A stretch of 64,000 nt of DNA from Daphnia pulex (GCF_021134715.1 NC_060018.1:7333501-7397500); one strand, 5' to 3'. Counted from the stretch's first letter, positions 1-64,000 are shown. The notes: generated from the letters alone by a model not told the origin. Program-made: numbers and translations.

Positions 1-342
1 CCTTTCAGTAATTTCTATTGACAACCGACGCTTCTTCGTAGGAGGCTGCAATGACGAGTTAGACGAACCATTGGCTTCAAGACTATTGCTGGCAGATGCT
101 AGCGAATTGTTGAAAGTGACATCACGATTCTCTTCAGAACTCTCGGAATCAGCTTTGGTATTACTTAAGTGTTCTATTAATTGAAACTGCTCTCTGTGTT
201 TTGCCTTCAAATGAGCTCGTAAATTTCCGGCATGATAAGAAGTACGCCCGGGCTTTTTACAACCAGGAACTAAACACACAATATCCTTTTCTGCACGTTT
301 TTCAAAAAACTTAAACACGGGATTTTCTTTAGGAGATGACAT
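1..342 (-). CDS. BED-type zinc-finger protein, 5' part (hAT transposase-like), runs off left edge
   Basis: The minus strand is open from an ATG at 342 to the window edge, 114 codons with no stop. It begins MSSPKENPVFKFFEKRAEKD and carries one zinc finger: C23-x4-C28-x15-H44-x4-H49, with the aromatic/basic spacing of BED fingers (PGCKK then NLRAHLKAKH). A Ser/Asn-rich linker follows and then a basic cluster (TKKRRL, about residues 102-107) that could be a nuclear localisation signal. BED fingers bind DNA and sit at the N-terminus of hAT transposases and of ZBED-type proteins domesticated from them. The catalytic hAT domain, if present, lies outside the window, so transposase versus host gene cannot be decided. 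It lies just outside the tRNA array on its left side. The start is the first ATG of the open frame. Confidence 0.7.
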   Translation of the reverse strand, partial: MSSPKENPVFKFFEKRAEKDIVCLVPGCKKPGRTSYHAGNLRAHLKAKHREQFQLIEHLSNTKADSESSEENRDVTFNNSLASASNSLEANGSSNSSLQPPTKKRRLSIEITER

Positions 343-702
343 TACAAGACTCAAACGTTTTTACTAACTTCTCTTAACCGCAAGAATACAGAGAATGTGA
401 ACTGAAAACACAGAGCTAACAGAATGTCTAACCTATTTTAAAAGCCAGAGCGTAGCAGAAATTTAGTGGGTGGTTTTCGGGACAATGAACAATACAGCAA
501 ACAACTCGCTGTTTAATTTTACCGATGGTCAAAGCTTTTCGTGGGGCGTGGTTTTTTTTTATTTTTATTTTTCAAAAGAAGGAACTATTGTTCAACCATT
601 GAATTTTTAAAACGAAGTCTGGCAACAAAATTGATTCAATTTTAGAAAAAAACCAAAAAAAAACAAAGTTTTGGTTTTTTTTCTAAGCGATACGACTCAC
701 TG
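343..702. other. AT-rich flank between BED-finger gene and tRNA array
   Basis: No gene seen. It is the upstream side of the BED-finger gene, so it may hold its promoter. The last recognisable non-array base is about 702; array sequence (GAAACAAATGGCAATTCACC) starts at 703. No terminal inverted repeat or target duplication could be assigned here. Confidence 0.5.
644..684. repeat. A/T-rich hairpin-forming inverted repeat
   Basis: Arms AGAAAAAAACCAAAA and TTTTGGTTTTTTTTCT face each other across about 10 bases, 20 bases left of the array edge. It may mark the end of a mobile element or simply be a low-complexity palindrome. Confidence 0.5.
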
Positions 703-721
703 GAAACAAATGGCAATTCAC

Positions 722-803
722 CGCAGTTGGTAGGGTTCGAACCTACGCCCTCAGAGAGGAATAGATTTCAAGTCTATCGCCTTAACCACTCGGCCACAAC
801 TGC
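722..803 (-). tRNA. tRNA-Ser(TGA), unit 1
   Basis: Serine acceptor for TCA codons. Read on the minus strand: acceptor GCAGTTG pairs with CAACTGC, discriminator G, anticodon loop CTTGAAA on an ATAGA/TCTAT stem, long class-II variable arm as expected for tRNA-Ser, and T arm GTAGG-TTCGAAC-CCTAC. No intron, no encoded CCA. In standard units a run of T on the minus strand (AAAA at 3166-3169 for the next copy) lies about 31 nt downstream and could end Pol III transcription. In this edge copy the downstream sequence is array flank instead. Confidence 0.96.
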
Positions 804-921
804 CCCGATTTTTCAGACAATCTAGTAATAATATTTATTGGTTCACCAATATTTCCGTTTGACCTTACTGAAGAGCAGGTTAAATGAGAGATGCAAAATC
901 CAAGCACTTTCTTTAAGTGTA

Positions 922-1005
922 GGTCGTGTGGCCTAATGGATAAGGCGTCGGACTTCTATGAAAGTAGTTATCCGAAAATTGCGGGTTCGAGTCCCGCCAC
1001 GATTA
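922..1005 (+). tRNA. tRNA-Arg(TCT) with 11-nt intron, unit 1
   Basis: Arginine acceptor for AGA codons. Acceptor GGTCGTG pairs with CACGATT (two G-U pairs), discriminator A, D arm GCCT/AGGC, anticodon stem TCGGA/TCCGA. The loop is CTTCTA-intron-A; the intron TGAAAGTAGTT sits after position 37, the canonical place, and must be removed by the tRNA splicing endonuclease. T arm GCGGG-TTCGAGT-CCCGC. tRNA-Arg(TCT) has an intron in many animals. Unusually, no run of four T follows until 1244, just before the next tRNA gene. Confidence 0.95.
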
Positions 1006-1269
1006 ATAGCATATGACGAAACTATTAGTTCATGATGAGTAGTAGTTAACCACAAACCATGGGGAATCATGTCAGATCAATAAAACTACAAATATATCTC
1101 GAACACTCAATGAATATCACTGGCTTGCATTGCCTTCACAGTGACGATTGAAATTGGCTGCTGATATAGCCTTGCTTGGTAGATACCTTAAATCATTCTC
1201 TCTAAAGACACACAGAGTATACCTAACTGATGATGAATGAACCTTTTATTAATATATTAAGAATTTATT
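1006..1269. other. Spacer Arg-TCT to Ile (standard for all units)
   Basis: 264 bases with no gene seen. It lacks any run of four T until CCTTTTATT near 1243-1249. TGATGA and CTGA motifs occur but not at box C/D snoRNA spacing. Confidence 0.6.
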
Positions 1270-1343
1270 GGCCTGTTAGCTCAGTTGGTTAGAGCGCCGT
1301 GCTAATAACGCGGAGGTCATGAGTTCGATCCTCTTACGGGCCA
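1270..1343 (+). tRNA. tRNA-Ile(AAT), unit 1
   Basis: Isoleucine acceptor; A34 is normally edited to inosine to read ATT/ATC/ATA. Acceptor GGCCTGT/ACGGGCC, discriminator A, D arm GCTC/GAGC, anticodon stem CCGTG/CGCGG, loop CTAATAA. The T arm ATGAG-TTCGATC-CTCTT is weak and has a T-T mismatch at the second pair in every copy seen, unlike the GC-rich T stem usual in animal tRNA-Ile. A TTTT at 1365-1368 is a likely terminator. Confidence 0.95.
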
Positions 1344-1420
1344 CTATAATTCTTTCATTAAATATTTTCCACTCTAAAAAGGAACTGATAGATTCGAAAT
1401 ATTTTGCTAAAATAGTAAAT

Positions 1421-1502
1421 GCAGATATGGCCGAGTGGTTAAGGCGACTGACTCGAAATCAGTTTCCATCTTGGAGCGTAGGTTCGAATCCTACTATCTG
1501 CG
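1421..1502 (+). tRNA. tRNA-Ser(CGA), unit 1
   Basis: Serine acceptor for TCG codons. Acceptor GCAGATA/TATCTGC, discriminator G, anticodon stem ACTGA/TCAGT, loop CTCGAAA, long variable arm, T arm GTAGG-TTCGAAT-CCTAC. TTTT follows immediately at 1503-1506, a textbook Pol III terminator. Confidence 0.96.
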
Positions 1503-2137
1503 TTTTGTGGCATTTTATTGGTAAATGTAACTACACAACATTTGATCAAGTGACGCCAGAAGTTATTTCTAGTCATTTTTTGGGAGAACATCCAAGTTTA
1601 AAATCAGTAGGGGAGTACACAGTGAGAGAAGAACGAAAGGTCTTTAGGTCTTTAGCATATGTGATGGCCCTGGACAAGACAAGACAAACTAAGCAACGGG
1701 GTGACCCTGGATAAGGCATGCTCTCAACAATGGTCCGTACGAGTGGTAAGAACAGTCAGGTCCATCGAAGTCGAGGTCTGTGATCGTAGGCCAGGTTTAG
1801 ATAGTTTCTAAAAGTAGATGAGAGACAACAAGTACACGTTGCCGAGAATGCACCTTACCATCATGACCAGCGTCTTGAATTCAGCGCGTTGTTGCTCCAG
1901 GAACCAGTGAAGACGGCAGAGAAGGATGAGAGAGTCAGAGTTCACCTGTAAAACAGCAGAATAAGTTCCGCTGCCAAGTAATTGTCACTGGCAAAGGTTT
2001 CCAAGTTTAAGCATGCCATTTCAGCGATTTCCCAACACTTGGACCAATGAAAATTTTTGCTTGAAAACAGTAAAACAAAAGACAAGTAATTGCCAATTTA
2101 ACGACGATTTTCGATAATTATAGTTTCGGTTGCTCGC
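1503..2137. other. Spacer Ser-CGA to Arg-CCT, holds exon-like sequence on minus strand
   Basis: 635 bases, less AT-rich than other spacers. On the minus strand it contains an acceptor-like TTTTACAG, 29 open codons, donor-like GTAAGG, a 51-base intron-sized gap ending CTACTTTTAG, then 27 open codons and a stop in matching phase. This may be a captured gene fragment; I do not recognise the peptide. The plus strand is also open for 69 codons without family resemblance. Confidence 0.4.
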
Positions 2138-2210
2138 TACCTCTGGCGAGACTCGAACTCGCAATCCCCGGCTTAGGAGGCCGGTGCCTTATCCATTAGG
2201 CCACAAAGGC
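2138..2210 (-). tRNA. tRNA-Arg(CCT), unit 1
   Basis: Arginine acceptor for AGG codons. Minus strand: acceptor GCCTTTG/CAGAGGT with G-T pairs, discriminator A, anticodon stem CCGGC/GCCGG, loop CTCCTAA, T arm GCGAG-TTCGAGT-CTCGC. Minus-strand T runs at 2072-2080 are the nearest terminators, about 58 nt downstream. Confidence 0.95.
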
Positions 2211-2715
2211 TGAGTTATGGTGAATCTCCTATTCGAGGAATGACGTTATATTGCAAAGCTTTTTCCTAGAAGATAGCCAAACGTCCCATGTTATATAAAC
2301 ATACAGCGATTACCGTCTGTGGACATCGTCTCAATCTTGAAAACCATGTTTTTTGAATAACTTAACTACAAACTCTATTTACAGCTTTCGAGTTCTATAA
2401 CTGGACATACATTTACTATTGCAATTAGTTGTATCAAATATCAAGGCTTTCTACTCTCACAATGAGGGATACTCTTTCTCACTATCTCATTTCATTATTT
2501 GTGTATGTTCCACGACCTATATCCGAATGTACTTCCTTTTGGTTCGCACTTTCTCTACATCGTAGGAATTAACGTAAAGAAACACCATGAGAACTCGTGT
2601 TGTCGTCTATGAACATCTATGAATTCTGCCCATAATGGTGAATGATTTCAAACGATATTAACTTGATAATAAATGGTGGAAAACCAACAATACTAACTAA
2701 AATCAAAAGACTAGC
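2211..2715. other. Spacer Arg-CCT to Lys (standard for all units)
   Basis: 505 AT-rich bases with no gene seen. It contains a TATATAA in a small palindrome (ATGTTATATAAACAT) that is GTATAA in several units. Confidence 0.6.
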
Positions 2716-2788
2716 CGCCCGATAAGGGACTTGAACCCTTGATCTCAGGATTAAAAGTCCCGCGCTCTACCGTCTGAGCTGACCGGGC
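2716..2788 (-). tRNA. tRNA-Lys(TTT), unit 1
   Basis: Lysine acceptor for AAA codons. Minus strand: acceptor GCCCGGT/ATCGGGC, discriminator G, D arm GCTC/GAGC, loop CTTTTAA with anticodon TTT, T arm AAGGG-TTCAAGT-CCCTT. This edge copy differs from the others: the conserved T8 is C and one variable-loop G is A. AAAA at 2706-2709 gives a minus-strand T run 7 nt downstream. Confidence 0.9.
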
Positions 2789-3199
2789 TTAATAATTGGT
2801 ATTGCAATAGTTTTCCGTTCGAGTTCATTTTTAAATTTTACGATTGCTTATAGATCTTTTACGGACGGAAGTACGGACGTTTTTCTATTCTTCGTAAACA
2901 AAATGGGTACACATTCTTTCATCCTATAATTTGTCTCTGACTACATTTTGTGTTTGTAAACTACACTCAAAGACCGCCATAATGCATTTCGGCACTGGTT
3001 CTGAAAAATAGACACGTTTCTGGAAACGCCAAGTAACAGGTCATGGCTCCACGGTTCCGAGATAGATCCCGGGACCTAGGATACCCATGACTGCACAGTT
3101 AATATTTGTAATCATGCGTAAATTTGAGATACTAGTAAACGATTGAAAATGAGTTGTTCCACTAGAAAATACTAGCATGTGAAACAAATGGCAATTCAC
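2789..3199. other. Spacer Lys to Ser-TGA (standard for all units)
   Basis: 411 bases, no gene seen. It contains a cluster of palindromes: GTCATGG (3040-3046) faces CCATGAC (3085-3091) around TCCCGGGA and CCTAGG. It has no tRNA, 5S or U6 resemblance that I can see. Confidence 0.5.
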
Positions 3200-3281
3200 C
3201 GCAGATGGTAGGGTTCGAACCTACGCCCTCAGAGAGGAATAGATTTCAAGTCTATCGCCTTAACCACTCGGCCACAACTGC
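3200..3281 (-). tRNA. tRNA-Ser(TGA), unit 2
   Basis: As unit 1 but with GCAGATGG, which puts a T-T mismatch in the acceptor stem. Confidence 0.9.
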
Positions 3282-3399
3282 CCCGATTTTTCAGACAATC
3301 TAGTAATAATATTTATTGGTTCACCAATATTTCCGTTTGACCTTACTGAAGAGCAGGTTAAATGAGAGATGCAAAATCCTAGCACTTTCTTTAAGTGTA

Positions 3400-3483
3400 G
3401 GTCGTGTGGCCTAATGGATAAGGCGTCGGACTTCTATGAAAGTAGTTATCCGAAAATTGCGGGTTCGAGTCCCGCCACGATTA
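3400..3483 (+). tRNA. tRNA-Arg(TCT), intron-bearing, unit 2
   Basis: Same as unit 1 by eye, intron included. Confidence 0.95.
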
Positions 3484-3747
3484 ATAGCATATGACGAAAC
3501 TATTAGTTCATGATGAGTAGTAGTTAACCACAAACCATGGGGAATCATGTCAGATCAATAAAACTACAAATATATCTCGAACACTCAATGAATATCACTG
3601 GCTTGCATTGCCTTCACAGTGACGATTGAAATTGGCTGCTGCTATAGCCTTGCTTGGTAGATACCTTAAATCATTCTCTCTAAAGACACACAGAGTATAC
3701 CTAACTGATGATGAATGAACCTTTTATTAATATATTAAGAATTTATT

Positions 3748-3821
3748 GGCCTGTTAGCTCAGTTGGTTAGAGCGCCGTGCTAATAACGCGGAGGTCATGA
3801 GTTCGATCCTCTTACGGGCCA
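3748..3821 (+). tRNA. tRNA-Ile(AAT), unit 2
   Basis: Same as unit 1 by eye. Confidence 0.95.
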
Positions 3822-3898
3822 CTATAATTCTTTCATTAAATATTTTCCACTCTAAAAAGGTACTGATAGATTCGAAATATTTTGCTAAAATAGTGAAT

Positions 3899-3980
3899 GC
3901 AGATATGGCCGAGTGGTTAAGGCGACTGACTCGAAATCAGTTTCCATCTTGGAGCGTAGGTTCGAATCCTACTATCTGCG
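3899..3980 (+). tRNA. tRNA-Ser(CGA), unit 2
   Basis: Same as unit 1 by eye; TTTT terminator adjacent. Confidence 0.96.
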
Positions 3981-4619
3981 TTTTGTGGCATTTTATTGGT
4001 AAATGTAACTACACAACATTTGATCAAGTGACGCCAGAAGTTATTTCTAGTCATTTTTTGGGAGAACATCCAAGTTTAAAATCAGTAGGGGAGTACACAG
4101 TGAGAGAAGAACGAAAGGTCTTTAGGTCTTTAGCATATGTGATGGCCCTGGACAAGACAAGACAAACTAAGCAACGGGGTGACCCTGGATAAGGCATGCT
4201 CTCAACAATGGTCCGTACGAGTGGTAAGAACAGTCAGGTCCATCGAAGTCGAGGTCTGTGATCGTAGGCCAGGTTTAGATAGTTTCTAAAAGTAGATGAG
4301 AGACAACAAGTACACGTTGCCGAGAATGCACCTTACCATCATGACCAGCGTCTTGAATTCAGCGCGTTGTTGCTCCAGGAACCAGTGAAGACGGCAGAGA
4401 AGGATGAGAGAGTCAGAGTTCACCTGTAAAACAGCAGAATAAGTTCCGCTGCCAAGTAATTGTCACTGCCTGGCAAAGGTTTCCAAGTTTAAGCATGCCA
4501 TTTCAGCGATTTCCCAACACTTGGACCAATGAAAATTTTTGCTTGAAAACAGTAAAACAAAAGACAAGTAATTGCCAATTTAACGACGATTTTCGATAAT
4601 TATAGTTTCGGTTGCTCGC

Positions 4620-4692
4620 TACCTCTGGCGAGACTCGAACTCGCAATCCCCGGCTTAGGAGGCCGGTGCCTTATCCATTAGGCCACAAAGGC
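4620..4692 (-). tRNA. tRNA-Arg(CCT), unit 2
   Basis: Same as unit 1; the spacer before it has the 4-bp insertion shared with units 4 and 5. Confidence 0.95.
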
Positions 4693-5198
4693 TGAGTTAT
4701 GGTGAATCTCCTATTCGAGGAATGACGTTATATTGCAAAGCTTTTTCCTAGAAGATAGCCAAACGTCCCATGTTATATAAACATACAGCGATTACCGTCT
4801 GTGGACATCGTCTCAATCTTGAAAACCATGTTTTTTGAATAATCTTAACTACAAACTCTATTTACAGCTTTCGAGTTCTATAACTGGACATACATTTACT
4901 ATTGCAATTAGTTGTATCAAATATCAAGGCTTTCTACTCTCACAATGAGGGATACTCTTTCTCACTATCTCATTTCATTATTTGTGTATGTTCCACGACC
5001 TATATCCGAATGTACTTCCTTTTGGTTCGCACTTTCTCTACATCGTAGGAATTAACGTAAAGAAACACCATGAGAACTCGTGTTGTCGTCTATGAACATC
5101 TATGAATTCTGCCCATAATGGTGAATGATTTCAAACGATATTAACTTGATAATAAATGGTGGAAAACCAACAATACTAACTAAAATCAAAAGACTAGC

Positions 5199-5271
5199 CG
5201 CCCGATAAGGGACTTGAACCCTTGACCTCAGGATTAAAAGTCCCGCGCTCTACCGTCTGAGCTAACCGGGC
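5199..5271 (-). tRNA. tRNA-Lys(TTT), unit 2
   Basis: Carries the array-consensus T8 and GACCTC; a better reference copy than unit 1. Confidence 0.96.
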
Positions 5272-5682
5272 TTAATAATTGGTATTGCAATAGTTTTCCG
5301 TTCGAGTTCATTTTTAAATTTTACGATTGCTTATAGATCTTTTACGGACGGAAGTACGGATGTTTTTCTATTCTTCGTAAACAAAATGGGTACACATTCT
5401 TTCATCCTATAATTTGTCTCTGACTACATTTTGTGTTTGTAAACTACACTCAAAGACCGCCATAATGCATTTCGGCACTGGTTCTGAAAAATAGACACGT
5501 TTCTGGAAACGCCAAGTAACAGGTCATGGCTCCACGGTTCCGAGATAGATCCCGGGACCTAGGATACCCATGACTGCACAGTTAATATTTGTAATCATGC
5601 GTAAATTTGAGATACTAGTAAACGATTGAAAATGAGTTGTTCCACTAGAAAATACTAGCATGTGAAACAAATGGCAATTCAC

Positions 5683-5764
5683 CGCAGATGGTAGGGTTCG
5701 AACCTACGCCCTCAGAGAGGAATAGATTTCAAGTCTATCGCCTTAACCACTCGGCCACAACTGC
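5683..5764 (-). tRNA. tRNA-Ser(TGA), unit 3
   Basis: Has the GCAGATGG acceptor mismatch of units 2 and 5. Confidence 0.9.
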
Positions 5765-5882
5765 CCCGATTTTTCAGACAATCTAGTAATAATATTTATT
5801 GGTTCACCAATATTTCCGTTTGACCTTACTGAAGAGCAGGTTAAATGAGAGATGCAAAATCCTAGCACTTTCTTTAACTGTA

Positions 5883-5966
5883 GGTCGTGTGGCCTAATGG
5901 ATAAGGCGTCGGACTTCTATGAAAGTAGTTATCCGAAAATTGCGGGTTCGAGTCCCGCCACGATTA
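5883..5966 (+). tRNA. tRNA-Arg(TCT), intron-bearing, unit 3
   Basis: Gene unchanged; upstream flank reads TTTAACTGTAGG rather than TTTAAGTGTAGG. Confidence 0.95.
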
Positions 5967-6230
5967 ATAGCATATGACGAAACTATTAGTTCATGATGAG
6001 TAGTAGTTAACCACAAACCATGGGGAATCATGTCAGATCAATAAAACTACAAATATATCTCGAACACTCAATGAATATCACTGGCTTGCATTGCCTTCAC
6101 AGTGACGATTGAAATTGGCTGCTGATATAGCCTTGCTTGGTAGATACCTTAAATCATTCTCTCTAAAGACACACAGAGTATACCTAACTGATGATGAATG
6201 AACCTTTTATTAATATATTAAGAATTTATT

Positions 6231-6304
6231 GGCCTGTTAGCTCAGTTGGTTAGAGCGCCGTGCTAATAACGCGGAGGTCATGAGTTCGATCCTCTTACGG
6301 GCCA
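6231..6304 (+). tRNA. tRNA-Ile(AAT), unit 3
   Basis: Same as unit 1 by eye. Confidence 0.95.
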
Positions 6305-6381
6305 CTATAATTCTTTCATTAAATATTTTCCACTCTAAAAAGGTACTGATAGATTTGAAATATTTTGCTAAAATAGTGAAT

Positions 6382-6463
6382 GCAGATATGGCCGAGTGGT
6401 TAAGGCGACTGACTCGAAATCAGTTTCCATCTTGGAGCGTAGGTTCGAATCCTACTATCTGCG
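6382..6463 (+). tRNA. tRNA-Ser(CGA), unit 3 (last gene before deletion junction)
   Basis: Intact gene and TTTT terminator; the spacer stops 15 bases later at the short-unit junction. Confidence 0.95.
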
Positions 6464-6481
6464 TTTTGTGGCATTTGCGGC

Positions 6482-6511
6482 AAATTGCGGGTTCGAGTCC
6501 CGCCACGATTA
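6482..6511 (+). pseudogene. tRNA-Arg(TCT) 3' fragment, unit 4
   Basis: Only the T arm and 3' acceptor strand remain. The join reads GTGGCATTT-GCGGC-AAATTGCGGG: GCGGC matches neither parent, so it looks like filler DNA at a repaired break. About 1.93 kb of the normal unit is absent. Confidence 0.9.
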
Positions 6512-6775
6512 ATAGCATATGACGAAACAATTAGTTCATGATGAGTAGTAGTTAACCACAAACCATGGGGAATCATGTCAGATCAATAAAACTACAAATA
6601 TATCTCGAACACTCAATGAATATCACTGGCTTGCATTGCCTTCACAGTGACGATTGAAATTGGCTGCTGATATAGCCTTGCTTGGTAGATACCTTAAATC
6701 ATTCTCTCTAAAGACACACAGAGTATACCTAACTGATGATGAATGAACCTTTTATTAATATATTAAGAATTTATT

Positions 6776-6849
6776 GGCCTGTTAGCTCAGTTGGTTAGAG
6801 CGCCGTGCTAATAACGCGGAGGTCATGAGTTCGATCCTCTTACGGGCCA
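6776..6849 (+). tRNA. tRNA-Ile(AAT), unit 4
   Basis: Same as unit 1 by eye. Confidence 0.95.
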
Positions 6850-6926
6850 CTATAATTCTTTCATTAAATATTTTCCACTCTAAAAAGGTACTGATAGATT
6901 CGAAATATTTTGCTAAAATAGTGAAT

Positions 6927-7008
6927 GCAGATATGGCCGAGTGGTTAAGGCGACTGACTCGAAATCAGTTTCCATCTTGGAGCGTAGGTTCGAATCCTAC
7001 TATCTGCG
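6927..7008 (+). tRNA. tRNA-Ser(CGA), unit 4
   Basis: Same as unit 1 by eye. Confidence 0.96.
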
Positions 7009-7647
7009 TTTTGTGGCATTTTATTGGTAAATGTAACTACACAACATTTGATCAAGTGACGCCAGAAGTTATTTCTAGTCATTTTTTGGGAGAACATCCA
7101 AGTTTAAAATCAGTAGGGGAGTACACAGTGAGAGAAGAACGAAAGGTCTTTAGGTCTTTAGCATATGTGATGGCCCTGGACAAGACAAGACAAACTAAGC
7201 AACGGGGTGACCCTGGATAAGGCATGCTCTCAACAATGGTCCGTACGAGTGGTAAGAACAGTCAGGTCCATCGAAGTCGAGGTCTGTGATCGTAGGCCAG
7301 GTTTAGATAGTTTCTAAAAGTAGATGAGAGACAACAAGTACACGTTGCCAAGAATGCACCTTACCATCATGACCAGCGTCTTGAATTCAGCGCGTTGTTG
7401 CTCCAGGAACCAGTGAAGACGGCAGAGAAGGATGAGAGAGTCAGAGTTCACCTGTAAAACAGCAGAATAAGTTCCGCTGCCAAGTAATTGTCACTGCCTG
7501 GCAAAGGTTTCCAAGTTTAAGCATGCCATTTCAGCGATTTCCCAACACTTGGACCAATGAAAATTTTTGCTTGAAAACAGTAAAACAAAAGACAAGTAAT
7601 TGCCAATTTAACGACGATTTTCGATAATTATAGTTTCGGTTGCTCGC

Positions 7648-7720
7648 TACCTCTGGCGAGACTCGAACTCGCAATCCCCGGCTTAGGAGGCCGGTGCCTT
7701 ATCCATTAGGCCACAAAGGC
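7648..7720 (-). tRNA. tRNA-Arg(CCT), unit 4
   Basis: Gene unchanged; 4-bp insertion in the preceding spacer. Confidence 0.95.
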
Positions 7721-8226
7721 TGAGTTATGTTGAATCTCCTATTCGAGGAATGACGTTATATTGCAAAGCTTCTTCCTAGAAGATAGCCAAACGTCCCATG
7801 TTATATAAACATACAGCGATTACCGTCTGTGGACATCGTCTCAATCTTGAAAACCATGTTTTTTGAATAATCTTAAGTACAAACTCTATTTACAGCTTTC
7901 GAGTTCTATAACTGGACATACATTTACTATTGCAATTAGTTGTATCAAATATCAAGGCTTTCTACTCTCACAATGAGGGATACTCTTTCTCACTATCTCA
8001 TTTCATTATTTGTGTATGTTCCACGACCTATATCCGAATGTACTTCCTTTTGGTTCGCACTTTCTCTACATCGTAGGAATTAACGTAAAGAAACACCATG
8101 AGAACTCGTGTTGTCGTCTATGAACATCTATGAATTCTGCCCATAATGGTGAATGATTTCAAACGATATTAACTTGATAATAAATGGTGGAAAACCAACA
8201 ATACTAACTAAAATCAGAAGACTAGC

Positions 8227-8299
8227 CGCCCGATAAGAGACTTGAACCCTTGACCTCAGGATTAAAAGTCCCGCGCTCTACCGTCTGAGCTAACCGGGC
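8227..8299 (-). tRNA. tRNA-Lys(TTT), unit 4
   Basis: AAGAGAC instead of AAGGGAC turns one T-stem pair into G-T, which should be tolerated. Same change in unit 20. Confidence 0.93.
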
Positions 8300-8710
8300 T
8301 TAATAATTGGTATTGCAATAGTTTTCCGTTCGAGTTCATTTTTGAATTTTACGATTGCTTATAGATCTTTTACGGACGGAAGTACGGACGTTTTTCTATT
8401 CTTCGTAAACAAAATGGGTACACATTCTTTCATCCTATAATTTGTCTCTGACTACATTTTGTGTTTGTAAACTACACTCAAAGACCGCCATAATGCATTT
8501 CGGCACTGGTTCTGAAAAATAGACACGTTTCTGGAAACGCCAAGTAACAGGTCATGGCTCCACGGTTCCGAGATAGATCCCGGGACCTAGGATACCCATG
8601 ACTGCACAGTTAATATTTGTAATCATGCGTAAATTTGAGATACTAGTAAACGATTGAAAATGAGTTGTTCCACTAGAAAATACTAGCATGTGAAACAAAT
8701 GGCAATTCAC

Positions 8711-8792
8711 CGCAGATGGTAGGGTTCGAACCTACGCCCTCAGAGAGGAATAGATTTCAAGTCTATCGCCTTAACCACTCGGCCACAACTGC
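8711..8792 (-). tRNA. tRNA-Ser(TGA), unit 5
   Basis: Third copy with the GCAGATGG acceptor mismatch. Confidence 0.9.
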
Positions 8793-8910
8793 CCCGATTT
8801 TTCAGACAATCTAGTAATAATATTTATTGGTTCACCAATATTTCCGTTTGACCTTACTGAAGAGCAGGTTAAATGAGAGATGCAAAATCCAAGCACTTTC
8901 TTTAAGTGTA

Positions 8911-8994
8911 GGTCGTGTGGCCTAATGGATAAGGCGTCGGACTTCTATGAAAGTAGTTATCCGAAAATTGCGGGTTCGAGTCCCGCCACGATTA
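8911..8994 (+). tRNA. tRNA-Arg(TCT), intron-bearing, unit 5
   Basis: Same as unit 1 by eye. Confidence 0.95.
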
Positions 8995-9258
8995 ATAGCA
9001 TATGACGAAACTATTAGTTCATGATGAGTAGTAGTTAACCACAAACCATGGGGAATCATGTCAGATCAATAAAACTACAAATATATCTCGAACACTCAAT
9101 GAATATCACTGGCTTGCATTGCCTTCACAGTGACGATTGAAATTGGCTGCTGATATAGCCTTGCTTGGTAGATACCTTAAATCATTCTCTCTAAAGACAC
9201 ACAGAGTATACCTAACTGATGATGAATGAACCTTTTATTAATATATTAAGAATTTATT

Positions 9259-9332
9259 GGCCTGTTAGCTCAGTTGGTTAGAGCGCCGTGCTAATAACGC
9301 GGAGGTCATGAGTTCGATCCTCTTACGGGCCA
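9259..9332 (+). tRNA. tRNA-Ile(AAT), unit 5
   Basis: Same as unit 1 by eye. Confidence 0.95.
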
Positions 9333-9409
9333 CTATAATTCTTTCATTAAATATTTTCCACTCTAAAAAGGTACTGATAGATTTGAAATATTTTGCTAAA
9401 ATAGTGAAT

Positions 9410-9491
9410 GCAGATATGGCCGAGTGGTTAAGGCGACTGACTCGAAATCAATTTCCATCTTAGAGCGTAGGTTCGAATCCTACTATCTGCG
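9410..9491 (+). tRNA. tRNA-Ser(CGA), variant, unit 5
   Basis: Two changes: TCAAT in the anticodon stem (a C-A mismatch) and CTTAGAG in the variable arm. Possibly impaired. Confidence 0.8.
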
Positions 9492-10130
9492 TTTTGTGGC
9501 ATTTTATTGGTAAATGTAACTACACAACATTTGATCAAGTGACGCCAGAAGTTATTTCTAGTCATTTTTTGGGAGAACATCCAAGTTTAAAATAGGAAGG
9601 GGAGTACACAGTGAGAGAAGAACGAAAGGTCTTTAGGTCTTTAGCATATGTGATGGCCCTGGACAAGACAAGACAAACTAAGCAACGGGGTGACCCTGGA
9701 TAAGGCATGCTCTCAACAATGGTCCGTACGAGTGGTAAGAACAGTCAGGTCCATCGAAGTCGAGGTCTGTGATCGTAGGCCAGGTTTAGATAGTTTCTAA
9801 AAGTAGATGAGAGACAACAAGTACACGTTGCCGAGAATGCACCTTACCATCATGACCAGCGTCTTGAATTCAGCGCGTTGTTGCTCCAGGAACCAGTGAA
9901 GACGGCAGAGAAGGATGAGAGAGTCAGAGTTCACCTGTAAAACAGCAGAATAAGTTCCGCTGCCAAGTAATTGTCACTGCCTGGCAAAGGTTTCCAAGTT
10001 TAAGCATGCCATTTCAGCGATTTCCCAACACTTGGACCAATGAAAATTTTTGCTTGAAAACAGTAAAACAAAAGACAAGTAATTGCCAATTTAACGACGA
10101 TTTTCGATAATTATAGTTTCGGTTGCTCGC

Positions 10131-10203
10131 TACCTCTGGCGAGACTCGAACTCGCAATCCCCGGCTTAGGAGGCCGGTGCCTTATCCATTAGGCCACAAA
10201 GAC
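10131..10203 (-). tRNA. tRNA-Arg(CCT), unit 5
   Basis: Acceptor second base C is T (GTCTTTG), giving a T-G pair; 4-bp spacer insertion present. Confidence 0.92.
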
Positions 10204-10709
10204 TGAGTTATGTTGAATCTCCTATTCGAGGAATGACGTTATATTGCAAAGCTTTTTCCTAGAAGATAGCCAAACGTCCCATGTTATATAAACATACAGC
10301 GATTACCGTCTGTGGACATCGTCTCAATCTTGAAAACCATGTTTTTTGAATAATCTTAACTACAAACTCTATTTACAGCTTTCGAGTTCTATAACTGGAC
10401 ATACATTTACTATTGCAATTAGTTGTATCAAATATCAAGGCTTTCTACTCTCACAATGAGGGATACTCTTTCTCACTATCTCATTTCATTATTTGTGTAT
10501 GTTCCACGACCTATATCCGAATGTACTTCCTTTTGGTTCGCACTTTCTCTACATCGTAGGAATTAACGTAAAGAAACACCATGAGAACTCGTGTTGTCGT
10601 CTATGAACATCTATGAATTCTGCCCATAATGGTGAATGATTTCAAACGATATTAACTTGATAATAAATGGTGGAAAACCAACAATACTAACTAAAATCAA
10701 AAGACTAGC

Positions 10710-10782
10710 CGCCCGATAAGGGACTTGAACCCTTGACCTCAGGATTAAAAGTCCCGCGCTCTACCGTCTGAGCTAACCGGGC
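10710..10782 (-). tRNA. tRNA-Lys(TTT), unit 5
   Basis: Array consensus. Confidence 0.96.
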
Positions 10783-11192
10783 TTAATAATTTGTATTGCA
10801 ATAGTTTTCCGTTCGAGTTCATTTTTAAATTTTACGATTGCTTATAGATCTTTTACGGACGGAAGTACGGACGTTTTTCTATTCTTCGTAAACAAAATGG
10901 GTACACATTCTTTCATCCTATAATTTGTCTCTGACTACATTTTGTGTTTGTAAACTACACTCAAAGACCGCCATAATGCATTTCGGCACTGGTTCTGAAA
11001 AATAGACACGTTTCTGGAAACGCCAAGTAACAGGTCATGGCTCCAAGGTTCCGAGATAGATCCCGGGACCTAGGATAACCATGACTGCACACTAATATTT
11101 GTAATCATGCGTAAATTTGAGATACTAGTAAACGATTGAAAATGAGTTGTTCCACTAGAAAATACTAGCATGTGAAACAAATGGCAATTCAC

Positions 11193-11274
11193 CGCAGTTG
11201 GTAGGGTTCGAACCTACGCCCTCAGAGAGGAACAGATTTCAAGTCTATCGCCTTAACCACTCGGCCACAACTGC
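11193..11274 (-). tRNA. tRNA-Ser(TGA), unit 6
   Basis: One change gives a T-G pair in the anticodon stem (TCTGT); acceptor is intact. Confidence 0.93.
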
Positions 11275-11392
11275 CCCGATTTTTCAGACAATCTAGTAAT
11301 AATATTTATTGGTTCACCAATATTTCCGTTTGACCTTACTGAAGAGCAGGTTAAATGAGAGATGCAAAATCCTAGCACTTTCTTTAAGTGTA

Positions 11393-11476
11393 GGTCGTGT
11401 GGCCTAATGGATAAGGCGTCGGACTTCTATGAAAGTAGTTATCCGAAAATTGCGGGTTCGAGTCCCGCCACGATTA
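11393..11476 (+). tRNA. tRNA-Arg(TCT), intron-bearing, unit 6
   Basis: Same as unit 1 by eye. Confidence 0.95.
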
Positions 11477-11740
11477 ATAGCATATGACGAAACTATTAGT
11501 TCATGATGAGTAGTAGTTAACCACAAACCATGGGGAATCATGTCAGATCAATAAAACTACAAATATATCTCGAACACTCAATGAATATCACTGGCTTGCA
11601 TTGCCTTCACAGTGACGATTGAAATTGGCTGCTGATATAGCCTTGCTTGGTAGATACCTTAAATCATTCTCTCTAAAGACACACAGAGTATACCTAACTG
11701 ATGATGAATGAACCTTTTATTAATATATTAAGAATTTATT

Positions 11741-11814
11741 GGCCTGTTAGCTCAGTTGGTTAGAGCGCCGTGCTAATAACGCGGAGGTCATGAGTTCGAT
11801 CCTCTTACGGGCCA
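11741..11814 (+). tRNA. tRNA-Ile(AAT), unit 6
   Basis: Same as unit 1 by eye. Confidence 0.95.
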
Positions 11815-11891
11815 CTATAATTCTTTCATTAAATATTTTCCACTCTAAAAAGGTACTGATAGATTCGAAATATTTTGCTAAAATAGTGAAT

Positions 11892-11973
11892 GCAGATATG
11901 GCCGAGTGGTTAAGGCGACTGACTCGAAATCAATTTCCATCTTGGAGCGTAGGTTCGAATCCTACTATCTGCG
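11892..11973 (+). tRNA. tRNA-Ser(CGA), variant, unit 6
   Basis: Shares the TCAAT anticodon-stem change with unit 5 but not its variable-arm change. Confidence 0.85.
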
Positions 11974-12608
11974 TTTTGTGGCATTTTATTGGTAAATGTA
12001 ACTACACAACATTTGATCAAGTGACGCCAGAAGTTATTTCTAGTCATTTTTTGGGAGAACATCCAAGTTTAAAATCAGTAGGGGAGTACACAGTAAGAGA
12101 AGAACGAAAGGTCTTTAGGTCTTTAGCATATGTGATGGCCCTGGACAAGACAAGACAAACTAAGCAACGGGGTGACCCTGGATAAGGCATGCTCTCAACA
12201 ATGGTCCGTACGAGTGGTAAGAACAGTCAGGTCCATCGAAGTCGAGGTCTGTGATCGTAGGCCAGGCTTAGATAGTTTCTAAAAGTAGATGAGAGACAAC
12301 AAGTACACGTTGCCGAGAATGCACCTTACCATCATGACCAGCGTCTTGAATTCAGCGCGTTGTTGCTCCAGGAACCAGTGAAGACGGCAGAGAAGGATGA
12401 GAGAGTCAGAGTTCACCTGTAAAACAGCAGAATAAGTTCCGCTGCCAAGTAATTGTCACCGGCAAAGGTTTCCAAGTTTAAGCATGCCATTTCAGCGATT
12501 TCCCAACACTTGGACCAATGAAAATTTTTGCTTGAAAACAGTAAAACAAAAGACAAGTAATTGCCAATTTAACGACGATTTTCGATAATTATAGTTTCGG
12601 TTGCTCGC

Positions 12609-12681
12609 TACCTCTGGCTAGACTCGAACTCGCAACCCCCGGCTTAGGAGGCCGGTGCCTTATCCATTAGGCCACAAAGGC
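12609..12681 (-). tRNA. tRNA-Arg(CCT), variant, unit 6
   Basis: One T-stem base differs (CTAGC for CTCGC), creating a mismatch, and one variable-loop base differs. Confidence 0.85.
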
Positions 12682-13187
12682 TGAGTTATGTTGAATCTCC
12701 TATTCGAGGAATGACGTTATATTGCAAAGCTTTTTCCTAGAAGATAGCCAAACGTCCCATGTTATATAAACATACAGCGATTACCGTCTGTGGACATCGT
12801 CTCAATCTTGAAAACCATGTTTTTTGAATAATCTTAACTACAAACTCTATTTACAGCTTTCGAGTTCTATAACTGGACATACATTTACTATTGCAATTAG
12901 TTGTATCAAATATCAAGGCTTTCTACTCTCACAATGAGGGATACTCTTTCTCACTATCTCATTTCATTATTTGTGTATGTTCCACGACCTATATCCGAAT
13001 GTACTTCCTTTTGGTTCGCACTTTCTCTACATCGTAGGAATTAACGTAAAGAAACACCATGAGAACTCGTGTTGTCGTCTATGAACATCTATGAATTCTG
13101 CCCATAATGGTGAATGATTTCAAACGATATTAACTTGATAATAAATGGTGGAAAACCAACAATACTAACTAAAATCAAAAGACTAGC

Positions 13188-13260
13188 CGCCCAATAAGGG
13201 ACTTGAACCCTTGACCTCAGGATTAAAAGTCCCGCGCTCTACCGTCTGAGCTAACCGGGC
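13188..13260 (-). tRNA. tRNA-Lys(TTT), unit 6
   Basis: GCCCAAT for GCCCGAT converts one acceptor pair to G-T. Confidence 0.92.
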
Positions 13261-13669
13261 TTAATAATTTGTATTGCAATAGTTTTCCGTTCGAGTTCAT
13301 TTTTAAATTTTACGATTGCTTATAGATCTTTTACGGACGGAAGTACGGACGTTTTTCTATTCTTCGTAAGCAAAATGGGTACATTCTTTCATCCTATAAT
13401 TTGTCTCTGACTACATTTTGTGTTTGTAAACTACACTCAAAGACCGCCATAATGCATTTCGGCACTGGTTCTGAAAAATAGACACGTTTCTGGAAACGCC
13501 AAGTAACAGGTCATGGCTCCACGGTTCCGAGATAGATCCCGGGACCTAGGATACCCATGACTGCACAGTTAATATTTGTAATCATGCGTAAATTTGAGAT
13601 ATTAGTAAACGATTGAAAATGAGTTGTTCCACTAGAAAATACTAGCATGTGAAACAATTGGCAATTCAC

Positions 13670-13751
13670 CGCAGTTGGTAGGGTTCGAACCTACGCCCTT
13701 AGAGTTGAATAGATTTCAAGTCTATCGCCTTAACCACTCGGCCACACCTCC
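13670..13751 (-). tRNA. tRNA-Ser(TGA), degenerate, unit 7
   Basis: The acceptor 5' strand reads GGAGGTG, giving two mismatches, and the variable arm has several changes (TTAGAGTTGAA). Probably a pseudogene although the anticodon and T arm persist. Confidence 0.6.
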
Positions 13752-13869
13752 CCCTATTTTTCAGACAATCTAGTAATAATATTTATTGGTTCACCAATAT
13801 TTCCGTTTGACCTTACTGAAGAGCAGGTTAAATGAGACATGCAAAATCCTAGCACTTTCTTTAAGTGTA

Positions 13870-13953
13870 GGTCGTGTGGCCTAATGGATAAGGCGTCGGA
13901 CTTCTATGAAAGTAGTTATCCGAAAATTGCGGGTTCGAGTCCCGCCACGATTA
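13870..13953 (+). tRNA. tRNA-Arg(TCT), intron-bearing, unit 7
   Basis: Same as unit 1 by eye. Confidence 0.95.
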
Positions 13954-14217
13954 ATAGCATATGACGAAACTATTAGTTCATGATGAGTAGTAGTTAACCA
14001 CAAACCATGGGGAATCATGTCAGATCAATAAAACTACAAATATATCTCGAACACTCAATGAATATCACTGGCTTGCATTGCCTTCACAGTGACGATTGAA
14101 ATTGGCTGCTGATATAGCCTTGCTTGGTAGATACCTTAAATCATTCTCTCTAAAGACACACAGAGTATACCTAACTGATGATGAATGAACCTTTGATTAA
14201 TATGTTAAAAATTTATT

Positions 14218-14291
14218 GGCCTGTTAGCTCAGTTGGTTAGAGCGCCGTGCTAATAACGCGGAGGTCATGAGTTCGATCCTCTTACGGGCCA
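14218..14291 (+). tRNA. tRNA-Ile(AAT), unit 7
   Basis: Gene unchanged; flanks carry private changes (GATTAATATGTTAAAAATT upstream, TATTATCC downstream). Confidence 0.95.
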
Positions 14292-14368
14292 CTATTATCC
14301 TTTCATTAAATATTTTCCACTCTAAAAAGGTACTGATAGATTCAAAATATTTTGCTAATATAGTGAAT

Positions 14369-14450
14369 GCAGATATGGCCGAGTGGTTAAGGCGACTGAC
14401 TCGAAATCAGTTTCCATCTTGGAGCGTAGGTTCGAATCCTACTATCTGCG
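14369..14450 (+). tRNA. tRNA-Ser(CGA), unit 7
   Basis: Gene unchanged; upstream flank is GCTAATATAG. Confidence 0.96.
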
Positions 14451-15085
14451 TTTTGTGGCATTTTATTGGTAAATGTAACTACACAACATTTGATCAAGTG
14501 ACGCCAGAAGTTATTTCTAGTTATTTTTTGGGAGAACATCCAAGTTTAAAATCAGTAGGGGAGTACACAGTGAGAGAAGAACGAAAGGTCTTTAGGTCTT
14601 TAGCATATGTGATGGCCCTGGACAAGACAAGACAAACTAAGCAACGGGGTGACCCTGGATAAGGCATGCTCTCAACAATGGTCCGTACGAGTGGTAAGAA
14701 CAGTCAGGTCCATCGAAGTCGAGGTCTGTGATCGTAGGCCAGGTTTAGATAGTTTCTAAAAGTAGATGAGAGACAACAAGTACACGTTGCCGAGAATGCA
14801 CCTTACCATCATGACCAGCGTCTTGAATTCAGCGCGTTGTTGCTCCAGGAACCAGTGAAGACGGCAGAGAAGGATGAGAGAGTCAGAGTTCACCTGTAAA
14901 ACAGCAGAATAAGTTCCGCTGCCAAGTAATTGTCACTGGCAAAGGTTTCCAAGTTTAAGCATGCCATTTCAGCGATTTCCCAACACTTGGACCAATGAAA
15001 ATTTTTGCTTGAAAACAGTAAAACAAAAGACAAGTAATTGCCAATTTAACGACGATTTTCGATAATTATAGTTTCGGTTGCTCGC

Positions 15086-15158
15086 TACCTCTGGCGAGAC
15101 TCGAACTCGCAATCCCCGGCTTAGGAGGCCGGTGCCTTATCCATTAGGCCACAAAGGC
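15086..15158 (-). tRNA. tRNA-Arg(CCT), unit 7
   Basis: Array consensus. Confidence 0.95.
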
Positions 15159-15664
15159 TGAGTTATGGTGAATCTCCTATTCGAGGAATGACGTTATATT
15201 GCAAAGCTTTTTCCTAGAAGATAGCCAAACGTCCCATGTTGTATAAACATACAGCGATTACCGTCTGTGGACATCGTCTCAATCTTGAAAACCATGTTTT
15301 TTGAATAATCTTAACTACAAACTCTATTTACAGCTTTCGAGTTCTATAACTGGACATACATTTACTATTGCAATTAGTTGTATCAAATATCAAGGCTTTC
15401 TACTCTCACAATGAGGGATACTCTTTCTCACTATCTCATTTCATTATTTGTGTATGTTCCACGACCTATATCCGAATGTACTTCCTTTTGGTTCGCACTT
15501 TCTCTACATCGTAGGAATTAACGTAAAGAAACACCATGAGAACTCGTGTTGTCGTCTATGAACATCTATGAATTCTGCCCATAATGGTGAATGATTTCAA
15601 ACGATATTAACTTGATAATAAATGGTGGAAAACCAACAATACTAACTAAAATCAGAAGACTAGC

Positions 15665-15737
15665 CGCCCGATAAGGGACTTGAACCCTTGACCTCAGGAT
15701 TAAAAGTCCCGCGCTCTACCGTCTGAGCTAACCGGGC
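15665..15737 (-). tRNA. tRNA-Lys(TTT), unit 7
   Basis: Array consensus. Confidence 0.96.
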
Positions 15738-16148
15738 TTAATAATTGGTATTGCAATAGTTTTCCGTTCGAGTTCATTTTTAAATTTTACGATTGCTTAT
15801 AGATCTTTTACGGACGGAAGTACGGACGTTTTTCTATTCTTCGTAAACAAAATGGGTACACATTCTTTCATCCTATAATTTGTCTCTGACTACATTTTGT
15901 GTTTGTAAACTACACTCAAAGACCGCCATAATGCATTTCGGCACTGGTTCTGAAAAATAGACACGTTTCTGGAAACGCCAAGTAACAGGTCATGGCTCCA
16001 CGGTTCCGAGATAGATCCCGGGACCTAGGATACCAATGACTGCACAGTTAATATTTGTAATCATGCGTAAATTTGAGATACTAGTAAACGATTGAAAATG
16101 AGTTGTTCCACTAGAAAATACTAGCATGTGAAACAAATGGCAATTCAC

Positions 16149-16230
16149 CGCAGTTGGTAGGGTTCGAACCTACGCCCTCAGAGAGGAATAGATTTCAAGT
16201 CTATCGCCTTAACCACTCGGCCACAACTGC
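16149..16230 (-). tRNA. tRNA-Ser(TGA), unit 8
   Basis: Array consensus. Confidence 0.96.
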
Positions 16231-16348
16231 CCCGATTTTTCAGACAATCTAGTAATAATATTTATTGGTTCACCAATATTTCCGTTTGACCTTACTGAAG
16301 AGCAGGTTAAATGAGAGATGCAAAATCCTAGCACTTTCTTTAAGTGTA

Positions 16349-16432
16349 GGTCGTGTGGCCTAATGGATAAGGCGTCGGACTTCTATGAAAGTAGTTATCC
16401 GAAAATTGCGGGTTCGAGTCCCGCCACGATTA
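16349..16432 (+). tRNA. tRNA-Arg(TCT), intron-bearing, unit 8
   Basis: Array consensus. Confidence 0.95.
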
Positions 16433-16696
16433 ATAGCATATGACGAATCTATTAGTTCATGATGAGTAGTAGTTAACCACAAACCATGGGGAATCATGTC
16501 AGATCAATAAAACTACAAATATATCTCGAACACTCAATGAATATCACTGGCTTGTATTGCCTTCACAGTGACGATTGAAATTGGCTGCTGATATAGCCTT
16601 GCTTGGTAGATACCTTAAATCATTCTCTCTAAAGACACACAGAGTATACCTAACTGATGATGAATGAACCTTTGATTAATATATTAAGAATTTATT

Positions 16697-16770
16697 GGCC
16701 TGTTAGCTCAGTTGGTTAGAGCGCCGTGCTAATAACGCGGAGGTCATGAGTTCGAGCCTCTTACGGGCCA
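16697..16770 (+). tRNA. tRNA-Ile(AAT), unit 8
   Basis: One T-loop change, TTCGAGC for TTCGATC. Confidence 0.93.
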
Positions 16771-16847
16771 CTATAATTCTTTCATTAAATATTTTCCACT
16801 CTAAAAAGGTACTGATACATTCGAAATATTTTGCTAAAATAGTGAAT

Positions 16848-16929
16848 GCAGATATGGCCGAGTGGTTAAGGCGACTGACTCGAAATCAGTTTCCATCTTG
16901 GAGCGTAGGTTCGAATCCTACTATCTGCG
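16848..16929 (+). tRNA. tRNA-Ser(CGA), unit 8
   Basis: Gene unchanged; flank CTGATACATTCG shared with units 9 and 18. Confidence 0.96.
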
Positions 16930-17564
16930 TTTTGTGGCATTTTATTGGTAAATGTAACTACACAACATTTGATCAAGTGACGCCAGAAGTTATTTCTAGT
17001 CATTTTTTGGGAGAACATCCAAGTTTAAAATCAGTAGGGGAGTACACAGTGAGAGAAGAACGAAAGGTCTTTAGGTCTTTAGCATATGTGATGGCCCTGG
17101 ACAAGACAAGACAAACTAAGCAACGGGGTGACCCTGGATAAGGCATGCTCTCAACAATGGTCCGTAAGAGTGGTAAGAACAGTCAGGTCCATCGAAGTCG
17201 AGGTCTGTGATCGTAGGCCAGGTTTAGATAGTTTCTAAAAGTAGATGAGAGACAACAAGTACACGTTGCCGAGAATGCACCTTACCATCATGACCAGCGT
17301 CTTGAATTCAGCGCGTTGTTGCTCCAGGAACCAGTGAAGACGGCAGAGAAGGATGAGAGAGTCAGAGTTCACCTGTAAAACAGCAGAATAAGTTCCGCTG
17401 CCAAGTAATTGTCACTGGCAAAGGTTTCCAAGTTTAAGCATGCCATTTCAGCGATTTCCCAACACTTGGACCAATGAAAATTTTTGCTTGAAAACAGTAA
17501 AACAAAAGACAAGTAATTGCCAATTTAACGACGATTTTCGATAATTATAGTTTCGGTTGCTCGC

Positions 17565-17637
17565 TACCTCTGGCGAGACTCGAACTCGCAATCCCCGGCT
17601 TAGGAGGCCGGTGCCTTATCCATTAGGCCACAAAGGC
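17565..17637 (-). tRNA. tRNA-Arg(CCT), unit 8
   Basis: Array consensus. Confidence 0.95.
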
Positions 17638-18143
17638 TGAGTTATGTTGAATCTCCTATTCGAGGAATGACGTTATATTGCAAAGCTTTTTCCTAGAAGA
17701 TAGCCAAACGTCCCATGTTGTATAAACATACAGCGATTACCGTCTGTGGACATCGTCTCAATCTTGAAAACCATGTTTTTTGAATAATCTTAACTACAAA
17801 CTCTATTTACAGCTTTCGAGTTCTATAACTGGACATACATTTACTATTGCAATTAGTTGTATCAAATATCAAGGCTTTCTACTCTCACAATGAGGGATAC
17901 TCTTTCTCACTATCTCATTTCATTATTTGTGTATGTTCCACGACCTATATCCGAATGTACTTCCTTTTGGTTCGCACTTTCTCTACATCGTAGGAATTAA
18001 CGTAAAGAAACACCATGAGAACTCGTGTTGTCGTCTATGAACATCTATGAATTCTGCCCATAATGGTGAATGATTTCAAACGATATTAACTTGATAATAA
18101 ATGGTGGAAAACCAACAATACTAACTAAAATCAAAAGACTAGC

Positions 18144-18216
18144 CGCCCGATAAGGGACTTGAACCCTTGACCTCAGGATTAAAAGTCCCGCGCTCTACCG
18201 TCTGAGCTAACCGGGC
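18144..18216 (-). tRNA. tRNA-Lys(TTT), unit 8
   Basis: Array consensus. Confidence 0.96.
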
Positions 18217-18627
18217 TTAATAATTGGTATTGCAATAGTTTTCCGTTCGAGTTCATTTTTAAATTTTACGATTGCTTATAGATCTTTTACGGACGGAAGT
18301 ACGGATGTTTTTCTATTCTTCGTAAACAAAATGGGTACACATTCTTTCATCCTATAATTTGTCTCTGACTACATTTTGTGTTTGTAAACTACACTCAAAG
18401 ACCGCCATAATGCATTTCGGCACTGGTTCTGAAAAATAGACACGTTTCTGGAAACGCCAAGTAACAGGTCATGGCTCCACGGTTCCGAGATAGATCCCGG
18501 GACCTAGGATACCCATGACTGCACAGTTAATATTTGTAATCATGCGTAAATTTGAGATACTAGTAAACGATTGAAAATGAGTTGTTCCACTAGAAAATAC
18601 TAGCATGTGAAACAAATGGCAATTCAC

Positions 18628-18709
18628 CGCAGTTGGTAGGGTTCGAACCTACGCCCTCAGAGAGGAATAGATTTCAAGTCTATCGCCTTAACCACTCGGC
18701 CACAACTGC
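18628..18709 (-). tRNA. tRNA-Ser(TGA), unit 9
   Basis: Array consensus. Confidence 0.96.
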
Positions 18710-18827
18710 CCCGATTTTTCAGACAATCTAGTAATAATATTTATTGGTTCACCAATATTTCCGTTTGACCTTACTGAAGAGCAGGTTAAATGAGAGATGC
18801 AAAATCCTAGCACTTTCTTTAAGTGTA

Positions 18828-18911
18828 GGTCGTGTGGCCTAATGGATAAGGCGTCGGACTTCTATGAAAGTAGTTATCCGAAAATTGCGGGTTCGAGTCC
18901 CGCCACGATTA
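18828..18911 (+). tRNA. tRNA-Arg(TCT), intron-bearing, unit 9
   Basis: Array consensus. Confidence 0.95.
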
Positions 18912-19175
18912 ATAGCATATGACGAAACTATTAGTTCATGATGAGTAGTAGTTAACCACAAACCATGGGGAATCATGTCAGATCAATAAAACTACAAATA
19001 TATCTCGAACACTCAATGAATATCACTGGCTTGCATTGCCTTCACAGTGACGATTGAAATTGGCTGCTGATATAGCCTTGCTTGGTAGATACCTTAAATC
19101 ATTCTCTCTAAAGACACACAGAGTATACCTAACTGATGATGAATGAACCTTTTATTAATATATTAAGAATTTATT

Positions 19176-19249
19176 GGCCTGTTAGCTCAGTTGGTTAGAG
19201 CGCCGTGCTAATAACGCGGAGGTCATGAGTTCGATCCTCTTACGGGCCA
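19176..19249 (+). tRNA. tRNA-Ile(AAT), unit 9
   Basis: Array consensus. Confidence 0.95.
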
Positions 19250-19326
19250 CTATAATTCTTTCATTAAATATTTTCCACTCTAAAAAGGTACTGATACATT
19301 CGAAATATTTTGCTAAAATAGTGAAT

Positions 19327-19408
19327 GCAGATATGGCCGAGTGGTTAAGGCGACTGACTCGAAATCAGTTTCCATCTTGGAGCGTAGGTTCGAATCCTAC
19401 TATCTGCG
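19327..19408 (+). tRNA. tRNA-Ser(CGA), unit 9
   Basis: Intact; followed by the short-unit junction. Confidence 0.95.
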
Positions 19409-19426
19409 TTTTGTGGCATTTGCGGC

Positions 19427-19456
19427 AAATTGCGGGTTCGAGTCCCGCCACGATTA
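19427..19456 (+). pseudogene. tRNA-Arg(TCT) 3' fragment, unit 10
   Basis: Same filler junction as at 6482. The flank GATTAGTAG is shared only with the fragment at 34610. Confidence 0.9.
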
Positions 19457-19720
19457 GTAGCATATGACGAAACTATTAGTTCATGATGAGTAGTAGTTAA
19501 CCACAAACCATGGGGAATCATGTCAGATCAATAAAACTACAAATATATCTCGAACACTCAATGAATATCACTGGCTTGCATTGCCTTCACAGTGACGATT
19601 GAAATTGGCTGCTGATATAGCCTTGCTTGGTAGATACCTTAAATCATTCTCTCTAAAGACACACAGAGTATACCTAACTGATGATGAATGAACCTTTTAT
19701 TAATATATTAAGAATTTATT

Positions 19721-19794
19721 GGCCTGTTAGCTCAGTTGGTTAGAGCGCCGTGCTAATAACGCGGAGGTCATGAGTTCGATCCTCTTACGGGCCA
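19721..19794 (+). tRNA. tRNA-Ile(AAT), unit 10
   Basis: Array consensus gene; only 46 bases separate it from the Lys gene because Ser-CGA and Arg-CCT are missing. Confidence 0.95.
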
Positions 19795-19840
19795 CTATAA
19801 TTCTTTCATTAAATATTTTCCACTCTAAAAAGGTACTGAT

Positions 19841-19913
19841 AGCCCGATAAGGGACTTGAACCCTTGACCTCAGGATTAAAAGTCCCGCGCTCTACCGTCT
19901 GAGCTAACCAGGC
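19841..19913 (-). tRNA. tRNA-Lys(TTT) at deletion junction, unit 10
   Basis: The deletion (about 1.33 kb) ends at the first acceptor base, so the discriminator becomes T instead of G and the normal downstream T run is lost. One acceptor C is T (GCCTGGT). Function doubtful. Confidence 0.75.
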
Positions 19914-20324
19914 TTAATAATTGGTATTGCAATAGTTTTCCGTTCGAGTTCATTTTTAAATTTTACGATTGCTTATAGATCTTTTACGGACGGAAGTACG
20001 GACGTTTTTCTATTCTTCGTAAACAAAATGGGTACACATTCTTTCATCCTATAATTTGTCTCTGACTACATTTTGTGTTTGTAAACTACACTCAAAGACC
20101 GCCATAATGCATTTCGGCACTGGTTCTGAAAAATAGACACGTTTCTGGAAACGCCAAGTAACAGGTCATGGCTCCACGGTTCCGAGATAGATCCCGGGAC
20201 CTAGGATACCCATGACTGCACAGTTAATATTTGTAATCATGCGTAAATTTGAGATACTAGTAAACGATTGAAAATGAGTTGTTCCACTAGAAAATACTAG
20301 CATGTGAAACAAATGGCAATTCAC

Positions 20325-20406
20325 CGCAGTTGGTAGGGTTCGAACCTACGCCCTCAAAGAGGAATAGATTTCAAGTCTATCGCCTTAACCACTCGGCCAC
20401 AACTGC
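20325..20406 (-). tRNA. tRNA-Ser(TGA), unit 11
   Basis: One variable-arm change (CCTCAAAGAGG), repeated in unit 14. Confidence 0.93.
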
Positions 20407-20524
20407 CCCGATTTTTCAGACAATCTAGTAATAATATTTATTGGTTCACCAATATTTCCGTTTGACCTTACTGAAGAGCAGGTTAAATGAGAGATGCAAA
20501 ATCCTAGCACTTTCTTTATGTGTA

Positions 20525-20608
20525 GGTCGTGTGGCCTAATGGATAAGGCGTCGGACTTCTATGAAAGTAGTTATCCGAAAATTGCGGGTTCGAGTCCCGC
20601 CACGATTA
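20525..20608 (+). tRNA. tRNA-Arg(TCT), intron-bearing, unit 11
   Basis: Gene unchanged; flank TTTATGTGTAGG, repeated in unit 14. Confidence 0.95.
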
Positions 20609-20872
20609 ATAGCATATGACGAAACTATTAGTTCATGATGAGTAGTAGTTAACCACAAACCATGGGGAATCATATCAGATCAATAAAACTACAAATATAT
20701 CTCGAACACTCAATGAATATCACTGGCTTGCATTGCCTTCACAGTGACGATTGAAATTGGCTGCTGATATAGCCTTGCTTGGTAGATACCTTAAATCATT
20801 CTCTCTAAAGACACACAGAGTATACCTAACTGATGATGAATGAACATTTTATTAATATATTAAAAATTTATT

Positions 20873-20946
20873 GGCCTGTTAGCTCAGTTGGTTAGAGCGC
20901 CGTGCTAATAACGCGGAGGTCATGAGTTCGATCCTCTTACGGGCCA
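20873..20946 (+). tRNA. tRNA-Ile(AAT), unit 11
   Basis: Gene unchanged; upstream GAACATTTTATT. Confidence 0.95.
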
Positions 20947-21023
20947 CTATAATTCTTTCATTAAATATTTTCCACTCTAAAAAGGTACTGATAGATTCGA
21001 AATATTTTGCTAAAATAGTGAAT

Positions 21024-21105
21024 GCAGATATGGCCGAGTGGTTAAGGCGACTGACTCGAAATCAGTTTCCATCTTGGAGCGTAGGTTGGAATCCTACTAT
21101 CTGCG
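21024..21105 (+). tRNA. tRNA-Ser(CGA), B-box variant, unit 11
   Basis: GGTTGGAATCC: the invariant T-loop C56 is G. This base is in the internal B box that TFIIIC contacts and also holds the tRNA elbow, so the copy is probably silent. Confidence 0.75.
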
Positions 21106-21123
21106 TTTTGTGGCATTTGCGGC

Positions 21124-21153
21124 AAATTGCGGGTTCGAGTCCCGCCACGATTA
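21124..21153 (+). pseudogene. tRNA-Arg(TCT) 3' fragment, unit 12
   Basis: Shared filler junction. Confidence 0.9.
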
Positions 21154-21417
21154 ATAGCATATGACAAAACTATTAGTTCATGATGAGTAGTAGTTAACCA
21201 CAAACCATGGGGAATCATGTCAGATCAATAAAACTACAAATATATCTCGAACACTCAATGAATATCACTGGCTTGCATTGCCTTCACAGTGACGATTGAA
21301 ATTGGCTGCTGATATAGCCTTGCTTGGTAGATACCTTAAATCATTCTCTCTAAAGACACACAGAGTATACCTAACTGATGATGAATGAACCTTTTATTAA
21401 TATATTAAGAATTTATT

Positions 21418-21491
21418 GGCCTGTTAGCTCAGTTGGTTAGAGCGCCGTGCTAATAACGCGGAGGTCATGAGTTCGATCCTCTTACGGGCCA
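21418..21491 (+). tRNA. tRNA-Ile(AAT), unit 12
   Basis: Array consensus. Confidence 0.95.
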
Positions 21492-21568
21492 CTATAATTC
21501 TTTCATTAAATATTTTCCACTCTAAAAAGGTACTGATAGATTTGAAATATTTTGCTAAAATAGTGAAT

Positions 21569-21650
21569 GCAGATATGGCCGAGTGGTTAAGGCGACTGAC
21601 TCGAAATCAGTTTCCATCTTGGAGCGTAGGTTCGAATCCTACTATCTGCG
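21569..21650 (+). tRNA. tRNA-Ser(CGA), unit 12
   Basis: Array consensus. Confidence 0.96.
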
Positions 21651-22285
21651 TTTTGTGGCATTTTATTGGTAAATGTAACTACACAACATTTGATCAAGTG
21701 ACGCCAGAAGTTATTTCTAGTCATTTTTTGGGAGAACATCCAAGTTTAAAATCAGTAGGGGAGTACACAGTGAGAGAAGAACGAAAGGTCTTTAGGTCTT
21801 TAGCATATGTGATGGCCCTGGACAAGACAAGACAAACTAAGCAACGGGGTGACCCTGGATAAGGCATGCTCTCAACAATGGTCCGTACGAGTGGTAAGAA
21901 CAGTCAGGTCCATCGAAGTCGAGGTCTGTGATCGTAGGCCAGGTTTAGATAGTTTCTAAAAGTAGATGAGAGACAACAAGTACACATTGCCGAGAATACA
22001 CCTTACCATCATGACCAGCGTCTTGAATTCAGCGCGTTGTTGCTCCAGGAACCAGTGAAGACGGCAGAGAAGGATGAGAGAGTCAGAGTTCACCTGTAAA
22101 ACAGCAGAATAAGTTCCGCTGCCAAGTAATTGTCACTGGCAAAGGTTTCCAAGTTTAAGCATGCCATTTCAGCGATTTCCCAACACTTGGACCAATGAAA
22201 ATATTTGCTTGAAAACAGTAAAACAAAAGACAAGTAATTGCCAATTTAACGACGATTTTCGATAATTATAGTTTCGGTTGCTCGC

Positions 22286-22358
22286 TACCTCTGGCGAGAC
22301 TCGAACTCGCAATCCCCGGCTTAGGAGGCCGGTGCCTTATCCATTAGGCCACAAAGGC
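22286..22358 (-). tRNA. tRNA-Arg(CCT), unit 12
   Basis: Array consensus. Confidence 0.95.
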
Positions 22359-22864
22359 TGAGTTATGTTGAATCTCCTATTCGAGGAATGACGTTATATT
22401 GCAAAGCTTTTTCCTAGGAGATAGCCAAACGTCCCATGTTGTATAAACATACAGCGATTACCGTCTGTGGACATCGTCTCAATCTTGAAAACCATGTTTT
22501 TTGAATAATCTTAACTACAGACTCTATTTACAGCTTTCGAGTTCTATAACTGGACATACATTTACTATTGCAATTAGTTGTATCAAATATCAAGGCTTTC
22601 TACTCTCACAATGAGGGATACTCTTTCTCACTATCTCATTTCATTATTTGTGTATGTTCCACGACCTATATCCGAATGTACTTCCTTTTGGTTCGCACTT
22701 TCTCTACATCGTAGGAATTAACGTAAAGAAACACCATGAGAACTCGTGTTGTCGTCTATGAACATCTATGAATTCTGCCCATAATGGTGAATGATTTCAA
22801 ACGATATTAACTTGATAATAAATGGTGGAAAACCAACAATACTAACTAAAATCAAAAGACTAGC

Positions 22865-22937
22865 CGCCCGATAAGGGACTTGAACCCTTGACCTCAGGAT
22901 TAAAAGTCCCGCGCTCTACCGTCTGAGCTAACCGGGC
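22865..22937 (-). tRNA. tRNA-Lys(TTT), unit 12
   Basis: Array consensus. Confidence 0.96.
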
Positions 22938-23348
22938 TTAATAATTGGTATTGCAATAGTTTTCCGTTCGAGTTCATTTTTAAATTTTACGATTGCTTAT
23001 AGATCTTTTACGGACGGAAGTACGGACGTTTTTCTATTCTTCGTAAACAAAATGGGTACACATTCTTTCATCCTATAATTTGTCTCTGACTACATTTTGT
23101 GTTTGTAAACTACACTCAAAGACCGCCATAATGCATTTCGGCACTGGTTCTGAAAAATAGACACGTTTCTGGAAACGCCAAGTAACAGGTCATGGCTCCA
23201 CGGTTCCGAGATAGATCCCGGGACCTAGGATACCCATGACTGCACAGTTAATATTTGTAATCATGCGTAAATTTGAGATACTAGTAAACGATTGAAAATG
23301 AGTTGTTCCACTAGAAAATACTAGCATGTGAAACAAATGGCAATTCAC

Positions 23349-23430
23349 CGCAGTTGGTAGGGTTCGAACCTACGCCCTCAGAGAGGAATAGATTTCAAGT
23401 CTATCGCCTTAACCACTCGGCCACAACTGC
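23349..23430 (-). tRNA. tRNA-Ser(TGA), unit 13
   Basis: Array consensus. Confidence 0.96.
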
Positions 23431-23548
23431 CCCGATTTTTCAGACAATCTAGTAATAATATTTATTGGTTCACCAATATTTCCGTTTGACCTTACTGAAG
23501 AGCAGGTTAAATGAGAGATGCAAAATCCTAGCTCTTTCTTTAAGTGTA

Positions 23549-23632
23549 GGTCGTGTGGCCTAATGGATAAGGCGTCGGACTTCTATGAAAGTAGTTATCC
23601 GAAAATTGCGGGTTCGAGTCCCGCCACGATTA
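23549..23632 (+). tRNA. tRNA-Arg(TCT), intron-bearing, unit 13
   Basis: Gene unchanged; flank GCTCTTTCTT shared with units 16-18. Confidence 0.95.
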
Positions 23633-23896
23633 ATAGCATATGACGAAACTATTAGTTCATGATGAGTAGTAGTTAACCACAAACCATGGGGAATCATGTC
23701 AGATCAATAAAACTACAAATATATCTCGAACACTCAATGAATATCACTGGCTTGCATTGTCTTCACAGTGACGATTGAAATTGGCTGCTGATATAGCCTT
23801 GCTTGGTAGATACCTTAAATCATTCTCTCTAAAGACACACAGAGTATACCTAACTGATGATGAATGAACCTTTTATTAATATATCAAGAATTTATT

Positions 23897-23970
23897 GGCC
23901 TGTTAGCTCAGTTGGTTAGAGCGCCGTGCTAATAACGCGGAGGTCATGAGTTCGATCCTCTTACGGGCCA
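23897..23970 (+). tRNA. tRNA-Ile(AAT), unit 13
   Basis: Gene unchanged; upstream ATATCAAGAAT shared with units 16 and 17. Confidence 0.95.
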
Positions 23971-24047
23971 CTATAATTCTTTCATTAAATATTTTCCACT
24001 CTAAAAAGGTACTGATAGATTCGAAATATTTTGCTAAAATAGTGAAT

Positions 24048-24129
24048 GCAGATATGGCCGAGTGGTTAAGGCGACTGACTCGAAATCAGTTTCCATCTTG
24101 GAGCGTAGGTTCGAATCCTACTATCTGCG
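24048..24129 (+). tRNA. tRNA-Ser(CGA), unit 13
   Basis: Array consensus. Confidence 0.96.
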
Positions 24130-24764
24130 TTTTGTGGCATTTTATTGGTAAATGTAACTACACAACATTTGATCAAGTGACGCCAGAAGTTATTTCTAGT
24201 CATTTTTTGGGAGAACATCCAAGTTTAAAATCAGTAGGGGAGTACACAGTGAGAGAAGAACGAAAGGTCTTTAGGTCTTTAGCATATGTGATGGCCCTGG
24301 ACAAGACAAGACAAACTAAGCAACGGGGTGACCCTGGATAAGGCATGCTCTCAACAATGGTCCGTACGAGTGGTAAGAACAGTCAGGTCCATCGAAGTCG
24401 AGGTCTGTGATCGTAGGCCAGGTTTAGATAGTTTCTAAAAGTAGATGAGAGACAACAAGTACACGTTGCCGAGAATGCACCTTACCATCATGACCAGCGT
24501 CTTGAATTCAGCGCGTTGTTGCTCCAGGAACCAGTGAAGACGGCAGAGAAGGATGAGAGAGTAAGAGTTCACCTGTAAAACAGCAGAATAAGTTCCGCTG
24601 CCAAGTAATTGTCACTGGCAAAGGTTTCCAAGTTTAAGCATGCCATTTCAGCGATTTCCCAACACTTGGACCAATGAAAATTTTTGCTTGAAAACAGTAA
24701 AACAAAAGACAAGTAATTGCCAATTTTACGACGATTTTCGATAATTATAGTTTCGGTTGCTCGC

Positions 24765-24837
24765 TACCTCTGGCGAGACTCGAACTCGCAATCCCCGGCT
24801 TAGGAGGCCGGTGCCTTATCCATTAGGCCACAAAGGC
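24765..24837 (-). tRNA. tRNA-Arg(CCT), unit 13
   Basis: Array consensus. Confidence 0.95.
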
Positions 24838-25343
24838 TGAGTTATGTTGAATCTCCTATTCGAGGAATGACGTTATATTGCAAAGCTTTTTCCTAGAAGA
24901 TAGCCAAACGTCCCATGTTGTATAAACATACAGCGATTACCGTCTGTGGACATCGTCTCAATCTTGAAAACCATGTTTTTTGAATAATCTTAACTACAAA
25001 CTCTATTTACAGCTTTCGAGTTCTATAACTGGACATACATTTACTATTGCAATTAGTTGTATCAAATATCAAGGCTTTCTACTCTCACAATGAGGGATAC
25101 TCTTTCTCACTATCTCATTTCATTATTTGTGTATGTTCCACGACCTATATCCGAATGTACTTCCTTTTGGTTCGCACTTTCTCTTCATCGTAGGAATTAA
25201 CGTAAAGAAACACCATGAGAACTCGTGTTGTCGTCTATGAACATCTATGAATTCTGCCCATAATGGTGAATGATTTCAAACGATATTAACTTGATAATAA
25301 ATGGTGGAAAACCAACAATACTAACTAAAATCAAAAGACTAGC

Positions 25344-25416
25344 CGCCCGATAAGGGACTTGAACCCTTGACCTCAGGATTAAAAGTCCCGCGCTCTACCG
25401 TCTGAGCTAACCGGGC
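25344..25416 (-). tRNA. tRNA-Lys(TTT), unit 13
   Basis: Array consensus. Confidence 0.96.
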
Positions 25417-25827
25417 TTAATAATTGGTATTGCAATAGTTTTCCGTTCGAGTTCATTTTTAAATTTTACGATTGCTTATAGATCTTTTACGGACGGAAGT
25501 ACGGACGTTTTTCTATTCTTCGTAAACAAAATGGGTACACATTCTTTCATCCTATAATTTGTCTCTGACTACATTTTGTGTTTGTAAACTACACTCAAAG
25601 ACCGCCATAATGCATTTCGGCACTGGTTCTGAAAAATAGACACGTTTCTGGAAACGCCAAGTAACAGGTCATGGCTCCACGGTTCCGAGATAGATCCCGG
25701 GACCTAGGATACCCATGACTGCACAGTTAATATTTGTAATCATGCGTAAATTTGAGATACTAGTAAACGATTGAAAATGAGTTGTTCCACTAGAAAATAC
25801 TAGCATGTGAAACAAATGGCAATTCAC

Positions 25828-25909
25828 CGCAGTTGGTAGGGTTCGAACCTACGCCCTCAAAGAGGAATAGATTTCAAGTCTATCGCCTTAACCACTCGGC
25901 CACAACTGC
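25828..25909 (-). tRNA. tRNA-Ser(TGA), unit 14
   Basis: Copy of the unit 11 variant. Confidence 0.93.
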
Positions 25910-26027
25910 CCCGATTTTTCAGACAATCTAGTAATAATATTTATTGGTTCACCAATATTTCCGTTTGACCTTACTGAAGAGCAGGTTAAATGAGAGATGC
26001 AAAATCCTAGCACTTTCTTTATGTGTA

Positions 26028-26111
26028 GGTCGTGTGGCCTAATGGATAAGGCGTCGGACTTCTATGAAAGTAGTTATCCGAAAATTGCGGGTTCGAGTCC
26101 CGCCACGATTA
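26028..26111 (+). tRNA. tRNA-Arg(TCT), intron-bearing, unit 14
   Basis: Copy of unit 11. Confidence 0.95.
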
Positions 26112-26375
26112 ATAGCATATGACGAAACTATTAGTTCATGATGAGTAGTAGTTAACCACAAACCATGGGGAATCATATCAGATCAATAAAACTACAAATA
26201 TATCTCGAACACTCAATGAATATCACTGGCTTGCATTGCCTTCACAGTGACGATTGAAATTGGCTGCTGATATAGCCTTGCTTGGTAGATACCTTAAATC
26301 ATTCTCTCTAAAGACACACAGAGTATACCTAACTGATGATGAATGAACATTTTATTAATATATTAAAAATTTATT

Positions 26376-26449
26376 GGCCTGTTAGCTCAGTTGGTTAGAG
26401 CGCCGTGCTAATAACGCGGAGGTCATGAGTTCGATCCTCTTACGGGCCA
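26376..26449 (+). tRNA. tRNA-Ile(AAT), unit 14
   Basis: Copy of unit 11. Confidence 0.95.
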
Positions 26450-26526
26450 CTATAATTCTTTCATTAAATATTTTCCACTCTAAAAAGGTACTGATAGATT
26501 CGAAATATTTTGCTAAAATAGTGAAT

Positions 26527-26608
26527 GCAGATATGGCCGAGTGGTTAAGGCGACTGACTCGAAATCAGTTTCCATCTTGGAGCGTAGGTTGGAATCCTAC
26601 TATCTGCG
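26527..26608 (+). tRNA. tRNA-Ser(CGA), B-box variant, unit 14
   Basis: Carries the same C56-to-G change as unit 11, inherited through the block duplication. Confidence 0.75.
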
Positions 26609-26626
26609 TTTTGTGGCATTTGCGGC

Positions 26627-26656
26627 AAATTGCGGGTTCGAGTCCCGCCACGATTA
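26627..26656 (+). pseudogene. tRNA-Arg(TCT) 3' fragment, unit 15
   Basis: Shared filler junction. Confidence 0.9.
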
Positions 26657-26920
26657 ATAGCATATGACAAAACTATTAGTTCATGATGAGTAGTAGTTAA
26701 CCACAAACCATGGGGAATCATGTCAGATCAATAAAACTACAAATATATCTCGAACACTCAATGAATATCACTGGCTTGCATTGCCTTCACAGTGACGATT
26801 GAAATTGGCTGCTGATATAGCCTTGCTTGGTAGATACCTTAAATCATTCTCTCTAAAGACACACAGAGTATACCTAACTGATGATGAATGAACCTTTTAT
26901 TAATATATTAAGAATTTATT

Positions 26921-26994
26921 GGCCTGTTAGCTCAGTTGGTTAGAGCGCCGTGCTAATAACGCGGAGGTCATGAGTTCGATCCTCTTACGGGCCA
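26921..26994 (+). tRNA. tRNA-Ile(AAT), unit 15
   Basis: Copy of unit 12. Confidence 0.95.
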
Positions 26995-27071
26995 CTATAA
27001 TTCTTTCATTAAATATTTTCCACTCTAAAAAGGTACTGATAGATTTGAAATATTTTGCTAAAATAGTGAAT

Positions 27072-27153
27072 GCAGATATGGCCGAGTGGTTAAGGCGACT
27101 GACTCGAAATCAGTTTCCATCTTGGAGCGTAGGTTCGAATCCTACTATCTGCG
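27072..27153 (+). tRNA. tRNA-Ser(CGA), unit 15
   Basis: Copy of unit 12. Confidence 0.96.
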
Positions 27154-27788
27154 TTTTGTGGCATTTTATTGGTAAATGTAACTACACAACATTTGATCAA
27201 GTGACGCCAGAAGTTATTTCTAGTCATTTTTTGGGAGAACATCCAAGTTTAAAATCAGTAGGGGAGTACACAGTGAGAGAAGAACGAAAGGTCTTTAGGT
27301 CTTTAGCATATGTGATGGCCCTGGACAAGACAAGACAAACTAAGCAACGGGGTGACCCTGGATAAGGCATGCTCTCAACAATGGTCCGTACGAGTGGTAA
27401 GAACAGTCAGGTCCATCGAAGTCGAGGTCTGTGATCGTAGGCCAGGTTTAGATAGTTTCTAAAAGTAGATGAGAGACAACAAGTACACATTGCCGAGAAT
27501 ACACCTTACCATCATGACCAGCGTCTTGAATTCAGCGCGTTGTTGCTCCAGGAACCAGTGAAGACGGCAGAGAAGGATGAGAGAGTCAGAGTTCACCTGT
27601 AAAACAGCAGAATAAGTTCCGCTGCCAAGTAATTGTCACTGGCAAAGGTTTCCAAGTTTAAGCATGCCATTTCAGCGATTTCCCAACACTTGGACCAATG
27701 AAAATATTTGCTTGAAAACAGTAAAACAAAAGACAAGTAATTGCCAATTTAACGACGATTTTCGATAATTATAGTTTCGGTTGCTCGC

Positions 27789-27861
27789 TACCTCTGGCGA
27801 GACTCGAACTCGCAATCCCCGGCTTAGGAGGCCGGTGCCTTATCCATTAGGCCACAAAGGC
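27789..27861 (-). tRNA. tRNA-Arg(CCT), unit 15
   Basis: Copy of unit 12. Confidence 0.95.
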
Positions 27862-28367
27862 TGAGTTATGTTGAATCTCCTATTCGAGGAATGACGTTAT
27901 ATTGCAAAGCTTTTTCCTAGGAGATAGCCAAACGTCCCATGTTGTATAAACATACAGCGATTACCGTCTGTGGACATCGTCTCAATCTTGAAAACCATGT
28001 TTTTTGAATAATCTTAACTACAGACTCTATTTACAGCTTTCGAGTTCTATAACTGGACATACATTTACTATTGCAATTAGTTGTATCAAATATCAAGGCT
28101 TTCTACTCTCACAATGAGGGATACTCTTTCTCACTATCTCATTTCATTATTTGTGTATGTTCCACGACCTATATCCGAATGTACTTCCTTTTGGTTCGCA
28201 CTTTCTCTACATCGTAGGAATTAACGTAAAGAAACACCATGAGAACTCGTGTTGTCGTCTATGAACATCTATGAATTCTGCCCATAATGGTGAATGATTT
28301 CAAACGATATTAACTTGATAATAAATGGTGGAAAACCAACAATACTAACTAAAATCAAAAGACTAGC

Positions 28368-28440
28368 CGCCCGATAAGGGACTTGAACCCTTGACCTCAG
28401 GATTAAAAGTCCCGCGCTCTACCGTCTGAGCTAACCGGGC
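28368..28440 (-). tRNA. tRNA-Lys(TTT), unit 15
   Basis: Copy of unit 12. Confidence 0.96.
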
Positions 28441-28851
28441 TTAATAATTGGTATTGCAATAGTTTTCCGTTCGAGTTCATTTTTAAATTTTACGATTGCT
28501 TATAGATCTTTTACGGACGGAAGTACGGACGTTTTTCTATTCTTCGTAAACAAAATGGGTACACATTCTTTCATCCTATAATTTGTCTCTGACTACATTT
28601 TGTGTTTGTAAACTACACTCAAAGACCGCCATAATGCATTTCGGCACTGGTTCTGAAAAATAGACACGTTTCTGGAAACGCCAAGTAACAGGTCATGGCT
28701 CCACGGTTCCGAGATAGATCCCGGGACCTAGGATACCCATGACTGCACAGTTAATATTTGTAATCATGCGTAAATTTGAGATACTAGTAAACGATTGAAA
28801 ATGAGTTGTTCCACTAGAAAATACTAGCATGTGAAACAAATGGCAATTCAC

Positions 28852-28933
28852 CGCAGTTGGTAGGGTTCGAACCTACGCCCTCAGAGAGGAATAGATTTCA
28901 AGTCTATCGCCTTAACCACTCGGCCACAACTGC
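28852..28933 (-). tRNA. tRNA-Ser(TGA), unit 16
   Basis: Copy of unit 13. Confidence 0.96.
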
Positions 28934-29051
28934 CCCGATTTTTCAGACAATCTAGTAATAATATTTATTGGTTCACCAATATTTCCGTTTGACCTTACTG
29001 AAGAGCAGGTTAAATGAGAGATGCAAAATCCTAGCTCTTTCTTTAAGTGTA

Positions 29052-29135
29052 GGTCGTGTGGCCTAATGGATAAGGCGTCGGACTTCTATGAAAGTAGTTA
29101 TCCGAAAATTGCGGGTTCGAGTCCCGCCACGATTA
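29052..29135 (+). tRNA. tRNA-Arg(TCT), intron-bearing, unit 16
   Basis: Copy of unit 13. Confidence 0.95.
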
Positions 29136-29399
29136 ATAGCATATGACGAAACTATTAGTTCATGATGAGTAGTAGTTAACCACAAACCATGGGGAATCAT
29201 GTCAGATCAATAAAACTACAAATATATCTCGAACACTCAATGAATATCACTGGCTTGCATTGTCTTCACAGTGACGATTGAAATTGGCTGCTGATATAGC
29301 CTTGCTTGGTAGATACCTTAAATCATTCTCTCTAAAGACACACAGAGTATACCTAACTGATGATGAATGAACCTTTTATTAATATATCAAGAATTTATT

Positions 29400-29473
29400 G
29401 GCCTGTTAGCTCAGTTGGTTAGAGCGCCGTGCTAATAACGCGGAGGTCATGAGTTCGATCCTCTTACGGGCCA
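29400..29473 (+). tRNA. tRNA-Ile(AAT), unit 16
   Basis: Copy of unit 13. Confidence 0.95.
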
Positions 29474-29550
29474 CTATAATTCTTTCATTAAATATTTTCC
29501 ACTCTAAAAAGGTACTGATAGATTCGAAATATTTTGCTAAAATAGTGAAT

Positions 29551-29632
29551 GCAGATATGGCCGAGTGGTTAAGGCGACTGACTCGAAATCAGTTTCCATC
29601 TTGGAGCGTAGGTTCGAATCCTACTATCTGCG
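29551..29632 (+). tRNA. tRNA-Ser(CGA), unit 16
   Basis: Copy of unit 13. Confidence 0.96.
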
Positions 29633-30267
29633 TTTTGTGGCATTTTATTGGTAAATGTAACTACACAACATTTGATCAAGTGACGCCAGAAGTTATTTCT
29701 AGTCATTTTTTGGGAGAACATCCAAGTTTAAAATCAGTAGGGGAGTACACAGTGAGAGAAGAACGAAAGGTCTTTAGGTCTTTAGCATATGTGATGGCCC
29801 TGGACAAGACAAGACAAACTAAGCAACGGGGTGACCCTGGATAAGGCATGCTCTCAACAATGGTCCGTACGAGTGGTAAGAACAGTCAGGTCCATCGAAG
29901 TCGAGGTCTGTGATCGTAGGCCAGGTTTAGATAGTTTCTAAAAGTAGATGAGAGACAACAAGTACACGTTGCCGAGAATGCACCTTACCATCATGACCAG
30001 CGTCTTGAATTCAGCGCGTTGTTGCTCCAGGAACCAGTGAAGACGGCAGAGAAGGATGAGAGAGTAAGAGTTCACCTGTAAAACAGCAGAATAAGTTCCG
30101 CTGCCAAGTAATTGTCACTGGCAAAGGTTTCCAAGTTTAAGCATGCCATTTCAGCGATTTCCCAACACTTGGACCAATGAAAATTTTTGCTTGAAAACAG
30201 TAAAACAAAAGACAAGTAATTGCCAATTTTACGACGATTTTCGATAATTATAGTTTCGGTTGCTCGC

Positions 30268-30340
30268 TACCTCTGGCGAGACTCGAACTCGCAATCCCCG
30301 GCTTAGGAGGCCGGTGCCTTATCCATTAGGCCACAAAGGC
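30268..30340 (-). tRNA. tRNA-Arg(CCT), unit 16
   Basis: Copy of unit 13. Confidence 0.95.
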
Positions 30341-30846
30341 TGAGTTATGTTGAATCTCCTATTCGAGGAATGACGTTATATTGCAAAGCTTTTTCCTAGA
30401 AGATAGCCAAACGTCCCATGTTGTATAAACATACAGCGATTACCGTCTGTGGACATCGTCTCAATCTTGAAAACCATGTTTTTTGAATAATCTTAACTAC
30501 AAACTCTATTTACAGCTTTCGAGTTCTATAACTGGACATACATTTACTATTGCAATTAGTTGTATCAAATATCAAGGCTTTCTACTCTCACAATGAGGGA
30601 TACTCTTTCTCACTATCTCATTTCATTATTTGTGTATGTTCCACGACCTATATCCGAATGTACTTCCTTTTGGTTCGCACTTTCTCTTCATCGTAGGAAT
30701 TAACGTAAAGAAACACCATGAGAACTCGTGTTGTCGTCTATGAACATCTATGAATTCTGCCCATAATGGTGAATGATTTCAAACGATATTAACTTGATAA
30801 TAAATGGTGGAAAACCAACAATACTAACTAAAATCAAAAGACTAGC

Positions 30847-30919
30847 CGCCCGATAAGGGACTTGAACCCTTGACCTCAGGATTAAAAGTCCCGCGCTCTA
30901 CCGTCTGAGCTAACCGGGC
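30847..30919 (-). tRNA. tRNA-Lys(TTT), unit 16
   Basis: Copy of unit 13. Confidence 0.96.
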
Positions 30920-31330
30920 TTAATAATTGGTATTGCAATAGTTTTCCGTTCGAGTTCATTTTTAAATTTTACGATTGCTTATAGATCTTTTACGGACGGA
31001 AGTACGGACGTTTTTCTATTCTTCGTAAACAAAATGGGTACACATTCTTTCATCCTATAATTTGTCTCTGACTACATTTTGTGTTTGTAAACTACACTCA
31101 AAGACCGCCATAATGCATTTCGGCACTGGTTCTGAAAAATAGACACGTTTCTGGAAACGCCAAGTAACAGGTCATGGCTCCACGGTTCCGAGATAGATCC
31201 CGGGACCTAGGATACCCATGACTGCACAGTTAATATTTGTAATCATGCGTAAATTTGAGATACTAGTAAACGATTGAAAATGAGTTGTTCCACTAGAAAA
31301 TACTAGCATGTGAAACAAATGGCAATTCAC

Positions 31331-31413
31331 CGCAGTTGGTAGGGTTCGAACCTACGCCCCTCAGAGAGGAATAGATTTCAAGTCTATCGCCTTAACCACT
31401 CGGCCACAACTGC
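31331..31413 (-). tRNA. tRNA-Ser(TGA), unit 17
   Basis: One extra C in the variable arm makes it 83 nt; the class-II arm can vary in length, so it may still work. Confidence 0.9.
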
Positions 31414-31531
31414 CCCGATTTTTCAGACAATCTAGTAATAATATTTATTGGTTCACCAATATTTCCGTTTGACCTTACTGAAGAGCAGGTTAAATGAGAG
31501 ATGCAAAATCCTAGCTCTTTCTTTAAGTGTA

Positions 31532-31615
31532 GGTCGTGTGGCCTAATGGATAAGGCGTCGGACTTCTATGAAAGTAGTTATCCGAAAATTGCGGGTTCGA
31601 GTCCCGCCACGATTA
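31532..31615 (+). tRNA. tRNA-Arg(TCT), intron-bearing, unit 17
   Basis: Array consensus. Confidence 0.95.
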
Positions 31616-31879
31616 ATAGCATATGACGAAACTATTAGTTCATGATGAGTAGTAGTTAACCACAAACCATGGGGAATCATGTCAGATCAATAAAACTACA
31701 AATATATCTCGAACACTCAATGAATATCACTGGCTTGCATTGCCTTCACAGTGACGATTGAAATTGGCTGCTGATATAGCCTTGCTTGGTAGATACCTTA
31801 AATCATTCTCTCTAAAGACACACAGAGTATACCTAACTGATGATGAATGAACCTTTTATTAATATATCAAGAATTTATT

Positions 31880-31953
31880 GGCCTGTTAGCTCAGTTGGTT
31901 AGAGCGCCGTGCTAATAACGCGGAGGTCATGAGTTCGATCCTCTTACGGGCCA
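31880..31953 (+). tRNA. tRNA-Ile(AAT), unit 17
   Basis: Array consensus. Confidence 0.95.
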
Positions 31954-32030
31954 CTATAATTCTTTCATTAAATATTTTCCACTCTAAAAAGGTACTGATA
32001 GATTCGAAATATTTTGCTAAAATGGTGAAT

Positions 32031-32112
32031 GCAGATATGGCCGAGTGGTTAAGGCGACTGACTCGAAATCAGTTTCCATCTTGGAGCGTAGGTTCGAATC
32101 CTACTATCTGCG
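32031..32112 (+). tRNA. tRNA-Ser(CGA), unit 17
   Basis: Array consensus; one flank change (AATGGTGAATG). Confidence 0.96.
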
Positions 32113-32747
32113 TTTTGTGGCATTTTATTGGTAAATGTAACTACACAACATTTGATCAAGTGACGCCAGAAGTTATTTCTAGTCATTTTTTGGGAGAACA
32201 TCCAAGTTTAAAATCAGTAGGGGAGTACACAGTGAGAGAAGAACGAAAGGTCTTTAGGTCTTTAGCATATGTGATGGCCCTGGACAAGACAAGACAAACT
32301 AAGCAACGGGGTGACCCTGGATAAGGCATGCTCTCAACAATGGTCCGTACGAGTGGTAAGAACAGTCAGGTCCATCGAAGTCGAGGTCTGTGATCGTAGG
32401 CCAGGTTTAGATAGTTTCTAAAAGTAGATGAGAGACAACAAGTACACGTTGCCGAGAATGCACCTTACCATCATGACCAGCGTCTTGAATTCAGCGCGTT
32501 GTTGCTCCAGGAACCAGTGAAGACGGCAGAGAAGGATGAGAGAGTCAGAGTTCACCTGTAAAACAGCAGAATAAGTTCCGCTGCCAAGTAATTGTCACTG
32601 GCAAAGGTTTCCAAGTTTAAGCATGCCATTTCAGCGATTTCCCAACACTTGGACCAATGAAAATTTTTGCTTGAAAACAGTAAAACAAAAGACAAGTAAT
32701 TGCCAATTTAACGACGATTTTCGATAATTATAGTTTCGGTTGCTCGC

Positions 32748-32820
32748 TACCTCTGGCGAGACTCGAACTCGCAATCCCCGGCTTAGGAGGCCGGTGCCTT
32801 ATCCATTAGGCCACAAAGGC
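32748..32820 (-). tRNA. tRNA-Arg(CCT), unit 17
   Basis: Array consensus. Confidence 0.95.
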
Positions 32821-33326
32821 TGAGTTATGTTGAATCTCCTATTCGAGGAATGACGTTATATTGCAAAGCTTTTTCCTAGAAGATAGCCAAACGTCCCATG
32901 TTATATAAACATACAGCGATTACCGCCTGTGGACATCGTCTCAATCTTGAAAACCATGTTTTTTGAATAATCTTAACTACAAACTCTATTTACAGCTTTC
33001 GAGTTCTATAACTGGACATACATTTACTATTGCAATTAGTTGTATCAAATATCAAGGCTTTCTACTCTCACAATGAGGGATACTCTTTCTCACTATCTCA
33101 TTTCATTATTTGTGTATGTTCCACGACCTATATCCGAATGTACTTCCTTTTGGTTCGCACTTTCTCTACATCGTAGGAATTAACGTAAAGAAACACCATG
33201 AGAACTCGTGTTGTCGTCTATGAACATCTATGAATTCTGCCCATAATGGTGAATGATTTCAAACGATATTAACTTGATAATAAATGGTGGAAAACCAACA
33301 ATACTAACTAAAATCAAAAGACTAGC

Positions 33327-33399
33327 CGCCCGATAAGGGACTTGAACCCTTGACCTCAGGATTAAAAGTCCCGCGCTCTACCGTCTGAGCTAACCGGGC
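33327..33399 (-). tRNA. tRNA-Lys(TTT), unit 17
   Basis: Array consensus. Confidence 0.96.
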
Positions 33400-33810
33400 T
33401 TAATAATTGGTATTGCAATAGTTTTCCGTTCGAGTTCATTTTTAAATTTTACGATTGCTTATAGATCTTTTACGGACGGAAGTACGGACGTTTTTCTATT
33501 CTTCGTAAACAAAATGGGTACACATTCTTTCATCCTATAATTTGTCTCTGACTACATTTTGTGTTTGTAAACTACACTCAAAGACCGCCATAATGCATTT
33601 CGGCACTGGTTCTGAAAAATAGACACGTTTCTGGAAACGCCAAGTAACAGGTCATGGCTCCACGGTTCCGAGATAGATCCCGGGACCTAGGATACCCATG
33701 ACTGCACAGTTAATATTTGTAATCATGCGTAAATTTGAGATACTAGTAAACGATTGAAAATGAGTTGTTCCACTAGAAAATACTAGCATGTGAAACAAAT
33801 GGCAATTCAC

Positions 33811-33892
33811 CGCAGTTGGTAGGGTTCGAACCTACGCCCTCAGAGAGGATTAGATTTCAAGTCTATCGCCTTAACCACTCGGCCACAACTGC
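33811..33892 (-). tRNA. tRNA-Ser(TGA), unit 18
   Basis: GAGGATTAG breaks the outer anticodon-stem pair. Confidence 0.9.
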
Positions 33893-34010
33893 CCCGATTT
33901 TTCAGACAATCTAGTAATAATATTTATTGGTTCACCAATATTTCCGTTTGACCTTACTGAAGAGCAGGTTAAATGAGAGATGCAAAATCCTAGCTCTTTC
34001 TTTAAGTGTA

Positions 34011-34094
34011 GGTCGTGTGGCCTAATGGATAAGGCGTCGGACTTCTATGAAAGTAGTTATCCGAAAATTGCGGGTTCGAGTCCCGCCACGATTA
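34011..34094 (+). tRNA. tRNA-Arg(TCT), intron-bearing, unit 18
   Basis: Array consensus. Confidence 0.95.
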
Positions 34095-34358
34095 ATAGCA
34101 TATGACGAAACTATTAGTTCATGATGAGTAGTAGTTAACCACAAACCATGGGGAATCATGTCAGATCAATAAAACTACAAATATATCTCGAACACTCAAT
34201 GAATATCACTGGCTTGCATTGCCTTCACAGTGACGATTGAAATTGGCTGCTGATATAGCCTTGCTTGGTAGATACCTTAAATCATTCTCTCTAAAGACAC
34301 ACAGAGTATACCTAACTGATGATGAATGAACCTTTTATTAATATATTAAGAATTTATT

Positions 34359-34432
34359 GGCCTGTTAGCTCAGTTGGTTAGAGCGCCGTGCTAATAACGC
34401 GGAGGTCATGAGTTCGATCCTCTTACGGGCCA
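34359..34432 (+). tRNA. tRNA-Ile(AAT), unit 18
   Basis: Array consensus. Confidence 0.95.
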
Positions 34433-34509
34433 CTATAATTCTTTCATTAAATATTTTCCACTCTAAAAAGGTACTGATACATTCGAAATATTTTGCTAAA
34501 ATAGTGAAT

Positions 34510-34591
34510 GCAGATATGGCCGAGTGGTTAAGGCGACTGACTCGAAATCAGTTTCCATCTTGGAGCGTAGGTTCGAATCCTACTATCTGCG
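34510..34591 (+). tRNA. tRNA-Ser(CGA), unit 18
   Basis: Intact; short-unit junction follows. Confidence 0.95.
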
Positions 34592-34609
34592 TTTTGTGGC
34601 ATTTGCGGC

Positions 34610-34639
34610 AAATTGCGGGTTCGAGTCCCGCCACGATTA
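34610..34639 (+). pseudogene. tRNA-Arg(TCT) 3' fragment, unit 19
   Basis: Shared filler junction with the GATTAGTAG flank of unit 10. Confidence 0.9.
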
Positions 34640-34903
34640 GTAGCATATGACGAAACTATTAGTTCATGATGAGTAGTAGTTAACCACAAACCATGGGGAA
34701 TCATGTCAGATCAATAAAACTACAAATATATCTCGAACACTCAATGAATATCACTGGCTTGCATTGCCTTCACAGTGACGATTGAAATTGGCTGCTGATA
34801 TAGCCTTGCTTGGTAGATACCTTAAATCATTCTCTCTAAAGACACACAGAGTATACCTAACTGATGATGAATGAACCTTTTATTAATATATTAAGAATTT
34901 ATT

Positions 34904-34977
34904 GGCCTGTTAGCTCAGTTGGTTAGAGCGCCGTGCTAATAACGCGGAGGTCATGAGTTCGATCCTCTTACGGGCCA
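34904..34977 (+). tRNA. tRNA-Ile(AAT), unit 19
   Basis: Array consensus gene in the Ile-to-Lys deletion context of unit 10. Confidence 0.95.
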
Positions 34978-35023
34978 CTATAATTCTTTCATTAAATATT
35001 TTCCACTCTAAAAAGGTACTGAT

Positions 35024-35096
35024 AGCCCGATAAGGGACTTGAACCCTTGACCTCAGGATTAAAAGTCCCGCGCTCTACCGTCTGAGCTAACCAAGC
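35024..35096 (-). tRNA. tRNA-Lys(TTT) at deletion junction, unit 19
   Basis: Same junction as unit 10 (discriminator T) with two changed acceptor bases (GCTTGGT). Probably weaker than unit 10. Confidence 0.7.
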
Positions 35097-35507
35097 TTAA
35101 TAATTGGTATTGCAATAGTTTTCCGTTCGAGTTCATTTTTAAATTTTACGATTGCTTATAGATCTTTTACGGACGGAAGTACGGACGTTTTTCTATTCTT
35201 CGTAAACAAAATGGGTACACATTCTTTCATCCTATAATTTGTCTCTGACTACATTTTGTGTTTGTAAACTACACTCAAAGACCGCCATAATGCATTTCGG
35301 CACTGGTTCTGAAAAATAGACACGTTTCTGGAAACGCCAAGTAACAGGTCATGGCTCCACGGTTCCGAGATAGATCCCGGGACCTAGGATACCCATGACT
35401 GCACAGTTAATATTTGTAATCATGCGTAAATTTGAGATACTAGTAAACGATTGAAAATGAGTTGTTCCACTAGAAAATACTAGCATGTGAAACAAATGGC
35501 AATTCAC

Positions 35508-35589
35508 CGCAGTTGGTAGGGTTCGAACCTACGCCCACAGAGAGAAATAGATTTCAAGTCTATCGCCTTAACCACTCGGCCACAACTGC
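35508..35589 (-). tRNA. tRNA-Ser(TGA), unit 20
   Basis: Two variable-arm changes (CCCACAGAGAGAAATAG). Confidence 0.9.
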
Positions 35590-35707
35590 CCCGATTTTTC
35601 AGACAATCTAGTAATAATATTTATTGGTTCACCAATATTTCCGTTTGACCTTACTGAAGAGCAGGTTAAATGAGAGATGCAAAATCCAAGCACTTTCTTT
35701 AAGTGTA

Positions 35708-35791
35708 GGTCGTGTGGCCTAATGGATAAGGCGTCGGACTTCTATGAAAGTAGTTATCCGAAAATTGCGGGTTCGAGTCCCGCCACGATTA
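35708..35791 (+). tRNA. tRNA-Arg(TCT), intron-bearing, unit 20
   Basis: Array consensus. Confidence 0.95.
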
Positions 35792-36055
35792 ATAGCATAT
35801 GACGAAACTATTAGTTCATGATGAGTAGTAGTTAACCACAAACCATGGGGAATCATGTCAGATCAATAAAACTACAAATATATCTCGAACACTCAATGAA
35901 TATCACTGGCTTGCATTGCCTTCACAGTGACGATTGAAATTGGCTGCTGATATAGCCTTGCTTGGTAGATACCTTAAATCATTCTCTCTAAAGACACACA
36001 GAGTATACCTAACTGATGATGAATGAACCTTTTATTAATATATTAAGAATTTATT

Positions 36056-36129
36056 GGCCTGTTAGCTCAGTTGGTTAGAGCGCCGTGCTAATAACGCGGA
36101 GGTCATGAGTTCGATCCTCTTACGGGCCA
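36056..36129 (+). tRNA. tRNA-Ile(AAT), unit 20
   Basis: Array consensus. Confidence 0.95.
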
Positions 36130-36206
36130 CTATAATTCTTTCATTAAATATTTTCCACTCTAAAAAGGTACTGATAGATTCGAAATATTTTGCTAAAATA
36201 GTGAAT

Positions 36207-36288
36207 GCAGATATGGCCGAGTGGTTAAGGCGACTGACTCGAAATCAGTTTCCATCTTGGAGCGTAGGTTAGAATCCTACTATCTGCG
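36207..36288 (+). tRNA. tRNA-Ser(CGA), B-box variant, unit 20
   Basis: GGTTAGAATCC: C56 is A, a second, different hit at the base that is G in units 11 and 14. Confidence 0.75.
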
Positions 36289-36923
36289 TTTTGTGGCATT
36301 TTATTGGTAAATGTAACTACACAACATTTGATCAAGTGACGCCAGAAGTTATTTCTAGTTATTTTTTGGGAGAACATCCAAGTTTAAAATCAGTAGGGGA
36401 GTACACAGTGAGAGAAGAACGAAAGGTCTTTAGGTCTTTAGCATATGTGATGGCCCTGGACAAGACAAGACAAACTAAGCAACGGGGTGACCCTGGATAA
36501 GGCATGCTCTCAACAATGGTCCGTACGAGTGGTAAGAACAGTCAGGTCCATCGAAGTCGAGGTCTGTGATCGTAGGCCAGGTTTAGATAGTTTCTAAAAG
36601 TAGATGAGAGACAACAAGTACACGTTGCCGAGAATGCACCTTACCATCATGACCAGCGTCTTGAATTCAGCGCGTTGTTGCTCCAGGAACCAGTGAAGAC
36701 GGCAGAGAAGGATGAGAGAGTCAGAGTTCACCTGTAAAACAGCAGAATAAGTTCCGCTGCCAAGTAATTGTCACTGGCAAAGGTTTCCAAGTTTAAGCAT
36801 GCCATTTCAGCGATTTCCCAACACTTGGACCAATGAAAATTTTTGCTTGAAAACAGTAAAACAAAAGACAAGTAATTGCCAATTTAACGACGATTTTCGA
36901 TAATTATAGTTTCGGTTGCTCGC

Positions 36924-36996
36924 TACCTCTGGCGAGACTCGAACTCGCAATCCCCGGCTTAGGAGGCCGGTGCCTTATCCATTAGGCCACAAAGGC
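36924..36996 (-). tRNA. tRNA-Arg(CCT), unit 20
   Basis: Array consensus; flank GGCTGATTTATG. Confidence 0.95.
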
Positions 36997-37502
36997 TGAT
37001 TTATGTTGAATCTCCTATTCGAGGAATGACGTTATATTGCAAAGCTTTTTCCTAGAAGATAGCCAAACGTCCCATGTTATATAAACATACAGCGATTACC
37101 GTCTGTGGACATCGTCTCAATCTTGAAAACCATGTTTTTTGAATAATCTTAACTACAAACTCTATTTACAGCTTTCGAGTTCTATAACTGGACATACATT
37201 TACTATTGCAATTAGTTGTATCAAATATCAAGGCTTTCTACTCTCACAATGAGGGATACTCTTTCTCACTATCTCATTTCATTATTTGTGTATGTTCCAC
37301 GACCTATATCCGAATGTACTTCCTTTTGGTTCGCACTTTCTCTACATCGTAGGAATTAACGTAAAGAAACACCATGAGAACTCGTGTTGTCGTCTATGAA
37401 CATCTATGAATTCTGCCCATAATGGTGAATGATTTCAAACGATATTAACTTGATAATAAATGGTGGAAAACCAACAATACTAACTAAAATCAGAAGACTA
37501 GC

Positions 37503-37575
37503 CGCCCGATAAGAGACTTGAACCCTTGACCTCAGGATTAAAAGTCCCGCGCTCTACCGTCTGAGCTAACCGGGC
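37503..37575 (-). tRNA. tRNA-Lys(TTT), unit 20
   Basis: G-T T-stem pair as in unit 4. Confidence 0.93.
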
Positions 37576-37986
37576 TTAATAATTGGTATTGCAATAGTTT
37601 TCCGTTCGAGTTCATTTTTAAATTTTACGATTGCTTATAGATCTTTTACGGACGGAAGTACGGACGTTTTTCTATTCTTCGTAAACAAAATGGGTACACA
37701 TTCTTTCATCCTATAATTTGTCTCTGACTACATTTTGTGTTTGTAAACTACACTCAAAGACCGCCATAATGCATTTCGGCACTGGTTCTGAAAAATAGAC
37801 ACGTTTCTGGAAACGCCAAGTAACAGGTCATGGCTCCACGGTTCCGAGATAGATCCCGGGACCTAGGATACCCATGACTGCACAGTTAATATTTGTAATC
37901 ATGCGTAAATTTGAGATACTAGTAAACGATTGAAAATGAGTTGTTCCACTAGAAAATACTAGCATGTGAAACAAATGGCAATTCAC

Positions 37987-38068
37987 CGCAGTTGGTAGGG
38001 TTCGAACCTACGCCCTCAGAGAGGAATAGATTTCAAGTCTATCGCCTTAACCACTCGGCCACAACTGC
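37987..38068 (-). tRNA. tRNA-Ser(TGA), unit 21
   Basis: Array consensus. Confidence 0.96.
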
Positions 38069-38186
38069 CCCGATTTTTCAGACAATCTAGTAGTAATATT
38101 TATTGGTTCACCAATATTTCCGTTTGACCTTACTGAAGAGCAGGTTAAATGAGAGATGCAAAATCCTAGCACTTTCTTTAAATGTA

Positions 38187-38270
38187 GGTCGTGTGGCCTA
38201 ATGGATAAGGCGTCGGACTTCTATGAAAGTAGTTATCCGAAAATTGCGGGTTCGAGTCCCGCCACGATTA
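38187..38270 (+). tRNA. tRNA-Arg(TCT), intron-bearing, unit 21
   Basis: Array consensus. Confidence 0.95.
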
Positions 38271-38534
38271 ATAGCATATGACGAAACTATTAGTTCATGA
38301 TGAGTAGTAGTTAACCACAAACCATGGGGAATCATGTCAGATCAATAAAACTACAAATATATCTCGAACACTCAATGAATATCACTGGCTTGCATTGCCT
38401 TCACAGTGACGATTGAAATTGGCTGCTGATATAGCCTTGCTTGGTAGATACCTTAAATCATTCTCTCTAAAGACACACAGAGTATACCTAACTGATGATG
38501 AATGAATCTTTGATTAATATATTAAGAATTTATT

Positions 38535-38584
38535 GGCCTGTTAGCTCAGTTGGTTAGAGCGCCGTGCTAATAACGCGGAGGTCA
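38535..38584 (+). pseudogene. tRNA-Ile(AAT), 5' part, split by BEL/Pao element, unit 21
   Basis: First 50 nt (acceptor 5' strand through variable loop) up to and including the 5-bp target duplication. Its 3' part is at 45203-45231. Confidence 0.95.
38580..38584 (+). repeat. Target-site duplication GGTCA, left
   Basis: Identical to 45203-45207; 5 bp is typical for BEL/Pao integration. Confidence 0.93.
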
Positions 38585-39101
38585 TGTTGCCGTTCTAAAG
38601 CCCACCAAAAGCGTTCCCCCCAAATTGGATCTGGCAACTCCGCGAGGGGGGTAAGGAAATCGGAGAAGAAGGGCGGAGCTTATCACCACGAGACCAGTTG
38701 GAATCTTTTCGCCGCGCGACACACATCTCCGCTCCGTTTTTTCCTCTCCGTTTCGGCTTCTCCAGCACGTGCAGTTTCTTCCTGGGTCGTCACGTAGCGT
38801 GGCGGCCTTTACGTTCGTACTTATTTAAGTTAATCGTGTGTGTGTATTTTGTGTGTGTGTGCATCCTGAATTGTTGGAGCCCACGACGGGATCTCCTTTC
38901 TGGATTTCATTTTGATTTGTGTCGAGAAGCCTGGTTTGGCAGCCATTGTGTTCGTCTCTCGTCCCGATTTTCCGTTTGTGCCTGTGTTATTTGTGTTTAT
39001 TGGCAGGCAACCAGTAGACCCGTTTACAAATACATTGGCTTGACTTAATTGACGTTCCGTTTGTGTCTTTTCCGTCCCGTAACCCGCGTGGTGTGGCAAC
39101 A
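38585..39101 (+). repeat. 5' LTR of BEL/Pao element
   Basis: 517 bp bounded by TGTTGCC/GGCAACA inverted ends; contains a short GT-rich microsatellite near 38836-38862. It drives transcription in this family; no promoter motif was assigned. Confidence 0.93.
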
Positions 39102-39103
39102 TT

Positions 39104-39122
39104 TGGTGCATCGACCGGGAAT
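39104..39122 (+). other. Primer binding site, tRNA-Gly-like
   Basis: TGGTGCATCGACCGGGAAT begins two bases after the LTR. Its reverse complement ends GGTCGATGCACCA, close to the 3' end of animal tRNA-Gly plus CCA, so tRNA-Gly probably primes reverse transcription. Confidence 0.7.
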
Positions 39123-40456
39123 CCGAATCCCGGCACGGCGGCCATTACCACGCGGTCGGCGTTACTTCTGGCCATCGAAGGAGAGGTTGCCGAGCTCAAC
39201 AACCTTCTCATCCCGCTGTCCATTCGTCGTCGACGCGAAAGTCCCGCGTGGCAGGATCCGTTCGAGTTTGCTGATTCATCCGGCTCGAGAACTGGCCAGC
39301 TGGCAGTTTTTTTCCCGTTCCAGTCTACCAGATCGTCGAACCGAAGACCAGCAACTCACAAATTATTATATTTTATTTCATTTTCGTTGTCTGTTCCGTC
39401 ATTTGAATATAATAATTATTTGTGTATGTGTGTAAGATTGCATTGGTCGATCTCGTCAGATCGTCCGTGAATCTCCCCCCGTTTATTGTTTGAACGTTAT
39501 TGGTCGGTCTCGTCAGACAGTCCGTAAGTTCTCCCTTTCTTCCGTCCCGATTGCGTTGGTCGGTTCCGTCGAACCGTCCGCAAAATCCCGTTCACTCCGT
39601 CGTAATTCATCATCGCCGTTTCCAGTCAGCTGTACTACCCGCCCGTCATCTGGATTCCGTTAGCTGCCTTCCGTTCCAGCTCATCCCAGTTCGTCCGGCT
39701 CTTCCGCTCGTGCCAGCTGACTTCTCATCGTTCCCGTTCAGCTTGTCCGGCTCTTCCGGCCAGCGTCAGCTGATTTCATTCCTCACAAGTTTGTCCGGTC
39801 TTTCGACTAGTGTCAACTTTCATTCCCGTCCAGTCTGTCCGGCTCTTTGGCTGGTCAATTGGAATTCACGTTTCCGTTTCCAGTCAGCTGATTTACCCGC
39901 CTCCTCATCTGGATTCCGTTAGCTGCCTTCCGTTCCAGCTCATCCCAGTTTGTCCGGCTCTTCCGCTCGTGCCAGCTGACTTCTCATCGTTCCCGTTCAG
40001 CTTGTCCGGCTCTTCCGGCCAGCGTCAGTTGATTCCATTTCTCACCAGTTTGTCCGGCCCTTTGGCTCGTTTCAGCTTTAATCCCCGTCTAATCTGTCCG
40101 GCTCTTTGGCTGGTCAATTAGAATTCCCGTTTGCAGTCGGCCGGTTCTATCTTTCAGCAAAGCTTATCATCCGTCGTAGCCAGTGCTGTCCGGCCTTATC
40201 GATCTTCCGTTCCTGTTTCACACTTTGTCCGGCTTATCCGCCCGTCAGCTGGAACTTTCACCTTCAACCGCCCGTCCAGCTAATATATCCGACAACTGGA
40301 ATTTCTGTTTGCAACGGGCCGGCTTTACACACCAGCCAGACTTATCATCCGTCTCAGCCAGTGCTGTCCGGTCCTACCGACATTTCCGTTCATCATCCGA
40401 ATCCAGTTCTTCCGGCTTTATCGTTCGCGTAAATTCACCGTGACTTTGCTCATCGT
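39123..40456 (+). other. Long pyrimidine-rich leader of BEL/Pao element with internal direct repeat
   Basis: Dominated by TCCG/CCGTT/CAGCT words. A segment of about 150 bp at 39647-39797 recurs at 39906-40056. Open frames here look compositional, not coding. Confidence 0.6.
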
Positions 40457-40510
40457 TTGATCGATCGTCGTCTTTATTTCTTCGCCCGTTCGCGTCAAAT
40501 AAATTTCGTC

Positions 40511-43012
40511 ATGGCTGAATCTTTAATTCCCGCGCTCGCTTCTATCGACGAGGAGGAGGAAATCCTTTCAGATCTTAAGTCGATCACCGATCTTGATCTT
40601 CTGAAAAGATTAAGGACCAGCGGGAAGATGGTTCATACGAAAGCGGGAAAGAAGATATTGGAATCCATTGCAGCTAAAGAAGATCGTGACACCGTTCGAG
40701 CCCTCCGTGCCGTCTACGTCCGTGATTTCGACATCATGGAGAAACGTCACGACCGCTACGTTCAGTGCAAAGCTCCTAACTACTCGCAGGATGATCTCGA
40801 TGGAGAAAAGGATTGGCTCCAAGCCGTCATCTGCGATCACCTTGCAATTTCGGCTAAGTGTGACGACTATTTGGCTCAGACTAATTCGAGGTCTGCTTCC
40901 GTCGTTTCAAGAGCTTCATCCCGACATTCCAGCGTCTCCTCACGTCAAGCAAAAATTCACGAAGCTGAACGAAAGGAGAAGGAAGCAGAGTTAATGCTCC
41001 AGCAAGTGGAAGACGAGACAAGACGCAGAGAAGAAGAAGATGCAAAAATCCGAGAAGCGGAAGATTACAAACGAAAGGTGGAGAGTGAGAGAAAACAACG
41101 CGAGATACGTGACGAGATTGATCTTCAGCGTTTGAGTGGCGCAATCATGCGGCAACAACTCAACGATCTTACCGTCGACGATCAGGCAGTACCAACACGC
41201 GCTTCATCCGTCGTGAGCGGTTTATCGAGAGTCAGCCGTGGTTCATCTCACCATTCTCTCCCGAATAATTCGACTCTTCTCGCTCAAACTCCAGCTGCGT
41301 TTGCACAAACGTCGACCATGACAACCGCGGATCCGATAACTCGAATCATGGCTACTCCGCAGCCGCAGACAAGCACCGTCGTGATTTCAACAGTGGCTCA
41401 AACTCTACCGATGACCACACCGTTAGTCGGATCTACGTCTAGGATCCCAACACCAACGAGACTCTTCGGCCAACCGGCAGCGACGATGCCGCCAACGCCA
41501 AAGGTGAACCTTTTCGGCAGACTACTTAAAGCTATCACGCCCGGCTCACTTACTCGTTCCGCATCCGTGCCGCATATTCCTTTGAATGCCGGAGCGTCAA
41601 ATGCTTTCGTGACAACTAGCATAACGAATCAGACGTTTTCAACACCGTCGTCTACTAGTGTCACAGCACGGCCAGTCATGACAAGTCAACCCACGTCAAC
41701 GGTTTACAACATCGTTACTCCGCCAACGTCAGTCTCTCAGGTTCCTGTATCGATTATTCCACCGACTACGACTACGACACCGGTAACCGCTCCGATTTCC
41801 ACGTCAGCAGTTCCTCACGCTTCAGCAACGACTGTACAACCGTTCATCCCGCCGACGTCAACATCAGTTGCCGCTCCAGTCTCTTCATCAGCGGCTTATC
41901 CGTTCACGCCATTGACTACCGCCACCATCTACGCTCCCACGACCAGTTATGTGACGCACATTCCAGTGTCGGTCCCGTTGCCGCCCAGGTCCTCAGCTTC
42001 GGTCCCATTTCCGCCCGGATCTTCAGCTTCGGTTCCGTTCCAGCCTGGATCTTCAGCTTCGGTTCCGTTTCCGCCTGGTTCTTCAGCGAGCACTTCGTCG
42101 TGGTTTTCATCGTGGAGGAACACTGGTCAACCGAATTTCTTTGGGCCAACGCAGCCGACTCAACCACCGTCCGTTCCACCGGCCCAACCACCGTCCGTTC
42201 CGCCGTCTCAACCACCGTCCGTCCCACCGGCTCAACCACCGTCCGTTCCGCCGACTCAACCACCGTCTTTCACGCCAGCGTCTAGCACTAGCCACGTTTG
42301 GCCCCCAAATCCGCCGCCGACCACTTCAATTCAGATGAGCTCGGTCCCGAATATTTCAATTCCGACAAGTGCAACGCAAGTCACCTCCGCACCGCCTTAC
42401 AGCACTAGTTATGTGCCGGTCAGCCTAGGTCCGTCATACGGTCCGGGTTTGTCCGCCTACAATCCGATTGCGTCTTCATCTCCATTTGGAATGGGTTCAA
42501 TTTACGGGCCGGCCATCACGGCCACCTTTCCGACTTCATCGTTATCCACACCGTCAACCGGCTTTGGACATGTCCCGACGTCCTTTCCGAGCATCTCGGC
42601 ACCACCCTTCGTGCCGACGAATCTGACATTCGCGTCCGTTTTTCCTGGACCTTTCGTTCCTCCATCGACGACCGACAACCCGCATGGAGTTTACACGCCG
42701 GATGCATGGATCCACAACCTCGGTACAGCACACGCTCCGCCGGGTCGTTCCAGCATCAAACCACCTCGAATGAAAGCGCCAAGCTTCGACGGAGATCCTC
42801 GGAATTGGCCAATGTTTATCCAAATGTTTAAGGTCTTTGTTCACGATGCCGTAAGCTCCGACGCGGAGCGTATCGCTCATCTTCACGACGCCCTTACTCC
42901 ATCGATCAGGAAAGACATTGGTGGAGCGCTGTTGAATCCCGGACTTTATCAACACGCTCTCAACGAGCTCCATAAACGATATGGCAATCCGCAAATCGTC
43001 TCTCAAGCCTGA
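40511..43012 (+). pseudogene. BEL/Pao gag-like region
   Basis: Begins MAESLIPALASIDEEEEI, continues with a charged coiled-coil-like stretch rich in Glu/Arg, then a long Pro/Ser/Thr-rich low-complexity stretch with a repeated PPSVPP-type motif, and ends in the gag core typical of BEL/Pao (FDGDPRNW, SDAERIAHLHDAL). The structural protein forms the particle in this family. Part of a broken element. Confidence 0.75.
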
Positions 43013-43126
43013 ACCGAATCAATTCTGAAACTCAGTCCGTTCAAAGACAATGATTTCAGCGCCCTTCGAACCTTCTCTGCCGATCTTCATTCCGTCGTAG
43101 CTACTCTGCGACTCGGAGGATACGGC

Positions 43127-44685
43127 ATGGAGCTGTACAGCCACGCTACACTGTCGCAGCTGGTTTCGAAGCTCCCACCTGCACTGAAAAGTCGATGGGG
43201 TGAGAAGAGTTGGGCGATGCAACCGACACTCGCAACCGTTGAAGATTTGGATCAATGGCTCGACGGAGTCGCCATGGCTGAACGATCCATCCAAGCCAGT
43301 TCAATCGAAACTCCTCAACAAAGATCCGTGAAACCAACAGACGAGAAGCGTCGTGTGCTGCACCGACCAAACGTATTCAACAACACCGTGACTCATCATG
43401 AATCTGATGCCGACGACAAAACGACAAGATGCCCGGGATGCAACAGCACGCATCAACATCATATTATAGACTGCAGAAAATTCAACGAAATCACGGTGAA
43501 GGAAAGAGCGCAAATCGTCAAGGACGCTAATCTGTGCCTCCGCTGTTTGGGCGACGATCATCTCAGCAGAGGATGCACCCGCGTGGAACGTTGCTCGCAG
43601 CCTTTATGCGATGGCGTCCATCATCCGCTTCTGCATGGAGCCCCACGACTCTTTTCTAAACCAGCGAACGCGAAACCACCCGTGGAATTCTCCGGATCCG
43701 TCTCAATCGAGTCAGCTGGCAACTGCACTTTGTTACCGATCGTCCCGGTGATTCTCAAAGCGAACGGGAAGGAATTTCCGCCCTACGCGCTTCTCGATTC
43801 CGGGAGTGAAATATCCGCCATCAATGGAAAAACCGCGGCCCTCCTCAACTTGCATGGCGAAAAGAGAAAGGTGACGACGGGAACCGTTGAAGGTGTAACA
43901 AAATGTGTCGACCGCCCAATCGTCAATTTCATCGTTACTTCAAGAGATCATCGCTATTGCTTCGACATCTCAGATGTCCACGTCCGGGAGAATTTCAAGC
44001 TAGAAAAGCATCCCTTTGACCTCGAAAGCCTCGTCAAAGAGTGGCCGCACCTGAGTCGTGTCCCAGTTTGTTCCACGAAAAGGAAGAACGTTGATATCTT
44101 GATTGGCCAGAACCATCCCGCGGCCATCGAAATATTCGAAATCCGTAAACATCCGTCCAATCAACGAGCCCCTCGTGCGTACCTGACAGCTTTCGGTTGG
44201 TGTATCGCAGGGCCAAGTGGACAACTCAACGAAAACCCGCAAAATAGTAACCATTCCGAGTCAAGAAGAATGGAACGTGACCCCGTGCAGCAGCAATCCG
44301 TCGAGGCCGATCCTTCATGCACGAAAATGAACATCATCAGGCCCACCGTTCCGAAAAAAGGAGGAGCTTCAAGAGGAGTTTCAGCAGACGACGTACAAGC
44401 TGGCTCCACTCTCAATCCTCAACAAATCCCGCCGAACTTGCATCGAGATGTAGACGACTCACGGGCCGGCTGTCAAGTCTACAAGACCGCAAATTTGACC
44501 GAATTGGTCCCGTTTTCCGACCATCGTGTTCTGCAAGGCGTCGGCGGACGAATCAAGAAACCACCGCTTCCGATTAGCCGTCAATCTACCATTTTCCCTC
44601 GCTACGAGCAGGTGCCAGAGCCTTTTCTCGACTCTATACGGGATCGGGAAGGTGCGCTTAGCACAGCGAAGCGCAGGGCCGGCGA
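43127..44685 (+). pseudogene. BEL/Pao zinc-knuckle, protease-like and integrase-like region
   Basis: In order: cysteine clusters CPGC and CLRCLGDDHLSRGC of the nucleocapsid type, aspartic protease signature YALLDSGSEISAING, and a VLQGVGGRIKKPPLP stretch like the N-terminal integrase part of BEL/Pao. Treated as fossil sequence of a broken element. Confidence 0.7.
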
Positions 44686-45202
44686 TGTTGCCGTTCTAAA
44701 GCCCACCAAAAGCGTTCCCCCCAAATTGGATCTGGCAACTCCGCGAGGGGGGTAAGGAAATCGGAGAAGAAGGGCGGAGCTTATCACCACGAGACCAGTT
44801 GGAATCTTTTCGCCGCGCGACACACATCTCCGCTCCGTTTTTTCCTCTCCGTTTCGGCTTCTCCAGCACGTGCAGTTTCTTCCTGGGTCGTCACGTAGCG
44901 TGGCGGCCTTTACGTTCGTACTTATTTAAGTTAATCGTGTGTGTGTATTTTGTGTGTGTGTGCATCCTGAATTGTTGGAGCCCACGACGGGATCTCCTTT
45001 CTGGATTTCATTTTGATTTGTGTCGAGACGCCTGGTTTGGCAGCCATTGTGTTCGTCTCTCGTCCCGATTTTCCGTTTGTGCCTGTGTTATTTGTGTTTA
45101 TTGGCAGGCAACCAGTAGACCCGTTTACAAATACATTGGCTTGACTTAATTGACGTTCCGTTTGTGTCTTTTCCGTCCCGTAACCCGCGTGGTATGGCAA
45201 CA
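44686..45202 (+). repeat. 3' LTR of BEL/Pao element
   Basis: 517 bp, same boundaries and nearly identical sequence to the 5' LTR. Confidence 0.93.
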
Positions 45203-45207
45203 GGTCA
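45203..45207 (+). repeat. Target-site duplication GGTCA, right
   Basis: Matches 38580-38584. Confidence 0.93.
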
Positions 45208-45231
45208 TGAGTTCGATCCTCTTACGGGCCA
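45203..45231 (+). pseudogene. tRNA-Ile(AAT), 3' part, split by BEL/Pao element, unit 21
   Basis: Remaining T arm and 3' acceptor, overlapping the duplicated GGTCA. Confidence 0.95.
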
Positions 45232-45308
45232 CTATAATTCTTTCATTAAATATTTTCCACTCTAAAAAGGTACTGATAGATTCGAAATATTTTGCTAAAA
45301 TAGTGAAT

Positions 45309-45380
45309 GCAGATATGGCCGAGTGGTTAAGGCGACTGACTCGAAATCAGTTTCCATCTTGGAGCGTAGGTTCGAATCCT
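45309..45380 (+). pseudogene. tRNA-Ser(CGA), truncated, unit 21
   Basis: Lacks the last 10 bases (ACTATCTGCG), so the acceptor stem cannot form. It is the gene next to the split Ile. Confidence 0.9.
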
Positions 45381-46015
45381 TTTTGTGGCATTTTATTGGT
45401 AAATGTAACTACACAACATTTGATCAAGTGACGCCAGAAGTTATTTCTAGTCATTTTTTGGGAGAACATCCAAGTTTAAAATCAGTAGGGGAGTACACAG
45501 TGAGAGAAGAACGAAAGGTCTTTAGGTCTTTAGCATATGTGATGGCCCTGGACAAGACAAGACAAACTAAGCAACGGAGTGACCCTGGATAAGGCATGCT
45601 CTCAACAATGGTCCGTACGAGTGGTAAGAACAGTCAGGTCCATCGAAGTCGAGGTCTGTGATCGTAGGCCAGGTTTAGATAGTTTCTAAAAGTAGATGAG
45701 AGACAACAAGTACACGTTGCCGAGAATGCACCTTACCATCATGACCAGCGTCTTGAATTCAGCGCGTTGTTGCTCCAGGAACCAGTGAAGACGGCAGAGA
45801 AGGATGAGAGAGTCAGAGTTCACCTGTAAAACAGCAGAATAAGTTCCGCTGCCAAGTAATTGTCACTGGCAAAGGTTTCCAAGTTTAAGCATGCCATTTC
45901 AGCGATTTCTCAACACTTGGACCAATGAAAATTTTTGCTTGAAAACAGTAAAACAAAAGACAAGTAATTGCCAATTTAACGACGATTTTCGATAATTATA
46001 GTTTCGGTTGCTCGC

Positions 46016-46088
46016 TACCTCTGGCGAGACTCGAACTCGCAATCCCCGGCTTAGGAGGCCGGTGCCTTATCCATTAGGCCACAAAGGC
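46016..46088 (-). tRNA. tRNA-Arg(CCT), unit 21
   Basis: Array consensus. Confidence 0.95.
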
Positions 46089-46600
46089 TGAGTTATGTTG
46101 AATCTCCTATTCGAGGAATGACGTTATATTGCAAAGCTTTTTCCTAGAAGATAGCCAAACGTCCCATGTTATATAAACATACAGCGATTACCGTCTGTGG
46201 ACATCGTCTCAATCTTGAAAACCATGTTTTTTGAATAATCTTAACTACAAACTCTATTTACAGCTTTCGAGTTCTATAACTGGACATACATTTACTATTG
46301 CAATTAGTTGTATCAAATATCAAGGCTTTCTACTCTCACAATGAGGGATACTCTTTCTCACTATCTCATTTCATTATTTGTGTATGTTCCACGACCTATA
46401 TCCGAATGTACTTCCTTTTGGTTCGCACTTTCTCTACATCGTAGGAATTAACGTAAAGAAACACCATGAGAACTCGTGTTGTCGTCTATGAACATCTATG
46501 AATTCTGCCCATAATGGTGAATGATTTCAAACGATATTAACTTGATGATGATAATAAATGGTGGAAAACCAACAATACTAACTAAAATCAAAAGACTAGC

Positions 46601-46673
46601 CGCCCGATAAGGGACTTGAACCCTTGACCTCAGGATTAAAAGTCCCGCGCTCTACCGTCTGAGCTAACCGGGC
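46601..46673 (-). tRNA. tRNA-Lys(TTT), unit 21
   Basis: Array consensus; a GATGAT insertion lies in the adjoining spacer (about 46545). Confidence 0.96.
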
Positions 46674-47084
46674 TTAATAATTTGTATTGCAATAGTTTTC
46701 CGTTCGAGTTCATTTTTAAATTTTACGATTGCTTATAGATCTTTTACGGACGGAAGTACGGACGTTTTTCTATTCTTCGTAAACAAAATGGGTACACATT
46801 CTTTCATCCTATAATTTGTCTCTGACTACATTTTGTGTTTGTAAACTACACTCAAAGACCGCCATAATGCATTTCGGCACTGGTTCTGAAAAATAGACAC
46901 GTTTCTGGAAACGCCAAGTAACAGGTCATGGCTCCACGGTTCCGAGATAGATCCCGGGACCTAGGATACCCATGACTGCACAGTTAATATTTGTAATCAT
47001 GCGTAAATTTGAGATATTAGTAAACGATTGAAAATGAGTTGTTCCACTAGAAAATACTAGCATGTGAAACAAATGGCAATTCAC

Positions 47085-47166
47085 CGCAGTTGGTAGGGTT
47101 CGAACCTACGCCCTCAGAGAGGAATAGATTTCAAGTCTATCGCCTTAACCACTCGGCCACAACTGC
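47085..47166 (-). tRNA. tRNA-Ser(TGA), unit 22
   Basis: Array consensus. Confidence 0.96.
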
Positions 47167-47284
47167 CCCGATTTTTCAGACAATCTAGTAATAATATTTA
47201 TTGGTTCACCAATATTTCCGTTTGACCTTACTGAAGAGCAGGTTAAATGAGAGATGCAAAATCCTAGCACTTTCTTTAAATGTA

Positions 47285-47368
47285 GGTCGTGTGGCCTAAT
47301 GGATAAGGCGTCGGACTTCTATGAAAGTAGTTATCCAAAAATTGCGGGTTCGAGTCCCGCCACGATTA
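47285..47368 (+). tRNA. tRNA-Arg(TCT), intron-bearing, unit 22
   Basis: TCCAA for TCCGA gives a C-A mismatch in the anticodon stem beside the intron, which may disturb splicing. Confidence 0.88.
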
Positions 47369-47631
47369 ATAGCATATGACGAAACTATTAGTTCATGATG
47401 AGTAGTAGTTAACCACAAACCATGGGGAATCATGTCAGATCAATAAAACTACAAATATATCTCGAACACTCAATGAATATCACTGCTTGCATTGCCTTCA
47501 CAGTGACGATTGAAATTGGCTGCTGATATAGCCTTGCTTGGTAGATACCTTAAATCATTCTCTCTAAAGACACACAGAGTATACCTAACTGATGATGAAT
47601 GAACCTTTGATTAATATGTTAAAAATTTATT

Positions 47632-47705
47632 GGCCTGTTAGCTCAGTTGGTTAGAGCGCCGTGCTAATAACGCGGAGGTCATGAGTTCGATCCTCTTACG
47701 GGCCA
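47632..47705 (+). tRNA. tRNA-Ile(AAT), unit 22
   Basis: Array consensus gene; one base is missing in the spacer upstream. Confidence 0.95.
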
Positions 47706-47782
47706 CTATAATTCTTTCATTAAATATTTTCCACTCTAAAAAGGTACTGATAGATTCGAAATATTTTGCTAAAATAGTGAAT

Positions 47783-47864
47783 GCAGATATGGCCGAGTGG
47801 TTAAGGCGACTGACTCGAAATCAGTTTCCATCTTGGAGCGTAGGTTCGAATCCTACTATCTGCG
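47783..47864 (+). tRNA. tRNA-Ser(CGA), unit 22
   Basis: Array consensus. Confidence 0.96.
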
Positions 47865-48368
47865 TTTTGTGGCATTTTATTGGTAAATGTAACTACACAA
47901 CATTTGATCAAGTGACGCCAGAAGTTATTTCTAGTCATTTTTTGGGAGAACATCCAAGTTTAAAATCAGTAGGGGAGTACACAGTGAGAGAAGAACAAAA
48001 GGTCTTTAGGTCTTTAGCATATGTGATGGCCCTGGACAAGACAAGACAAACTAAGCAACGGGGTGACCCTGGATAAGGCATGCTCTCAACAATGGTCCGT
48101 ACGAGTGGTAAGAACAGTCAGGTCCATCGAAGTCGAGGTCTGTGATCGTAGGCCAGGTTTAGATAGTTTCTAAAAGTAGATGAGAGACAACAAGTACACG
48201 TTGCCGAGAATGCACCTTACCATCATGACCAGCGTCTTGAATTCAGCGCGTTGTTGCTCCAGGAACCAGTGAAGACGGCAGAGAAGGATGAGAGAGTCAG
48301 AGTTCACCTGTAAAACAGCAGAATAAGTTCCGCTGCCAAGTAATTGTCACTGGCAAAGGTTTCCAAGT

Positions 48369-48372
48369 TTAA
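48369..48372. repeat. piggyBac target duplication TTAA, left
   Basis: TTAA precedes the left terminal repeat; uninterrupted units read CCAAGTTTAAGCATGCC here. Confidence 0.95.
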
Positions 48373-48387
48373 CCCTTTATCGACCGC
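48373..48387. repeat. piggyBac left terminal inverted repeat
   Basis: CCCTTTATCGACCGC; pairs with the right end (CCCTTTTTCGACTG when complemented), one internal mismatch before the ends diverge. Confidence 0.9.
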
Positions 48388-48435
48388 CACAAAAGCGATG
48401 GTCGGATTCGATTGAATGCTCGATCGAAATATCAT

Positions 48436-48457
48436 TGAGTGGTCCTAAGACCACTCA
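48436..48457. repeat. Subterminal hairpin 1 of piggyBac
   Basis: TGAGTGGTC-CTAA-GACCACTCA, 9-bp arms. A second hairpin, AAAAAATCGGA-ATA-TCCGATTTTTT, follows immediately. Confidence 0.75.
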
Positions 48458-48575
48458 TTAAAAAAAAAATCGGAATATCCGATTTTTTCCGGCCTAACCG
48501 CGTTTCGGCCACCGTTGTCCCGACAGGAATGTCCCTTCAGGCGGACATGGTCTCTAAAAAGAGACACTTTTTTCG

Positions 48576-48667
48576 ACTCGAGCCGTCTAGCGGGACAAAA
48601 AATTTGTCCCGACAGTTGCATGCAACTACCACTTGTTCAAATTTTTGTCCCGACAGACGGCTCGAGT
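48576..48667. repeat. Subterminal long inverted repeat of piggyBac
   Basis: About 30-bp arms (48576-48606 and 48638-48667) built from ACTCGAGCCGTCT and GGGACAAAAA words, around the palindrome GTTGCATGCAAC. Each arm contains the TGTCCCG word found elsewhere near both ends, so it may be a transposase-binding region. Confidence 0.8.
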
Positions 48668-48949
48668 TTTTTTCGTCATATTTGTCCCGAGAGACTTTTG
48701 CCGTTTAATGTGCCTCTTGTGTCCCGTCAGGCGGGCTTGACTCTCATTCACCTGGCAGAATGAAAGGCGCCCCGCCTGACGTTGAGGTCTTTACCATCGA
48801 CCAGGGGTCTTTCCAGTCGACGGCTCCTTATGAAAAGGAATAGGATCTCTAATTAGAAAAGTCAGTCAGATCCTTCGTCGGTCACCACTCTGGCAAGTAG
48901 CCGCACTTTAGAGTAAAAATGCACACTGACGTACGAACAAAACACAAAT

Positions 48950-51825
48950 TTATTGCTGAAATTCATCATATTCATCAATTACAAATCCATCACGGTCTTG
49001 GAAATCATCATAATCGTCAATCATATAGCCTTCACGTCGGTTAGAATATTCTGGCTCGTCGGAATCAGCGGATGAAGAAGAACACTCCTTGTTGGTTGGC
49101 TCATGGTCAGAAGCTTGGCCGTCTGATTCCTCCAAAGCGGAATAGACAGCTTCCACCTCGTCCAGCGGAGCCTCCTCAGATGTGTAATTATCATCGTGAA
49201 ACTCGACAAAGCAATTTCTCTTCTTCCCGAGGCACAAAAACACATTACATTGTTTGCACTTTGAGAATGGTCTTGATTCCAATTTGTTGGGTTTCGTTGC
49301 CTGGCACCACTCGCACCTGCCTCTCGCCTCCCCAAAGATGGGTAGATGGTTGCCCACACAAGTTAACCGAATGTCGTCCCTTACACTCAGTCGACTTTTC
49401 CGCCGCTTTGCTCCTGGTTCAGCGGAAGGGTGAATGGTTGGCATCATTCGCCCGGCTCGACCAGCTTTGGTTTTATTTTCGTTCAGGGCGTGGGACAAAA
49501 GACCCATCGTGACGTTCCGTTTGAACTCGAGAAACGGCATCTGAACTTCGTAATTCTCCAGATAATTTTCCTCGACCTAAGTCAAGAAAAAAACGGAAAT
49601 TATTGTGTGTTTAAAGTTTTAATTTCCGCCATCTGTGATCTCACCATATCATTGAAGCATATCCAGCTGTTCACCAGACATGTCTCCAAGAGAGAGTATA
49701 AGAGACGGTGCCACCATTTTTTGGCTTTACGGTCTCTCTCGTAGTAAGAACGCAGCTGGTTCGCCGTGTCTACACCGCCCATGTTATTGACGTAATCGTC
49801 AATAGCCTTTGGACAAGACTTGGATCGGAACGAACCATCACGCTGCTTTCTCCTGACCTTGACAATATCTGAGCCGTGATAGTTGGAAGCGACCCGAAAC
49901 GCCTTAGTGTCTCTCCATACGAAGATTCCCTTTCGGCATGTTCCGGGCTCACCACCGAACTTGGCTGCAAATTCGTCCGGCCGCAGGTTCGACTCATTCT
50001 TCGTCATGATGGGCTGGTTGACCCGACTTGGAAGAATCGTTCCAACGGCGTTGACACCATTCTCGCGGAGCTTGTCCAAGAGGGCAATGCTCGTAAAGAA
50101 CCGGTCAAAGGCCACTACGAAACCTTGATCTGTCAGGGGTTGACAAAGATCAACGACAACTCTCTCCACCGCCTCGTTATTACGAGATCTTTTTTGCTTT
50201 TCCCCAAAGCGAGCTCCTTGATAGATCTCAAACTTATAGGTATACCCACGATGGCAACAGCGGCTCCAAATTTTGAAACCAGACTTGATCGGTTTGTTCT
50301 TCATCGTCTGCCTCAGCATTGAGCGGCCTTTGTATTTGACCATAGACTCGTCGATGCTCTGACCCCTAGGAGGCTTTCTACACTCATGATAGCGTTCATT
50401 GAGTCTTTTGACCAGAGGACGGATCTTACGGATAGGATCCGGTCGCTCTGGCTCCTGATCCGGGTCGTCAGAATTAGGGTCAACATCATCCCATGGGCTT
50501 GCGCAAGCTATGTGTTTAGAAATGAATTTGAATCGCTCGCGAGTCATGGCCTGTTGAATTATTCCGAGCCCGAGACCAGTGTCTGGTTGCTGCTCCCAGA
50601 ACATCGACAGCTCGGGCAGACGGTGATATCCGATCAAGAACTGTATGCCAAAGAAGGCTATAAGTTCGTGGTCTGTGACAAAACCTCCAGCAGGCAACCG
50701 CGGGCCGATTAACCTGCCTTCAGGCTTGCCACCCACTTTTCGAGACGGTGGCGTCTTCCTTGAATTCCAGAATTCAGCGATGTAGTCATTTGTTGCCTCC
50801 CGAAGAAGGTACAAAGTGTCCTCACCACCAAGCATCGTCTTGAAAACTCCGAGGGGACTCGAAAAACGACTGAATTGACTCAACACGGGGCCTGGTTCTT
50901 CTAGGGGTGCAAACTGAATTGCCCTTTCCTGGAACTGAGGCCTCGGTGAATCATCATCAGCCCGTGATTGTCTCCCAACGTCGCCCCAGACTTTGCATTC
51001 TTTCCAATTCCGGTTGACGGCTTTATGTTGGGCGACTTTTTTGGCATCGGCCTTCTTTTGCATGTTCAGCTTGGCCGAATCTGAGTTCGTTTTTTTGGCC
51101 AGCCGGAACGGATGCGCTGTAAGAACGCGAGGCCCACGACACCTCAAAGTCGCGTTCGTGAGACCGACCTTTTTCCCTGTGTAGTGCCGTGTTACTTCAC
51201 CATCGGGATCGGCCGTTTCAGAAGAAGACCCTGCACTAGTTGGTCTTCGGGTCTGACTTCTGGTTCGTTTTGGTGGGGAGGAGCCACTCTTTGAACTGTC
51301 TTCACGTTCCTTTCTTTTTTTCGCTTTTTGAACTCTTTTGAGTCTTTGAAGCGTCGCCGGTGATAGTTCCAATCGTTCAAGTTGAACTGTAACGTCTTTC
51401 GGGGTTAATGGATCTACCACCGGCTCCTCTTCTTCTGTCCCAGCTTTTTGTTCATCATCCTCTGAGGCAGATTGTTCATCCTCTATTTCCGGATCCTGAT
51501 CAAGTTCCGGCCGCTGCGAAGCAACCAACTCCTGACCAGGCTCCTCATCCGGCTTCTCAACCGGCTCCTCGACCGGCTCCTCGACCGGCTCCTCGACCGG
51601 CTCCTCGACCGGCTCCTCGACGGCAACCGCCTCCTCCTCCTGATCTTGAGCCTCCGGTACAGTATCAAAATTGATTACCGGCTCTTGATCTCCAGCTAAA
51701 CGTTCTCTTTCTTCTTTCAGCTGCCTCCTTTTTAATACAGCTGCGGCGGCGGCATTCTTGGCTGAATTTTTCACGGCTCTCGACTTAGTATATCTTGGGT
51801 CTCTCTTTTTTTTATTTTTCGCCAT
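48950..51825 (-). CDS. piggyBac transposase (two exons)
   Basis: Cuts and pastes the element at TTAA. Exon 1 is 51825-49645 (727 codons) and exon 2 is 49576-48950 (208 codons plus stop), 935 aa, phase-consistent. The N-terminus is basic (MAKNKKKRDPRY), then an acidic linker with repeated EEPV units (residues 69-92), and an NLS-like KRTRSQTRR. The DDE domain starts near 325; the catalytic triad is D492 (QSIDESMVKYKGR), D574 (VVAFDRFFTS) and D686 (NNMGGVDTANQ), followed by WW704-705. After the splice the chain reads NSWICFNDM-VEENYL and reaches the C-terminal cysteine-rich zinc domain (CEWC, CKQC, FLC, NCFVEFH), then an acidic tail ending with two similar GYMIDDYDDFQ / GFVIDEYDEFQ motifs. No stop or frameshift was seen and the triad is intact, so it could be active. 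At about 935 aa it is longer than classic piggyBac (about 594 aa) because of the N-terminal and tail extensions. Confidence 0.93.
49577..49644 (-). other. Intron in piggyBac transposase gene (68 nt)
   Basis: Donor ATG|GTGAGA at 49644 and acceptor TTGACTTAG|GTC at 49577 with a T-rich tract before it. Without splicing the frame stops 14 codons into the intron; with splicing the C-terminal zinc domain is attached in frame. Confidence 0.88.
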
Positions 51826-51836
51826 TTTTAATCAAT

Positions 51837-51860
51837 CTGAAAATACAGAATCGAAAAAAA
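51837..51860 (-). other. Probable 5' UTR splice acceptor of transposase gene
   Basis: On the minus strand a T-rich tract ends TTCTGTATTTTCAG just 11 bases upstream of the start codon. This suggests the promoter and first exon lie further up, in or beyond the repeats. The donor was not identified. Confidence 0.5.
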
Positions 51861-51884
51861 AGGCACGATTAGTCTTTGTGAATT

Positions 51885-52110
51885 CGGCAAAAGGATAACG
51901 AATTGCCTTACGTCCTAAGCCTTATATGACGGTCTTATTTTATCATGCAGGGGAAAAGCATGCACATGCAGGAGTTACCGGGGCTGATTCTTATCCAGCG
52001 CCTTTCACCGCCTTTCGGAGTTTCCTCACGAGACAGCAGTAATCAACGCACGGATAAGAAAGTACAAGAGGCTTTGTGTAAAATTTAATTACACGGGCAC
52101 TAATAGCGCC
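51885..52110. repeat. Upstream module, copy 1 (diverged duplicate at 53515-53730)
   Basis: Words shared in order with 53515-53730: CCAAAAGGAT-like, ATGCAC, TTATCCAGCGC, ACGGGCAC. The two copies are clearly related but diverged, so the duplication is old. Confidence 0.6.
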
Positions 52111-52148
52111 TCGAAGACTTCAAAATCAATTCAAAAGAACCGTTGGAC

Positions 52149-53227
52149 GGAAAGGAGCTCAGCTACGATGGAAATGAAACTACAACCAACGCCGAACCGG
52201 ACACTCCCAATTCTTTGTCTTCGTTTCATTCCACAAAGCACCCCTTCGATACCAAAGTTTTTGCGTCGAAGCTACTAAAGAAATTTCGCGCTTTCTCTTC
52301 GCCTCTTTCGCCTTCCCTTCGATATCTATCCAACCACCGGCTTCAAATTCAATTGAACCCTTTTTTTGTATTTAATGTATCGCGGACACTTAAGTCGCGC
52401 GGCACCCAGATAGGAATAAAAATAAATAAGGAGCGTCGGGCGGAAAGGAGCTTTGCCACGGAGGAAATGAAACTACAACCAACGCCGAACCGGACACTCC
52501 CAATTCTTTGTCTTCGTTTCATTCCACAAAGCACCCCTTCGATACCAAAGTTTTTGCGTCGAAGCTACTAAAGAAATTTCGCGCTTTCTCTTCGCCTCTT
52601 TCGCCTTCCCTTCGATATCTATCCAACCACCGGCTTCAAATTCAATTGAACCCTTTTTTGTATTTAAGGCATCGCGGACACTTAAGTCGCGCGGCACCCA
52701 GATAGGAATAAAAATAAATAAGGAGCGTCGGGCGGAAAGGAGCTTTGCCACGGAGGAAATGAAACTACAACCAACGCCGAACCGGACACTCCCAATTCTT
52801 TGTCTTCGTTTCATTCCACAAAGCACCCCTTCGATACCAAAGTTTTTGCGTCGAAGCTACTAAAGAAATTTCGCGCTTTCTCTTCGCCTCTTTCGCCTTC
52901 CCTTCGATATCTATCCAACCACCGGCTTCAAATTCAATTGAACCCTTTTTTTGTATTTAAGGCATCGCGGACACTTAAGTCGCGCGGCACCCAGATAGGA
53001 ATAAAAATAAATAAGGAGCGTCGGGCGGAAAGGAGCTTTGCCACGGAGGAAATGAAACTACAACCAACGCCGAACCGGACACTCCCAATTCTTTGTCTTC
53101 GTTTCATTCCACAAAGCACCCCTTCGATACCAAAGTTTTTGCGTCGAAGCTACTAAAGAAATTTCGCGCTTTCTCTTCGCCTCTTTCGCCTTCCCTTCGA
53201 TATCTATCCAACCACCGGCTTCAAATT
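52149..53227. repeat. Tandem repeat, about 292-bp unit, nearly four copies
   Basis: Units begin at the word GGAAAGGAGCT at 52149, 52442, 52734 and 53027 (periods 293, 292, 293). The last copy is cut near 53227. Copies are almost identical, so the amplification is recent. They sit upstream of the transposase start and could carry enhancers or a promoter; open frames within are compositional. Confidence 0.93.
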
Positions 53228-53514
53228 AATTTCATTCGACTACACGGACCGGAATGGAATAAAAATACCGCCTGGAAAAAAACTATTTAGAACTGACACT
53301 TCCCGTTCTGTTTTCGCTAATTCCCAGGGGAATTCATTACAACCACCCCTTCAATTTTCTTTCATCCGTGTAGACCAGTTCATTTCTGACATCTCTAACC
53401 GGCCAGTCTGCTCTGGCTTAATCGAATTTGCACCCGGCTTTAGGATAAATTAGGAGCCAATTCACGAGACATTCGTCTCTACGCCACTTCCAAAAAACTC
53501 TTAGGACTTTATTT

Positions 53515-53730
53515 TTGATTGCCATAAGGCTTCTATATTGGCCAAAAGGATCCAATTTTCGACGGTCTCCTCATGCTGGGACATGCATGCACATTCAAGA
53601 ATACGGGGTTTGTTTCTCATCTTATCCAGCGCTTTTCACATCTGCCGCAGATTGCCGCACATTTGTGACCAACGCACAGAAAAGACGAGACAAGAGGCAT
53701 TGCTGACCACCCAACGGGCACTATAAATCC
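53515..53730. repeat. Upstream module, copy 2
   Basis: Diverged relative of 51885-52110; see there. Confidence 0.6.
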
Positions 53731-54486
53731 GGAAAGATTTCTGGTTGAATCAGGATCATTTCTAGGCGGCCCAAAACCCGGCAATCGGGCAAATGAATCG
53801 GAGTTACTCTTGTATTGGAAAGATTACTAGGTTTTTAAGTTTCATCAGTATTCGAACAAAAAGTTCAGCAGGATGAATTGCACCGTTCGTCTATTATTTT
53901 GTCTTCCACAAGCTCGCATTCATCCAAGTCCCGGCAACGACGTCACTACCCCGTCGTCGGAACTTGGCAAGGTTCGATTTTTCAAGACTCGGCGCCTGGC
54001 GCATTCGCCCGGTACTGCAATGGGCACGGGGACCAGCCCAAATAATCGTGTTAGGAGTTATCTGCCAAAACGCTTTCGTCTCTGATTCGAACCATTCACC
54101 GACCGCTTCGACCATATCCATCATTTAAAACCATTACGCGAACTGTGTACAGACTCGTCTTGGACCGGTGAGTAGAACACGAAAGATGAATACTACTAAG
54201 ATTCGAATTGGGAATGAACTCTCCTCTTTTCGTCCCCAATCTTTCGCTTTGCTGTTCCATCGGTAATCCAGGAAGAATTAACAATACCATCACCATCAGG
54301 TATCCACTTCCTGATTAAGCAACCGACTTTCGAGACTTCCTAGGGTAAAATTGCTTTCGCGGGTCGATACCCTCGTCTCTCTCATAATCTTTCGGTTCGG
54401 ATTTATATCTTCCGGCCGTAGACAGGTGGGTACTATAAAAAGACCGAGAAGCGATGCAACGGAATCGAAACTGAATTCATTTGAAG
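53731..54486. other. Unassigned piggyBac interior
   Basis: No gene recognised. It contains ACTATAAAAAGACC near 54432, a TATA-box-like word. A 70-codon plus-strand frame at 53873 has no family resemblance. Confidence 0.4.
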
Positions 54487-54610
54487 CGGCGGGTAGGTTA
54501 AGGAGCTCTGGCCACGAGGAATGAAACTAGTAACCCCGAATCGGACACTTCTGATTCTTCGTTTTTGACCCATTCCAACAGAGCTCCCCATCCAAACACA
54601 ACTTCGAATT
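54487..54610. repeat. Strongly diverged copy of the 292-bp repeat
   Basis: GGAGCTCTGGCCACGAGGAA followed by GAATCGGACACTTCTGATTC resembles the start of the 292-bp unit, with many changes. Confidence 0.6.
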
Positions 54611-54675
54611 CATTTCTTTCACCCGCCATGCTCTCGAACTCATATATGCCCGTGCGGAATCAAAATAAAACCAAT

Positions 54676-54885
54676 TGATGGTCGGAAAGAAGCTCAGCTA
54701 CGATGGAAATGAAACTACAACTAACGCCGAACCGGACAACTTCCCATTCTGCGTCTTCGTTCCATTTCCCAAAGCTCCCCGTCAATACCAAAGTTTTTGC
54801 GTCGAAGCTACTAAAGAAATTTCGCGCTTTCCTTTTCGCCTCTTTCGCCTTCCCTTCGATATCGATCCAACCATCGCTCGATCCC
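54676..54885. repeat. Diverged partial copy of the 292-bp repeat
   Basis: Shares a long stretch including AAGTTTTTGCGTCGAAGCTA with the tandem units but differs at many sites. An older copy of the module that was later amplified at 52149-53227. Confidence 0.85.
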
Positions 54886-55189
54886 ATTTCTTTCGACCGC
54901 GCCTGCCTGGCTGGTCAGCTCTACTTCTTTGTTTTTTTTTTTTTAAATGAGGAACACAAATAAAACCTCACAATTTCTGACATCTCTAACCAGGGCGGTT
55001 GGTTCCCTTTTATCAAATATCTACTAAGCGCCGGCATCACTAATTCTGACTCCTGAAATGATCCTACTAACGAAATGAACCGAATTTCAGATCATCCCAG
55101 TGCACGTTACACTAGGAGCTCACCACTGATCAATACTTGAAAAAGTGCCCAACCGCCTGGCGGTTCAAATCTGGCCGGCTTTTGATAAA

Positions 55190-55551
55190 ATTGCAGCCGC
55201 CTGGAGGGACATATCTGGCGGAGACTTATATGTCCCGACAGTCCAGATCGAAGGTTCTCGATTAGACTTCGATCAGAGCCGCCTGACGGGCCAGAAATGT
55301 CCCGTCACCGAAAACTCGGTAAAACACGAGAAATACTCGTTTTAATTTCTCCTCCTTTTTATCATTGAAAGACGGTAGGTCAATTAATTTTTCGTTGTAA
55401 GGCAATTCAATTCTGTAGGATGGATTTCGAGATATCAGCTTTGATAGGTATGAATTTAGCCGATTTGAAATCTCTCGTGTCTGTGGACGAGGTCCCGCCA
55501 GACCCTACTGAAAGCCGTCGAAAAAAAAACGTCCCGTCAGTCGAAAAAGGG
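55190..55551. repeat. Right subterminal region and terminal inverted repeat of piggyBac
   Basis: Contains several TGTCCCG-type words (near 55232, 55301, 55493, 55531) mirroring those of the left end, then CAGTCGAAAAAGGG at the border. Confidence 0.75.
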
Positions 55552-55555
55552 TTAA
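55552..55555. repeat. piggyBac target duplication TTAA, right
   Basis: Completes the TTAA pair with 48369-48372. Confidence 0.95.
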
Positions 55556-55682
55556 GCATGCCATTTCAGCGATTTCTCAACACTTGGACCAATGAAAATT
55601 TTTGCTTGAAAACAGTAAAACAAAAGACAAGTAATTGCCAATTTAACGACGATTTTCGATAATTATAGTTTCGGTTGCTCGC

Positions 55683-55755
55683 TACCTCTGGCGAGATTCG
55701 AACTCACAATCCCCGGCTTAGGAGGCCGGTGCCTTATCCATTAGGCCACAAAGGC
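55683..55755 (-). tRNA. tRNA-Arg(CCT), unit 22
   Basis: Two T-arm changes, one giving a T-G pair and one in the loop (TTCGAAT); still foldable. Confidence 0.9.
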
Positions 55756-56261
55756 TGAGTTATGTTGAATCTCATATTCGAGGAATGACGTTATATTGCA
55801 AAGCTTTTTCCTAGAAGATAGCCAAACGTCCCATGTTATATAAACATACAGCGATTACCGTCTGTGGACATCGTCTCAATCTTGAAAACCATGTTTTTTG
55901 AATAATCTTAACTACAAACTCTATTTACAGCTTTCGAGTTCTATAACTGGACATACATTTACTATTGCAATTAGTTGTATCAAATATCAAGGCTTTCTAC
56001 TCTCACAATGAGGGATACTCTTTCTCACTATCTCATTTCATTATTTGTGTATGTTCCACGACCTATATCCGAATGTACTTCCTTTTGGTTCGCACTTTCT
56101 CTACATCGTAGGAATTAACGTAAAGAAACACCATGAGAACTCGTGTTGTCGTCTATGAACATCTATGAATTCTGCCCATAATGGTGAATGATTTCAAACG
56201 ATATTAACTTGATAATAAATGTTGGAAAACCAACAATACTAACTAAAATCAAAAGACTAGC

Positions 56262-56334
56262 CGCCCGATAAGGGACTTGAACCCTTGACCTCAGGATTAA
56301 AAGTCCCGCGCTCTACCGTCTGAGCTAACCGGGC
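56262..56334 (-). tRNA. tRNA-Lys(TTT), unit 22
   Basis: Array consensus. Confidence 0.96.
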
Positions 56335-56401
56335 TTAATAATTGGTATTGCAATAGTTTTCCGTTCGAGTTCATTTTTAAATTTTACGATTGCTTATAGA
56401 T

Positions 56402-56501
56402 NNNNNNNNNNNNNNNNNNNNNNNNNNNNNNNNNNNNNNNNNNNNNNNNNNNNNNNNNNNNNNNNNNNNNNNNNNNNNNNNNNNNNNNNNNNNNNNNNNN
56501 N
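56402..56501. other. Assembly gap, 100 N
   Basis: A run of exactly 100 N, the usual placeholder for a gap of unknown size. Array units on its two sides are in opposite orientation, so the order and orientation here depend on scaffolding. Confidence 0.99.
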
Positions 56502-56538
56502 TACTCGAACGGAAAACTATTGCAATACAAATTAGTAA

Positions 56539-56611
56539 GCCCGGTTAGCTCAGACGGTAGAGCGCGGGACTTTTAATCCTGAGGTCAAGGGTTCAAGTCC
56601 CTTATCGGGCG
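56539..56611 (+). tRNA. tRNA-Lys(TTT), inverted unit 23
   Basis: Array consensus gene, here on the plus strand; TTTT follows within 10 bases. Confidence 0.96.
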
Positions 56612-57117
56612 GCTAGTCTTTTGATTTTAGTTAGTATTGTTGGTTTTCCACCATTTATTATCAAGTTAATATCGTTTGAAATCATTCACCATTATGGGCA
56701 GAATTCATAGATGTTCATAGACGACAACACGAGTTCTCATGGTGTTTCTTTACGTTAATTCCTACGATGTAGAGAAAGTGCGAACCAAAAGGAAGTACAT
56801 TCGGATATAGGTCGTGGAACATACACAAATAATGAAATGAGATAGTGAGAAAGAGTATCCCTCATTGTGAGAGTAGAAAGCCTTGATATTTGATACAACT
56901 AATTGCAATAGTAAATGTATGTCCAGTTATAGAACTCGAAAGCTGTAAATAGAGTTTGTAGTTAAGATTATTCAAAAAACATGGTTTTCAAGATTGAGAC
57001 GATGTCCACAGACGGTAATCGCTGTATGTTTATATAACATGGGACGTTTGGCTATCTTCTAGGAAAAAGCTTTGCAATATAACGTCATTCCTCGAATAGG
57101 AGATTCAACATAACTTA

Positions 57118-57190
57118 GCCTTTGTGGCCTAATGGATAAGGCACCGGCCTCCTAAGCCGGGGATTGCGAGTTCGAGTCTCGCCAGAGGTA
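57118..57190 (+). tRNA. tRNA-Arg(CCT), inverted unit 23
   Basis: Array consensus gene, plus strand. Confidence 0.95.
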
Positions 57191-57382
57191 GCGAGCAACC
57201 GAAACTATAATTATCGAAAATCGTCGTTAAATTGGCAATTACTTGTCTTTTGTTTTACTGTTTTCAAGCAAAAATTTTCATTGGTCCAAGTGTTGGGAAA
57301 TCGCTGAAATGGCATGCTTAAACTTGGAAACCTTTGCCAGTGACAATTACTTGGCAGCGGAACTTATTCTGCTGTTTTACAG

Positions 57383-57604
57383 GTGAACTCTGACTCTCTC
57401 ATCCTTCTCTGCCGTCTTCACTGGTTCCTGGAGCAACAACGCGCTGAATTCAAGACGCTGGTCATGATGGTAAGGTGCATTCTCGGCAACGTGTACTTGT
57501 TGTCTCTCATCTACTTTTAGAAACTATCTAAACCTGGCCTACGATCACAGACCTCGACTTCGATGGACCTGACTGTTCTTACCACTCGTACGGACCATTG
57601 TTGA
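57383..57604 (+). other. Exon-like pair in spacer (shown in inverted unit 23)
   Basis: Acceptor-like CTGTTTTACAG ends at 57382. An 87-base open exon starts VNSDSLILLCRLHWFLEQ, then GTAAGG donor at 57470, intron-sized 51 bases ending CTACTTTTAG at 57520, then 27 codons and a stop at 57602-57604. Phases match. Unrecognised; possibly a captured gene fragment or chance. In normal units it lies on the minus strand (about 1737-1958 in unit 1). Confidence 0.3.
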
Positions 57605-57825
57605 GAGCATGCCTTATCCAGGGTCACCCCGTTGCTTAGTTTGTCTTGTCTTGTCCAGGGCCATCACATATGCTAAAGACCTAAAGACCTTTCGTTCTTC
57701 TCTCACTGTGTACTCCCCTACTGATTTTAAACTTGGATGTTCTCCCAAAAAATGACTAGAAATAACTTCTGGCGTCACTTGATCAAATGTTGTGTAGTTA
57801 CATTTACCAATAAAATGCCACAAAA

Positions 57826-57907
57826 CGCAGATAGTAGGATTCGAACCTACGCTCCAAGATGGAAACTGATTTCGAGTCAGTCGCCTTAACCACTCGGCCA
57901 TATCTGC
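57826..57907 (-). tRNA. tRNA-Ser(CGA), inverted unit 23
   Basis: Array consensus gene, minus strand; lacks the D-stem change of its sister in unit 24. Confidence 0.96.
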
Positions 57908-57984
57908 ATTCACTATTTTAGCAAAATATTTCGAATCTATCAGTACCTTTTTAGAGTGGAAAATATTTAATGAAAGAATTATAG

Positions 57985-58058
57985 TGGCCCGTAAGAGGAT
58001 CGAACTCATGACCTCCGCGTTATTAGCACGGCGCTCTAACCAACTGAGCTAACAGGCC
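57985..58058 (-). tRNA. tRNA-Ile(AAT), inverted unit 23
   Basis: Array consensus gene, minus strand; upstream flank shares private changes with unit 24. Confidence 0.95.
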
Positions 58059-58322
58059 AATAAATTGTTAACATATTAATCAAATGTTCATTCATCATCA
58101 GTTAGGTATACTCTGTGTGTCTTTAGAGAGAATGATTTAAGGTATCTACCAAGCAAGGCTATATCAGCAGCCAATTTCAATCGTCACTGTGAAGGCAATG
58201 CAAGCCAGTGATATTCATTGAGTGTTCGAGATATATTTGTAGTTTTATTGATCTGACATGATTCCCCATGGTTTGTGGTTAACTACTACTCATCATGAAC
58301 TAATAGTTTCGTCATATGCTAT

Positions 58323-58357
58323 TAATCGTGGCGGGACTCGAACCCGCAATTTTCGGA
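58323..58357 (-). pseudogene. tRNA-Arg(TCT) 3' fragment at inversion junction, unit 23
   Basis: Only the T arm, 3' acceptor and part of the anticodon 3' strand remain. Sequence then switches to a rearranged ACGGACG-rich piece of the Lys/Ser-TGA spacer in normal orientation. Confidence 0.9.
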
Positions 58358-58730
58358 AGTACGGACGTTCATGGACGGGCGGACATCTTTTACGGACGGA
58401 AGTACGGACGTTTTTCTATTCTTCGTAAACAAAATGGGTACACATTCTTTCATCCTATAATTTGTCTCTGACTACATTTTGTGTTTGTAAACTACACTCA
58501 AAGACCGCCATAATGCATTTCGGCACTGGTTCTGAAAAATAGACACGTTTCTGGAAACGCCAAGTAACAGGTCATGGTTCCACGGTTCCGAGATAGATCC
58601 CGGGACCTAGGATACCCATGACTGCACAGTTAATATTTGTAATCATGCGTAAATTTGAGATATTAGTAAACGATTGAAAATGAGTTGTTCCACTAGAAAA
58701 TACTAGCATGTGAAACAAATGGCAATTCAC

Positions 58731-58812
58731 CGCAGTTGGTAGGGTTCGAACCTACGCCCTCAGAGAGGAATAGATTTCAAGGCTATCGCCTTAACCACTC
58801 GGCCACAACTGC
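58731..58812 (-). tRNA. tRNA-Ser(TGA), variant, unit 24
   Basis: CAAGGCTATCG puts a mismatch in the anticodon-stem pair next to the loop. Confidence 0.85.
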
Positions 58813-58930
58813 CCCGAATTTTCAGACAATCTAGTAATAATATTTATTGGTTCACCAATATTTCCGTTTGACCTTACTGAAGAGCAGGAAAAATGAGAGA
58901 TGCAAAATCCTAGCACTTTCTTTAAGTGTA

Positions 58931-59014
58931 GGTCGTGTGGCCTAATGGATAAGGCGTCGGACTTCTATGAAAGTAGTTATCCGAAAATTGCGGGTTCGAG
59001 TCCCGCCACGATTA
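58931..59014 (+). tRNA. tRNA-Arg(TCT), intron-bearing, unit 24
   Basis: Array consensus. Confidence 0.95.
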
Positions 59015-59278
59015 ATAGCATATGACGAAACTATTAGTTCATGATGAGTAGTAGTTAACCACAAACCATGGGGAATCATGTCAGATCAATAAAACTACAA
59101 ATATATCTCGAACACTCAATGAATATCACTGGCTTGCATTGCCTTCACAGTGACGATTGAAATTGGCTGCTGATATAGCCTTGCTTGGTAGATACCTTAA
59201 ATCATTCTCTCTAAAGACACACAGAGTATACCTAACTGATGATGAATGAACATTTGATTAATATGTTAACAATTTATT

Positions 59279-59352
59279 GGCCTGTTAGCTCAGTTGGTTA
59301 GAGCGCCGTGCTAATAACGCGGAGGTCATGAGTTCGATCCTCTTACGGGCCA
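59279..59352 (+). tRNA. tRNA-Ile(AAT), unit 24
   Basis: Array consensus gene. Confidence 0.95.
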
Positions 59353-59429
59353 CTATAATTCTTTCATTAAATATTTTCCACTCTAAAAAGGTACTGATAG
59401 ATTCGAAATATTTTGCTAAAATAGTGAAT

Positions 59430-59511
59430 GCAGATATGGCCGAGTGGTTAAGGAGACTGACTCGAAATCAGTTTCCATCTTGGAGCGTAGGTTCGAATCC
59501 TACTATCTGCG
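59430..59511 (+). tRNA. tRNA-Ser(CGA), variant, unit 24
   Basis: AAGGAGACTG for AAGGCGACTG breaks one D-stem pair. Confidence 0.88.
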
Positions 59512-60146
59512 TTTTGTGGCATTTTATTGGTAAATGTAACTACACAACATTTGATCAAGTGACGCCAGAAGTTATTTCTAGTCATTTTTTGGGAGAACAT
59601 CCAAGTTTAAAATCAGTAGGGGAGTACACAGTGAGAGAAGAACGAAAGGTCTTTAGGTCTTTAGCATATGTGATGGCCCTGGACAAGACAAGACAAACTA
59701 AGCAACGGGGTGACCCTGGATAAGGCATGCTCTCAACAATGGTCCGTACGAGTGGTAAGAACAGTCAGGTCCATCGAAGTCGAGGTCTGTGATCGTAGGC
59801 CAGGTTTAGATAGTTTCTAAAAGTAGATGAGAGACAACAAGTACACGTTGCCGAGAATGCACCTTACCATCATGACCAGCGTCTTGAATTCAGCGCGTTG
59901 TTGCTCCAGGAACCAGTGAAGACGGCAGAGAAGGATGAGAGAGTCAGAGTTCACCTGTAAAACAGCAGAATAAGTTCCGCTGCCAAGTAATTGTCACTGG
60001 CAAAGGTTTCCAAGTTTAAGCATGCCATTTCAGCGATTTCCCAACACTTGGACCAATGAAAATTTTTGCTTGAAAACAGTAAAACAAAAGACAAGTAATT
60101 GCCAATTTAACGACGATTTTCGATAATTATAGTTTCGGTTGCTCGC

Positions 60147-60219
60147 TACCTCTGGCGAGACTCGAACTCGCAATACCCGGCTTAGGAGGCCGGTGCCTTA
60201 TCCATTAGGCCACAAAGGC
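60147..60219 (-). tRNA. tRNA-Arg(CCT), unit 24
   Basis: One variable-loop change (GCAATACCCGG). Confidence 0.93.
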
Positions 60220-60725
60220 TAAGTTATGTTGAATCTCCTATTCGAGGAATGACGTTATATTGCAAAGCTTTTTCCTAGAAGATAGCCAAACGTCCCATGT
60301 TATATAAACATACAGCGATTACCGTCTGTGGACATCGTCTCAATCTTGAAAACCATGTTTTTTGAATAATCTTAACTACAAACTCTATTTACAGCTTTCG
60401 AGTTCTATAACTGGACATACATTTACTATTGCAATTAGTTGTATCAAATATCAAGGCTTTCTACTCTCACAATGAGGGATACTCTTTCTCACTATCTCAT
60501 TTCATTATTTGTGTATGTTCCACGACCTATATCCGAATGTACTTCCTTTTGGTTCGCACTTTCTCTACATCGTAGGAATTAACGTAAAGAAACACCATGA
60601 GAACTCGTGTTGTCGTCTATGAACATCTATGAATTCTGCCCATAATGGTGAATGATTTCAAACGATATTAACTTGATAATAAATGGTGGAAAACCAACAA
60701 TACTAACTAAAATCAAAAGACTAGC

Positions 60726-60798
60726 CGCCCGATAAGGGACTTGAACCCTTGACCTCAGGATTAAAAGTCCCGCGCTCTACCGTCTGAGCTAACCGGGC
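60726..60798 (-). tRNA. tRNA-Lys(TTT), unit 24
   Basis: Array consensus gene. Confidence 0.96.
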
Positions 60799-61209
60799 TT
60801 ACTAATTTGTATTGCAATAGTTTTCCGTTCGAGTTCATTTTTAAATTTTACGATTGCTTATAGATCTTTTACGGACGGAAGTACGGACGTTTTTCTATTC
60901 TTCGTAAACAAAATGGGTACACATTCTTTCATCCTATAATTTGTCTCTGACTACATTTTGTGTTTGTAAACTACACTCAAAGACCGCCATAATGCATTTC
61001 GGCACTGGTTCTGAAAAATAGACACGTTTCTGGAAACGCCAAGTAACAGGTCATGGCTCCACGGTTCCGAGATAGATCCCGGGACCTAGGATACCCATGA
61101 CTGCACAGTTAATATTTGTTATCATGCGTAAATTTGAGATATTAGTAAACGATTGAAAATGAGTTGTTCCACTAGAAAATACTAGCATGTGAAACAAATG
61201 GCAATTCAC

Positions 61210-61291
61210 CGCAGTTGGTAGGGTTCGAACCTACGCCCTCAGAGAGGAATAGATTTCAAGTCTATCGCCTTAACCACTCGGCCACAACTGC
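61210..61291 (-). tRNA. tRNA-Ser(TGA), unit 25
   Basis: Array consensus. Confidence 0.96.
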
Positions 61292-61409
61292 CCCGATTTT
61301 TCAGACAATCTAGTAATAATATTTATTGGTTCACCAATATTTCCGTTTGACCTTACTGAAGAGCAGGTTAAATGAGAGATGCAAAATCCTAGCACTTTCT
61401 TTAAGTGTA

Positions 61410-61493
61410 GGTCGTGTGGCCTAATGGATAAGGCGTCGGACTTCTATGAAAGTAGTTATCCGAAAATTGCGGGTTCGAGTCCCGCCACGATTA
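61410..61493 (+). tRNA. tRNA-Arg(TCT), intron-bearing, unit 25
   Basis: Array consensus. Confidence 0.95.
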
Positions 61494-61757
61494 ATAGCAT
61501 ATGACGAAACTATTAGTTCATGATGAGTAGTAGTTAACCACAAACCATGGGGAATCATGTCAGATCAATAAAACTACAAATATATCTCGAACACTCAATG
61601 AATATCACTGGCTTGCATTGCCTTCACAGTGACGATTGAAATTGGCTGCTGATATAGCCTTGCTTGGTAAATACCTTAAATCATTCTCTCTAAAGACACA
61701 CAGAGTATACCTAACTGATAATGAATGAACCTTTGATTAATACGTTAAAAATTTATT

Positions 61758-61831
61758 GGCCTGTTAGCTCAGTTGGTTAGAGCGCCGTGCTAATAACGCG
61801 GAGGTCATGAGTTCGATCCTCTTACGGGCCA
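61758..61831 (+). tRNA. tRNA-Ile(AAT), unit 25
   Basis: Array consensus. Confidence 0.95.
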
Positions 61832-61908
61832 CTATAATTCTTTCATTAAATATTTTCCACTCTAAAAAGGTACTGATAGATTCGAAATATTTTGCTAAAA
61901 TATTGAAT

Positions 61909-61990
61909 GCAGATATGGCCGAGTGGTTAAGGCGACTGACTCGAAATCAGTTTCCATCTTGGAGCGTAGGTTCGAATCCTACTATCTGCG
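61909..61990 (+). tRNA. tRNA-Ser(CGA), unit 25
   Basis: Array consensus. Confidence 0.96.
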
Positions 61991-62625
61991 TTTTGTGGCA
62001 TTTTATTGGTAAATGTAACTACACAACATTTGATCAAGTGACGCCAGAAGTTATTTCTAGTCATTTTTTGGGAGAACATCCAAGTTTAAAATCAGTAGGG
62101 GAGTACACAGTGAGAGAAGAACGAAAGGTCTTTAGGTCTTTAGCATATGTGATGGCCCTGGACAAGACAAGACAAACTAAGCAACGGAGTGACCCTGGAT
62201 AAGGCATGCTCTCAACAATGGTCCGTACGAGTGGTAAGAATAGTCAGGTCCATCGAAGTCGAGGTCTGTGATCGTAGGCCAGGTTTAGATAGTTTCTAAA
62301 AGTAGATGAGAGACAACAAGTACACGTTGCCGAGAATGCACCTTACCATCATGACCAGCGTCTTGAATTCAGCGCGTTGTTGCTCCAGGAACCAGTGAAG
62401 ACGGCAGAGAAGGATGAGAGAGTCAGAGTTCACCTGTAAAACAGCAGAATAAGTTCCGCTGCCAAGTAATTGTCACTGGCAAAGGTTTCCAAGTTTAAGC
62501 ATGCCATTTCAGCGATTTCTCAACATTTGGACCAATGAAAATTTTTGCTTGAAAACAGTAAAACAAAAGACAAGTAATTGCCAATTTAACGACGATTTTC
62601 GATGATTATAGTTTCGGTTGCTCGC

Positions 62626-62698
62626 TACCTCTGGCGAGACTCGAACTCGCAATCCCCGGCTTAGGAGGCCGGTGCGTTATCCATTAGGCCACAAAGGC
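62626..62698 (-). tRNA. tRNA-Arg(CCT), variant, unit 25
   Basis: GGTGCGTTATCC changes one D-stem base, creating a mismatch in the A-box region. Confidence 0.87.
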
Positions 62699-63204
62699 TG
62701 AGTTATGTTGAATCTCCTATTCGAGGAATGACGTTATATTGCAAAGCTTTTTCCTAGAAGATAGCCAAACGTCCCATGTTATATAAACATACAGCGATTA
62801 CCGTCTGTGGACATCGTCTCAATCTTGAAAACCATGTTTTTTGAATAATCTTAACTACAAACTCTATTTACAGCTTTCGAGTTCTATAACTGGACATACA
62901 TTTACTATTGCAATTAGTTGTATCAAATATCAAGGCTTTCTACTCTCACAATGAGGGATACCCTTTCTCACTATCTCATTTCATTATTTGTGTATGTTCC
63001 ACGACCTATATCCGAATGTACATCCTTTTGGTTCGCACTTTCTCTACATCGTAGGAATTAACGTAAAGAAACACCATGAGAACTCGTGTTGTCGTCTATG
63101 AACATCTATGAATTCTGCCCATAATGGTGAATGATTTCAAACGATATTAACTTGATAATAAATGTTGGAAAACCAACAATACTAACTAAAATCAAAAGAC
63201 TAGC

Positions 63205-63277
63205 CGCCCGATAAGGGACTTGAACCCTTGACCTCAGGATTAAAAGTCCCGCGCTCTACCGTCTGAGCTAACCGGGC
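63205..63277 (-). tRNA. tRNA-Lys(TTT), unit 25
   Basis: Array consensus gene; upstream flank shortened (CTTAATGTTGG). Confidence 0.96.
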
Positions 63278-63687
63278 TTAATGTTGGTATTGCAATAGTT
63301 TTCCGTTCGAGTTCATTTTTAAATTTTACGATTGCTTATAGATCTTTTACGGACGGAAGTACGGACGTTTTTCTATTCTTCGTAAACAAAATGGGTACAC
63401 ATTCTTTCATCCTATAATTTGTCTCTGACTACATTTTGTGTTTGTAAACTACACCCAAAGACCGCCATAATGCATTTCGGCACTGGTTCTGAAAAATAGA
63501 CACGTTTCTGGAAACGCCAAGTAACAGGTCATGGCTCCACGGTTCCGAGATAGATCCCGGAACCTAGGATACCCATGACTGCACAGTTCATATTTGTAAT
63601 CATGCGTAAATTTGAGATATTAGTAAACGATTGAAAATGAGTTGTTCCACTAGAAAATACTAGCATGTGAAACAAATGGCAATTCAC

Positions 63688-63769
63688 CGCAATTGGTAGG
63701 GTTCGACCCTACGCCCTCAGAGAGGAATAGATTTCAAGTCTATCGCCTTAAACACTCGGCCACAACTGC
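63688..63769 (-). tRNA. tRNA-Ser(TGA), damaged, unit 26
   Basis: Three changes: an acceptor G-T pair, T54 to G in the B box (GGGTCGAAC), and D-loop GTGTTTAAGG for GTGGTTAAGG in the A box. Both internal promoter boxes are hit, so it is likely a pseudogene. Confidence 0.6.
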
Positions 63770-63887
63770 CCCGATTTTTCAGACAATCTAGTAATAATAT
63801 TTATTGGTTCACCAATATTTCCGTTTGGCCTTACTGAAGAGCAGGTTAAATGAGAGATGCAAAATCCTAGCACTTTCTTTAAGTGTA

Positions 63888-63971
63888 GGTCGTGTGGCCT
63901 AATGGATAAGGCGTCGGACTTCTATGAAAGTAGTTATCCGAAAATTGCGGGTTCGAGTCCCGCCACGATTA
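63888..63971 (+). tRNA. tRNA-Arg(TCT), intron-bearing, unit 26
   Basis: Array consensus; last complete gene in the window. Confidence 0.95.
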
Positions 63972-64000
63972 ATAGCATATGACGAAACTATTAGTTCATG

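Follow-up and report, generated by a model that had tools for sequence, protein, structure and literature searches.

The window analyzed here, the whole stretch of 64 kb, carries tRNA genes in tandem and raises three questions: what the repeated unit is, how its copies are kept alike, and whether the array supplies tRNAs or is carried along for other reasons.

The six-gene unit and its copies

ARAGORN found 124 tRNA genes in the window, the number already given in the preliminary description: 24 Ile-AAT, 22 Ser-CGA, 20 each of Ser-TGA, Arg-TCT, and Lys-TTT, and 18 Arg-CCT. Rfam returned 126 tRNA matches, that is, the same 124 and two damaged genes, and scored the intact genes of the array at 52.4–70.7 bits against a threshold of 29. 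The unit, measured from one Ser-TGA gene to the next, is 2,479 bp long and has the order Ser-TGA(−), Arg-TCT(+, with an 11-nt intron), Ile-AAT(+), Ser-CGA(+), Arg-CCT(−), and Lys-TTT(−). Several different tRNA genes are thus held in a fixed order, and these genes and their spacers are repeated head to tail, as expected of a tandem multi-tRNA gene array. Whole units are 98.6–100% identical in alignment and, together with Rfam scores of 52–71 bits against 29, this identity leaves chance as no serious explanation. The six-gene unit of about 2.48 kb on both strands had been described before and was recovered here, with lengths of 2,477–2,483 bp in the 12 canonical units. About 50 kb of array sequence had also been proposed, in agreement with the roughly 49.4 kb that we obtained after subtracting two inserts, a gap, and the left flank. 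However, the earlier figure of at least 25 copies is too high, since 49.4 kb divided by 2,479 bp gives 19.9 units, and the per-gene counts of 18–24 also lead to about 20.

The array was correctly said to start at position 703 and to run to 64000, where it is still continuing past the right edge of the window, but it is not a single uninterrupted array, being broken by an LTR element, a piggyBac-type transposon, a run of N, and an inversion (Table 1). As it begins in the middle of a unit, it may continue leftward beyond an insertion at its left edge. Positions 1–702 are non-array sequence, in which the protein end at 1–354 had no Pfam match. Of the Rfam families, only those of tRNAs passed their thresholds in the window; when one unit was scanned in an exploratory way, its spacers showed nothing else credible. 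Sub-threshold Rfam matches, such as Vault (23.5 bits vs. 34), overlap tRNA genes and were taken as chance.

In bacterial mode, ARAGORN reported a “tRNA-???” at unit position 201–284. Its reading as a degenerate gene was rejected, as the gene at 922–1005 and its 19 repeats all become Arg-TCT with an 11-nt intron once introns are allowed. CCA is not encoded in the array tRNA genes, which, together with the Arg-TCT intron, indicates that they are eukaryotic nuclear genes. Exact tRNA patterns of the array had no match in viral or GTDB contigs. The observed/expected CpG ratio of the spacers is 0.86, which argues against a vertebrate genome with heavy CpG methylation. A T4 run lies at most 30 bases downstream of four of the six genes. 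The first T4 terminator is found at +57 for Arg-CCT and at +238 for Arg-TCT; with no near T4, the termination of these two genes is unexplained. The two damaged genes are the Ile gene at 38535, split by the LTR element, and the Ser-CGA gene at 45309, which is shortened.

Table 1 Positions of the array, its reference unit and genes, rearranged units, inserted elements, and assembly features in the window.
Feature	Position	Strand	Basis
tRNA tandem array, ~20 copies of the 2,479-bp unit	703..64000	.	ARAGORN and unit alignment
Reference canonical unit, 2,478 bp, Ser-TGA to next Ser-TGA	722..3199	+	Unit alignment
tRNA-Ser(TGA), first of 20	722..803	-	ARAGORN, Rfam
tRNA-Arg(TCT), 11-nt intron, first of 20; 19/20 identical	922..1005	+	ARAGORN, Rfam
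tRNA-Ile(AAT), first of 24; 23/24 identical; end at 1344 in ARAGORN	1270..1343	+	ARAGORN, Rfam
tRNA-Ser(CGA), first of 22	1421..1502	+	ARAGORN, Rfam
tRNA-Arg(CCT), first of 18	2138..2210	-	ARAGORN, Rfam
tRNA-Lys(TTT), first of 20	2716..2788	-	ARAGORN, Rfam
Unit type D, 3,028 bp, internal 545-bp Ile-AAT + Ser-CGA duplication	5683..8710	+	
Unit type X, 1,697 bp, duplication and deletion of unit positions about 671–1995	18628..20324	+	
Two tandem copies of a 5,503-bp two-unit block (D + C), zero differences	20325..31330	+	
5′ part of interrupted tRNA-Ile gene, last 8 bp AGGTCATG = target-site duplication	38535..38586	+	
LTR retroelement, 6,615 bp, inside tRNA-Ile gene	38587..45201	+	
3′ side of interrupted tRNA-Ile gene, opening with second AGGTCATG copy	45202..45225	+	
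Degraded tRNA-Ser(CGA), 3′ end deleted, 46.9 bits in Rfam, uncalled by ARAGORN	45309..45390	+	
piggyBac-type transposon, 7,179 bp, in Ser-CGA/Arg-CCT spacer	48373..55551	-	
Assembly gap, exactly 100 N	56402..56501	.	
Inverted unit segment after the gap	56503..58357	-	

Rearranged units, probable exchange between units, and inserted elements

Besides the 12 canonical units (C), the array holds three units of 3,024–3,028 bp (D) and two of 1,697 bp (X); insertions lengthen one unit to 9,098 bp and another to 11,646 bp, and the last unit leaves the window. Read from left to right, the units are C C D C C C C X D C D C C X C, next the one split by the LTR element and the one that contains the piggyBac transposon, the gap, and the inversion, and finally two C units and a partial one. 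The 545-bp duplication of Ile-AAT and Ser-CGA is found in five units, those of types D and X, and its junction is identical in all five (6476, 19421, 21118, 26621, and 34604). The two X units also carry a 1.3-kb deletion that joins unit positions 670 and 1996, again with an identical junction in both, and the second of them (33811–35507) differs from the first at 3 of 1,697 sites. The repeated two-unit block is part of a 5,946-bp stretch that matches without any difference (19911–25856 vs. 25414–31359), over which the background divergence would predict about 46 differences. This perfect repeat arose either by unequal crossing-over in the very recent past or by duplication in the assembly.

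The 12 canonical units differ by a mean of 19.3 mismatches per pair in 2,479 bp (0.78%, or 99.2% mean identity). Pairwise mismatches range from 0 to 34, and from 7 to 34 in all canonical pairs except one. Of 153 informative site pairs, 34 failed the four-gamete test; at such divergence, recurrent mutation is a less likely cause of these conflicts than exchange between units. Divergence rises weakly with distance along the array (Mantel r 0.20–0.30, P 0.03–0.10). Taken together, unequal exchange and conversion are the probable processes behind the identical junctions in non-adjacent units, the 5.9-kb perfect duplication, and the four-gamete conflicts. The suggestion that the units undergo concerted evolution like that of rDNA is therefore supported by the unit alignment, the shared junctions, and the site patterns, the homogenization of the copies being judged from patterns within one array.

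The element inside the tRNA-Ile gene has paired LTRs of about 514 bp with two mismatches and is flanked by an 8-bp target-site duplication, AGGTCATG, as in LTR retrotransposons. Its long ORF has one in-frame stop (43010–43012), and its sole domain hint is a weak DUF1759 match (24 bits vs. a Pfam cut-off of 25.4); Pfam detected no reverse transcriptase in its two long ORFs. From its sequence, it is a candidate member of the BEL/Pao type, with a target-site duplication longer than the 4–6 bp that are usual in that group. A retroelement that targets tRNA genes was considered and rejected, as one insertion cannot show specificity. The second insert is a piggyBac element by its TTAA target duplication, its inverted termini CCCTTT(A/T)TCGAC, and an ORF at 49600–51831(−) with a full DDE_Tnp_1_7 transposase domain. 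Two relatives of this element have solved structures, the piggyBat transposase (9c0f) and that of 6x67, whereas GTDB contigs held no match to its transposase. Both insertions are young.

Gene variability, possible functions, and the assembly

Over 12 full units, variable sites occupy 25 of 470 columns in tRNA genes (53 per kb) and 78 of 2,014 in spacers (39 per kb; P = 0.16), in a test where site counts per gene are small and edges shift by two columns between runs. Without the unit at 13670, in which changes are clustered within one Ser-TGA, the counts are 20 of 472 and 71 of 2,012, respectively (P = 0.50). Per gene, the number of variable sites goes from 0 in Arg-TCT and 1 in Ile-AAT to 11 in Ser-TGA (6 without the unit at 13670), and 93 of the 124 genes (75%) carry the commonest sequence of their kind. 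As the genes are no less variable than the spacers, purifying selection on individual copies is not detectable. The copies thus appear to be kept alike by homogenization, without detectable selection on each copy. The simple reading is that, with many copies, each one is dispensable; it is also possible that a higher mutation rate of transcribed tRNA genes offsets selection.

We consider it likely that this locus is a tandem array of nuclear tRNA genes of a eukaryote, most probably an invertebrate animal, presumably transcribed by RNA polymerase III, that unequal exchange and conversion maintain and that may bring a dosage benefit. Judging from gene structure, each gene would be transcribed separately by RNA polymerase III from internal A and B boxes. 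Unequal crossing-over and gene conversion would set the copy number and hold the units alike, as in rDNA, and the benefit of the array, if any, would be a balanced high dosage of the six tRNAs, if they are transcribed. Broken individual copies would be tolerated because there are many copies.

A serious rival reading, with a modest chance of being right, accepts the array as real but sees it chiefly as a macrosatellite, neutral or selfish, in which tRNA genes are present by accident; it would be silent or poorly transcribed, with tRNAs coming mainly from elsewhere. This would fit the comparable variability of genes and spacers, the presence of transposons (one within a tRNA gene), and the lack of a near T4 terminator in the two Arg genes, and it has a precedent in the Arabidopsis Ser-Tyr-Tyr cluster, which is silent in most tissues (PMC12308677). 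However, all 124 genes fold as good tRNAs, with at least 52 bits, and the Arg-TCT and Ile-AAT genes are nearly invariant, although homogenization alone could explain the latter.

A role as a boundary, an insulator, or an element of nuclear organization, by analogy with the proposal for the human 1q23.3 repeat, seems improbable. tRNA genes bind TFIIIC and can act as barriers, which would speak for such a role. The human precedent, with its CTCF sites (PMC4041453), would do so as well, but flanking genes on which a boundary might act are not visible in the window.

It is less probable still that the unit would be a specialized battery serving some tissue or stage in which proteins rich in Ser, Arg, and Lys are made, a role like the supply of extensins that has been proposed for the Ser-Tyr-Tyr cluster of Arabidopsis. 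Of the six genes of the unit, five are for Ser, Arg, or Lys (Ser-TGA, Ser-CGA, Arg-TCT, Arg-CCT, and Lys-TTT), and drawing five of six from three amino acids by chance has a P of about 0.004, for a class chosen post hoc and with an assumed isoacceptor proportion of 11/46.

The gap brings up the quality of the assembly. The inverted segment that follows it has 2 differences in 1,855 sites from the next forward unit (58980–60834) and at least 9 from other units; it is likely a contig-end fold-back and is not to be relied on as a real inversion. Assembly could account in part for the gap, for the inverted unit, and for the perfect repeat of two units. That most of the window is an artefact, in which one or a few units were multiplied or mis-joined, is nevertheless very hard to credit in spite of these three features, as most units have their own substitutions, apart from one canonical pair, as well as distinct indels and distinct insertions flanked by proper target-site duplications, none of which would result from artefactual duplication.

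Comparison with known tRNA arrays

Tandem tRNA arrays were once thought to be peculiar to Entamoeba (PMC2652664; 2010 survey, PMC2888827). The preliminary description regarded tandem multi-tRNA units as known but unusual in animals; the tandem units hold, but their rarity was put too strongly, as arrays in human, Hydractinia, and Nematostella have been published. Nematostella has more than 17,000 tRNA genes and pseudogenes, 89% of them clustered, in clusters of fifty and more (PMC2888827). In a more recent report, tandem tRNA arrays are described in Nematostella and two Hydractinia species, H. echinata and H. symbiolongicarpus (PMC11067881). Unlike the present array, the Hydractinia arrays hold tRNAs for all 20 amino acids, and that report itself terms such an organization unusual, which makes the present array worth recording. 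Large tRNA clusters are also known in teleost fishes (PMC2888827, PMC11075544), with a tRNA-rich chromosome 4 in zebrafish (PMC11075544), and tandem tRNA arrays in Arabidopsis (PMC12308677).

Outside animals, the arrays of Phytophthora infestans, whose gene number was confirmed by read depth, resemble ours as tandem tRNA arrays ascribed to unequal crossing-over (PMC9584435), but their units are shorter, with one to three genes and, in the examples given, 513–850 bp. The tandem units of Entamoeba, with at most five tRNA genes each, are uniform within an isolate, and concerted evolution was proposed for them (PMC2652664), all of which recalls the present array. However, arrays hold nearly all of the tRNA genes in Entamoeba, in some cases together with 5S RNA, and the short tandem repeats that lie between the genes in E. 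histolytica and E. dispar were not found in the spacers here.

Among vertebrates, the human 1q23.3 repeat has five genes on both strands, 98% unit identity, and 9–43 units (PMC4041453), and is similar in its multi-tRNA unit, in the use of both strands, in the near-identity of the units, and in the LTR elements, which lie at its edges. In contrast, the human unit is 7.3 kb long with 64% GC and CTCF sites, compared with 2.5 kb and about 40% GC here, and its gene set is different, one strand carrying Leu and Gly and the opposite strand Glu, Gly, and a further gene. The tRNA unit of Xenopus laevis measures 3.18 kb and has eight genes, a gene set unlike that of the present array. The oocyte tRNA genes of X. 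laevis are likewise carried on tandem repeats in an animal (PMC11500080); their expression is oocyte-specific.

The published descriptions of tRNA arrays, as far as their text was available, include no match to a six-gene, both-strand unit such as this one. The array is a new example of a known phenomenon and opens no new class. It is well resolved and preserves snapshots of its evolution, including duplications and deletions that units have in common, the fresh amplification of a two-unit block, and transposon insertions. It suggests that, inside an array, individual tRNA copies drift at roughly the same rate as the spacers, and would be useful for measuring how tRNA dosage is kept up through homogenization of the copies instead of selection on each gene.

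Insertions within the tRNA array

The LTR element, whose insertion site is a tRNA-Ile gene, is young, with 2 mismatches between its LTRs of ~514 bp. Reverse transcriptase was not detected in its long ORF, and the element is possibly non-autonomous. Within the piggyBac element, the 208-aa frame gave a weak, sub-threshold zinc-ribbon match and may represent the C-terminal part of the transposase. A fifth, diverged copy of the 293-bp sequence lies near 54663-54876.

Features of the array and its flank (window coordinates unless stated)
Feature	Position	Strand	Context
Open frame	1-354	-	left flank
Ser-TGA copy, clustered changes	13670-13751		
LTR element	38587-45201		inside tRNA-Ile gene; paired LTRs, 8-bp target duplication
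208-aa open frame	48953-49576	-	downstream of piggyBac transposase
293-bp sequence, 4 tandem copies	52128-53305		within piggyBac element
100-N gap, inverted unit directly after it	56402-58384		
Arg gene flanks	unit positions 285-344, 1357-1416 (e.g. 1006-1065, 2078-2137)		

Inverted unit and left flank

The inverted unit hardly differs in sequence from the forward unit that comes after it and is likely an assembly fold-back. At the left flank, the open frame had no match in Pfam; its Cys/His pattern, judged by eye, is suggestive of a hAT-transposon zinc finger of the BED type.

Variant Ser-TGA copy and Arg gene flanks

At 52.4 bits, the variant Ser-TGA copy scores lowest among the intact genes; its changes are clustered, whereas single changes are found elsewhere. 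Both Arg genes of the unit (Arg-TCT and Arg-CCT) lack a near T4 terminator, and they have in common the 9-mer CGAAACTAT, located 9-11 bases downstream of each. It is possible that the flanks share an ancestry or that an unusual terminator is present.
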